Assembly: GCA_028284235.1 (NCBI GenBank)
Contig: JANQSC010000064.1
Coordinates: 1 to 42,696 of the forward strand
Reading direction: 5' to 3'
Source: Opitutaceae bacterium
GTDB taxonomy: Bacteria; Verrucomicrobiota; Verrucomicrobiia; Opitutales; Opitutaceae
DNA: 42,696 nt
Numbering within the stretch: the stretch's first letter is position 1; each line of letters opens with the position of its first letter. The notes beneath the pieces were generated by a model that was given only the letters and a program-made list of their open reading frames with translations, was not told the origin of the DNA and did not search any database. Below, one piece after another: positions 1-42,696 of this stretch. Position numbers and translations under genes: made by a program.

Positions 1-2957
1 TGATCGAGGACCTGGAGCGGCTCGACTACGATCACGAAGGGCTCTGCGAGGCGCCGGGCCAATTCGCCAAGCGCGGCGGCTTGATCGACGTGTACCCAAT
101 TACTGAAGACCAGCCCTATCGAATCGACTTCTTTGGCGACGAAATAGAATCCATCAAAACCCTCGACCCCGTCACCCAGCGTTCGGGCAAATCCGTCGAC
201 TCGATTGCCATCGCCGCGTCGCCGCGACTCAGCCTCGACTGTTCGGCCAATGGCATCATCGACTACCTGCCTTCCCAAACCGCCTGGGCGCTCGTCGAGC
301 CAGACTCTTTGCTGGAAGCGATGGACTCCTCGGCGGATAGCAGCGACTCCGAGCGCCGCGAAGGGTTGTTCTGGACCCGCTTACTCCAGCAACGGGCGAA
401 CGTCGACGACCACTGGGCCACTTTTTCCGATCTGGATCTCGATTCGAACGATTCGAACGCCCAGGTTTACGAGGCCGAGTCGCTCGACTTCTACCGTTCC
501 TATCCCGACGAATCCAGCCTCGCCCACGAACGCCTCGCGGACGAGCAAGCTGCCCGTATCCGTTTTCTCGAACAATTGCAAACGTGGGGGAAGTCCGGCG
601 AGCGACTCGTCTTCATTCTTCCGAACGAGAGCGACCAGAATCGGATCAAGGAAATCGTCAACAGCGAAGAGTCACTCGCCGAGCTCGATCCGCTCTTTTG
701 GGAAGGCGATCTCAATGAGGGGTTTCGCATCCATTTTCGCAAAAACCTCGTCGCCCTCGATTGGCCGCTGCTCGAAGGTTCGAGCGGAGCGGTATTCGTC
801 ACCGAAACCGAACTCTTCGGACGCCGCCGCAACCGCAAGGTCCGTTCCCGCCAAAAAGCGCTCGTCTCCCAGTCCCAAGTCGATCAGCTGCTCGATTTCG
901 CCGAATTGGTCGACGGCGAATTCGTCGTGCACCTCCAGCACGGCATCGCCCTCTACCGCGGTATCACCAAAGTGGATATCGGCGGCCAGCTCCGCGAAGT
1001 GCTCACGCTCGAATTCGAGGACGGCATCCTCCTCCACGTGCCGTTGCAGGAATCCCACCTCGTCAGCCGCTACGTCGGCATCACCAAAACCCGCCCCAAA
1101 CTCGGCAAGCTCGGCTCCAATCGCTGGGCGAAAACGCGCGAAGCGGCGGAACGGGCCACCCTCGACCTCGCCGCCCAGCTCTTGCAAATCCAAGCGAAGC
1201 GCGATTTGAGCCAGGGTTGCGCCTTTTCGCCTGACACCGAATGGCAGCGCGAATTCGAAAGCGCATTTCCCTTCAAAGAAACGCCGGACCAGATGAAAGC
1301 CATCATCGACGCGAAAGCGGACATGGAAAAAGCCAAACCCATGGATCGACTCGTGTGCGGGGATGTTGGATACGGCAAGACCGAAGTCGCCATTCGGGCC
1401 GCGTTCAAAGCCGTCATGGACGGCAAGCAAGTGGCCATCCTCGTTCCGACCACCGTCCTCGCCCAGCAGCATTTTCTCAATTTTCGCGATCGCATGGCCG
1501 GCTACCCGATCGTAGTCGAACTGGTGAGCCGGTTTCGCAAGCCACGCGAGATCAAGGCCATCCTCAAGTCCACGAAAGAAGGAAACGTGGACATTCTAAT
1601 CGGCACCCATCGACTCATCCAGAAAGACGTCGCCTTCAAGGATCTCGGTCTCGTCGTGGTCGACGAGGAACAGCGCTTCGGCGTCAAGCACAAGGAAGCC
1701 TTCAAGCAGTGGCGCGAGTCCATCGACATTCTCACGCTCTCCGCGACTCCGATTCCGCGCACGCTCTACATGGCCCTGACGGGCGCTCGGGAGCTCAGCG
1801 TCATCGAAACCGCTCCGCTCGAGCGCAAGCCCATCCAGACCATCGTGAAAAGCTACGACGAGAAACTAGTCGTGGAAGTCATCCGCAAGGAAATCGCCCG
1901 CGGCGGGCAGGTCTTCTACTTGCACAACCGTGTCCAGTCGATTGATACAGTTTGCCTGCGCTTGCAGGAATTGATGCCGGAAATCTCGTTCGGGATCGGC
2001 CACGGGCAGATGGAAGAAAAGTCCCTCGAACGCGTCATGATCGACTTCGTCGACCAGCGCTACCAGGTCCTGGTTTGCACGACGATCATCGAATCCGGCC
2101 TCGATATTCCCAATTGCAACACCATCATCATTGAGGGCGCGGATCGATTCGGCCTCGGGCAGCTCTACCAGATCCGCGGACGCGTCGGCCGCTTCAAGCG
2201 CCAGGCCTACGCCTACCTGCTTTTGCACAAGCATAAGCGGCTTATGGACATTGCTCGCAAGCGCTTGAAAGCCATCCGCCAGCACAATCAGCTCGGAGCT
2301 GGATTCCGCATCGCCATGCGGGACCTCGAGCTCCGCGGCGCCGGCAACCTGCTCGGATCCGAGCAAAGCGGCCACATCGTCGGCATCGGCTTCGAACTGT
2401 ACTGCCAGCTGCTCAAACAAAGCATCGCCCGACTCAAAGGCGAAGCGACGGCGATCGCCATTCGCGCCCAGGTCAAACTCGATTTCATTTACCAAGGCGA
2501 AGGACAGATGGAAGGCGTCAACCGTTACGAGGACGGCTACACGGTTCTTAAACGGATCGACTTGAAAGAAGGCGAGTGCGAGCCCATGCAGGCCCGGATC
2601 CCGGCCAGCTACCTGGAAGAGACGCGACTGCGCATCGATCTCTACCGTCGGCTGGCCATGGCCGACACTCCCGAACGCATCCGCGAACTCCAGGAAGACA
2701 CCGTCGATCGATTCGGGAAATACCCGCCCGAAGTCGAGGCTCTGCTCCGACTGGCCGAGATACGCGTTTTGGCGGAACAAAAAGGCGTCCTCTCAGTCGA
2801 AGCGCAAGGCAACCGGCTGAAGTGCCGACTGAACCGGTCCGGAGCGGACGCGTACATCAAGCTGGGAAGCCGCTTTCCACGCCTAACCGCCAAAAACGCT
2901 CTGAAACGACTCCACGAAATTATTGTCTTCTTGAGAAATTTCCATAGCGATACATAA
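1..2957 (+). CDS. mfd: Transcription-repair coupling factor Mfd (5' partial)
   Basis: Mfd is an ATP-dependent DNA translocase that removes RNA polymerase stalled at lesions and recruits UvrA/UvrB. The reading frame is open from the window edge (first full codon at position 3), and the first residues already match the internal GQFAKRGG-type region of the UvrB-like domain. About 150 N-terminal residues must therefore lie outside the window. In order: rest of the UvrB-homology region, the RNA-polymerase-interacting domain with its HLQHGIALYRG segment (about nt 894-1060), Walker A GDVGYGKT (1360-1383), Walker B DEEQ (1662-1673), motif III SATPIPRTLY, motif VI QIRGRVGR, the TRG translocation motif (about 2305-2410) and the C-terminal UvrA-masking domain. 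About 984 residues are visible against roughly 1150 for the family. A SurA-like gene starts 28 nt downstream and is probably cotranscribed. Confidence 0.98.
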   Translation, partial: IEDLERLDYDHEGLCEAPGQFAKRGGLIDVYPITEDQPYRIDFFGDEIESIKTLDPVTQRSGKSVDSIAIAASPRLSLDCSANGIIDYLPSQTAWALVEPDSLLEAMDSSADSSDSERREGLFWTRLLQQRANVDDHWATFSDLDLDSNDSNAQVYEAESLDFYRSYPDESSLAHERLADEQAARIRFLEQLQTWGKSGERLVFILPNESDQNRIKEIVNSEESLAELDPLFWEGDLNEGFRIHFRKNLVALDWPLLEGSSGAVFVTETELFGRRRNRKVRSRQKALVSQSQVDQLLDFAELVDGEFVVHLQHGIALYRGITKVDIGGQLREVLTLEFEDGILLHVPLQESHLVSRYVGITKTRPKLGKLGSNRWAKTREAAERATLDLAAQLLQIQAKRDLSQGCAFSPDTEWQREFESAFPFKETPDQMKAIIDAKADMEKAKPMDRLVCGDVGYGKTEVAIRAAFKAVMDGKQVAILVPTTVLAQQHFLNFRDRMAGYPIVVELVSRFRKPREIKAILKSTKEGNVDILIGTHRLIQKDVAFKDLGLVVVDEEQRFGVKHKEAFKQWRESIDILTLSATPIPRTLYMALTGARELSVIETAPLERKPIQTIVKSYDEKLVVEVIRKEIARGGQVFYLHNRVQSIDTVCLRLQELMPEISFGIGHGQMEEKSLERVMIDFVDQRYQVLVCTTIIESGLDIPNCNTIIIEGADRFGLGQLYQIRGRVGRFKRQAYAYLLLHKHKRLMDIARKRLKAIRQHNQLGAGFRIAMRDLELRGAGNLLGSEQSGHIVGIGFELYCQLLKQSIARLKGEATAIAIRAQVKLDFIYQGEGQMEGVNRYEDGYTVLKRIDLKEGECEPMQARIPASYLEETRLRIDLYRRLAMADTPERIRELQEDTVDRFGKYPPEVEALLRLAEIRVLAEQKGVLSVEAQGNRLKCRLNRSGADAYIKLGSRFPRLTAKNALKRLHEIIVFLRNFHSDT

Positions 2958-2985
2958 AAAACGTCACCACACACCGATTCCCGCC

Positions 2986-3978
2986 ATGACTCGACCCACG
3001 CTTTTCGCCCTGCTGCTCGCCACGCCACTCTCCTTGTTCGCCCAGTTGAGCGAGGAAGATGTTGATAATTTCATCAACGCCCGCTACGCCAACGGGATCG
3101 CCGCCATCGCGGAAGAAAAGATCTTCACTGCGGAAGACGTGCGACGCCAGATCATGCCCTACTACTCCCAAATTCAATTGGATTCCCAAGGCGATCTGGT
3201 CAAATTCAACCAGTTGCTCGAAGAGGCCGAAAATCAGATTATCCAAACGATGACTGACAACGTTCTCATCGTGAAAAAGTTTTTCGAGGACAAAGGCCAG
3301 ATCCCGGCTAGCTACATCCGCAATCAGGTGGAGGAGAACATTATCGAGCAATTCGACAACGACCGCTCCAAATTCCTCGCCTACCTGCAGTCTGTCGGCA
3401 AAACGCCCGACGAGTACGACATCGAGATCCGCGACGAGATGATCGTCGGATTCATGCGCCAGAAAATGACCAAGTCGGAGAGCTTCGTCAGCCCGGTCCG
3501 CGTCGAGAGATTCTACAACGAGAACAAGGCCCAATTCTACGAGCCTGAGGCCGTCCACCTGCGCCTTATCATCCTGGCCAAACTCACCGACGAGGATCTC
3601 GACCTGCTCGACCAGACCGCGGAGGAAATCACTCGCCAGCTCGAGAACGGCATCGACTTCGCCGAACTCGCCAAGAAGCACAGCCAAGACCCCAAACGCG
3701 ATAAAGGCGGCGACTGGGGATGGGTCGAGCGCAAAGCTCTGATTCCCGAATTGGCCGAAGAGGCCTTCGCTCTCGGCGTGGGCGAGCATTCCGAGCCCAT
3801 CAAGCTGAAGAACAAAGTATTCATCGTTTTCGTCGAAGACCGGCGCGACGAAGGCTACGTGCCGCTCACCGAGGTCCGCGACGACATCGCCAGCATGCTC
3901 GTCTCCCAAATGGCCGAAGAAGCCCAAATGCGCCAACTCGAACGCCTCCGCCGTGACGGGTATGTGCGGCGGTTCTAG
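2986..3978 (+). CDS. SurA-like periplasmic peptidyl-prolyl isomerase / chaperone
   Basis: This 330-residue exported protein begins with a short signal peptide (MTRPTLFALLLATPLSLFAQ). An N-terminal SurA-like helical chaperone region follows, then one parvulin-type (rotamase) domain in the C-terminal half (about residues 185-290). The parvulin signature is visible in FAELAKKHSQDP, GGDWGWV and the following LGVGEHSEP segment. SurA family proteins assist folding of outer-membrane proteins in the periplasm. Classical SurA has two parvulin domains; only one is evident here, so the simpler SurA/PrsA-type architecture is the better description. It lies 28 nt after mfd on the same strand. A REP-like inverted pair starts 27 nt after its stop codon. 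Confidence 0.88.
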   Translation: MTRPTLFALLLATPLSLFAQLSEEDVDNFINARYANGIAAIAEEKIFTAEDVRRQIMPYYSQIQLDSQGDLVKFNQLLEEAENQIIQTMTDNVLIVKKFFEDKGQIPASYIRNQVEENIIEQFDNDRSKFLAYLQSVGKTPDEYDIEIRDEMIVGFMRQKMTKSESFVSPVRVERFYNENKAQFYEPEAVHLRLIILAKLTDEDLDLLDQTAEEITRQLENGIDFAELAKKHSQDPKRDKGGDWGWVERKALIPELAEEAFALGVGEHSEPIKLKNKVFIVFVEDRRDEGYVPLTEVRDDIASMLVSQMAEEAQMRQLERLRRDGYVRRF

Positions 3979-4005
3979 GGTTGTAGATCTTATCTCAAGA
4001 CGAAT

Positions 4006-4086
4006 CGTAGGGCCAGCGCTCGCGCTGTGCCGCGTGAGTAAGGTTTTGATCTGAATACGCGGCGCAGCGCAAGCGCTGGCCCTACG
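4006..4086. repeat. REP-like inverted pair, copy A
   Basis: Two 29-nt arms (4006-4034 and 4058-4086) are reverse complements with two mismatches, separated by 23 nt. Each arm begins (reading inward) with a GTAG head followed by its own hairpin, GGC-CAGCGC-TY-GCGCTG-n-GCC. This is the organisation of bacterial REP/BIME elements (conserved GTAG or GTGG tetranucleotide plus imperfect hairpin). The pair lies between the surA-like gene and radC. Copies B (7757-7836) and C (35718-35811) belong to the same family. Confidence 0.85.
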
Positions 4087-4287
4087 AGCTACCGAAACTC
4101 TCCCCAATTTCTGCTTGCTCCCAATCCACTACAAACGGATTCTAAATCCAGAATCCACACGCGAGTAACCAGGATCTGAATCCTTCCTGCGACTCGCTTT
4201 TCTCCTCTGGGAGAACATCCAGAATCCAACTCTTACTCACCGGTCGACCGTCGGCGATCCCGCGCCCGTCGCAAACCGGCCCCATCG
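4087..4287. other. Intergenic remainder before radC, short imperfect repeats only
   Basis: No gene is supported between REP copy A and radC. A small hairpin is visible (7-bp arms GGATTCT at 4137-4143 and AGAATCC at 4150-4156). The 12-mer ATCCAGAATCCA occurs twice in this stretch. No convincing promoter or terminator was found. Confidence 0.5.
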
Positions 4288-4995
4288 ATGCCTGCAAAAT
4301 CCAAACTCATCGGAATCGCCGCCAGCGAACAACCGCAAGAACGACTTGAACGACTGGGAGCCCACGCCCTCAGCGACGCCGAACTCATTGCCATGATCCT
4401 GCGCAGCGGGAGTAAAGGCTTCAACGTGCTCGACGTCGCCTCGCAGCTTCTCGCTCAATCGGGATCGCTCGCCCAGCTCATTACTTGGAAAGACAGCCAG
4501 TTTCGCGACATCAAAGGCATCGGAAAAGTCAAAGCCTTGCAACTAGTCGCTGTAGTGGAAATTGGGCGACGCATTCTCGCTTCGGAGCACGCGGAGCTCC
4601 CCATCGCGGATACGCCCGAAAAAGTGCATCAATTCATGAAGCCGCGATCGATCGGACTCGAAGTCGAGAAGTTCTGGACACTTTGTCTCAACCGGAAAAA
4701 CCGAGTCGTCAAACTATGCGAGACCACCTCGGGAACCGCCAGCAGCAGTCTCGTGCACCCTCGAGAGGTATTTAAAGAAGCGATACGCTACAGCGCCAGC
4801 GCTGTAATTTGCGCTCACAATCACCCCAGCGGCGACCCCAGCCCCAGCGCGGCCGACATAAAAATCACCCGCCAACTCCGCGAAGCCTCCAAAATCGTCG
4901 GCGTCCCCATCCTCGACCACATCATCCTCGGCAACTCCAACGCCGATCCCCTCAACGTCGGCTGGTACAGCTTCGAAGAACATGGGATGCTGTGA
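4288..4995 (+). CDS. radC: RadC family JAB/MPN-domain protein
   Basis: This 235-residue protein has the standard RadC (UPF0758) layout. An N-terminal helix-hairpin-helix region with IKGIGKVKA at 75-83 is followed by a C-terminal JAB/MPN metalloprotease-like domain. The metal-binding JAMM motif is intact: H177-N-H179-P-S-G, then D190. Despite the name, a role of RadC in DNA repair is not firmly established, and the real substrate is unknown. The ATG at 4288 aligns with normal RadC N termini and has no recognisable Shine-Dalgarno sequence. It follows a 309-nt intergenic stretch carrying REP copy A. The FkbM gene downstream differs in base composition, so an operon is unlikely. Confidence 0.95.
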   Translation: MPAKSKLIGIAASEQPQERLERLGAHALSDAELIAMILRSGSKGFNVLDVASQLLAQSGSLAQLITWKDSQFRDIKGIGKVKALQLVAVVEIGRRILASEHAELPIADTPEKVHQFMKPRSIGLEVEKFWTLCLNRKNRVVKLCETTSGTASSSLVHPREVFKEAIRYSASAVICAHNHPSGDPSPSAADIKITRQLREASKIVGVPILDHIILGNSNADPLNVGWYSFEEHGML

Positions 4996-5242
4996 ACCAA
5001 GCAACTTGTTGAATCAGAGAATTCACCCGTAGTTCAGATTGAGTCGAGAACTTCACTACGGATGGCAACCCCTTCGGAATCGGTTCTGCAATTGAGAGAA
5101 CCACCCAGCCGACCACAAACAACGGCACGGCCCACATGAAGATTTCACGCGATCTTGATTCTTGCGATTGCCGTATCGATCCTACATTAAATCTCGCAGA
5201 CTCATCAAGAGTCTCGCATCAATCGAATCTTGTAGTTGAATT

Positions 5243-6250
5243 ATGGGGCACGTATCGAATTTCTCGGGATCATCGAATCCGTATGTTCATGTTCACTCAA
5301 GGTGGCCCGACAATTGGAAGTCGTACCTCAATGAACATCGTGCCGACCTACCCGATCTCATTAGAGGATTGAAGAACGGGCTCGATCAAGAAAGCGTCCT
5401 GCTTGTAGACAAAGTGCTGGAACTGCATCAGCGGATACTAGTGCCTAACGCCTACCAAAAGGACGTAAAGTACTCTGAGCAGCTTTTGTACAGCGCGTCA
5501 GATCTGCTCATTCGCGACCAAGTCGCTGCCGCGATCCTCGACGCCAAGCAGAAATACCGTCTGCCGATAGACAAATACGAAGAGACCGTATTCTTCTATC
5601 TTTGCGGATTGTATTTCCTTCGAGAGATCGTCGACCTTCACGCATTCTTGAAAGGCAAGATCATTATCGATGGCGGTGGGTTCATTGGGGATTCCGCCCT
5701 CATATTTAACGAATTGGATTGCCACAAGATAATCGTATTCGAACCAGATCCTAGGAATCTTGATCTCCTCGAGAAATCGCTCGATCAAAATCGAATAGAC
5801 AGGGAGAAAGTAATTGTCGAAAGGACCGGACTTGGATCTCGAGACAAAATTGATCGACTCATTCAAAACAAATCCGGGTCGAGCTTCTACGACGAGGAAG
5901 AGTGGTCGCGCAGTTTTTCCAGCGTAGAAGTTCCTGTGGTGAAACTCGATACATATATCTCGGAGTCCAGTGTTTCTAGCCCTCAAATTGGACTCATTAA
6001 AATGGACATCCAAGGCCTTGAGCTGGAGGCTGTAGAAGGGGCATTAAAAGCGATTGAACGAGATCGTCCACTATTGGCGATTTCGGTTTACCACACAGCT
6101 AAGGACTTTTTCGGAGTCAAAGCCCTCATCGACGAGAAAGTCGGTGGCTATCGGTTTCGTATCCGAAAAACAAATCCGTTTCACCCAATCCATGAACTAA
6201 TGCTCATTGGATATCCGGATGAGTTGAACGACGACCCACCCGCAACATGA
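5243..6250 (+). CDS. FkbM family SAM-dependent methyltransferase
   Basis: This 335-residue protein has a C-terminal FkbM-type methyltransferase domain. Visible are the SAM-binding strand-loop IIDGGGFIGDSALIF (about 141-155), the acidic end of strand 2 in VFEPDP (165-170), and the family segment KMDIQGLELEAVEGA (about residue 253). The N-terminal ~135 residues are not recognised. FkbM enzymes O-methylate sugars, glycans or secondary metabolites; the substrate here cannot be told, and no glycan or polyketide genes are nearby. Codon use is visibly more A/T-rich than in flanking genes, and the gene stands alone between radC and tRNA-Tyr, suggesting horizontal acquisition. The ATG at 5243 is the most likely start. 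The 247 nt upstream hold only a weak 7-bp inverted repeat. Confidence 0.85.
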   Translation: MGHVSNFSGSSNPYVHVHSRWPDNWKSYLNEHRADLPDLIRGLKNGLDQESVLLVDKVLELHQRILVPNAYQKDVKYSEQLLYSASDLLIRDQVAAAILDAKQKYRLPIDKYEETVFFYLCGLYFLREIVDLHAFLKGKIIIDGGGFIGDSALIFNELDCHKIIVFEPDPRNLDLLEKSLDQNRIDREKVIVERTGLGSRDKIDRLIQNKSGSSFYDEEEWSRSFSSVEVPVVKLDTYISESSVSSPQIGLIKMDIQGLELEAVEGALKAIERDRPLLAISVYHTAKDFFGVKALIDEKVGGYRFRIRKTNPFHPIHELMLIGYPDELNDDPPAT

Positions 6251-6298
6251 TACGATTTGCAGCGCCGTCGCAGTCAGCCTCGCTCCGTCAAACCTTGC

Positions 6299-6316
6299 GG
6301 TTCAAATCCTGTTCCT
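6299..6316 (+). repeat. Inverted partial copy of the tRNA-Tyr 3' end
   Basis: This 18-nt stretch reads GGTTCAAATCCTGTTCCT. It matches the T-loop, T-arm and start of the 3' acceptor strand of the neighbouring tRNA-Tyr (complement of 6387-6404) with one mismatch. The orientation is opposite to the tRNA, so the two form an inverted repeat with about 70 nt between them. It may be a remnant of a second tRNA or of a rearranged insertion site, or it may be chance. Confidence 0.55.
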
Positions 6317-6379
6317 GCGGAAAACGCTTTCCTCGCGGACAGTTGCCTGAAACCGGCTTCCGTTTCTCCCGTGGAAAAG

Positions 6380-6465
6380 TGGTGGTAGGAACAGGATTCG
6401 AACCTGTGTAGGGTTTCCCCAGGAGATTTACAGTCTCCCCTCGTTGGCCACTTGAGTATCCTACC
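6380..6465 (-). tRNA. tRNA-Tyr (anticodon GTA), CCA encoded
   Basis: Read on the minus strand, the gene starts at 6465 with acceptor arm GGTAGGA, pairing with TCCTACC (complement of 6384-6390), then discriminator A and an encoded CCA (6382-6380). The anticodon arm is GGAGA-CTGTAAA-TCTCC, giving anticodon GTA. It is followed by a long variable arm typical of bacterial class II tRNA-Tyr and a normal T-arm with GGTTCGAATCC. The total length is 86 nt. Because the wobble base is G34 in a GUN anticodon, this tRNA is expected to be a queuosine-modification substrate. queA lies divergently, 130 nt away. Confidence 0.97.
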
Positions 6466-6595
6466 AGAGCCAGTAAAAGGCCGCATAGAGTTGGACTTTT
6501 GCCACAAAGATCAAGGGCTTTTTTACGAAAAATCCGTACGCGCCCAATAAGCGCTCGACACGGCTTTCCCCTTGGGAACACTGCCGGTCTTTCCA

Positions 6596-7729
6596 ATGGA
6601 CACCGCCTTGTTCGACTATCATTTGCCCGCCGACCGGATCGCCCAGCAGCCGCCTGCCAATCGAGGCGATTCCCGGCTCCTTGTAGTCGATCGAGCCACC
6701 CAGTCCATCGAACATCACGACTTCCGCGACCTGCCCGAATTTCTCGCCCCGACCGACTCCCTCTTCCGTAACACTGCCAAAGTCCTCCCCGCTCGTCTCT
6801 TCGCCCAACGCCCCACCGGCGGCCGCGTCGAATGCCTCCTCCTCCGCCCCGTCCCACCTACAACAGCCGAGAAATTCAATCCTCACTCTTCAGAATTCAC
6901 CCTTCATTCCTCGCTTCGCGAGGAATGGTGGTGTTTGCTCAAGCCGGGCAAGAAACTCCCCGTCGGCTCGACCTTCGGTCTCGAAGGGACCTTCACCGCT
7001 GCGGTGATGGAAAAGAACGACCAAGCCGAGTACCGGGTCGCCTTCGCACTTCCTGAAGGCGAAACGGTGAGCCAGCTCGCCGAGAAACACGGCAAAATGC
7101 CCCTACCGCCCTATATTCGGCGGGAAACGGACGACGCCCGCGATCCCAGCGATCGGCGACGCTATCAAACCGTCTACGCCCAAGAAGGCCGGCCCGTCGC
7201 CGCCGCGGCCCCGACAGCCGGGCTTCACTTCACCGAAGCCCTCACGAGCGAGCTCGATTCGAAGGGCGTCCAATTCCACGATCTCACTCTTCACGTGGGC
7301 ATGGGCACCTTCAAGCCCCTCGGCGAAGGCGACGTCGAAACGCACGAGATTCACCGGGAAATCTACGAGATCCCCGTCTCTACCCAGTCCGCCCTTTATT
7401 CCGCTCCCGAAACCGGCCGGCGACGCGTCTGCATCGGTACCACCAGCGTCCGCAGCGTCGAGGACTTTTTGGGCAAAGCCAGCAGACCCGGAACTAAGCC
7501 GTTCATCGACGAGGCCGGCCTCTTCCTCTACCCGCCATGCGACTTCCAAGGAGTCGACGCCCTCATCACCAACTTCCACCTCCCCAAATCCACGCTTCTC
7601 TGCCTCGTCTCCGCGTTTCTCTCGCCTGGAAAAGTCGACGGAATCGATTGGCTGAAAACGATTTACAAAGAAGCAATCGACCGCGGGTACCGATTTTTGA
7701 GCTATGGAGACGCGATGTTGATTGTGTGA
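6596..7729 (+). CDS. queA: S-adenosylmethionine:tRNA ribosyltransferase-isomerase QueA, with in-frame insertion
   Basis: QueA transfers and isomerises the ribosyl part of SAM onto preQ1 at G34 of tRNAs with GUN anticodons, forming epoxyqueuosine. Family hallmarks are present: NTAKVLPARLF near the N terminus, MPLPPYI, YQTVYAQ, AAPTAGLHFT, LHVGMGTFKP, GTTSVRS, TNFHLPKSTL and the terminal YRFLSYGDAML. The ATG at 6596 (MDTALFDYHLP) aligns with family starts and is preferred to an upstream TTG at 6572. The protein has 377 residues against about 350 in the family. The excess is explained by about 22 extra codons (6860-6925) between RPVP and WWCLLKPG, an A/T-richer stretch ending in a perfect 10-bp hairpin. 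The frame is unbroken, so the gene is probably functional. Confidence 0.95.
   Translation: MDTALFDYHLPADRIAQQPPANRGDSRLLVVDRATQSIEHHDFRDLPEFLAPTDSLFRNTAKVLPARLFAQRPTGGRVECLLLRPVPPTTAEKFNPHSSEFTLHSSLREEWWCLLKPGKKLPVGSTFGLEGTFTAAVMEKNDQAEYRVAFALPEGETVSQLAEKHGKMPLPPYIRRETDDARDPSDRRRYQTVYAQEGRPVAAAAPTAGLHFTEALTSELDSKGVQFHDLTLHVGMGTFKPLGEGDVETHEIHREIYEIPVSTQSALYSAPETGRRRVCIGTTSVRSVEDFLGKASRPGTKPFIDEAGLFLYPPCDFQGVDALITNFHLPKSTLLCLVSAFLSPGKVDGIDWLKTIYKEAIDRGYRFLSYGDAMLIV
6905..6927. repeat. Perfect hairpin inside queA coding sequence
   Basis: Ten-base arms CATTCCTCGC and GCGAGGAATG flank a 3-nt TTC loop with no mismatch. The hairpin lies at the end of the apparent 66-nt in-frame insertion in queA (6860-6925). 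Confidence 0.8.
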
Positions 7730-7756
7730 GAATAGCGACTGAACTCATAGGAAACT

Positions 7757-7836
7757 GTGGGGCCTTCGCTTGCGAAGCGCCGCGTAGGTTCAATTCTAAG
7801 CCACATTCGCGGCGTGGCGCAAGCGCCAGCCCTACC
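7757..7836. repeat. REP-like inverted pair, copy B
   Basis: The left arm 7757-7784 has a GTGG head and inner stem CTTCGC-TT-GCGAAG. The right arm 7808-7836 (minus strand) has a GTAG head and inner stem TGGCGC-TT-GCGCCA. Outer GGC/GCC bases and the trailing CGCG match copy A. The inner stems differ from copy A but stay perfectly paired. The pair lies between queA and the TPR gene. Confidence 0.82.
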
Positions 7837-7935
7837 ACTCCACATCCACCAAAATAAGCCGGGTTAACTAGACAATTCTTGAACGTTCGCCTACCGTTCT
7901 CGTCAGAACACGGCAGGGCTCCGCGTTCCTCCTAT

Positions 7936-8313
7936 ATGACTGATTCAGACGAGATCAAAACCGCGATCGAAGACGCTACTTTCGACTTCACCATGGGCGA
8001 CAGCTCCTTGGCCGTTTCCAAGCTGGAAACGCTCCTCGAAACGGCTCCCGAGAGCTTTGGCGGCTGGCACGCGCTATGCGAGATCCACTACTCGGAAAAA
8101 CGCTACCCGGAAGCCCTCGCCGCTGCGGAAAAAGCCCACGCGCTTCAGCCCGACGATCTCTTTATCAATACCAGCCTCTCCCGCATCTGGCTCGAGCTCG
8201 GCTCGAAGGAAAAAGCCGAACACTTCGGCGCCCAGGCTAAAATCGCCGGCTGGAAAGAGGAGCTCAAGAATCCCGGCGCTGCCAAAACCCAGGGCGATCT
8301 CAGCTCAACGTGA
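7936..8313 (+). CDS. Small TPR-repeat protein
   Basis: This 125-residue protein carries about two tetratricopeptide-like helical repeats. The pattern is seen in AVSKLETLLETAPESFGGWHALCEIHYSEKRY and in PEALAAAEKAHALQPDD followed by ISTSLSRIW-like spacing (the sequence reads INTSLSRIW). No signal peptide or membrane segment is seen, so it is probably cytoplasmic. TPR proteins act as protein-interaction scaffolds; the partner is unknown. The ATG at 7936 (MTDSDEIKT) is preferred to an in-frame TTG at 7879, whose extension is basic and unlike a TPR protein. It is followed 79 nt later by accA on the same strand. Confidence 0.75.
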   Translation: MTDSDEIKTAIEDATFDFTMGDSSLAVSKLETLLETAPESFGGWHALCEIHYSEKRYPEALAAAEKAHALQPDDLFINTSLSRIWLELGSKEKAEHFGAQAKIAGWKEELKNPGAAKTQGDLSST

Positions 8314-8392
8314 CCGGAATTCGGCCGTTTCATTTAGCCTCGACTTTCACTTTCCCACACTCATATTCCGCCCCCTTTTACGCATCAGGCCT

Positions 8393-9388
8393 ATGGACAT
8401 GAAATATGCTCTCGACTTTGAAAAGCCGCTTCGCGGTCTGATTAAGCAGCTGGACGCGCTTCACCAGCTGTCCGAAGAAAACCACATCGACGTCTCCAGC
8501 GAGATCAAGGCGATCGAAGACAAGATCGAAAAGACCAAGCGCTCGATCTACTCCAACCTTTCCTCCTGGCAGCGAGTCCAGCTCGCCCGCCACCCGCTCC
8601 GCCCCTACTCGCTCGACTACGTCAACGCCCTCTTCGAGGACTTCCAGGAGCTGCACGGCGACCGGCAATTTCGCGACGACAAGTCCATCCTGGGCGGCAC
8701 CGCCTTTTTCAACGGCCAGCCGGTCATGATCATCGCCCAGCAAAAGGGCCGCAACACGAAGGAGAACATCCTCCGAAATTTCGGCATGCCCAATCCGGAA
8801 GGATACCGTAAAGCCTTGCGCCTCATGAAGATGGCCGAAAAGTTCGGTCTCCCCATCGTGACTTGGGTCGACACTCCCGGCGCCTATCCGGGCGTGGGAT
8901 CCGAAGAGCGCCATGTCGCCGAGGCCATCGCCGTCAATATTCGCGAAATGAGCCGCATGACCGTGCCCATCATCACCGTCGTCGTGGGCGAAGGCGGGTC
9001 CGGCGGCGCGCTGGGCATTGCCGTGGCCGACCGCGTTCTCATCCTCGAAAACGCGTACTACTCTGTCATTTCCCCCGAAAGCTGCTCCGCCATCCTCTGG
9101 AAGGACCGTTCGCAAGCGTCGAAAGCCGCTCAAGCGCTCCGACTGGGCGACCAGGAGCTGCTCAAAAAACTCGGCGTCGTCGACGACATCGTCGAGGAAC
9201 CCATGGGCGGCGCCCAAAACAATCCCGAAGAGGCCGCCGAAGCCGTCGGCGAGGTACTGGCGAAGCGACTAGCCGAATTGCGCAAGCTGTCACCTGAAAA
9301 GCTGCTCGACCAGCGTTACGCCCGATTCCGGACTTTGGGCGAGATCGACGACGGTAAAATCATCGACATGAGCGAGGCCGCCTCCTAA
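8393..9388 (+). CDS. accA: Acetyl-CoA carboxylase carboxyltransferase subunit alpha
   Basis: AccA forms, with AccD, the carboxyltransferase that moves CO2 from carboxybiotin to acetyl-CoA, giving malonyl-CoA for fatty acid synthesis. The 331-residue protein matches the family's usual length of about 320. An N-terminal helical region (FEKPLRGLIKQLDAL) is followed by a crotonase-fold core with ELHGDRQFRDD, GGTAFFNGQPVMIIAQQKGR, PGAYPGVGSEERHVAEAIA, GEGGSGGALGIAVADRV and SPESCSAILWKD. The start is ATG at 8393 or a second ATG at 8399. The open frame upstream overlaps the TPR gene and is not part of accA. accD is not in the window. A 9-bp tandem array fills the 40-nt gap to the acetolactate synthase gene. 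Confidence 0.97.
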   Translation: MDMKYALDFEKPLRGLIKQLDALHQLSEENHIDVSSEIKAIEDKIEKTKRSIYSNLSSWQRVQLARHPLRPYSLDYVNALFEDFQELHGDRQFRDDKSILGGTAFFNGQPVMIIAQQKGRNTKENILRNFGMPNPEGYRKALRLMKMAEKFGLPIVTWVDTPGAYPGVGSEERHVAEAIAVNIREMSRMTVPIITVVVGEGGSGGALGIAVADRVLILENAYYSVISPESCSAILWKDRSQASKAAQALRLGDQELLKKLGVVDDIVEEPMGGAQNNPEEAAEAVGEVLAKRLAELRKLSPEKLLDQRYARFRTLGEIDDGKIIDMSEAAS

Positions 9389-9396
9389 GCCATAAG

Positions 9397-9423
9397 TCCT
9401 ATACGTCCCATAAGACCTATAAA
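9397..9423. repeat. 9-bp tandem array, copy 1
   Basis: Three consecutive 9-mers occupy the accA-acetolactate synthase gap: TCCTATACG, TCCCATAAG and ACCTATAAA. A partial unit precedes them. The consensus is about WCCTATAMG. A second array with the same unit is at 30966-31001. Confidence 0.7.
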
Positions 9424-9428
9424 ACCAG

Positions 9429-11195
9429 ATGAGCACGAAAACCGATCTTGAAAAGCCTCCCGCCAGCACCGCCGAAATGAACGGAGCCGACATCCTCGTC
9501 GAATCTCTGATTCGGGAAGGAGTCACCGACATCTTCGCCTACCCGGGCGGCGCCTCGATGGAGATGCACCAGTCGCTGGCCAAAGCCAAGGACCGCATCC
9601 GCACCATTCTGCCCCGCCACGAGCAAGGCGGCTCCTTCGCGGCCGAAGGCTACGCCCGCGCGTCCGGCCGACCCGGTGTTTGCATGGCCACCAGCGGCCC
9701 CGGAGCGACCAACCTCATGACCGCCATCGCCGACGCCTACATGGACAGCACCCCGATCGTCTGCATCACCGGCCAGGTCTACTCCAAATTTATCGGCAAA
9801 GCCGCCTTCCAGGAAACCGACTTCTTCGGCATGACCCTTCCCGTCGTCAAGCACAGCTACTTGGTGATGGATATCAACGACCTCGCCTACACCGTGAAGG
9901 AAGCCTTCAAGGTCGCCACTTCCGGTCGGCCCGGCCCCGTAGTCATCGACATTCCGAAAGACGTGCAGCAAAACAAAATCGTCCCAGATTGGCCGGGCGA
10001 GATCGTTCTGCGCGACTCAAAGATGCCGTCCTTCGCCAGCGACAAGGATCTCACCAACATCCTCCATCTCGTCGAAGAAGCCAAACGCCCCATGGTGTAC
10101 TACGGCGGCGGCATCGTATCCGCGGAGGCATACACCGAGCTGCGGGCGTTTATCGAGAAGACGGGAGTTCCCTGTTCTTCCACCTTGATGGGTGTCGGCG
10201 CCTTTCCGGAAACGCACGAGCTTTCCACCAAGTGGTTCGGAATGCACGGATCGGCCTACGGAAACCTCGCCGTACACAATTGCGACCTCCTGCTCGCGTT
10301 TGGCGTCCGTTTCGACGACCGCATTACCGGTGACGTATCCAAATTCGCCCCACAAGCGGAAATCGTCCACCTCGACGTCGACGCTTCCGAGCACAACAAG
10401 AACAAGATCGTCCACCACCCGATCGTCGGCGAAATCCGCCAGGCCCTCGGACGCATGGTCGAGCTCACGGCGCAAATCGACTTCAAGAAGCCCGACCTCT
10501 CCGCTTGGGTCGATCAGATCAATGCCTGGAAAAAGGAGTTTCCCTTTTCCTACGAAGACAGCCCGCACATTCTCGGACAGGAGGCGATTCGCGTTCTGCA
10601 TGAGCTGACCGACGGCGAAGCCATCATCACTACGGGCGTTGGGCAGCATCAAATGTGGGCGGCCCAATATTACGATTTCGCCTATCCGCGTCACCACATC
10701 TCCTCGCTCGGACTCGGCTCCATGGGCTACGGCTATCCCTCCGCCCTCGGAGCCAAGGTGGCATGCCCCGACAAGCAAGTCGTTGATATTGATGGAGATG
10801 GATCGTTCGTCATGAACGTGCAAGAACTCGCAACGGCCAAGATCGAGAAGATTGCCGCCAAAGCGCTCATCCTCAACAACCAGCACCTCGGCATGGTGAT
10901 GCAATGGGAAGACCGCTTCTACGATAGCGTCCGCGGCAACACCATTCTCGGCGACGAGAACAATATCGGCTCTCCCGAAAACCTCGACGGGCTGTATCCA
11001 AATTATGTGGAAATCGCCAACGGCTTCGGACTCCCGGCCCGCCGCGTTCACAAAAGGTCGGAACTGCGCGACGCCATCCAAGAGATGCTCGACAGCGACG
11101 AGGCCTTCGTCCTCGACGTGATCACACCGTACAGCGAGCACGTGCTGCCGATGATTCCCGCAGGCAAATCGGTCGATCAGATGATCGTCAAATAG
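9429..11195 (+). CDS. ilvB: Acetolactate synthase large (catalytic) subunit
   Basis: This ThDP enzyme condenses pyruvate with pyruvate or 2-oxobutyrate, the first common step of branched-chain amino acid synthesis. The 588-residue protein shows the three-domain layout. The N-terminal ThDP-pyrimidine domain has [15 protein letters not shown] (with the catalytic Glu region), [15 protein letters not shown] and [16 protein letters not shown]. The central FAD-type domain has [11 protein letters not shown]. The C-terminal domain has the ThDP-Mg motif [15 protein letters not shown], continuing to LNNQHLGMV. The ATG at 9429 has no clear Shine-Dalgarno. The regulatory small subunit (ilvN/ilvH) is not directly downstream; a LacI-type gene follows after 218 nt. 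Paralogous ThDP carboligases cannot be fully excluded, but the motifs fit IlvB/IlvI best. Confidence 0.93.
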
Positions 11196-11413
11196 AGCGA
11201 CCAACGAAAACTCGCTTACTTGTGTCCGCTCGGAGATCGGACGCTACCTCTCTTGAGATCGCTACTTGGTAGCGGCTCGTTCGACTAGCGTTCATCCTCG
11301 CCTGGTAGACGGTCGATGCCGTCGAGAGCCGGAAAGGACACAGTCTCAAATTAGTCTCGCCGTTGTCCACGACATTCACACTGTTCAGTATTCGATTTCT
11401 CGCCTGAAGAGAC

Positions 11414-12478
11414 ATGCCAAAACCGAACCAAAAGTTGATTGCGGACAAGCTGAATCTGTCCACGACGACCGTTTCGCGCTGCTTTACAAACCACCCGAAA
11501 ATCAACCCGGAAACTCGGGCTGCCGTTTTCCAACTGGCGGCGGAGCTGGGCTACAGCTACTCGATCCAGCGCAACGCCCAGAGCAAGGAAGCCGACGAGC
11601 GCAACACCATCGCCGTTCTCGTCGGTGCTGAAAAATCCAATAAGTTAGCCCGCGAAACCGCCAATGAGATTATTAAAGGCATCAGCGAAAAAGCGGCGTC
11701 CGAAGGGTTCGCAATCGAGATCCACTTTGTAGACCCAATTGCTTTTCTTCCCGCGGCCCGTTCGCGACGCATCATCAAAAACGTCAGCTGCGTTCATTGG
11801 AAAGGCGTGATTCTCGTTTACAATTTCAAAGAGGAAGCGGTCTCCAATATCATGGTCAAATTCCCCACCGTGTCGGCGCTCGAGGACTACGACACTGTGG
11901 ATGTGGATTGCATCAGCCAGGATCAGTATCGCGGCATCACTCGCATAATGCAGCACCTGTACGATCTGGGGCATCGCAGGGTCGGGTTCCTGAGTTGGAA
12001 ATACCCGGTCCATACGCCTTGGGTGAAACGACGACTGGGAGCCTACTTCGAAAACGTCTATCGTCTTGGACTCGATCTCGACACCCGCCTCGTACTCAAC
12101 CTCAAGCCAGGAGAAACCACTCCGCTCGAGCGCCTCGTCGACCAGGTAGCCCAATCGGTTCGCCACAATGGCGTCACGGCGTGGGTCTGCGGCGCGGATC
12201 ACCAAGCCTACCACCTCGTGGCGGGATTGAAAGCGCGCGGAATCCGCGTGCCCGACGACTGCTCAGTCACCGGCTACGACGGCGTGTCGCCCCCAAAAGG
12301 CGCGCAGCAAGTCACTACGATTCGCATGCCCTTCAAGGACATTGGCATCTCCTGCATCTCGTCCCTCACCCGGAAAATGCAACACCCGATAGCCATGCGT
12401 CGCAATCTACAGGTTGCGGGCGAACTACTTATAGGATCTTCAACCGCGTCGCCGCAACTCGCCTCTGCGACAAGCTGA
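11414..12478 (+). CDS. LacI family transcriptional regulator
   Basis: This 354-residue DNA-binding repressor-type protein has the LacI helix-turn-helix at the extreme N terminus (IADKLNLSTTTVSRCF, about 9-24). A hinge helix (TRAAVFQLAAELGYSY) and a periplasmic-binding-protein-like effector domain follow, with typical GHRRVGFL, VPDDCSVTGYDG and TTIRMPFKDIG segments. LacI proteins usually control sugar catabolism genes; no carbohydrate operon adjoins it, so its targets are unknown. The upstream 218 nt could hold its promoter. A GAAGAG close to the ATG is one of the few Shine-Dalgarno-like sequences in the window. It converges with the PP2C gene. Confidence 0.92.
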   Translation: MPKPNQKLIADKLNLSTTTVSRCFTNHPKINPETRAAVFQLAAELGYSYSIQRNAQSKEADERNTIAVLVGAEKSNKLARETANEIIKGISEKAASEGFAIEIHFVDPIAFLPAARSRRIIKNVSCVHWKGVILVYNFKEEAVSNIMVKFPTVSALEDYDTVDVDCISQDQYRGITRIMQHLYDLGHRRVGFLSWKYPVHTPWVKRRLGAYFENVYRLGLDLDTRLVLNLKPGETTPLERLVDQVAQSVRHNGVTAWVCGADHQAYHLVAGLKARGIRVPDDCSVTGYDGVSPPKGAQQVTTIRMPFKDIGISCISSLTRKMQHPIAMRRNLQVAGELLIGSSTASPQLASATS

Positions 12479-12557
12479 TGGTATCCAGTTTGCGCGAACA
12501 ACACTCAGCCGAAACGTCGAACGAGATTCTCGAACGCGAGACGAAACGCTCGCCATG

Positions 12558-13397
12558 CTAGTCGATGGCCACGACGAGGGCCGTGAGATTGTCGCGTCCG
12601 CTTTCTTGCTTCGCGTCAACTACAAGGCGTTCCGCGTCGTTGACCGACTCTAGATGAGCGGGCGGAGATGCCAAGAGCGTATTGATACGCCGATTGGAGA
12701 TTCCGTCGGTCACGCCGTCCGTGCACAGGGCGAGGCGATCTCCGGGTTCGACTGTAATCGAGCCGACTTGCGGGTCGATTTTTTGTACATTTCCTCCGAG
12801 GGCTTGATTGAGAACATTTCGGTCCGGACGCGTTCGCGCTTCGAATTCGGTGATCGCGCCCTGACGCACCAAATGGCCGACGTGGGTATGGTCGATGGTG
12901 ATCTGTTTCAATTCTCCGTCTTTGGGAAGGTGGTAGATCCGGCTATCGCCTACGTGGCAGAAGTAAACCACGCCCGGAGTGAACCAGCACAAACTGAGCG
13001 TCGCTCCCATTCCGCGGCACTCTTCGTAGTGGGCGCTCATAGCGTGCATTTCGGAGTGAATCCGGTTGAAGAGCTCGACGAGTATTTGCTGGCAGCCTCG
13101 ATCCAGACCGAGCGCGCCCAGCTTAAAGCTCTTCGGCAGAAGGTCGGTGATCTTGTCCACGGCGATCTTACTGGCAAACTCGCCGGCGTTGGCGCCCCCC
13201 ATCCCGTCGCTCACCGCGAATATAAAATCCTCACCGTTGACTTGGGCCTCGCCGTTCTTCCCCAAGTAGCGGACTTCCCGAGCGTCGAAATTGAGGGCGA
13301 GAAAGGCGTCCTCGTTGTTCTGGCGGAACCTGCCCACATCCGTCAGCCCGTTCCAGCGCAAGCGGGTCGCTGCCGCCTCTCCGCTATCTTCGCTCAT
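12558..13397 (-). CDS. PP2C-family protein serine/threonine phosphatase
   Basis: This 279-residue cytoplasmic PPM/PP2C phosphatase has no membrane segment or sensor domain. The metal-binding and catalytic motifs are complete: N-N-E-D (27-30), SDGMGG (63-68), HVGDSR (148-153), CTDGVTDG (225-232) and GRDN (267-270). PP2C enzymes remove phosphate from Ser/Thr and usually oppose Hanks-type kinases. The ATG lies inside the last codons of the upstream small kinase gene (14-nt overlap), so the two are probably translationally coupled. Cognate action on the same target, or on the kinase itself, is an inference from that coupling. Confidence 0.95.
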   Translation of the reverse strand: MSEDSGEAAATRLRWNGLTDVGRFRQNNEDAFLALNFDAREVRYLGKNGEAQVNGEDFIFAVSDGMGGANAGEFASKIAVDKITDLLPKSFKLGALGLDRGCQQILVELFNRIHSEMHAMSAHYEECRGMGATLSLCWFTPGVVYFCHVGDSRIYHLPKDGELKQITIDHTHVGHLVRQGAITEFEARTRPDRNVLNQALGGNVQKIDPQVGSITVEPGDRLALCTDGVTDGISNRRINTLLASPPAHLESVNDAERLVVDAKQESGRDNLTALVVAID

Positions 13398-13815
13398 GGT
13401 CCGACCTGTTCTCGGGCTGCAAGAGCCCTTCTCCGGTTTCCGTGATCACCGCGTATTCGAAATCGATGATACAAAACCGCCCGATCCGGGCGTCGTAAGT
13501 GATGTTGCGAGCGAAGGGATCGCAATGCCGCACGCCATAGTCCCGCTCGAGCTCCTTGTAGAGCTCCGCCGTGCGCGCCGCGCTGATAGTGTCCTCCACC
13601 CGGGCCCCGCAATTGCTCGTCACCAAGTAGAGGGAATCCGGATCGGACTCTAGCAATTTGGGGACGAACTCGCATCCTCTCGACTCCAGGTATTTGAGGA
13701 CTCTCACCTCGTTCTCGAATCGCTCCTCGGCTTGAGGCCCACGATAGGTTTTGTGCACCCGTCCGTCGTAACCAATCCGAACCGTCGCTCGCTGCGTATC
13801 TTTAATCTCTCTCAT
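13384..13815 (-). CDS. Miniature protein-kinase-like protein (143 aa), coupled to PP2C
   Basis: The sequence retains the core kinase residues in order: candidate ATP-binding Lys22 (VHKTY), alpha-C Glu36 (FENEV), a hinge region LYLVTSNCG (62-70), catalytic loop H97-C-D99 with N104 (HCDPFARN), and DFE at 118-120 in place of DFG. The D99-to-N104 and D99-to-D118 spacings are as in protein kinases. There is no clear glycine-rich loop, and the chain ends about 23 residues after DFE, so the activation segment and most of the C-lobe are missing. The nearest known style is the small RIO/Bud32-like or aminoglycoside-kinase-like group. The ATG at 13815 lacks a Shine-Dalgarno. The gene is divergent from glnII across an A/T-rich intergenic region. 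Confidence 0.72.
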   Translation of the reverse strand: MREIKDTQRATVRIGYDGRVHKTYRGPQAEERFENEVRVLKYLESRGCEFVPKLLESDPDSLYLVTSNCGARVEDTISAARTAELYKELERDYGVRHCDPFARNITYDARIGRFCIIDFEYAVITETGEGLLQPENRSDHERR

Positions 13816-14003
13816 GCACTATTTTGAGCGTTCCGCAGAGTGAAAATGAACACTTTTCATTATTTCTCACTAGTTTGCTAAATTTATTGAATATAGGCGC
13901 ATCTTTTGCTGACGTCGTAGCCCGTTCCTAAATGGCACCTATGCTCCTGGAAGGCGCAAATCACTTTCGGGAAAAACTAAACCCTAAAAAAACGACAACA
14001 ATT

Positions 14004-15029
14004 ATGGCTAAATACAAGCTCGAATACATATGGCTCGACGGCTATACGCCCGTCCCCAATCTCCGAGGAAAAACGCGCATCGCAGCAGAAGCGCCCCAGT
14101 CGATCGACGACTGCCCCATGTGGGGTTTCGACGGGAGCTCGACGCAACAGGCGGACGGCAGCGACTCCGATTGCATGCTCAAGCCGGTTAAGCTCTACCC
14201 GGACGCGGGACGCAACAACGCGTTCATCGTCATGTGCGAGGTGATGCTTCCCAACGGAGATCCGCATCCTTCCAACCACCGGGCCACGATCATCGACGAC
14301 CCGGACGCTTGGTTCGGACTCGAGCAAGAGTACTTCCTTTTCGAAGACGGACGTCCGCTCGGCTGGCCCGACGCCGGCTACCCGGATCCACAAGGTGAAT
14401 ACTACACCGGCGTAGGCTACGAAAACGTGGGCAGCCTCGCTCGCGAAATCGTCGACGAGCACCTCGAACTCTGTCTCGCTGCTGGCATCAATCACGAAGG
14501 CATCAATGCCGAGGTCGCCAAAGGCCAATGGGAATTCCAAGTGTTCGCCAAGGGATCCAAGAATTGCGCCGACGACGTTTGGGTCGCTCGCTACCTGCTC
14601 CAGCGCCTCACTGAAAAGTACGAGGTAAGCGTCGAGTACCACTGCAAGCCGTTCACCGGCGACTGGAATGGCTCGGGCATGCACTGCAACTTCTCCACCA
14701 AACACATGCGCGAAGTAGGCGGCAAGGACTACTTCCTAGCGCTTATGGACGCGTTCGAGAAGAACAAGGACGAGCACATCGCCGCCTACGGACCGGACAA
14801 CCACATGCGCTTGACCGGCCTGCACGAGACTCAGTCCATCGACAAGTTCTCCTGGGGAGTCGCCGACCGCGGCGCATCCATCCGCGTGCCGCATGCATTC
14901 GTCAAAGACGACAAGTACCAAGGTTATCTCGAAGACCGCCGGCCCAACTCGCAGGGCGACCCTTACCAGATCTGCTCCCGCGTGCTCAAGACCATCTCGG
15001 AAGTGCCCATCGCCGTGGCCACCGCGTAA
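14004..15029 (+). CDS. glnII: Glutamine synthetase, type II (GlnII, eukaryotic-like)
   Basis: It makes glutamine from glutamate, ammonia and ATP. At 341 residues it is far shorter than GSI (about 470) and fits GSII. GSII-type segments are seen: KLEYIWLDGYTPVPNLRGKT, WGFDGSSTQQADG, GLEQEYFLF, VEYHCKPFTGDWNGSGMH, YGPDNHMRLTGLHET and GVADRGASIRVP. GSII enzymes are not controlled by the adenylylation that acts on GSI. The ATG at 14004 (MAKYKLEY) matches family N termini; an in-frame upstream start at 13932 would add 24 unrelated residues. A strong intrinsic terminator follows at 15058. The facing amt and glutaredoxin genes suggest a nitrogen-assimilation neighbourhood. Confidence 0.95.
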   Translation: MAKYKLEYIWLDGYTPVPNLRGKTRIAAEAPQSIDDCPMWGFDGSSTQQADGSDSDCMLKPVKLYPDAGRNNAFIVMCEVMLPNGDPHPSNHRATIIDDPDAWFGLEQEYFLFEDGRPLGWPDAGYPDPQGEYYTGVGYENVGSLAREIVDEHLELCLAAGINHEGINAEVAKGQWEFQVFAKGSKNCADDVWVARYLLQRLTEKYEVSVEYHCKPFTGDWNGSGMHCNFSTKHMREVGGKDYFLALMDAFEKNKDEHIAAYGPDNHMRLTGLHETQSIDKFSWGVADRGASIRVPHAFVKDDKYQGYLEDRRPNSQGDPYQICSRVLKTISEVPIAVATA

Positions 15030-15057
15030 ACGGAAACCGGATCAATCCTTTCAACAG

Positions 15058-15088
15058 CGGCGTCGCGTTCTGCGGCGCCGTTTTTTTT
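15058..15088 (+). terminator. Intrinsic terminator of glnII
   Basis: A 9-bp GC-rich stem (15058-15066 with 15072-15080, one G-T pair) and 5-nt loop are followed by eight T residues (15081-15088). It lies 28 nt after the glnII stop. Confidence 0.9.
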
Positions 15089-15104
15089 GCGCGTCTCGAT
15101 TGCG

Positions 15105-15179
15105 AAAACCCGCCGGGACGGCGCGTTCCACCCTCGAATTATGAATAAAAAGGTGGAACCCGCCGTCCCGGCGGGTTTT
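15105..15179. repeat. Second-type REP-like inverted pair, GTGG heads inward
   Basis: Two 28-nt arms (15105-15132 and 15152-15179) are reverse complements with a single mismatch, 19 nt apart. The right arm is GTGG followed by a hairpin of AACCCGCC and GGCGGGTT around GTCCC. The left arm has the same build on the other strand. The GTGG heads face inward, whereas heads of copies A-C face outward. The right hairpin runs into a T-rich stretch and might also terminate rightward transcription. Confidence 0.8.
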
Positions 15180-15255
15180 CTTTTTGAGAGAGTGCGGTCA
15201 AATTGCAGCCCCTGATCAGAGCCGCAGCGTACCGAAAGACCCTTTTAGGCTCTGC

Positions 15256-15280
15256 GGCGGTCTCGGCGATACCGCCCTAC
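15256..15280 (-). repeat. Single GTAG-headed hairpin between glnII and glutaredoxin
   Basis: On the minus strand a GTAG head (complement of 15277-15280) precedes a hairpin with outer stem GGCGGT/ACCGCC and inner TCG/CGA. It resembles the REP-like units elsewhere but with different stem sequence and no clear inverted partner. It ends 14 nt before the glutaredoxin stop codon. Confidence 0.55.
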
Positions 15281-15293
15281 CTTCTTTGCGGCC

Positions 15294-15629
15294 CTACGAA
15301 TCCGAACGCGTCCGCCCCAAGGCCGCGTCGAGCGAGCCATCACGGTCTCCCGCGAACAAGGTCTCCTCGTCGCCAAAGTGCTCGCCGCCAATAAAAATCT
15401 GAGGCACCTTTTTCTGTCCGCCCGAACGCTGCTTCATTTCCAGATAGTTCTTGAGCGGGAGCTTCCAGCCGAAGACCATCGGCACTTCGCGGTACCGGTA
15501 GGAAACGCCTTTCTCGTCAAGCAAACGCTGAGCCTGTTTCGAATAAGGACAAAACAGGCTGCCGAAAACTTCGACTTCGCGATGATTCTGATCGTCTTCT
15601 GGACTAGTCGTTGTATCCGGTTTCTCCAT
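15294..15629 (-). CDS. Glutaredoxin-like protein with CPYS active site
   Basis: This 111-residue thioredoxin-fold protein has the glutaredoxin redox motif as C27-P-Y-S30, so only one cysteine is present at the site. The cis-proline segment VPQIFIGG (75-82) and GDEE for glutathione binding follow. A monothiol site suggests deglutathionylation or Fe-S handling rather than classical dithiol reduction. A roughly 16-residue N-terminal tail and a short insertion (MVFGWKLPLKNYLEMK) separate it from the shortest glutaredoxins. Its start lies inside the end of the ammonium transporter gene (26-nt overlap), so it is likely cotranscribed and coupled with it. It converges on glnII. Confidence 0.85.
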   Translation of the reverse strand: MEKPDTTTSPEDDQNHREVEVFGSLFCPYSKQAQRLLDEKGVSYRYREVPMVFGWKLPLKNYLEMKQRSGGQKKVPQIFIGGEHFGDEETLFAGDRDGSLDAALGRTRSDS

Positions 15630-16929
15630 GCGAAGAGAGATCTAGACCGCTGACTTCGTCGGATTCGTCGACGCGCAAGCCAATGGTCTTATCTATAATC
15701 TTCAAAATCACATAACTAACGACGAGCGTAACTACGGTAACTACGACAACAGCGAACAGCTGGACTCCCAGCTGCTTGCCCATTTCAAGTCCCTCAACGC
15801 GTCCACCGAGGGCCGGGGCGCCGAAAAACGCCACCAGAACGGTGCCGACAAGCCCGCCGATCCCGTGAACGCCAAACACGTCGAGCGAATCGTCGTACTG
15901 GAACTTGGACTTGATCGCGGTACACATCCAAAAGCACAAAATCGTGGACACGAGCCCGATCACCACCGCTCCCAGCGGGCCCACCGAACCGCTGGCGGGA
16001 GTGATCGCCGCCAAGCCCGCGATGGAGCCGGTCGCCGTGCCGAGAATACTTGGCTTCCCATTTTTCATCCACTCGATGAACATCCAGCCCAAGGCCGCGC
16101 ACGAAGCGGAAATATGCGTGACGAAAATCGCCATGGCCGCGTCGCCGTTGGCCGCCAGCCCACTGCCTCCATTAAATCCAAACCAGCCCACCCAGAGCAT
16201 GGCAGCGCCGGTAACGGTCATCGGCAAGTTGTGCGGAAGGATCTGCCCTTTCGGATAATCGCGACGCTTGCCGACTAGAATACAGGCGAGCAGAGCGCCC
16301 ACCCCAGCGGTGATGTGGACGACCAATCCTCCCGCCAAGTCGATGACGCCCATGTCGAAGAGATAGCCGCCGTCGCCGCCCCAAACCATGTGGCACACCG
16401 GCAGGTAGACGAAGATCGCCCAGAGCCCGCAAAACCAGAGCATGGCGGAGAACTTCATCCGCTCGACAAAGGCGCCGACCATGAGGGCCGGGGTGATGAT
16501 GAAGAATGTCATCTGGAAGAGGACGAGTAGTATCTCGGGAATCGTACCGGATACCGAACTTGTGGAAACCCCTTTGAGGAAAAACTTGTCGAGTCCGCCG
16601 ATGAACGCGTTCAAGCCGACTTTCCCGCTTTCCATCCCCACGGTCGAAAATGCAAGACTGTAGCCGACCACGAGCCAAATGACGCTCATAAGCGCGGTCA
16701 GCACAAAACAGTGCATCAGCACCGAAAGCACGTTTCGCCCGCGCACAAGGCCAGCGTAGAAAAGCGACAATCCGGGAATCGTCATGAACAGCACCAGAGC
16801 GCTGGACGCCAGAATCCAGGCGGTGTCGCCGGTGTCGATCGGGCTTGAGCCTTGCCCCAAAGCGAGGCTCGGAAATAGGAATGCGAGGAGGAATACTCCA
16901 ATAAAGAGGGGTTTGCGGGAGGAGTGCAT
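15604..16929 (-). CDS. amt: Ammonium transporter, Amt family
   Basis: This 441-residue inner-membrane channel for ammonium/ammonia has a cleavable signal peptide (KPLFIGVFLLAFLFPSLALG) and about 11 membrane segments. Amt family segments are visible: LFYAGLVRGRNVLSVLMH (with the NVLS motif), WLVVGYSLAF, GGLVVHITAGVGAL with the pore histidine, WVGWFGFNGGSGL, and DVFGVHGIGGLVGT with the second pore histidine. No glnK/PII gene is adjacent. Proximity to glnII supports joint use in ammonium assimilation, but expression linkage is not shown. Confidence 0.95.
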   Translation of the reverse strand: MHSSRKPLFIGVFLLAFLFPSLALGQGSSPIDTGDTAWILASSALVLFMTIPGLSLFYAGLVRGRNVLSVLMHCFVLTALMSVIWLVVGYSLAFSTVGMESGKVGLNAFIGGLDKFFLKGVSTSSVSGTIPEILLVLFQMTFFIITPALMVGAFVERMKFSAMLWFCGLWAIFVYLPVCHMVWGGDGGYLFDMGVIDLAGGLVVHITAGVGALLACILVGKRRDYPKGQILPHNLPMTVTGAAMLWVGWFGFNGGSGLAANGDAAMAIFVTHISASCAALGWMFIEWMKNGKPSILGTATGSIAGLAAITPASGSVGPLGAVVIGLVSTILCFWMCTAIKSKFQYDDSLDVFGVHGIGGLVGTVLVAFFGAPALGGRVEGLEMGKQLGVQLFAVVVVTVVTLVVSYVILKIIDKTIGLRVDESDEVSGLDLSSHGETGYND

Positions 16930-17076
16930 AATAAGGGTTTAGGAAGGAACAGAACGCCGTTTCGGCGCGGAAAAGACATCCATGTTCCGAATCCAAAGAG
17001 AGAACTCAACGGAAAAGGTCGTTCGCGAAAACGAATTTTGCGGGAATCTCGAATATCGATTGCGATTGGACCTCGT

Positions 17077-18156
17077 TCAGCCCCGAGCCACGTCCGCGAT
17101 CTCCTGGGCTTTCAAGGAAAGCTCCGCCGCTTTAAACGCGTGCTCCTGAGTCATCGCGTTCTCGGCGCGATTGACCATGTCCAGCACCAGTTCGCCGAAA
17201 AACGGAAAGGCCTGCGGGCCCTCGAAACGCGTCTCCGTCTCCTCCTCGTGATTGACGAGAAAGACGCTCGGGACGCTGTCGGGGCGCCCAATATCCAAAT
17301 ACTTCCGCACTTCCACGTAGCCTTCCGTTCCGAGGACAAAAAGCCGGCCATCGCCCCAGGCGCGGGCGGCGTCCGGAGTGAACCAGTCAATGCGGCAGTA
17401 GCAGGAAGCGCCATTGTCCATGGTGAGCGAGGTTTCCCCGAAATCCTCCAACTCCGGCTTGTCCGGATTGTTGAAATTCTCGACCCGCGAGTAGTTGATC
17501 GTCGCGTCCTTAGCTCCGGTAACGTGCAAAAGCTGCTCGAACTGGTGGCTTCCGATATCGGTCAAAATTCCCCCGTACTTCTCCTTCTCGAAAAACCAGT
17601 CGGGGCGAGCGTCCTTGCTCAAACGATGCGGGGCCATCACCATCACCTGCAATACGCGCCCGATCTTCCCGCTCCGGCACAATTCGCCTGCGTAGTAGGT
17701 CGGCGCGTTGTGCAGCCGCTCGCTGAAATAGACCATGTACTTTTGGCCGGTGCGCTGCGTCGCCTCCCGAGCGGACTCCAGTTGGGCCAGCGAGGTAAAC
17801 GGGGCTTTGTCGGTGAAGTAGTCTTTGCCCGCCTCCATGACTTTGAGACCCAGCTCGCAGCGCTTGTACGGAATGGCCGCCGCCGCGACGCAACGAATAG
17901 CGTCGTCTTTCAAGATCGCGTCGAGCGAATCCACGATTTGGGCATGCGGGAACTTCTCCTGAAACGCCTGCGCTTTCTCCGCGTTCGGCTCGTAGATGGA
18001 TTTCAAGCGCGCTCCCGTGTTTTCCAGCGCGGTCGCCATGCCGTCGATGTGGGCGTGGTCCAAGGCGGCGACGCCAAATTCGAAGGAGCCAGGCTCGACG
18101 ACTTGGATCGTCTTGCCGCCCGGGTTGTAGGACATTCCGTCAGATGCAGTACTCAT
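17077..18156 (-). CDS. Gfo/Idh/MocA family oxidoreductase (1)
   Basis: This 359-residue NAD(P)-dependent dehydrogenase-like protein has an N-terminal Rossmann region (FGVAALDHAHIDGMATAL, about 27-44, an atypical nucleotide loop), DAILKDDAIRCVAAAAIPYKR, the EAGKDYFTDKAPF segment that carries the family's catalytic-type Lys, then the alpha/beta C-terminal domain with GGILTDIGSHQFEQLL. Such enzymes oxidise or reduce sugars, inositols or related polyols; the substrate is unknown. No signal peptide is seen. It stands alone, 147 nt from the amt start, with a 442-nt non-coding stretch upstream. GXGXXG is not standard here, so cofactor preference is uncertain. Confidence 0.88.
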   Translation of the reverse strand: MSTASDGMSYNPGGKTIQVVEPGSFEFGVAALDHAHIDGMATALENTGARLKSIYEPNAEKAQAFQEKFPHAQIVDSLDAILKDDAIRCVAAAAIPYKRCELGLKVMEAGKDYFTDKAPFTSLAQLESAREATQRTGQKYMVYFSERLHNAPTYYAGELCRSGKIGRVLQVMVMAPHRLSKDARPDWFFEKEKYGGILTDIGSHQFEQLLHVTGAKDATINYSRVENFNNPDKPELEDFGETSLTMDNGASCYCRIDWFTPDAARAWGDGRLFVLGTEGYVEVRKYLDIGRPDSVPSVFLVNHEEETETRFEGPQAFPFFGELVLDMVNRAENAMTQEHAFKAAELSLKAQEIADVARG

Positions 18157-18579
18157 AATGGGTTTTCCAATCGTTAAAGGCGCGTCATTCGAGGCGAGTC
18201 AAAAAGGAACGGCCCGCCCGTGCCATTGCAACGCGAATTTGCATAGAGAGAAAGAAAGTCCAGAAATGGCGGTTTGGCAGTCGACCTCCAATCGCTCCAA
18301 CCCCTCGATAGTAGTTCGATCTAGGACTCTTTGCGTCACTCCCCTTTCTCCCCGCGCGGTCCTCCTTCAAGGGAGCGCGTCCCGCCCTATCCCGATAAGC
18401 TCTATCGCTCATACCCCCTTAGGAATCGCTGGGAAAAACCTTCCCGAACAGCCATTTTTTCGCTCGCTGGATCTATCCTTCCGACGCCGAAATGCGGTAC
18501 AATAATGCACTGTCGAACAGGTGGGTTCGGCCGAGAGCTCTTGATTGTATCCGCAACGTGACTACGGCTAACTCCCGCA
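18157..18579. other. Long intergenic stretch without a supported gene
   Basis: Open frames here are short, lack any recognisable protein and run through G/C-skewed sequence. A GC-rich imperfect palindrome lies around 18353-18383 and a small CGATA/TATCG hairpin at about 18400-18414. A TACAAT at 18493-18499 could be a -10 box for the downstream gene, but no -35 was found. Nothing else is visible. Confidence 0.5.
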
Positions 18580-18598
18580 ATCGACAGAAACTGTCGAT
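18580..18598. repeat. Perfect hairpin abutting a start codon
   Basis: Eight-base arms ATCGACAG and CTGTCGAT flank an AAA loop with no mismatch. The last base is immediately before the ATG at 18599. It occupies the position of a ribosome-binding site and could be an RNA hairpin or a dyad operator. Confidence 0.65.
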
Positions 18599-19270
18599 AT
18601 GCCTAGCCCATTTGCAGAACCGGAGAAGGAAAAGAAGAAGGGAAAACTCGCCCTGGGAGGCGGAGGCGTGGGCACTTTGCTCAGCCACGAGCCGAAGCAA
18701 AACGCCGTGGTCATCGGAAAAACGCTCGTCGAGCTCTCCTCCGAACTGGAGTCTCATGAGGACGAGGGAATCGAGCCCGACGCCCTCAAGCAGCATCAAA
18801 TCGCCAATATCCAGTACGTCGACCAGGCGAATCTGGAAAAAGTCTCCTGCCATCACGCCATAAAGAAGTGGGCCTTCGAACGACTGCCCGGCTTGAAGAT
18901 TCCTTACGAGGTGAAGAACCGGTTGAAACCGGCCGACATCGAGGAGAACGCCGATCGACGGGCAACTCTGAAACTGCTGGATTTGGCCGAGGATTTTCTA
19001 CAAATTTCAAGCTTCTGCCGCGATCTGCAGGGCATGCAAATCGAGATGTCGCCGCACGCGGCCGGAATGGAGTTCCTTTTTGAATACATGGGGAATTGCG
19101 ATCGGGCGGAGATGCGAACGGTCGAGGACAAAGGGCTCAACTTGCTTTTCAAAAAATTCTCGCGCGAGAACAGCATGCGTCTGCGGGCGAATATCTCGGA
19201 CGAGTTCGTCGAAATGCAGATCGTAGTGTTTCGCAAGTCCCTACGGCTCGGAATGAGCCCGGTCGATTAA
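18599..19270 (+). CDS. Uncharacterised cytoplasmic protein
   Basis: I do not recognise this 223-residue protein. It starts with a lysine-rich tract (PEKEKKKGKL) and a glycine run (LALGGGGVG), followed by a mixed helical, charged middle and a C-terminal part rich in predicted beta/helix alternation (MSPHAAGMEFLFEYMG, then NISDEFVEMQIVVFRKSLRL). No signal peptide or membrane segment is seen. Coding character is good and the frame is open over its full length with no competing ORF. It stands alone: a perfect hairpin abuts the ATG, and a hexamer-type inverted repeat follows the stop. It converges with the small membrane protein gene. Confidence 0.7.
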   Translation: MPSPFAEPEKEKKKGKLALGGGGVGTLLSHEPKQNAVVIGKTLVELSSELESHEDEGIEPDALKQHQIANIQYVDQANLEKVSCHHAIKKWAFERLPGLKIPYEVKNRLKPADIEENADRRATLKLLDLAEDFLQISSFCRDLQGMQIEMSPHAAGMEFLFEYMGNCDRAEMRTVEDKGLNLLFKKFSRENSMRLRANISDEFVEMQIVVFRKSLRLGMSPVD

Positions 19271-19274
19271 GACA

Positions 19275-19360
19275 TCATAATCCTAATCATACTCCTAATC
19301 CTAATCACCCCCGACTCCCTTCTCGTGGGATTAAGATTACGATTAGGAGTAGGATTATGA
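19275..19360. repeat. Inverted array of AATCCT-type hexamers, copy 1
   Basis: The left arm 19275-19306 is built of 6-bp steps (TAATCC, TAATCA, TACTCC and similar). The right arm 19329-19360 is its reverse complement with five mismatches in 32. The spacer is 22 nt. It lies between convergent genes. A second, independent copy is at 41873-41972. Confidence 0.8.
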
Positions 19361-19369
19361 GAGGAGAAC

Positions 19370-19735
19370 CTATCGTTGCGAGCCTTTGGCCGACGAGCTC
19401 GACTCGGGGATTTTCGAGTGGAGCACTTCCCGCCAAACGGCCTGCATCACCCAAAGTCCGAAAACACACGGGAGCACGGTGATTAGCACGCTGGTGAACA
19501 CACTGCTGTGCAACGTCTCCAGAACGGCCGGAATCAGCATGAAACCTGCGAAACGGTAACACCACTTCTGCTTGGCGAGCAACCGCTCCCGAGAACCGGG
19601 AATTTCGGCGTAGCTCGCGTCCGGTTTCGCCCGACGGGCCACGTGCTTGAAATATCGACCGTAGAAGCAAGCGTACACCACCCACAGCCCTCCCCAGAGC
19701 CATCCGCCGGTCAATATTGTCGCTTCTTGGTCCAC
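19370..19735 (-). CDS. Small integral membrane protein, uncharacterised
   Basis: This 121-residue protein has about three hydrophobic segments: WLWGGLWVVYACFYGRYF near the N terminus, YRFAGFMLIPAVLETL in the middle, and VLITVLPCVFGLWVMQAV toward the C terminus. A basic loop (HVARRAKPDASYAEIPGSRERL) lies between the first two. The C-terminal tail is Ser-rich. No family is recognised and the function is unknown. It is divergent from pyrE and convergent with the previous gene. A plausible promoter lies directly upstream. Confidence 0.65.
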   Translation of the reverse strand: MDQEATILTGGWLWGGLWVVYACFYGRYFKHVARRAKPDASYAEIPGSRERLLAKQKWCYRFAGFMLIPAVLETLHSSVFTSVLITVLPCVFGLWVMQAVWREVLHSKIPESSSSAKGSQR

Positions 19736-19755
19736 AGTTTACTCGTTTGATATAC

Positions 19756-19783
19756 AGTATAGACAGGCAGTTCTGGGCTGCAA
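19756..19783 (-). promoter_or_regulatory. Candidate sigma70-type promoter for the small membrane protein
   Basis: On the minus strand, TTGCAG (complement of 19778-19783) and TATACT (complement of 19756-19761, 5 of 6 to TATAAT) are separated by 16 nt. The -10 box ends 20 nt before the start codon at 19735. The -35 match is weak. Confidence 0.35.
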
Positions 19784-19910
19784 GTCCTTGCCTAATTTAT
19801 CGGCATGAACCGTTAGTACCTGAGAATTCGCCGGAGTTCCCTAGGGAGGCGCAATCCGCGACGCACAATTTCCTCGATTCTTTCAACTCGGTCGGCAACG
19901 TTCTCGGGCA

Positions 19911-20480
19911 ATGCAATCTACGAAAGAGGAAGTTCTAGGTATTTTCCGGTCCACGCAGGCCCTGCTTCAGGGCCATTTCATCCTACGCTCGGGACTGCGC
20001 AGCGAGTATTTTTTCCAGTGCGCTCAGGTTTGCCAGCACATGGCAGAGGTCACCCGCTTGATCGAGCTCCTCAAGCCTCAGCTCGAAGCGCTCGATTTTA
20101 AAACTGTCCTCGCGCCCGCAATGGGCGGTCTCGTCGTTGGACAAGAAGTCGCCCGCCAGTTCGGAGCCCGCTATATTTTCGTGGAAAAAGAGAACGACAA
20201 GCTCGTCCTTCGACGCGGCTTCAAAATCGAGCCGGACGAGCCCATCCTTATCGTCGAAGACGTCGTCACGCGCGGCGGTCGCGCTCAGGAAGCGATCGAT
20301 ATCGTGCGGGAGGAAGGCGGCAAGGTCGCCGCACTCGCCGTTTTGGTCGACCGCAGTCAGGGCAACGCTTCCTTCGACTGCCCGTTCGTTTCCCTTCTCG
20401 AGATGGGCTTCCCCACCTTCGACCCCGACAACCTGCCCGACCACCTCAAGGACATTCCCGCCATAAAACCCGGCAGCTAA
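19911..20480 (+). CDS. pyrE: Orotate phosphoribosyltransferase
   Basis: PyrE joins orotate to PRPP to give OMP in pyrimidine synthesis. The 189-residue protein is of family length. It shows FILRSGLRSEYFFQCAQ near the N terminus (orotate/dimer region), LAPAMGGLVVGQEVARQ, VEKENDKLVLRRGF (the flexible loop with conserved Lys/Arg), and the PRPP-binding motif ILIVEDVVTRGG (112-123). The ATG at 19911 fits the family. It has no operon partners and converges with the next oxidoreductase gene with only 11 nt between stop codons. Confidence 0.95.
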   Translation: MQSTKEEVLGIFRSTQALLQGHFILRSGLRSEYFFQCAQVCQHMAEVTRLIELLKPQLEALDFKTVLAPAMGGLVVGQEVARQFGARYIFVEKENDKLVLRRGFKIEPDEPILIVEDVVTRGGRAQEAIDIVREEGGKVAALAVLVDRSQGNASFDCPFVSLLEMGFPTFDPDNLPDHLKDIPAIKPGS

Positions 20481-20491
20481 GTCCCTTCGAT

Positions 20492-21538
20492 TCAGGCAAG
20501 ATCGACCCAACGCCCGCCCGAGTCGAACGACTCCCGAGCAGCGTCGGTGAAACGCATGTAGTTCACTCCGTCCTCGAAGGAAGTCAGCCGGACTGGCGCG
20601 CCGTCGCGAATGCTGGCGACGAAGTCCGCCTCGACATTCCAGTCCGAAACATCCTCCGGCCGCGGCTCAACCGCCACTTCCGGGCCTCCGAGCGGCGCGT
20701 GATAGAGCTGACCCGCCTTTAAATCCAATCGAAGCGTCCCCTTCGAACCGCTAATCGCGTATTCGTCCCGGCCGCTCCCGGACTCCACACCGCTCATCAA
20801 TCCCGTCAATTGCAGGCCATCCTCGTAGTCGGCCATGTAGGTGATCGTTTCCGGGATTTCCACCCGCCGCGTCGATCCGGATTCCGTATCGCTGCGCTCT
20901 CCCGTGAAAATACGCCCGTGGGCCCACACGCGACGCGGCTCCCGCTGAAGCCATCGCTGGACCACCTCGTAGTAGATTCCCAACATGAGCGTGTTGTTGC
21001 CGCTGTACTCGATCGACTGGCGCCAGTTGATCGGAGCGGACGCGTCCACATTCATCGGCAAGGTCTTGATGACGCTAATCTCGCGCAACGCGCCCAGAGC
21101 CTCGGACTGCAGCAAAGCCGCGATCGTCGCGTCCCATTTCAACGTAAACGGAGACGGCACGATTTGAGCCACCCGGTCCGGCCGCTCTCGGGACGCCGCG
21201 AGCATCGCCTCGCCTTCAGCGGCGTTCATCGCCATGCGGGCCTCTGTCAGCACATGTTTCCCCGCCTTCAGCGCGGCGATAGTGATCGGGGCGTGCAGGT
21301 AGGGCCAAGTTCCAATGCAAATCGCATCAATGGCGTCGTCCGCCACGACTTCCTCCCAACTGCGAGCAATTCGTTCGATTCCGAACGCGTCCGCGGCTGC
21401 CCTCGAAGACGCTTCGGTCCGGTTGCAAACGACATCCACGCTCACGCCCTCGATGGCTTGCAAACCCGGAATGTGCTTCAGTTTCGTATTGGCTCCCGCG
21501 CCTACGACGCCCACTCGGATCCGATTCGACTCGCTCAT
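20492..21538 (-). CDS. Gfo/Idh/MocA family oxidoreductase (2)
   Basis: This 348-residue protein has a canonical Rossmann loop right after the start (RIRVGVVGAGANTKLKHIPGL), the DAICIGTWPYLHAPITIAALKAGKHVLTE-type segment, and a C-terminal dehydrogenase domain. In the EKP position this protein reads TEAR, so the catalytic Lys of the usual EKP motif is not present in its normal place. Activity may therefore differ from that of classic dehydrogenases. The ATG at 21538 (MSESNRIRVG) is preferred to an upstream start that adds 12 basic residues. The substrate is unknown. It lies 10 nt after the lipoprotein gene, so it may be the last gene of the yajC-secDF-recJ run. Confidence 0.88.
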   Translation of the reverse strand: MSESNRIRVGVVGAGANTKLKHIPGLQAIEGVSVDVVCNRTEASSRAAADAFGIERIARSWEEVVADDAIDAICIGTWPYLHAPITIAALKAGKHVLTEARMAMNAAEGEAMLAASRERPDRVAQIVPSPFTLKWDATIAALLQSEALGALREISVIKTLPMNVDASAPINWRQSIEYSGNNTLMLGIYYEVVQRWLQREPRRVWAHGRIFTGERSDTESGSTRRVEIPETITYMADYEDGLQLTGLMSGVESGSGRDEYAISGSKGTLRLDLKAGQLYHAPLGGPEVAVEPRPEDVSDWNVEADFVASIRDGAPVRLTSFEDGVNYMRFTDAARESFDSGGRWVDLA

Positions 21539-21548
21539 TCCAATAGCG

Positions 21549-22271
21549 CTAGGGCGCCGTTTCTTCGCTGGCAATCCTAGAACGAATCAGCGAGCGATCC
21601 GCCCGATCGCCGCGCTGCGCCGTCAGCAGCTCCCAAACCAAGTCCCGATTCCTGTACTCGTCCGACAAATACGGTTCAAGTTGTTGATCGAATTGGTCCC
21701 GAAAAAACTGGGTCAACTCGATCTTCCAACCGTTTTCCCGGGCAAAACGCAAACTGAGTCCAGTCGGCGTTCCCTGGCGATACAATCGCCCCGCAGTCAC
21801 CCCATTCACGGAATCCACCTCGCCGAGCGACACTCTAAAAAACGCGTCTTCCAACAAGTCGAGCGCGTATCCGCTGACCGCGTCCACGGCGTGTTCCGAG
21901 CGCAGCAGCGCGTCCCAATCCAGCCAGTCCTGCAGTTCCAACTCAGTCAGATTCATTCGGACACTCAGAACCATGTAGCGGTCGAAGGCCGAGAGCGCTT
22001 TCATCGACTCCGCGTCGCCGCGGACGATCCACGGCTGAATTCCGCGAAAATAGTCAAGTGTGTTCCGCGACACCAATCCATCGAAACGATGGGCCTCGCT
22101 CGCCTTCAAAGCCGATTCAAATTGCCGAAAAACCGCCTCGGGCGACTGCGTTGGTCCACCACAACCGGCGACCCAAAGGGCGCTCGCCGCGATTCCCGCG
22201 ACCCAACCGCGCGCCCTACTGAGCCGGCCGCCAATCGACGAGTTCGATCTGGAGTATCTTCTGGTTGCCAT
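21549..22271 (-). CDS. Predicted lipoprotein downstream of recJ
   Basis: This is a 240-residue protein if started at the ATG at 22271. A basic N terminus is followed by a hydrophobic stretch WVAGIAASALWVAGC ending in a lipobox (VAGC, Cys about 37). Lipidation and export are therefore likely. The mature part (APEAVFRQFESALKASE-like spacing, then helical segments) is not recognised; it resembles generic DUF-type envelope proteins. The start is uncertain: this ATG overlaps the 3' end of recJ by 56 nt, and no Met is available closer to the lipobox. It sits in the yajC-secDF-recJ gene run. Confidence 0.65.
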   Translation of the reverse strand: MATRRYSRSNSSIGGRLSRARGWVAGIAASALWVAGCGGPTQSPEAVFRQFESALKASEAHRFDGLVSRNTLDYFRGIQPWIVRGDAESMKALSAFDRYMVLSVRMNLTELELQDWLDWDALLRSEHAVDAVSGYALDLLEDAFFRVSLGEVDSVNGVTAGRLYRQGTPTGLSLRFARENGWKIELTQFFRDQFDQQLEPYLSDEYRNRDLVWELLTAQRGDRADRSLIRSRIASEETAP

Positions 22272-23982
22272 AGGAGTTCCACGCCAACCGATAGGCGATA
22301 TCGACCGGTGTATTGACTTCAGGGATACGTTTGGCCATTTTCCAGGCGACGCCATTGATCAGACGTCCCGTTTGGTCGATCAGATTGAACCGGAAGTGAT
22401 CCTCTTTGAACACTTTCGGCCGCTGTCTAAACACGACCCGCCTCGTCGCGAAGAGCGGTTCTTGATTTTCCTGTCCGAAGGGCTGGAGAAACGCCAACTC
22501 TTCCATGAAGTTGGAGTTGACTTCCTCAAGCTCGAGAAAGGTAGAAATCTCGATCACCCGCTCGAATTGCTGGCTCTCCGCGAACTCCGCAACCGCTTTC
22601 TGAAAATAGTCCCGAAACGCGTCGACACGGTCGATTTTCAAGTTAATTCCGACCGCCATCGGATGCCCTCCCCAACTTTCCAAATGGTCCGAAAAGCCGC
22701 TCAAAACCGTTACCAAGTTGATGCCTTCGACGCTCCGACCCGACCCCTTGGCCAGTTCCCCTTCTTTTCCCAAAACGATACAGGGGCGGTCAAACGCCCG
22801 AGTCAGTCGGCTCGCCACGATACCGACGACACCCGGGTGCCAGTTTTCGCCGTACACCACCAAGCCACTGTGGGAAAGCTGATCCTTCTCAACCTGAGCC
22901 ATCGCGTCCTCGACAATTTTCTTCTCGATCTCCTGTCGCTCGCGATTGAATGAATCCAGGCGCAGCGAGGTCTCCATACAGAACGCTTGATCCGAACTGA
23001 GAAGAAGCTCAACCGCCATTGAAGCGTCGGCCAGGCGACCGCTCGCGTTGATGCGCGGGCCGATCTTGAACGAAATGTCCACCGGTCGAACTCCGTGGCT
23101 GGCCGTCATTCCCGACACGCGCATCAGACTCAGCAATCCCTCGCGCTTAGTTCGACGGAGAGCGTTCAGCCCGATGCGAGTGAATATTCGGTTCTCGCTC
23201 GTCAGCGGCACCAAATCCGCAATCGTCCCCATGGCTACCAGATCCAGGTACTCGCGCAAGACGATGTTGAAGGCCCGGGAATCCTGGTCTCTCCGCTTCA
23301 ACTTCAAAATGCCGTACGCGAGTTTGAATACAAGCGCCACCGTACAGAAATTCAACGCGTCCGAATCGCCGGTTTCGTTCACATGCGGATTTACTAGCAA
23401 AGCTTCTTCCGGCAGAGAACGCTTGCTTTGATGGTGATCGACGATGAGCAGATCGCAACCTCGCGAAAGGATGTAGTCGGCCTCCTCCACAGAATTCGTC
23501 CCGCAGTCCAAAGCGATAAAGAGATCCGCCTGGCCATCGCAGTCCAATGCCCGCTCCGCCGCCTTTTGGCTCAGTCCGTATCCTTCTTCCAAGCGCAAGG
23601 GAACAATGTATTTAGGAAACGTATCGAACTTTTGGAGAATATCTACCAGCAGCGTAGTCGCGGTGACACCGTCCACATCGTAGTCGCCGCAAATCACGAT
23701 TTGCTGATTCTGATCGATCGCCTGGCAGACGCGTTGAGCCGCTTCTTGAAGGTTGTGGATCTCGAACGGGTCCGCCACTTCCTTCAATTGGGGATGAAGG
23801 AACCGGCGGGCCGTTTCGACTTCGAGCAGCCCGGTCCGTGCGACCAGCTCGGCGATCGACCGGCTTAAGTGGAGTTGTTTCCGAAACGAACCTACAAGAT
23901 CAGCAGGAGGAGGATTGTATTCCCAAAGGGCCAAGGCGGAGTCTAGCTTCCTTCCTTGGCCTCTTTCGCCCCGGCTTGCCAC
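22216..23982 (-). CDS. recJ: Single-stranded-DNA-specific 5'-3' exonuclease RecJ
   Basis: RecJ degrades single-stranded DNA 5' to 3' during recombination and base-excision or mismatch repair. The 588-residue protein has the DHH-family motifs: GDYDVDG (99-105), LDCGT (159-163), VDHH (181-184), then the DHHA1 domain with HPGVVGIVASRL, GSGRSVEG and ESWGGHPMAVG, and a C-terminal OB-fold region. All metal-binding motifs are present. The open frame starts with GTG at 23982, overlapping the secDF stop by 40 nt. A TTG at 23934 (just before LALWEYNPP) is an alternative start after the secDF stop. It is followed by the lipoprotein gene. Confidence 0.95.
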   Translation of the reverse strand: MASRGERGQGRKLDSALALWEYNPPPADLVGSFRKQLHLSRSIAELVARTGLLEVETARRFLHPQLKEVADPFEIHNLQEAAQRVCQAIDQNQQIVICGDYDVDGVTATTLLVDILQKFDTFPKYIVPLRLEEGYGLSQKAAERALDCDGQADLFIALDCGTNSVEEADYILSRGCDLLIVDHHQSKRSLPEEALLVNPHVNETGDSDALNFCTVALVFKLAYGILKLKRRDQDSRAFNIVLREYLDLVAMGTIADLVPLTSENRIFTRIGLNALRRTKREGLLSLMRVSGMTASHGVRPVDISFKIGPRINASGRLADASMAVELLLSSDQAFCMETSLRLDSFNRERQEIEKKIVEDAMAQVEKDQLSHSGLVVYGENWHPGVVGIVASRLTRAFDRPCIVLGKEGELAKGSGRSVEGINLVTVLSGFSDHLESWGGHPMAVGINLKIDRVDAFRDYFQKAVAEFAESQQFERVIEISTFLELEEVNSNFMEELAFLQPFGQENQEPLFATRRVVFRQRPKVFKEDHFRFNLIDQTGRLINGVAWKMAKRIPEVNTPVDIAYRLAWNSYGNQKILQIELVDWRPAQ

Positions 23983-26474
23983 TCGTACTCGGGAGCGACG
24001 TCGTGGCTCTTTTCCACGCTACGTCGATCGCCTTTGTGCCACCAGTAGAATACCGGGCTCGCGATGAACATCGACGAGAAGGTACCCGTCATGATTCCGA
24101 TCGCGAAGGTAAAGGCGATGTCGCTAATGATTCCCGTTCCAAACACGTATAGGGATACCGCTGCGAGGAGCGTCGTGAAACTCGTCAGCAAGGAACGCGA
24201 GAGTACCGCGTTGAGGGCGCTGTTTACGATCTCTCGCAGCTTGGCAGTCGGCTTCAATTGCAACTCCTCGCGTATCCGGTCGAACACGACGATGGTGTCA
24301 TTGAGCGAGTAACCGACAATCAGGAGGATGGCCGCGATCATCGGAGCGGTAAACTGATGCCCCGGCACGAGCACGAATACGCCAATCGTCAGCAAAATAT
24401 CGTGGACGGTCGCCACGATCGCTCCGATTCCGTATCCGATTTCAAATCGAACCGCTATGTAGAGGAGAATAAGGCCGAGCGAAAGGCCGATCGCGTAAAA
24501 CGCGTTCTTCTGAATCTCCTCGCCCACCGACGGACCGATTACATTGGTTCCCACCGCTTCGAATTTCGCCGATGGGAACGATTGCTGCAGCGCTTCCACA
24601 ACCTTCGGACTCGCCTCGAAAGCGGTTTGCAGTTTCAAAACTTCCGTTCCCCCTCCGATAGGAATCACGTATTGCGGCGTTACCTCGCCGAGATTTTGCT
24701 CCGTGACCAAATTCGCGATATCCGATTCGTCGATACGCTGTTCGTAGGTCAGCGAAACCTCGTCGCCCCCGGTGAAATCGATGCCGAAAATCGTGTCGGA
24801 TTTGGCGAAGAGCGTAATGATCCCGATGAGCACGAGCGACCACGACGCCACGAATGCGGGCAAGCGATAGTTCAGGAACGGGACCTTCGGGTTGCGAACG
24901 ATCGACAGCATCTTGAATCGCTTCATCAGGTCGGTCTCGATGAGCAATTCGAGCATCACGCGATTAACCACAAGCGCGCAGAACATCGTGGCCACGACCC
25001 CGATTGCGAGCGTCAACCCGAAACCTTTCACCGGTCCCGTGCCGAACCAGTACATGACTAGGGAGACGAGGAAGGTCGTGACGTTGGCGTCGAAGATCGT
25101 CGAGAACACCTTGTCGAAACCGCCCACGAGAGCCGCCTTTAGGTTTTTGCCGATATTGAGCTCCTCGCGTATTCGCTCGAAAATCAGAATGTTGGCGTCG
25201 ACCGCCATGCCGATCGTCAAAATCACACCCGCGATCCCTGGAAGCGTCACCGTCGCTCCCACGCTCGCCAGGGCCCCGAGGACGATAATCAAATTGAGCA
25301 CCACGGTCGTCAGAGCGATTCCGCCACCGATTCTATAATACAGAAGCATGAACACCGCCACCGAGCAAACGCCCCATAGCGCCGCCCGCTGGCCGGAGTC
25401 GATCGAGTCTTTCGCCAAAGTCGGGCCGACTTCGTAGAGCTCAGCCACTTCGAGCGAAAACTCGAGCGGGTTGTTGAGCAAATTGGAGGTGTCGATCGCC
25501 TCGCGCTGCGAATAGTTGCCGGTGATCGACGCCGCGCCCGAAGTGATGGGTTCATTCACATTCGGAGCCAACATCACCTCATCGTCGAGGACGATGGCAA
25601 TGCGGCCGATACGGGCAAGTTTCGTGGTGATATCGCCGAAAAGAGCAGCCCCTTCATTGGTTAGATTGAGCGACACCTCGTAGCTGCCGACCGAGTTTTG
25701 CATGGGTCGGGCGTCGACAACGTGCTTACCGGTCAGTGCAGGGTACAGGCTCACGTACAACTCTTCCTCGAAAAGTTCGCCCCCAAACTCGCGGGAGTAA
25801 GGCATCGCCTTGAAGCCGAAGGGCACGGGGTCGATTCCCGGCCGGGCCGTCTGATGCACTTCGCGAAAATCGAGGATCGCCGGCTTTTTGATCTCCTCGA
25901 GAATCTCCGGGTTGTCCTTGATGCTGATTCCGGCCAACTGGATTTCAATTCGGTCCTCGCCCACGACGCGGACGATCGGTTCGGAAACGCCGTAGAGGTC
26001 GACGCGGCTTTGCATGATCTCGACCGCCTTGGAGAGCTTTTCCTTACGCTCGAAATCGTCAACATCCGCCAGGGCTTTCGGGTCGACTTGGAGCGTCATG
26101 GCCACACCGCCCGCAATGTCCAGACCGGGACGCAAGTCCGCCTTGGAGTCGTCCAGAAGCGCGTTCAAAAGCAACGCGTTTCGCTTTTCGATATTGCGCA
26201 GCGAAGGCTCCAGGTAGATCTGCGGGAAATAGTCCGACAAGTCGACACGCTCTTCGTTGGCGATCGACTTGAGGGCCATGTAGACGCTGACCACTTTGTC
26301 GTCGCTCTTTTCCAAAGCGATGGCCCGGTCCAGGAGCGGGGTGAAGGCCGCGTCGTCAGTCGCCTCGCGCAGGTACTCGCTGAAATCCTGGTCCTCCCAC
26401 GGGATCAGGTAGGAAATTGAGAACGCGGCGACAATCAGCGCCGTAATGAGTTTCCAGAGATGCTTCGAAGACAT
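23943..26474 (-). CDS. secDF: Fused protein translocase subunit SecDF
   Basis: SecD and SecF form a proton-driven membrane complex that pulls proteins out of the SecYEG channel. Here they are one 843-residue chain. The SecD half has a first membrane segment near the N terminus, the LRPGLDIAGG motif (about 114-123), a large periplasmic part, and AVDANILIFERIREEL (424-439). The SecF half has FGIDFTGG (563-570) and LNDTIVVFDRIREEL (724-738). About 12 membrane segments are expected. The ATG at 26474 (MSSKHLWKL) is chosen over an in-frame start 19 codons upstream. yajC precedes it by 75 nt and recJ overlaps its end. Confidence 0.96.
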   Translation of the reverse strand: MSSKHLWKLITALIVAAFSISYLIPWEDQDFSEYLREATDDAAFTPLLDRAIALEKSDDKVVSVYMALKSIANEERVDLSDYFPQIYLEPSLRNIEKRNALLLNALLDDSKADLRPGLDIAGGVAMTLQVDPKALADVDDFERKEKLSKAVEIMQSRVDLYGVSEPIVRVVGEDRIEIQLAGISIKDNPEILEEIKKPAILDFREVHQTARPGIDPVPFGFKAMPYSREFGGELFEEELYVSLYPALTGKHVVDARPMQNSVGSYEVSLNLTNEGAALFGDITTKLARIGRIAIVLDDEVMLAPNVNEPITSGAASITGNYSQREAIDTSNLLNNPLEFSLEVAELYEVGPTLAKDSIDSGQRAALWGVCSVAVFMLLYYRIGGGIALTTVVLNLIIVLGALASVGATVTLPGIAGVILTIGMAVDANILIFERIREELNIGKNLKAALVGGFDKVFSTIFDANVTTFLVSLVMYWFGTGPVKGFGLTLAIGVVATMFCALVVNRVMLELLIETDLMKRFKMLSIVRNPKVPFLNYRLPAFVASWSLVLIGIITLFAKSDTIFGIDFTGGDEVSLTYEQRIDESDIANLVTEQNLGEVTPQYVIPIGGGTEVLKLQTAFEASPKVVEALQQSFPSAKFEAVGTNVIGPSVGEEIQKNAFYAIGLSLGLILLYIAVRFEIGYGIGAIVATVHDILLTIGVFVLVPGHQFTAPMIAAILLIVGYSLNDTIVVFDRIREELQLKPTAKLREIVNSALNAVLSRSLLTSFTTLLAAVSLYVFGTGIISDIAFTFAIGIMTGTFSSMFIASPVFYWWHKGDRRSVEKSHDVAPEYEWQAGAKEAKEGS

Positions 26475-26549
26475 GATTGAAACGTTTGGTTTTCGAAAAA
26501 AGCGAAACAGCCGCCCAAAGGAGGCGGCCATTGAAAAAGTTGAATAGGT

Positions 26550-26867
26550 CTATGCGGATTCGGAGTCGCCCGCCACGACGGTGGCGACGGACGATTTGGT
26601 GATTTCGATTTTCGTGTTCTCCGCGATGCGGACGACGAAACGGTCGTCTTTGACGTTGGTGATCGTTCCGTAGATGCCGCCCGAAGTAATGACATTCGCC
26701 CCGGTAGTCAGCTCGGAGATCATCTGCTGGTGCTGCTTCTGCTTCTTGCGCTGGGGGGCGATAATTAGAAAATACATCGCGGCGAACATGAGAACCAGGA
26801 TCAGGATCTGCGAGCCGCCGCCTCCGGAAGGCGCCGCTTGGGCGATAATAGGTGTGAGTGAGTCCAT
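26550..26867 (-). CDS. yajC: Preprotein translocase accessory subunit YajC
   Basis: This 105-residue single-span membrane protein associates with SecDF. A short Gly-rich N terminus (SGGGGSQ) leads into the membrane segment ILILVLMFAAMYFLIIAPQ. A basic QRKKQKQHQQM and the conserved cytoplasmic domain follow (LTTGANVITSGGIYGTI, then VVRIAENTKIEI). The ATG at 26867 matches family lengths; an earlier start at 26927 would add 20 unrelated residues. It begins the leftward yajC-secDF-recJ run and is divergent from speA. Confidence 0.96.
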   Translation of the reverse strand: MDSLTPIIAQAAPSGGGGSQILILVLMFAAMYFLIIAPQRKKQKQHQQMISELTTGANVITSGGIYGTITNVKDDRFVVRIAENTKIEITKSSVATVVAGDSESA

Positions 26868-26927
26868 CGAGTGGTGCGTAAAGGTTTGCTTTGTACGGTT
26901 TCTTGAAAAAAGAAGTTGGCTACTCAA

Positions 26928-26971
26928 TCCAGCCGCATTTCAAAAAGCAAGCGCAGAAGGATGCGGCTGGA
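26928..26971. repeat. Inverted repeat in the yajC-speA divergent region
   Basis: Perfect 11-bp arms TCCAGCCGCAT (26928-26938) and ATGCGGCTGGA (26961-26971) flank 22 nt. The element lies 61-104 nt upstream of the yajC start and 62-106 nt upstream of the speA start. It could be an operator or a transcribed hairpin. Confidence 0.6.
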
Positions 26972-27033
26972 ACAAAATCGACACGTTCCCGATTGAGGGT
27001 TAATCGGACCTAACTCCTTCACTGCCAACCGCC

Positions 27034-28998
27034 TTGAACGCTCAAAAACGCAAACGCTGGACCGTCGCCGACTCGACGCGCCTCTACGGGCTCGATCGCT
27101 GGGGCGAATCCCACTTCCGCATCGACAGCGACGGCTTCCTCTGCGTCCATCCGGCCGCCGACGAACGATCCGTGCGACTCGTCGACGTCGTGAACGAAGC
27201 TGCCAGCAAAGGGCTGAAAGCCCCCATCGTCATTCGCTTCCAAGATATTCTACGCCAACGCGTTGAGCGCCTCAACCACGCTTTCCAACAATCGATCGCG
27301 GAAGAAGCCTACCCCGGTCGCTACCAGGGCGTTTTCCCCATCAAGGTAAACCAGCTCCGCGAAGTCATCGAAGAGATTCAAGACGCCGGCAAACCCTTCC
27401 AATACGGTCTTGAGTGCGGCAGCAAACCCGAGCTGCTCATCGCCTTAGCCATGCACAACGATCCCGAGCAACTCCTCGTCTGCAACGGCTACAAAGACGA
27501 CGAGTATATCCGTCTCGCCTTGTTCGGAGTGAAAATCGGCAAGCCCGTCATCATCGTCGCCGAGCAACTTTCAGAACTCAAAACCATCATCGCCATCAGC
27601 CAAGAGCTCGAGATCGACCCTATCATCGGCTTCCGGGCCAAACTCTACGCCCGCGGCGAAGGGAAATGGGCACTCTCCTCCGGCGACAAAGCCAAGTTCG
27701 GCCTGACTACGACCGAGATGCTCGAAGGCGCCGCCCTGCTCGAGGAAGCCGGCTTGCAAGCGTCCCTCCAGCTCCTCCACTTCCACATCGGCTCCCAAGT
27801 CCCCAATATCATCACTCTCAAAAACGCGGTCATCGAAGGGGCCCGCTTCTACTGCCAACTCCAGAAAATGGGATTTCCCATGGGCTACCTCGACGTCGGC
27901 GGCGGTCTCGGCATCGACTACGACGGGTCGCGCTCGAACTGGGAAAGCTCCACCAACTACGCCCTCGAGGAATACGCCCGCGACGTCGTGTTCAGCATCA
28001 AGCAAATCTGCGAGGCGAGCGACGTCCCCTGCCCTCACATCGTGTCCGAAAGCGGTCGCGCCATCACCGCCCCGCACAGCATACTTGTCACCCAAGTGGT
28101 CGACCGCATTTCGATCCGCGAAACGTCATTCACCGTGAAAAAGGAGGACATCAAAGACGCGGTCGTCCAGGACTTGTACGAAATGGCCAACGGACGCGTC
28201 CGCTACGGGCGGCTAGAGAAATTTCACGACGCCCTGCAAAAGAAAGAAGAAGCGTATTCGCTTTTCAATCACGGCTATCTCGACTTGAAAGGCCGCGCCC
28301 AAGCGGAGACCCTCTTCTGGCAAATCTGCGGCAAGCTCGACAAGCGAGCGAGCAACGGCGGCTACACGCCCGAGGAACTCGTCCAACTCAAGCAGTTGCT
28401 TGCCGATCAATACGTTTGCAACTTTTCCGTTTTCCAGTCCTTGCTCGACCACTGGGCCTTGGACCAGCTCTTTCCCGTCGCCCCGCTCACTCGTCACAAC
28501 GAACGCCCGACGATCAACGCCACGCTCGTCGACATCACTTGCGACAGCGATGGGAAGGTCTCCAAGTTCATCGATCTGGAAGACGAAAAGGAATACCTCC
28601 CGCTGCATCCCATCAAGAAAAGCGAATCCTACTTTCTCGGCTTCTTCCTCATCGGCGCCTACCAGGACATCATGGGCGACAACCACAATCTCTTCGGCCG
28701 CGTCAATGAAGCCCACGTCTTTCTCGAGGACGACGAAGACGACGGTTTCTACATTGAAGACACGCTCAAAGGCGATCGCGTCAAAGACGTGCTGGAAGGT
28801 GTCCAGTTCAAGTCCGACATGCTCTGCCGGCTGATGAAAAGGCAGATCGACCAAGCCATAAAACAAAACCGCGTAAAACCTCGTCAAGGCGTCCGTTTCA
28901 TGGAAATGTACGAAGCGAGCATGCAGAAGAAAACCTACATGGAACTGCCCGACCATACCAAGCGCGCCGCCAAGCGAACGCCGCGCGGCGGGCGGTAG
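27034..28998 (+). CDS. speA: Biosynthetic arginine decarboxylase
   Basis: SpeA is a PLP enzyme that converts arginine to agmatine, the first step of one polyamine route. The 654-residue length fits the biosynthetic fold-III family (about 630-660). The N-terminal STRLYGLDRWGESHFRID matches the family. The PLP-binding Lys is K104 in VFPIKVNQ. Further motifs are HFHIGSQVP and LDVGGGLGIDYDGS in the alanine-racemase-like barrel, then SESGRAITAPHS. The start appears to be TTG at 27034: no ATG or GTG lies near the expected N terminus. The DCC-family gene follows 28 nt later, but no agmatinase or agmatine deiminase gene is in the window. Confidence 0.95.
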   Translation: MNAQKRKRWTVADSTRLYGLDRWGESHFRIDSDGFLCVHPAADERSVRLVDVVNEAASKGLKAPIVIRFQDILRQRVERLNHAFQQSIAEEAYPGRYQGVFPIKVNQLREVIEEIQDAGKPFQYGLECGSKPELLIALAMHNDPEQLLVCNGYKDDEYIRLALFGVKIGKPVIIVAEQLSELKTIIAISQELEIDPIIGFRAKLYARGEGKWALSSGDKAKFGLTTTEMLEGAALLEEAGLQASLQLLHFHIGSQVPNIITLKNAVIEGARFYCQLQKMGFPMGYLDVGGGLGIDYDGSRSNWESSTNYALEEYARDVVFSIKQICEASDVPCPHIVSESGRAITAPHSILVTQVVDRISIRETSFTVKKEDIKDAVVQDLYEMANGRVRYGRLEKFHDALQKKEEAYSLFNHGYLDLKGRAQAETLFWQICGKLDKRASNGGYTPEELVQLKQLLADQYVCNFSVFQSLLDHWALDQLFPVAPLTRHNERPTINATLVDITCDSDGKVSKFIDLEDEKEYLPLHPIKKSESYFLGFFLIGAYQDIMGDNHNLFGRVNEAHVFLEDDEDDGFYIEDTLKGDRVKDVLEGVQFKSDMLCRLMKRQIDQAIKQNRVKPRQGVRFMEMYEASMQKKTYMELPDHTKRAAKRTPRGGR

Positions 28999-29026
28999 GC
29001 TCCGCTGCGATCGCGGCTCTTTAACA

Positions 29027-29431
29027 ATGCGCCCACTCACCCACATCGTTTTTTACGACGGCGAATGCGGTTTTTGCGACACATCCGTGCGGCAGATCAT
29101 GAGCATCGACAAAAGCAAAACCCTGCGGTACGCGCCGCTGCAAGGAACGACCGCCGTCGCCGCGCTTCCCGCTTCCATGCGCGACCCCTCCGAATTGAAG
29201 ACGATCGTCTACTTGGACCGCGAAGGCGCGCTCTTCACCAAGTCCGAGGCGGTGATCGAGATCCTTAAACGCGTAGGCGGCTTCTGGAAGACCTTCCGGA
29301 TTTTCCGCATCCTTCCGATCGGATTCCGCGACTGGTTCTACGATCGAGTTGCCGAGCGGAGACGCTCCCTTATCGACAAAGCCTCCTGCCCGCTCCCCAC
29401 TCCGGATCAACAAGCGCGAATCCTGCCCTAG
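29027..29431 (+). CDS. DCC-family (DUF393) thiol-disulfide oxidoreductase-like protein
   Basis: This 134-residue protein carries the family signature near its N terminus, FYDGECGFCD (9-18), with the CxxC pair C14 and C17 after DGE. A LRYAPLQ region and the conserved acidic SEAVIEIL-type segment of the DCC family follow. DCC proteins have a thioredoxin-like fold and are annotated as putative thiol-disulfide oxidoreductases; their partners are poorly known. No signal peptide is seen. It starts 28 nt after speA and is probably cotranscribed with it. The ATG at 29027 has no Shine-Dalgarno. Confidence 0.88.
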   Translation: MRPLTHIVFYDGECGFCDTSVRQIMSIDKSKTLRYAPLQGTTAVAALPASMRDPSELKTIVYLDREGALFTKSEAVIEILKRVGGFWKTFRIFRILPIGFRDWFYDRVAERRRSLIDKASCPLPTPDQQARILP

Positions 29432-29569
29432 TCGCGACGAACGCCCGATTGCCAGCGGTTTGCGCGATTGTAACACCCCTTCCAACCCCGGCGGTCCACT
29501 TCCCAAATGCTCGCTTGCGTTTCGTTTTTCAACCGTCATAAGAAGCAGCCTTTTCCTTCGGGACTCTAG

Positions 29570-30889
<1,320 letters not shown>

Positions 30890-30910
30890 GCGCAACGTCA
30901 CTACACTTTC

Positions 30911-30942
30911 AAAGCCCGCGACCTCGGTTGTGGGCTTTTTTT
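30911..30942 (+). terminator. Intrinsic terminator of eno
   Basis: A stem from AAAGCCC and GGGCTTT is extended inward by further pairs including two G-T pairs, with a very small loop (30911-30923 with 30926-30938). A T run to 30942 follows. It begins 22 nt after the eno stop. Confidence 0.85.
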
Positions 30943-30965
30943 GCGACCGGCCAGCTCGAGATAAG

Positions 30966-31001
30966 ACCTATACGTCCTATAGGACCTATAAGTCCTATCC
31001 C
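30966..31001. repeat. 9-bp tandem array, copy 2
   Basis: Four consecutive 9-mers, ACCTATACG, TCCTATAGG, ACCTATAAG and TCCTATCCC, follow a partial unit ATAAG. They lie directly beside the 3' end of the GntP gene (31004) after the eno terminator. The unit is the same as in the array at 9397-9423. Confidence 0.75.
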
Positions 31002-31003
31002 AG

Positions 31004-32416
31004 CTACCCGAAAAGATTCGGCGCGATCGCCGAGACAATCAGCACCTCGATCAACCCCACTACTCCCATAAACGCGAGCAAGGCCGTCCAGGTTTTGAGC
31101 GTTTCCCGCTCGGTAAAACCGCTCAACTTGCAAACGACCCAGAAACCGCTGTCGTTCATCCAAGAGCCCATTTGTGAGCCGAAGGCAATCGCCGCGAACA
31201 GGTAGATCGGGCTGTACGGGAGATCCGCCCCGTTGCCGATGATTGCGGCGACAATTCCCGAAGTCGTGATCATGGAGACCGTTCCCGAGCCTTGGGCGAC
31301 TTTCAATACCGCCGCCACCAGCCAAGCCATCAGGATGAGCGAGAAACCGGAGTTTTCCGAGACCGCGCTGATCGCATCGCCCACGCCCGCGTGACGGATC
31401 ATTGCCCCGAACGCTCCCCCCGCGGATGTAATTAAAATAATCATACCGGCGGTCCCCAGCGGACCTTCCATGGTGTCTCCGAGCGCTCGGAGGCTGACTC
31501 CCCTCTGTTTGGCCAAAGTCGAAAGGGCGATGAGCGTGCCCAGGAACATGGCGACGTTCTTGTTGCCGAGCACCTGCATCACGTCGTAAAAGGCGCCTTC
31601 CGTGCTCCAAATCCCCAGAAACGATGTCAGCGCTATAAGAAAAACCGGCAGCGCGACGGGGAGCATCGACACGAAAAACGACGGCAATTCGTCGTCCTCC
31701 TTGGACACGATGGCCTCGATGTCCGCGATTTTGATCCCCGGGCTTTCCCGCACTCCGATATCGAGGCGGCCTTCGAGCCATTTGCCGAAGTACAATCCGG
31801 AAAACGCTGGTATCAAGCCGAGCCCTACGCCGGCGATGATGGTGAAACCGAGATTCAAGTTGAGCGTCTCGACCATCACCAAAGGCCCCGGCGTCGGCGG
31901 CACCAAACCATGCGTCACCACGCCGCCACTACAAACCGCCATTACGAAATAAAGGTAGTTTCGCCCCAGCCGAAAGGCCAGCGCCTGAGCGAGCGGGATG
32001 AGTAGAAAGAACACGGTGTCGAAAAATACCGGCACCGACAAAAAGAACGAGCACAGCACTAGAGCGACGCCCGCCCGCTGCTCGCCCAGGGTCCGCACCA
32101 TACCGCGCACGATCCGGTCCGCCGCTCCGCTTTCCATCAAACACACGCCGATGATGGCGGCCAAAGCGATCACCCAAGCGATTTTCCCCGCCGTGGACCC
32201 AAACTCGGTCATCGTCAACCCGATCGCCGTGACGATGTGGTTGGCCCCGTCCGCCCCCGGCAGCGAGGTCGAAAGGGCTCCGACCAAGACCGACGCGAGA
32301 ATCAGCGAGATAAACGCGTGGATCCGAAAAACGGCGATGGCGACAATGACAAACAGAATACCCAGCGCCAGCACGGCAAAGGGCCACGAAGTGGAAGCGA
32401 AAACGAATGGGATCAT
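31004..32416 (-). CDS. GntP family permease (gluconate or related sugar acid)
   Basis: This 470-residue inner-membrane proton symporter of the GntP family has about 12 to 14 hydrophobic segments. Family landmarks include FRIHAFISLILASVLVG near the N terminus, the GSTAGKIAWVIALAAIIG loop, SVPVFFDTVFFLLIPLA, HGLVPPTPGPLVMVE, AQGSGTVSMITTSG, and GSQMGSWMNDSGFWVV. Substrates in the family include gluconate, other aldonates and related hydroxy acids; which applies here is not decided by sequence. It is the last gene of a leftward run with the SGNH hydrolase (34-nt gap) and the Tat oxidoreductase. Confidence 0.93.
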   Translation of the reverse strand: MIPFVFASTSWPFAVLALGILFVIVAIAVFRIHAFISLILASVLVGALSTSLPGADGANHIVTAIGLTMTEFGSTAGKIAWVIALAAIIGVCLMESGAADRIVRGMVRTLGEQRAGVALVLCSFFLSVPVFFDTVFFLLIPLAQALAFRLGRNYLYFVMAVCSGGVVTHGLVPPTPGPLVMVETLNLNLGFTIIAGVGLGLIPAFSGLYFGKWLEGRLDIGVRESPGIKIADIEAIVSKEDDELPSFFVSMLPVALPVFLIALTSFLGIWSTEGAFYDVMQVLGNKNVAMFLGTLIALSTLAKQRGVSLRALGDTMEGPLGTAGMIILITSAGGAFGAMIRHAGVGDAISAVSENSGFSLILMAWLVAAVLKVAQGSGTVSMITTSGIVAAIIGNGADLPYSPIYLFAAIAFGSQMGSWMNDSGFWVVCKLSGFTERETLKTWTALLAFMGVVGLIEVLIVSAIAPNLFG

Positions 32417-32450
32417 GTAATAGGTAAGACGGGGTTAGAGAAGAAAGCCG

Positions 32451-33137
32451 CTATTCTTGAGCAAGCGCTCTTTCTATCTCTGGCCGAATTACCCGCGACC
32501 ACAAGGCATTTCCCGCGTCGCTCAAATGCAGACCGTCATCGGCGAAGAGGCTCGGACTCGGCGGCATTCCCGTCTCCAGCATCGGCGAAGCGATATCCGC
32601 GTAGTACAAGAGCGGCTCGCGCTCGCTGCGCTTCTGGATCCGAAGGTTCACCTCATTCATGTCCGCCCAGAGCGCCGCCCGTTTGATACTCGGCTTGATC
32701 GGGATGTAGACGATACGCGTTTCCGGCAAATGGTAGCGAACCAGGCCCGCGAACGCGCGAAAGTCCCCAAACACCTCGTCCACAGACTTCCCCGCGTTGA
32801 TATCGTTGTCGCCCGCGTAAAACACGATCACGCTCGGCTGGTGAGGCAGAACGACTTGATCGAAAAAGAAGATGCAGTCGGAGATCTGCGAACCGCCGAA
32901 TCCGCGATTGATCGAGTCGATCCCCGCGAATGCTCTAGCCGTGTCCCAGCGCCGAATCGAAGAGCTTCCCAGAAACAGCACCTGTCCCGTGTCCGGCGGA
33001 TTTTCGCGGTCCCTCTCGACGAACGCGGCGATGGCCTCGTCGAAGCGATGCGGATCCGCGACGACACGCTCACCCTGGCCGCGCGCGCTGCCAAGCAGAA
33101 TGCTAAGAACGGCGAAAACGCGGAAAGCGATTCTCAT
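32451..33137 (-). CDS. Exported SGNH/GDSL-type esterase
   Basis: This 228-residue protein has a signal peptide (RIAFRVFAVLSILLGSARG) and an SGNH hydrolase domain. The block I nucleophile motif is FLGSSSIRRW (57-60 GSSS), the block II glycine is in GFGGSQISD, block III is the FYAGDNDIN segment with N111, and block V is DGLHLSDAG (D201, H204). All four catalytic or oxyanion positions are present. Typical substrates are acetyl or other ester groups on sugars and polysaccharides; the one here is unknown. The ATG at 33137 is right for the signal peptide; the upstream open frame is opposite the oxidoreductase and not coding. It starts 17 nt after the Tat oxidoreductase stop, so cotranscription is likely. 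Confidence 0.9.
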   Translation of the reverse strand: MRIAFRVFAVLSILLGSARGQGERVVADPHRFDEAIAAFVERDRENPPDTGQVLFLGSSSIRRWDTARAFAGIDSINRGFGGSQISDCIFFFDQVVLPHQPSVIVFYAGDNDINAGKSVDEVFGDFRAFAGLVRYHLPETRIVYIPIKPSIKRAALWADMNEVNLRIQKRSEREPLLYYADIASPMLETGMPPSPSLFADDGLHLSDAGNALWSRVIRPEIERALAQE

Positions 33138-33154
33138 CGGCGACAGTCGTTCCA

Positions 33155-34573
33155 CTAGCTCCGATAATACTCTTCCCAGCCCTTGCGCGGCTTCGGGTTT
33201 ATGTACTTGTTGAGCGATCGGTGGTTGGTGACACGCATCCGCTCGGAATCCCACTTGATATCCTTGCCGGTGCGGATCGCCAGCGCCCCGAGCAAAATCA
33301 GCTCGGTCAGGCCTTCCGCGTAGTCGAAGTGGGAACCGGGAGTCGGCCCCTCGCCTTTCACGGCTCGGATCCACTCCTGGATATTCCCGCCCTTGATCCT
33401 CGGGATCGTTTCCGGCGGGCGGTTGCGACGGAATTCCTGCCAAACGTCCTCGTCGAAGAGCCGCGGACTGTTGGGACGCATGCCGGGCGAGTAAAGCGTC
33501 TGCTTGTCGCCGATGAGGCAGATGCCGTCGACGTGCGCCTTTACTTGCTCACTGCCTCCCGCTTTGGCCTGGGCTGCGATTTGGGCGTCCCGGAAATCCT
33601 CGGCGATTTTAGGAACACCTGGGCCTTCGTGCCACGATACTTTTACCGGCGGAAGTCCATTGCGTTCGGGAAAGTGATACGTTACGACACTTCCGCTCGG
33701 CGTGTAGACGAGGTTTCGCTTTCCTTTGAGCGTCACCTCGATCTTCTCTGGGCGGCCGAGTTGCAGCGCCCAATACGGAATGTCGATGGTGTGGCAGCCA
33801 ATATCGCCCAATCCGCCGCAACCGTAGTCCCACCAGCCGCGCCAGAAGGCGGGATGCAGATCCTCGCTGAACGGAGTCATGCGAGCCGGGCCGATCCACT
33901 TGTCCCAATCCATCCCCGGCGGCACCGGCTGGCCCTCGGGGAGTTTGAAACGCTCGCCCGGTCGAAATCCAAATCCTTTGTCCGGCCGATTGGTCCACGC
34001 AATCACTTCGCGAACATTCCCCAGGACGCCCGCGTCGAACCACTCTTTAATCAGGCGCATGCCGTCGAAGGCCCGACCTTGGTTGCCCATTTGCGTCACG
34101 AGCTTGTTCTGGCGCGTTTTCTCGCAAAGCGTCCGAAGCTCGTAAATACTGTGCACCAGCGGTTTCTGGACAAACAGGTGTTTTCCCAAATCCGCCGCCG
34201 CCATGGAGGCGACAAAGTGCGTGTTGTCCGGCGTCGCGATTCCGACTGCGTCAATCTCGTCGCCCATCGTGTCGAGCATGACTCGGTAGTCGGTGAATCC
34301 GCGCGCATTTGGGAACTTCTCTTTAGTTTTGGCGATCGCCGCCGGATCCACGTCGCAAACAGCGACAATGTTCTCGCGGGACATCTGGGTGAGGTTGCCG
34401 CGGCCTTGGCCGCCCACGCCGATAAACGCGATATTCAACTTGCTGTTGGCAGAAGGACCCGACTGCCCGATGGCAAACCGGGGTAGAACAAAGGCGCCGC
34501 CGGCGACGAGCGAAGAAGTTTTCAGAAAATTCCGGCGAGAGCCCGATCGGCTTGGTTTTTGAAGGTTTTTCAT
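33155..34573 (-). CDS. Tat-exported Gfo/Idh/MocA family oxidoreductase (3)
   Basis: This 472-residue protein has a twin-arginine signal (SRRNFLK at 12-18, then TSSLVAGGAFVLPRFAIG). Next come the Rossmann loop IAFIGVGGQGRGNL, DAVGIATPDNTHFVAS, and KHLFVQKPL with the EKP-like Lys. The long C-terminal domain has the CGGLGDIGCHTIDIPYW segment common in the exported Gfo/Idh/MocA group of Planctomycetes and Verrucomicrobia. It probably folds with its nicotinamide cofactor before export to the periplasm. The substrate is unknown; neighbours suggest a sugar acid or acylated sugar. The start at 34573 (MKNLQK) is preferred to an upstream start 6 codons away. It is first in its operon. Confidence 0.93.
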   Translation of the reverse strand: MKNLQKPSRSGSRRNFLKTSSLVAGGAFVLPRFAIGQSGPSANSKLNIAFIGVGGQGRGNLTQMSRENIVAVCDVDPAAIAKTKEKFPNARGFTDYRVMLDTMGDEIDAVGIATPDNTHFVASMAAADLGKHLFVQKPLVHSIYELRTLCEKTRQNKLVTQMGNQGRAFDGMRLIKEWFDAGVLGNVREVIAWTNRPDKGFGFRPGERFKLPEGQPVPPGMDWDKWIGPARMTPFSEDLHPAFWRGWWDYGCGGLGDIGCHTIDIPYWALQLGRPEKIEVTLKGKRNLVYTPSGSVVTYHFPERNGLPPVKVSWHEGPGVPKIAEDFRDAQIAAQAKAGGSEQVKAHVDGICLIGDKQTLYSPGMRPNSPRLFDEDVWQEFRRNRPPETIPRIKGGNIQEWIRAVKGEGPTPGSHFDYAEGLTELILLGALAIRTGKDIKWDSERMRVTNHRSLNKYINPKPRKGWEEYYRS

Positions 34574-34761
34574 AGGGATTCTAAATAACACGGATCATCC
34601 GCCGCGAAACACGTCTCCGACTCAATCAATTTATGGGGTTTGAACGGAATGTGTTAGAAAAAGAACCATCACGACCATCACAACCGCTGTCAATTTCCAA
34701 GACCGGCGAGAAATTGGTATAGATCTCGACAACGAGAAAACACCCTCTAGCGTCCCGCTCT

Positions 34762-35625
34762 ATGAAATCGAATCCGATTCTCGCTCTTCTTTCCGCTATC
34801 GTCGCGCTTGCCCTCGTGGGCGGCTGCTCCCAATCCGAGCCCTCCGCTCCCATAACGACGATGTCATTCAATATTCGATACGGGCTCGCCAAAGACGGCG
34901 ACAACCATTGGGACAAGCGCAAGCCGCTCGTTTTCGACGTCTTCGCCGACCATGCCCCCGAAATCGTCGGATTGCAGGAAGCCCTCGACTTCCAGATCGA
35001 CGCGATACTCGAAGCCCATCCCCAATACGACTACGTCGGCATCGGCAGAGAGCCGGACGACACGGGCGAACACACCGCCATACTTTTCCTAAAGGATGCC
35101 TACGAAGTGCTCCAGGAAAACACGTTCTGGCTTTCCGACACGCCCGAAACGCCTTCGACGAGTTGGGGCAACCAATTGCTGCGCATCTACACTTACGCCC
35201 TCTTGCAACGGCGCTCCGACGGTTTGCAGTTCTACGTCTACAACACGCACTTCGACCATCGATCCGAGCCCTCGCGGCAACAAAGCGCCCGCTTCCTCAG
35301 GGATCGCATCGTCAACCGGACGCACACGGACGCTCCCTTCGTCCTCATGGGCGACTTTAACGCCGGCGAGGACAGCGTTCCGATAAAAACACTGCTCGGT
35401 GAAAGCGGTGACGCGCCAATGGTAGACACCTTCCGCGTCCTCCATCCCGACGCCGTGGACGTTGGTACGGGCACACGCTGGATTGGAAAAGTCGACGGAA
35501 ACAAAATCGACTACATCTTCGTCGCCACCGACACCGAAGTCCTCGAAGCGGAAATTGTCCACGACAACGACAACGGCCGCTATCCCTCCGACCATTACCC
35601 GGTGAAAGCGACAATCCGCTTTTAA
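34762..35625 (+). CDS. Lipoprotein of the endonuclease/exonuclease/phosphatase (EEP) family
   Basis: This 287-residue protein starts with a lipoprotein signal (ILALLSAIVALALVGGC, lipobox Cys22). The mature part is an EEP domain: TMSFNIRYG, IVGLQEAL, the YNTHFDH segment, FVLMGDFNAGEDS, and the terminal SDHYPVKATI with the catalytic His. Members hydrolyse phosphodiesters, including DNA, sphingomyelin and phosphoinositides; secreted bacterial ones often lack a known substrate. It is divergent from the Tat oxidoreductase and followed by the composite palindrome region. Confidence 0.93.
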   Translation: MKSNPILALLSAIVALALVGGCSQSEPSAPITTMSFNIRYGLAKDGDNHWDKRKPLVFDVFADHAPEIVGLQEALDFQIDAILEAHPQYDYVGIGREPDDTGEHTAILFLKDAYEVLQENTFWLSDTPETPSTSWGNQLLRIYTYALLQRRSDGLQFYVYNTHFDHRSEPSRQQSARFLRDRIVNRTHTDAPFVLMGDFNAGEDSVPIKTLLGESGDAPMVDTFRVLHPDAVDVGTGTRWIGKVDGNKIDYIFVATDTEVLEAEIVHDNDNGRYPSDHYPVKATIRF

Positions 35626-35654
35626 CAAAAACAGGAATCGGTCAGATTTTATTT

Positions 35655-35885
35655 TAACAGGATGCGGTCGCCCGCGCTGCGAGCTCCCTCGCTTGATGCT
35701 GAGAAAAACAAGTCACTCGTAGGGCCAGCGCTTGCGCTGCGCCGCGTATCCCAAGAATTCAAGTACAGCTGCTACAGCACATTCGCGGCACGGCGCAAGC
35801 GCCGGCCCTACTGCCTAGACATCAAGTTCCCGTCCTCAAAGGGACGGGATCAAGTGAGTCCCGCCGAGCGGGACGCATCCTGTTA
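35655..35885. repeat. Composite nested palindrome with 12-bp terminal inverted repeats, containing REP copy C
   Basis: Perfect 12-bp ends TAACAGGATGCG (35655-35666) and CGCATCCTGTTA (35874-35885) enclose 207 nt. Inside are a GCGAG/CTCGC hairpin at the left, REP copy C (arms 35718-35746 and 35784-35811; GTAG heads, inner stems CAGCGC-TT-GCGCTG and CGGCGC-TT-GCGCCG), and near the right end two perfect 7-bp hairpins (CCCGTCC/GGACGGG and GTCCCGC/GCGGGAC). There is no coding sequence. The layout resembles a mosaic MITE-like element, or a BIME inserted into a larger palindrome. Confidence 0.8.
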
Positions 35886-35908
35886 GAAATCTCCAGTTCA
35901 ATCCGTCC

Positions 35909-38398
35909 TTACTTCACCTTCACCGGCTTGAGTTTCCAGATTTCCTTCGCGTATTCGCTGATGGTTCGGTCCGATGAAAATTTGCCCACTCGAGCTGTAT
36001 TCAAAATTGCCATGCGGGCCCAGCGGCTCTTGTCGCGAAACGCGACGTCCACTTCCTCCTGGGATTTGCAATAAGCGTCGAAGTCCGCCAATGCCTTGAA
36101 TGGATCCCCGCCTTCCAGCAAGCTGTCCTTGAGCGGCTTCAATACGCCGGGCTCGCCCGACGCGAAATAGTTTGAACCAAGCCAGTCGACGATCGCCTTG
36201 AGGTTCGGGTCGGCGTTGTAGACATCGACCGGATTGTAGCCTTTTTCGTCGAGCGCCGCGACTTCGTCCACGTCCATTCCGAAAATGAAGATGTTGTCGT
36301 CGCCGACTTCCTCTTTGATTTCGATATTCGCCCCGTCGAGCGTACCGATGGTGAGCGCTCCGTTCAGCGCGAGCTTCATGTTGCCCGTTCCCGACGCTTC
36401 CTTGCCCGCAGTCGATATCTGCTCCGAGAGATCCGCCGCCGGGATGATCCGAGCCGCCAGGGAGACGCGGTAGTTCGGGAGGAAGGCCACTTTCAGCTTT
36501 CCTTGGATACGCTCGTCGTTGTTGATCACCTCGCCCACCGCATTAATGGCCTTGATGATCGTCTTGGCCAAGTAGTAGCCGGGAGCCGCTTTCGCTCCGA
36601 AAATAAACACGCGAGGAACGATATCCAAATCGGGATTGTTCAACAGTTTCCGATAAAGATGAAGAATGTGCAGCAAACTCAAGTGCTGGCGTTTGTATTC
36701 GTGCAAGCGCTTGATTTGCACGTCGAACAAAGCGCTCGGGTCCACCTCGATACCGCAGTCCTTCTTAATCACTTCCGCCAACGCGACCTTGTTCGCGTAC
36801 TTGATATCCATATACGCCTTTTGGAAAGACTTGTTGTCCGCGTATTTCTCAAGCTTGCGCAAGTCGTCCAAATTCTTGGTCCAGCTCGAGCCAATCTTCG
36901 ATGTGATCAGGGCTGAAAGCTCTCGATTGCAGGCGAGCAACCAGCGCCGCGGCGTAATCCCGTTGGTCTTGTTCGTAAACTTCCCCGGATAGAGCGCGTC
37001 GAAGGTCGGAAAAAGCCGAGTCTTGAGAAGTTCCGAGTGAATGGCGGCCACCCCATTGACCGTGTGGCTAGCGACCACGGCCAAATGGGCCATGCGCACC
37101 ATCTTGGGATGACATTCCTCGATGATCGACACATTGCGCTTCATGGCGTTGTCACCCGGCCATTTCGCTTCGACTGTATCCATTAACTGGTTATTGATAC
37201 CGTAGATAATATTCAAGTGACGCGGGAGGACTTTCTCGAACAAGGGCACGCTCCAGCGCTCCAGAGCCTCGGGAAGCAAGGTATGATTGGTGTAGGCAAA
37301 CGTTTGCGTAGTGAGTTTCCAGGCGTAGTTCCAATCGAGTCGCTCTTCATCGACCAAGATGCGCATGAGCTCGACCACCGCGATGGCGGGATGCGTGTCG
37401 TTCAACTGGATCGCGACTTGCTTGGGAAAATCCTCCCAGTCGGTAAACGAGGTTTGAAAGCGACGAATAATGTCATGCAGCGAGCACGTAACGAAAAAGT
37501 ACTGCTGGACGAGTCGCAGTTCTTTTCCGTTCTCGGTACGATCGTTTGGATACAGAACTTTGGAGATCGTCTCGCCGATCGCCTTCTCGCGCACCGCTTC
37601 CACGTAGTCTCCCTTGTTGAATTCGTCCAAGTCGAAATCCTCGGAAGAGCGCGACGACCACAGTCGGAGGAAATTCACAGTTTTCGTATCGTAGCCCGTA
37701 ATCGGAATGTCGTACGGAACGCCCTCAATAGTTTTTGTATCCACCCACTCCTCACGATAGTCGCCAGTCGAGTCGAACACTTGCTCGACTCGCCCGTACA
37801 ATTTGATGTGCTGGGTGTACTCGGGGCGAACGATTTCCCATGGCGTGCCGAACTTCTTCCAGCTATCCGGATGCTCTACTTGATGCCCGTTGGAGAAATC
37901 CTGTTTGAACAAGCCAAACTCGTAATAGATGCCATAGCCGACTGCCGGTAGATCCAAGGTCGCGAGCGAATCGAGGAAGCAGGCCGCGAGACGGCCGAGA
38001 CCGCCGTTGCCCAGCCCCATATCGACTTCCTCCTCGATGATTTCGTCCCAGTCCAGACCGAGCGACTCGATCGCTTCCCGCGCCTCGTCGTACAATTCCG
38101 TATTGTGCATATTGTTTACCAACATGCGGCCCATGAGATACTCCATGGACAGGTAGTAGACGCGTCGGGTCTTTTTCGAAAAATGGGTCGCTTGCGTGTC
38201 GATCATGTGAGTCACCAAGCGGTCGCGCACCGCCAGCGAGAGGCAGTGCCACCAGTCGTGACGCGTGGCGATCGACGGGTCGTGGGCGAGCGTGAGCTTC
38301 AAATGGTCGATTATCGCCTGTTTCAGCGGTGGCGCGCTGGGGGCGCTCTTCACGTTCTTCCGCTTCGCAGCGGAGGTAATTCTTGCAACTGTGGTCAT
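35909..38398 (-). CDS. glgP: Glycogen phosphorylase
   Basis: This PLP-dependent enzyme releases glucose-1-phosphate from glycogen or maltodextrin. The 829-residue length fits. Characteristic segments include [84 protein letters not shown], and [16 protein letters not shown] with the PLP-binding Lys, then [11 protein letters not shown]. The gene has its own 188-nt upstream region after mutL (same strand), and a composite palindrome lies after its stop. No other glg gene is in the window. Confidence 0.96.
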
Positions 38399-38586
38399 TG
38401 TAAATCCGGTATTGATGAAATTCTGTTGTGGAGACTGAGAGACAGTCTTTGAGAGCGGATAGGCATAGCTTCTGCAGATACAAGCCTTTCCTGCGCCAAT
38501 TCGGCTAGAGGCTATAGATCGACCGAAATTTTATTAATCTCTGCTCAAAAATCAGACTTTTGACGCCTTCTCAGGGAAAATTCAGC

Positions 38587-40380
38587 TCATCCGCTCTTGT
38601 GAAACCGGCGATTCAACTCGCTGCGGGCAATTTCGATGAAGGCTGGGCGTCCCTCCGGGTCAGTCAGGGGATTGGATGTCTGGAACAACGAATCCACCAG
38701 CGCCTCCAATTCCTCCTCCGTAGTCGAGTCCGTCGAGCGGGCCACCCGATTGGCCGCGTGCTTCGCGAGCAGCTCCTGGTTGTTGGTCGCTTTGCGATCG
38801 CTGATATCACCGCGACGCAGCAGTTCCACTACGTCTCGGAGGTAAGTCTCGGCTTCGCCTTCGGCCAGCCAGCTGGGAACCGACTCGATTCGAAAGAAAT
38901 TGCGACCAAATGGCGGCGCCTCCACACCAAAAGACTCCAAAAACTCCATGTTGTCGCTCAATACGGCGGCCGAAACGGGATCGAATTCCACCGGAACGGG
39001 CAAAAGCAGGGATTGACGCTCCACCGAGCGATTTTCCTGAGACACGAGAATTCGCTCGTACCAGACCCGTTTTTGAGCAGCTTTGACGTCGAGAACGACA
39101 ATGCCCGCGTCCGTATCAAAAAGAGCGTAGTCTCCTTGGGCCCAGCCCGCGAATCGCCACGGCGCGTCCCGCGAAGCGGTTTGGGGCTCCGGTTGCGACG
39201 GTGCATCCGACTGATCGGGTTCGCTCTGCCTTTGGGGACTTTCCTTCGTGGATTCGACCGGCTTCGACGGGCCGGGCAGCGGAGACGCCACTGCGTCCGA
39301 GCGAAACTGCAAGCGCGCTTTCGGCGCGCTGGGAGCGGCTGGGGCCGGGTTGCGCTTGAGCTCCAGCTCGACCGGGGCGGCGGCGACTTCCACCACGCTT
39401 TTGAGCGCTTTCAAAATTGCTCGCACGGCGAACCCGCGCACGCTCGATTCATTGCGAAAACGGATCTCCCGCTTGGCAGGGTGCACATTCACGTCGACTT
39501 GGGCAGGGGGAACTTCGAGAAAGAGAAACGCCACCGGGTAACGCCCTTTGGGAATGTGCCCGTAGTAGGACTCGATCAACGCGTAGCCCAGAGTCCGGCT
39601 ATCCACCGGCCGGTTGTTGACGAACATCAACATCTCGTGCCGGCTCGACCGCGAATGCCCCGGAGCGCCAATCAGCCCGCGCAAACTCAGATCCTTCTCC
39701 GACTCGTCCACCTCGATCAAACGGCCCACTGACCCCTTGCCGTAAATCTCCATTACGCGGTCCTTCAAACTGCGGCACGCCGGCGTTCGAAACAGCGTCC
39801 TTCCGTCGTCAATCAAGGCGAACGAAACCTCGGGATGCGCCAAGGCGTACAGGCGGGCGGCGTGCACGATGTGAGCGGATTCCGTGGCCACGGTCTTCAG
39901 GAACTTCCGGCGCGCCGGCACCGTGTTGAACAATTGCGAAACCGAAATGCGCGTGCCGATGGCCATGCCGCATTCACGGCAATGAACGAGCTTGCCGCCG
40001 TCTACGAGGATTTCCGTGCCCACGTCGAAATCTTGCGACCGAGTTTGTAACAAAAACCTCGATACAGACGCGATTGACGGGATCGCCTCGCCACGAAATC
40101 CCATCGAATCGAGCGTATCCAAATCGTCGGCACTCGTTATTTTGCTCGTGGCATGCCGTTCCAGTGAAAGAAGCGCGTCGTCCTTGCTCATGCCGCACCC
40201 GTTGTCTTCAATGCGAATGGCGTTCGCCCCGCCCTTTTTGAACTCGATCTCGATCGACGTCGCTCCGGCGTCCAAGCTGTTTTCGACCAGTTCTTTCACG
40301 ATCGAAGCAGGACGCTCGATCACCTCGCCCGCCGCGATCTGGTTGGCGACCTGGTCGGAGAGAATGGAGATCTTTGCCAT
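38587..40380 (-). CDS. mutL: DNA mismatch repair protein MutL, endonuclease motifs degenerate
   Basis: The 597-residue protein has an intact N-terminal GHKL ATPase: AGEVIERPASIVKELVENS (17-35), EDNGCGMSKDD (58-68), FRGEAIPSIASVS and VNVHPAKREIRF. A Pro/Ala/Ser-rich linker of about 65 residues and a C-terminal dimerisation domain follow. In the C-terminal domain the motifs of nicking MutL proteins are altered. The DQHA motif region reads DVKAAQKRVWYE (431-442), the ACR-type region reads AKHAA (539-543), the CPHGRP-type zinc motif reads DPEGRP (574-579), and the final FxR reads FHK (593-595). The gene lies 15 nt after argH, so the two are probably cotranscribed. mutS is not in the window. Confidence 0.95.
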   Translation of the reverse strand: MAKISILSDQVANQIAAGEVIERPASIVKELVENSLDAGATSIEIEFKKGGANAIRIEDNGCGMSKDDALLSLERHATSKITSADDLDTLDSMGFRGEAIPSIASVSRFLLQTRSQDFDVGTEILVDGGKLVHCRECGMAIGTRISVSQLFNTVPARRKFLKTVATESAHIVHAARLYALAHPEVSFALIDDGRTLFRTPACRSLKDRVMEIYGKGSVGRLIEVDESEKDLSLRGLIGAPGHSRSSRHEMLMFVNNRPVDSRTLGYALIESYYGHIPKGRYPVAFLFLEVPPAQVDVNVHPAKREIRFRNESSVRGFAVRAILKALKSVVEVAAAPVELELKRNPAPAAPSAPKARLQFRSDAVASPLPGPSKPVESTKESPQRQSEPDQSDAPSQPEPQTASRDAPWRFAGWAQGDYALFDTDAGIVVLDVKAAQKRVWYERILVSQENRSVERQSLLLPVPVEFDPVSAAVLSDNMEFLESFGVEAPPFGRNFFRIESVPSWLAEGEAETYLRDVVELLRRGDISDRKATNNQELLAKHAANRVARSTDSTTEEELEALVDSLFQTSNPLTDPEGRPAFIEIARSELNRRFHKSG

Positions 40381-40395
40381 AAACCGGCGGGGAAT

Positions 40396-41799
40396 CTAGA
40401 CTCCGTAAGCGCGTTTCCAGCGATTCAGTTGCCGCCGGATCTGCTTCGGCCCGGGCATTCCGATTCCTTCGCGCGCTTTCATGGCCCGCTCCAAATCGAA
40501 CACCACCCGCCAATCGAACGACAGCTTCGGGTGAATCGCTTCCGCGTCAGCCTGCGGTACTTGATCCAGTGGAACTCCGAGCGACTCCGCCTTCGCGACC
40601 AGCGCGCCGACGACATGATGGGCGTCGCGAAACGCCACTCCCTCGCTCACGAGCCAATCCGCCAAGTCCGTCGCCAGCAGTCCCGGATCCGAAACCGCGT
40701 CCTGACACCGATCGCTCCGGAAAGTCATGCCAGAGAGCGTGCCATCGAGCACCTGCACGCACAGCGCGAGCTGATCGAAGCTGTCGAACACCTGAACCTT
40801 GTCCTCCTGCAAATCGCGATTGTAGGTCAAGGGCAGTCCTTTCACCATGGTGTAGAGCGCTTGCAAGCTGCCGATAATCCGGCCCGATTTCCCTCTCAGC
40901 AACTCCAGCGAGTCGGGGTTCTTCTTTTGCGGCATGAGACTCGAGCCTGTGCAAAACGCATCCGGCAGATCGACAAAACCGAATTCGGAGCTGTTCCACA
41001 AAATGACGTCTTCCGCCACCCGGGAGATATGCGTCGCGCACACCCCGCAGGCATGGGCGAAGTCCAGAAACAGATCCCGATCGGCAACCGAGTCCATGCT
41101 GTTTCGCGTGACCCGCGCCCGGCCGCGAGCGTCGACAAAGCCCAGCGCTTTCGCCGTGAACTCGCGGTCGATCGGGAGCGTCGTGCCCGCCAGCGCGCCG
41201 GAACCCAACGGGCACCAATTGGCGTCGTCGTAAACCGTTTCGAGGCGCTTGATGTCGCGGCTGAACATCTCTACATACGCCAGCAAGTGGTGAGCCGCGG
41301 ATACGGGTTGGGCCCGCTGCAAATGCGTGTATCCAGGAATGTATACAGTTTGGTTTCGTTCCGCCAGATTCAGAATAGAACGCTGCAACCGCTCCAAGTG
41401 GGACACGAGCGTATCGGTGGCAAATTTGAAGAAGAGCCGGGAATCCGTCGCCACTTGGTCGTTCCGGCTCCGGGCCGTGTGCATCTTCGCCGCCTCCGGA
41501 ACGATCCGAGTCAGAGCCTGCTCGATGTTCATATGCACGTCTTCGAACGACGGCTTCCACTTGAGCTTACCGTTTGCGATCTTCGATTCGACCACTTTCA
41601 GGCCGCGATGGATGGCTTTCATTTCTTTCCCGCTCAAAAGCCCCACATGGCGCAGCATGGCCGTGTGAGCCCGATTGACGGCGATGTCGAAAGACGCGAG
41701 GCGCTGATCGAACGAAACTGATTCGCTGAACGTGAGCATCAGTTCAGCGGGTCCCTTCGAAAAACGCCCTCCCCAGGTTGCCTGAGATTTCTTTGCCAT
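40396..41799 (-). CDS. argH: Argininosuccinate lyase
   Basis: ArgH cleaves argininosuccinate to arginine and fumarate, the last step of arginine synthesis. The 467-residue length is normal. Fumarase/aspartase superfamily segments are present: WGGRFSKGPAELM, EDVHMNIE, HTARSRNDQVATDSRLF, PGYTHLQRAQPVS with the catalytic His, and the signature GSSLMPQKKNPDSLELLRGK. The ATG at 41799 (MAKKSQATWGG) fits the family; the upstream frame adds 25 unrelated residues. A GGGGAG lies 11 nt before it, one of few Shine-Dalgarno-like sequences here. mutL follows closely. It is separated from exbD by a hexamer-type inverted repeat. Confidence 0.96.
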   Translation of the reverse strand: MAKKSQATWGGRFSKGPAELMLTFSESVSFDQRLASFDIAVNRAHTAMLRHVGLLSGKEMKAIHRGLKVVESKIANGKLKWKPSFEDVHMNIEQALTRIVPEAAKMHTARSRNDQVATDSRLFFKFATDTLVSHLERLQRSILNLAERNQTVYIPGYTHLQRAQPVSAAHHLLAYVEMFSRDIKRLETVYDDANWCPLGSGALAGTTLPIDREFTAKALGFVDARGRARVTRNSMDSVADRDLFLDFAHACGVCATHISRVAEDVILWNSSEFGFVDLPDAFCTGSSLMPQKKNPDSLELLRGKSGRIIGSLQALYTMVKGLPLTYNRDLQEDKVQVFDSFDQLALCVQVLDGTLSGMTFRSDRCQDAVSDPGLLATDLADWLVSEGVAFRDAHHVVGALVAKAESLGVPLDQVPQADAEAIHPKLSFDWRVVFDLERAMKAREGIGMPGPKQIRRQLNRWKRAYGV

Positions 41800-41872
41800 G
41801 ACTGACGATGCTCCCCATGCCGTTGGGTAAAGCAATACAATAAATGAGGGTCGCCAGGACCTCCGGTCCCCC

Positions 41873-41972
41873 AATCCTAATCTTAATCCTACTCATAATC
41901 CTAATCCTCCTCACCCCTCTCCAAATTTGATTAAGATCAGGATTATGAGTAGGATTAAGAGTATGATTATGA
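41873..41972. repeat. Inverted array of AATCCT-type hexamers, copy 2
   Basis: The left arm 41873-41906 is made of AATCCT/AATCTT/ACTCAT steps. The right arm 41929-41972 carries the complementary steps. A 22-nt stretch (41939-41960) is an exact reverse complement of part of the left arm. It lies between exbD and argH, both leftward. Confidence 0.8.
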
Positions 41973-41981
41973 ATTTGATCG

Positions 41982-42437
41982 CTAGCCGTCGAAGGCGAAC
42001 GTCACCGCCTCGATCCCGGCATGGGAACACGCGTCCATCACTTTGACGACCATGGAATGAGCGGTGTCGTTCTCCGGAGCAATCGTGATCCGCGCCTCCA
42101 CCTGATTCGATTCGCTCGACTCGCGAAAGCGTCGCAGCATCGTCTCCAGTTCCCTGAATCGGGGCGCGGAGGGCTCGTCGTAGGCGAAGTCGTTCACGAC
42201 GGCCTGTCCGTCCGCGAGAACGCGAATGATCTGTTCGTCGGGTATATCAAGCGGAGCATCCTGCTCGATCCGACCCGGCAGCGAGAAACTGATATCCGCC
42301 TCCTGTTTTTCCAAAGTCGCACTGACCAGGAAATAAAACAGAAGCAGAAACACGATATCGATCATCGGCGCAATGGGCAACTCCAGATTCCCGATACGAA
42401 CGCGTTTGGATTTCGCCTTTCCGAGTTGAATGCTCAT
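41982..42437 (-). CDS. ExbD/TolR family biopolymer transport protein
   Basis: This 151-residue protein has a short basic cytoplasmic tail, one membrane segment (MIDIVFLLLFYFLVSATL, about 25-42) containing the conserved Asp27 that drives proton coupling, and a periplasmic domain. Together with an ExbB/TolQ motor it energises TonB- or Tol-dependent processes at the outer membrane. Its ATG overlaps the stop codon of the preceding gene, a second ExbD-like protein, by 4 nt (ATGA-type), indicating coupling. An ExbB gene would be expected upstream, outside the window. A hexamer-type repeat follows its stop. Confidence 0.93.
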   Translation of the reverse strand: MSIQLGKAKSKRVRIGNLELPIAPMIDIVFLLLFYFLVSATLEKQEADISFSLPGRIEQDAPLDIPDEQIIRVLADGQAVVNDFAYDEPSAPRFRELETMLRRFRESSESNQVEARITIAPENDTAHSMVVKVMDACSHAGIEAVTFAFDG

Positions 42438-42696
42438 TCGCCTTGCACGGTGCCGTAAATGTAGTCGCTGATCCCGGCTTCGCTAGCGTGAACCATGACT
42501 TTACGAATCGCTTCGAAGCGGGTTCCTTGATCCGCTCGAATGCGCAGTTTGATCCCCGGGAAACGCTCGTTTAAAGCGCCCAGTCGCGCCTCGACCTCCG
42601 CGTCCTCGATGGGTAGCCCGCCGATATACACCTGACCTCCTTCCTGGATGGACACGATCAAGCGGTCGGAGAGGTTTTTCGGAATCTCGCTCGCGG
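42434..42696 (-). CDS. Second ExbD/TolR family protein (5' partial)
   Basis: Only the C-terminal ~86 residues are in the window; the frame is open to the edge. The visible part (NLSDRLIVSIQEGGQVYIGG, then LRIRADQGTRFEAIRKVM and GISDYIYGTVQGE) matches the periplasmic C-terminal domain of ExbD/TolR proteins. The membrane segment with its Asp should lie beyond the edge. Two adjacent ExbD genes are common in envelope-energising operons of Gram-negative bacteria. Its stop overlaps the next exbD start by 4 nt. Confidence 0.85.
   Translation of the reverse strand, partial: ASEIPKNLSDRLIVSIQEGGQVYIGGLPIEDAEVEARLGALNERFPGIKLRIRADQGTRFEAIRKVMVHASEAGISDYIYGTVQGE

Follow-up and report, generated by a model that had tools for sequence, protein, structure and literature searches.

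The three inverted hairpin pairs in the 42,696-nt stretch of Opitutaceae DNA analyzed here (the window, on contig C6) are very probably REPIN/BIME copies. They are part of a family that numbers at least 242 REP units in this genome. Its probable cognate enzyme is a REP-associated tyrosine transposase (RAYT; TnpA_REP, Y1-HUH) encoded on contig C17, and its mobile unit would be the pair. The family is a REPIN/BIME family with its own REPtron; elements of this kind are already known, and the example is new.

Results

Three head-outward hairpin pairs in the window

The six hairpin arms of the window share a 28-nt unit composed of a GTRG head, the hairpin GGC-YNNCGC-NN-GCGNNR-Y-GCC, and a GCG tail 3' of each hairpin. 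All six were located both by this pattern and by a covariance model:

4007..4034, + strand: REP arm of pair 1, stem CAGCGC/GCGCTG, loop TC, unpaired T
4035..4057, no strand: spacer of pair 1, 23 nt
4058..4085, - strand: REP arm of pair 1, stem CAGCGC/GCGCTG, loop TT, unpaired C
7757..7784, + strand: REP arm of pair 2, GTGG head, stem CTTCGC/GCGAAG
7785..7807, no strand: spacer of pair 2, 23 nt
7808..7835, - strand: REP arm of pair 2, stem TGGCGC/GCGCCA
35719..35746, + strand: REP arm of pair 3, stem CAGCGC/GCGCTG
35747..35783, no strand: spacer of pair 3, 37 nt
35784..35811, - strand: REP arm of pair 3, stem CGGCGC/GCGCCG

The pattern matched the window six times and 100 dinucleotide shuffles not once (up to three mismatches), and the covariance-model search returned the same arms at 42-51 bits, with the next-best match at 8.8. 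In agreement with a preliminary description of this DNA, the arms form three inverted, head-outward pairs, all with a GTAG or GTGG head (GTAG in five, GTGG in the arm at 7757) and an outer GGC/GCC. Two further claims of that description needed amendment. The 2-nt loop it reported is present by pattern in all six arms (TT in five, TC in one), but a four-base loop was predicted in the three single arms that were folded as single-stranded DNA. The differing inner stems are indeed perfectly paired in every arm, but the stem is interrupted by an overlooked unpaired, mostly pyrimidine base on the 3' side, between inner and outer stem, which in every window arm is either C or T.

Each whole pair, folded as DNA, was more stable than its dinucleotide shuffles (z -4.8 to -8.8). 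Single arms (n = 3, single-stranded DNA folding) were no more stable than shuffles of this GC-rich sequence (z -0.8 to -1.1), and the case for the single hairpin therefore rests on covariation and copy number rather than on energy. An Rfam search of the window at gathering scores matched only a tRNA, so that the element corresponds to no Rfam family at that threshold.

A genome-wide family with covarying stems

Exact copies of the 28-nt unit number 242 in the genome, compared with none for the reversed pattern; the preliminary description had taken about ten copies as the lower limit for such a family. Detailed statistics cover 239 listed copies, which are spread over 58 contigs. Among these, 158 form 79 pairs, all head-outward, and no close pair (<300 bp) in any other orientation was found. 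The gap measures 22-24 nt in 59 of the 79 pairs, and spacers conserve length more than sequence. The loop is TT in 202 of the 239 copies, stems are GC-rich, and the inner stem is perfect in 232.

As had been proposed, the stems covary: both partners vary at three stem pairs, and 97.4% of the cells in the covariation test were paired, compared with 86.0% for shuffled and 22.6-50.8% for slid controls. Since four stems account for 228 of the 239 listed copies, the number of independent events behind this covariation is smaller than the copy count implies. When the head was left free, GTAG was found in 97 of 98 arms and GTGG in one, counts that are biased because the pattern itself had served to retrieve the loci; among partner arms alone, GTAG was present in 41 of 41. 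With the unpaired stem base left free, 38 of the 41 partner arms carried C or T (T 22, C 16, A 2, G 1). The covariance search also recovered nine decayed arms, seven of which supply the second arm for copies that had been listed as singles.

Only particular stem combinations within pairs exceed expectation. CTT is combined with TGG in 34 pairs, where shuffling of the partners predicts 18.3. The data gave no support to an overall tendency of pairs to combine unlike stems (18 like-stem pairs versus 21.1 expected).

The only strong outer-flank signal in 95 contexts was the base directly before GTAG (C in 63%, T in 31%), and the flanks otherwise hold at most 0.23 bits. CT, the dinucleotide cleaved in E. 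coli, occurs within 10 nt outside the element in 47 of these 95 contexts and reaches at most 13% at any fixed outer position.

A RAYT gene between two pairs of the same hairpin

A search for Y1 transposases gave no match on the window's own contig, C6, and placed a RAYT gene on C17, as anticipated by the proposal that the window encodes no mobilizing enzyme and that the enzyme lies elsewhere. The C17 gene (locus L034, ORF 4070-4651, 193 aa) sits between two pairs of the window-type hairpin (3976-4056 and 4648-4723), both no more than ~100 bp away. The gene ends in a TAG stop codon that is supplied by the GTAG of the downstream pair, and this downstream pair departs from the pattern by one base per arm.

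The C17 protein scored 82.0 bits against NF047646, the NCBIfam model for REP-associated tyrosine transposases (cut-off 80), and 31.9 against PF01797 (cut-off 23); with 21.7 bits it remained below the cut-off of 55 for the IS200 family (NF033573). Although its overall similarity to E. coli TnpA_REP is weak (phmmer 26 bits), it aligns to the structure of that enzyme (PDB 4er8, E=4.7e-5) with W94, Q95, E100, H101, R104, both HUH histidines, the catalytic tyrosine and N119 identical, and 39 residues extend past the aligned stretch.

RAYT loci and site occupancy in relatives

We assembled 30 RAYT loci from the window's genome and its relatives. Both HUH histidines and N119 are conserved in all 30, and the catalytic tyrosine in 28. 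GTAG hairpins adjoin the gene at 23 of the 30 loci under a hairpin rule that was loosened once; the stricter first rule gave near matches at nine. Under the looser rule, the only one covered by the far-region and shuffle controls, GTAG/GTGG hairpins occur at 4.41 per kb near RAYT ORFs versus 0.064 per kb farther off. The REPs adjoining related RAYTs are mostly of other sequence than the window family; the class beside the RAYTs of L047 and L051, for instance, has 11 and 72 copies in their genomes and none in the window's genome.

At the position of E100, we observed D in all four loci with GTAGGA-type REPs, and 12 E and 7 D in the 19 other hairpin loci; these loci are few and related, and the comparison is not counted as evidence.

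Within the genus, exact copies range from 1 to 242 per genome. Counting against the proposed enzyme partnership, two same-genus genomes, G004 and G005, hold 54 and 86 copies. We found no close RAYT in their fragmented assemblies (460 and 810 contigs), where the best matches were one fragment at the beginning of a contig (44-45%) and others of 28-33%; in the stretches read beside these RAYT-like matches there were no REPs of their own type. At the one window locus compared, the REP pair is absent from the orthologous site in nine of ten same-genus genomes, with flanks too diverged for an exact junction.

Alternative explanations

The hairpins could instead be host-selected RNA signals, such as terminators or stabilizers of mRNA 3' ends, that spread by aiding expression, with the RAYT incidental. 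All three window pairs are intergenic and lie just downstream of gene ends: one follows a PPIase gene by 28 bp, another follows a queuosine-synthesis gene by 27 bp, and the remaining one lies between convergent genes for an endonuclease/phosphatase-family protein (93 bp) and a carbohydrate phosphorylase (97 bp). The mostly TT loops and GC-rich stems would also suit such a role. However, needed terminators should vary less than the 1 to 242 copies found within the genus, and a host signal does not account for the precise head-outward pairing, for the GTRG head or for where the RAYT lies. We therefore consider this explanation improbable, although host use of pairs after insertion is possible.

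Even less credible is that another Y1 protein is the real enzyme and that the C17 RAYT lies between two pairs by chance. Further Y1_Tnp-like genes do exist on contigs C49, C75 and C81, and the C75 protein (L002), at 73.8 bits against NF047646, falls just below the cut-off of 80; however, none of these three loci adjoins a REP of the window family, whereas the C17 gene has its two nearby pairs, one overlapping its stop codon. The least likely reading by our estimate, which we consider negligible, is segmental duplication of an intergenic block in the absence of mobilization. A site on C29 does align to pair 3 and part of a neighboring AACAGGATGCG repeat (73%), but the low information in the flanks beyond the base before GTAG, the conservation of spacer length over spacer sequence and the scatter of copies over 58 contigs argue against a single duplicated block, which the preliminary description had raised as an alternative. 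As for the AACAGGATGCG repeat itself, three of its 59 sites lie within ~100 bp of a listed REP, as judged by eye.

Discussion

A REPIN/BIME family served by the C17 RAYT, and thus the REP identity originally proposed for the hairpins, is supported by copy number, covariation and a RAYT flanked by the same hairpin. Like the REPINs of P. fluorescens (PMC3116915), the family consists of REPs in inverted doublets whose spacer is less conserved and which are predicted to fold into a long hairpin; there, too, the doublet is the presumed mobile unit, a RAYT is nearby, and singlets are decayed remnants. The window family has other stem sequences, and its hairpins carry a GCG tail and an unpaired, mostly pyrimidine base. 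The GTAG families of Di Nocera et al. 2013 (PMC3733652), said there to be abundant in the verrucomicrobial O. terrae, likewise have a GTAG head and a short loop, stems that fall into complementary subfamilies, head-outward dimers, some of them with unlike stems, TAG stops supplied by GTAG, and a RAYT nearby; the comparison with these 24 families is by description. In the open-licence PMC literature, we recognized no paper describing exactly this family.

With E. coli TnpA_REP (PMC8266576; 4er8), the C17 protein has in common the HUH motif, the tyrosine, N119 and the W-Q-(4)-E-H-(2)-R stretch. The E. coli REP has a stem irregularity as well, consisting of two mismatches rather than one unpaired base, and its 3'-side base was a C/T mixture in SELEX (PMC8266576). 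TnpA_REP group 2 (E. coli type), marked by GTAG-contact residues, a C-terminal extension and an irregular REP stem, is a candidate placement for the enzyme: its contact residues and the unpaired base are consistent with this group, and the 39 residues past the aligned stretch may be such an extension.

By analogy with the E. coli enzyme, GTAG and the unpaired pyrimidine would be the features by which the RAYT binds the hairpin in single-stranded form, and the tyrosine of the enzyme would cleave adjoining the hairpin. The pair may then move as a unit, via a single-stranded intermediate, to new intergenic sites, where copies would drift and the partner arm decay, leaving 'single' REPs.

The order may also hold a REPtron radiation, a suggestion that we regard as somewhat doubtful. 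Relatives of one RAYT, 30-46% identical, would have kept the GTAG head, and often a CTTG-type loop, while changing the sequence of the stem, gaining or losing the unpaired pyrimidine, or even adopting the GTAG-GA-stem-GAT design. This design is best known from Pseudomonas. If such a radiation occurred, natural pairs could be used to map the specificity of enzyme for hairpin one residue at a time.

The finding itself is unlikely to surprise a specialist. What it adds is a clear REPIN/RAYT set and, in the relatives, a series of naturally occurring combinations of enzyme and hairpin. PMC8266576 regards the spread of REPs as not yet explained and raises the question of how TnpA_REP groups recognize their own REPs, for which these natural partner pairs are useful material.

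A 28-nt hairpin unit in outward-facing pairs

The six arms in the window are copies of one 28-nt unit and form three inverted pairs with GTRG heads outward. Read 5' to 3', the unit opens with GTRG and GGC; a variable 6-base strand with CGC as its last three bases is followed by a 2-nt loop and the strand's complement, then by a single unpaired base, GCC and GCG.

4007-4085, both strands: first pair
7757-7835, both strands: second pair
35719-35811, both strands: third pair
6383-6465, minus strand: tRNA gene (Rfam match, 54.3 bits)
35655-35675, plus strand, and about 35820-35893: dispersed repeat TAACAGGATGCG-N5-CCGC

No unit match (up to three mismatches) occurred in 100 dinucleotide shuffles of the window. 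A covariance model trained on 59 distinct units scored the six arms at 42-51 bits and the next-best window match at 8.8 bits, which is a consistency check because the training units include most of those sequences. Folding as DNA gave each of the three whole pairs a stability well beyond that of shuffles (z -8.8, -4.8 and -6.2); three single arms showed no such excess (z -0.8 to -1.1).

The preliminary description read these hairpins as a REP-like family and was correct on both structure and class. The exact pattern matched 242 times (124 + 118) in the 6.13-Mb genome (81 contigs), against 0 matches for the reversed pattern. Copy statistics cover the 239 copies listed by three sub-patterns, spread over 58 contigs; their main stems are TGGCGC (80 copies), CTTCGC (75, plus three with one G-T pair), CGGCGC (42) and CAGCGC (31). 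They form 79 pairs (158 copies), every one head-outward; the arms of 59 pairs stand 22-24 nt apart, and none of the listed copies lies within 300 bp of another in a different orientation. The remaining 81 have no exact partner. A survey of 90 fetched loci covered 59 distinct places: an exact partner was present at 36 and one with 1-6 mismatches at 12 (in the worst cases a long-loop variant or degraded remains), and 11 lacked a partner, the contig end being the reason in four. A covariance search, in which 150 of 8,989 candidates were scored, hence gave at least 150 matches; nine of those scored were decayed arms, seven of them partners of copies listed as single. REP copies also stand at contig starts (C5:1, C15:3, C33:13, C40:3, C42:4, C53:21, C68:22), as if the assembly had broken there. 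Among rare variants, a CTT unit with a long loop occurs four times (L137-L140) and a second such form at two more places (L105, L117); the loop, between CTTCGC/GCGAAG stem halves, is partly self-complementary, and all six are partnered by a TGGCGC unit.

Covariation and stem combinations

The 59 distinct units used to assess covariation comprise 29 of this genome, the rest being among the matches listed in relatives. Pairing held in 97.4% of stem cells; shuffles averaged 86.0%, with 0 of 500 reaching 97.4%, and slid partners gave 22.6-50.8%. The covariation score was 0.319 vs 0.107. Both sides change at three of nine stem pairs, one of which the search pattern restricted to Y and R; the other six are invariant because the pattern fixed their columns, and are therefore uninformative. 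Two of five measures were not clearly above shuffles, namely pairs changed on both sides (3 vs 2.6) and further pair types (10 vs 8.7). Covariation among copies, for which the preliminary description proposed a test, is present. The inner stem is perfectly Watson-Crick in 232 of the 239 listed copies and in 12 of 31 distinct stems, imperfect ones being frequent among rare stems, which come mostly from relatives.

A set of 41 partner arms that the exact pattern had not picked directly always kept GTAG and the outer GGC/GCC; the inner stem was perfect in 37, the tail was GCG (37) or GCA (4), and the unpaired base was T (22), C (16), A (2) or G (1). Across 95 distinct contexts, GTAG is directly preceded by C in 63% and by T in 31% (0.75 bits), and no other outer position exceeds 0.23 bits; on the inner side a weak consensus, differing by stem, covers 5-8 bases after GCG. 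Unlike stems combine non-randomly (CTT/TGG 34 vs 18.3 expected; CAG/CGG 10 vs 3.3), and like-stem pairs are overall no rarer than expected (18 vs 21.1). These combinations fit inheritance of the pair as a unit.

The ten other genus members were searched for the gene pair that flanks the third REP pair of the window. Nine have both genes, with no own-type REP (up to five mismatches) in the stretch between the matches; G007, among these nine, carries there a pair of a different REP type. G004, the tenth, has two own-type REPs at the locus, heads inward, and its left gene was not found there. The third pair is therefore probably a recent arrival; its flanks have no readable exact junction. Two inverted arms of the TAACAGGATGCG-N5-CCGC repeat (59 matches with up to two mismatches genome-wide vs 2 for a control) enclose it, and pieces of that repeat also occur on contigs C2, C11, C63, C79 and C80.

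A RAYT between two REP pairs

PF01797 matched three proteins of this genome, on contigs C17, C75 and C81, and a RAYT protein search added one on C49. Any mobilising enzyme had been expected outside the window; the C17 gene, on a contig other than the window's, lies between two pairs of this family (locus L034).

3976-4056: REP pair
4070-4651: RAYT gene, 193 aa, TTG start (mechanical ORF list)
4648-4723: REP pair, one-base departure from the pattern in each arm

The gene stops at the TAG within the downstream GTAG. The protein scored 82.0 bits against NF047646 (REP-associated tyrosine transposase; cut-off 80) and 21.7 against the IS200 model (below the cut-off of 55); the C75 protein reached 73.8 bits with NF047646, below cut-off. 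Aligned to TnpArep (4er8, E=4.7e-5), the C17 protein shares the two HUH histidines, the catalytic Tyr, N119, W94, Q95, E100, H101 and R104; according to PMC6006769 the W94-R104 region recognises GTAG, though what W94 does is described there as unclear. No own-family REP was found in the stretches read near the C75, C81 and C49 genes (L002, L003, L169).

Relatives and known systems

Judged by gene content, the genome may belong to Verrucomicrobiota. Of 115 genomes, 15 matched the unit pattern. They are the genus's full 11 (242 copies here; 86, 54, 10, 6 and 5 in the next five; one in each of another five), three in the rest of the family (18, 5, 1) and one in the rest of the order (1). RAYT-like proteins matched in 64 of 115. 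At the 30 best-match RAYT loci, ours included (L062 and L063 look near-identical), 74 GTAG/GTGG hairpins lay within 250 bp of the ORF (4.41 per kb; 23 loci) and four beyond 400 bp (0.064 per kb; three loci). Equal-sized windows at locus ends gave matches in two loci, base-shuffling the near windows 20 times gave 0-2 matches each time, and a stricter initial scan gave near matches at nine of 30 loci. A GTAGGG stop closes seven of the 30 genes (L046, L047, L050, L055, L056, L062, L063), and all of these sites but those of L055 and L056 passed the hairpin test. The REP class adjoining L047 and L051 has 11 and 72 copies in their two genomes and none in four others, ours included. Against a simple enzyme-REP picture, no close RAYT was found in G004 and G005 despite 54 and 86 own-type copies (assemblies of 460 and 810 contigs). 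Other REPs of GTAGGA type, such as GTAGGAGCCTGCTTGCAGGCGAT, occur in same-genus genomes (L144, L145) and adjoin the gene at five RAYT loci (L064, L065, L067, L073, L168); they resemble the Pseudomonas GTAG-1 class, with two unpaired bases after GTAG and a GAT tail.

The unit fits the published descriptions of related systems: REPINs are doublets in inverted order whose spacer is less conserved (PMC3116915); GTAG families show complementary stem variants, head-outward and unlike-stem dimers, GTAG-derived stops and REPtrons, and a Verrucomicrobia species is named as rich in them (PMC3733652); and E. coli TnpA_REP requires both GTAG and a stem irregularity, selection having yielded a mixture of C and T at the bulged base (PMC8266576). 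We infer that the C17 RAYT would mobilise the REP pairs of its own family, and would do so by a single-stranded route.
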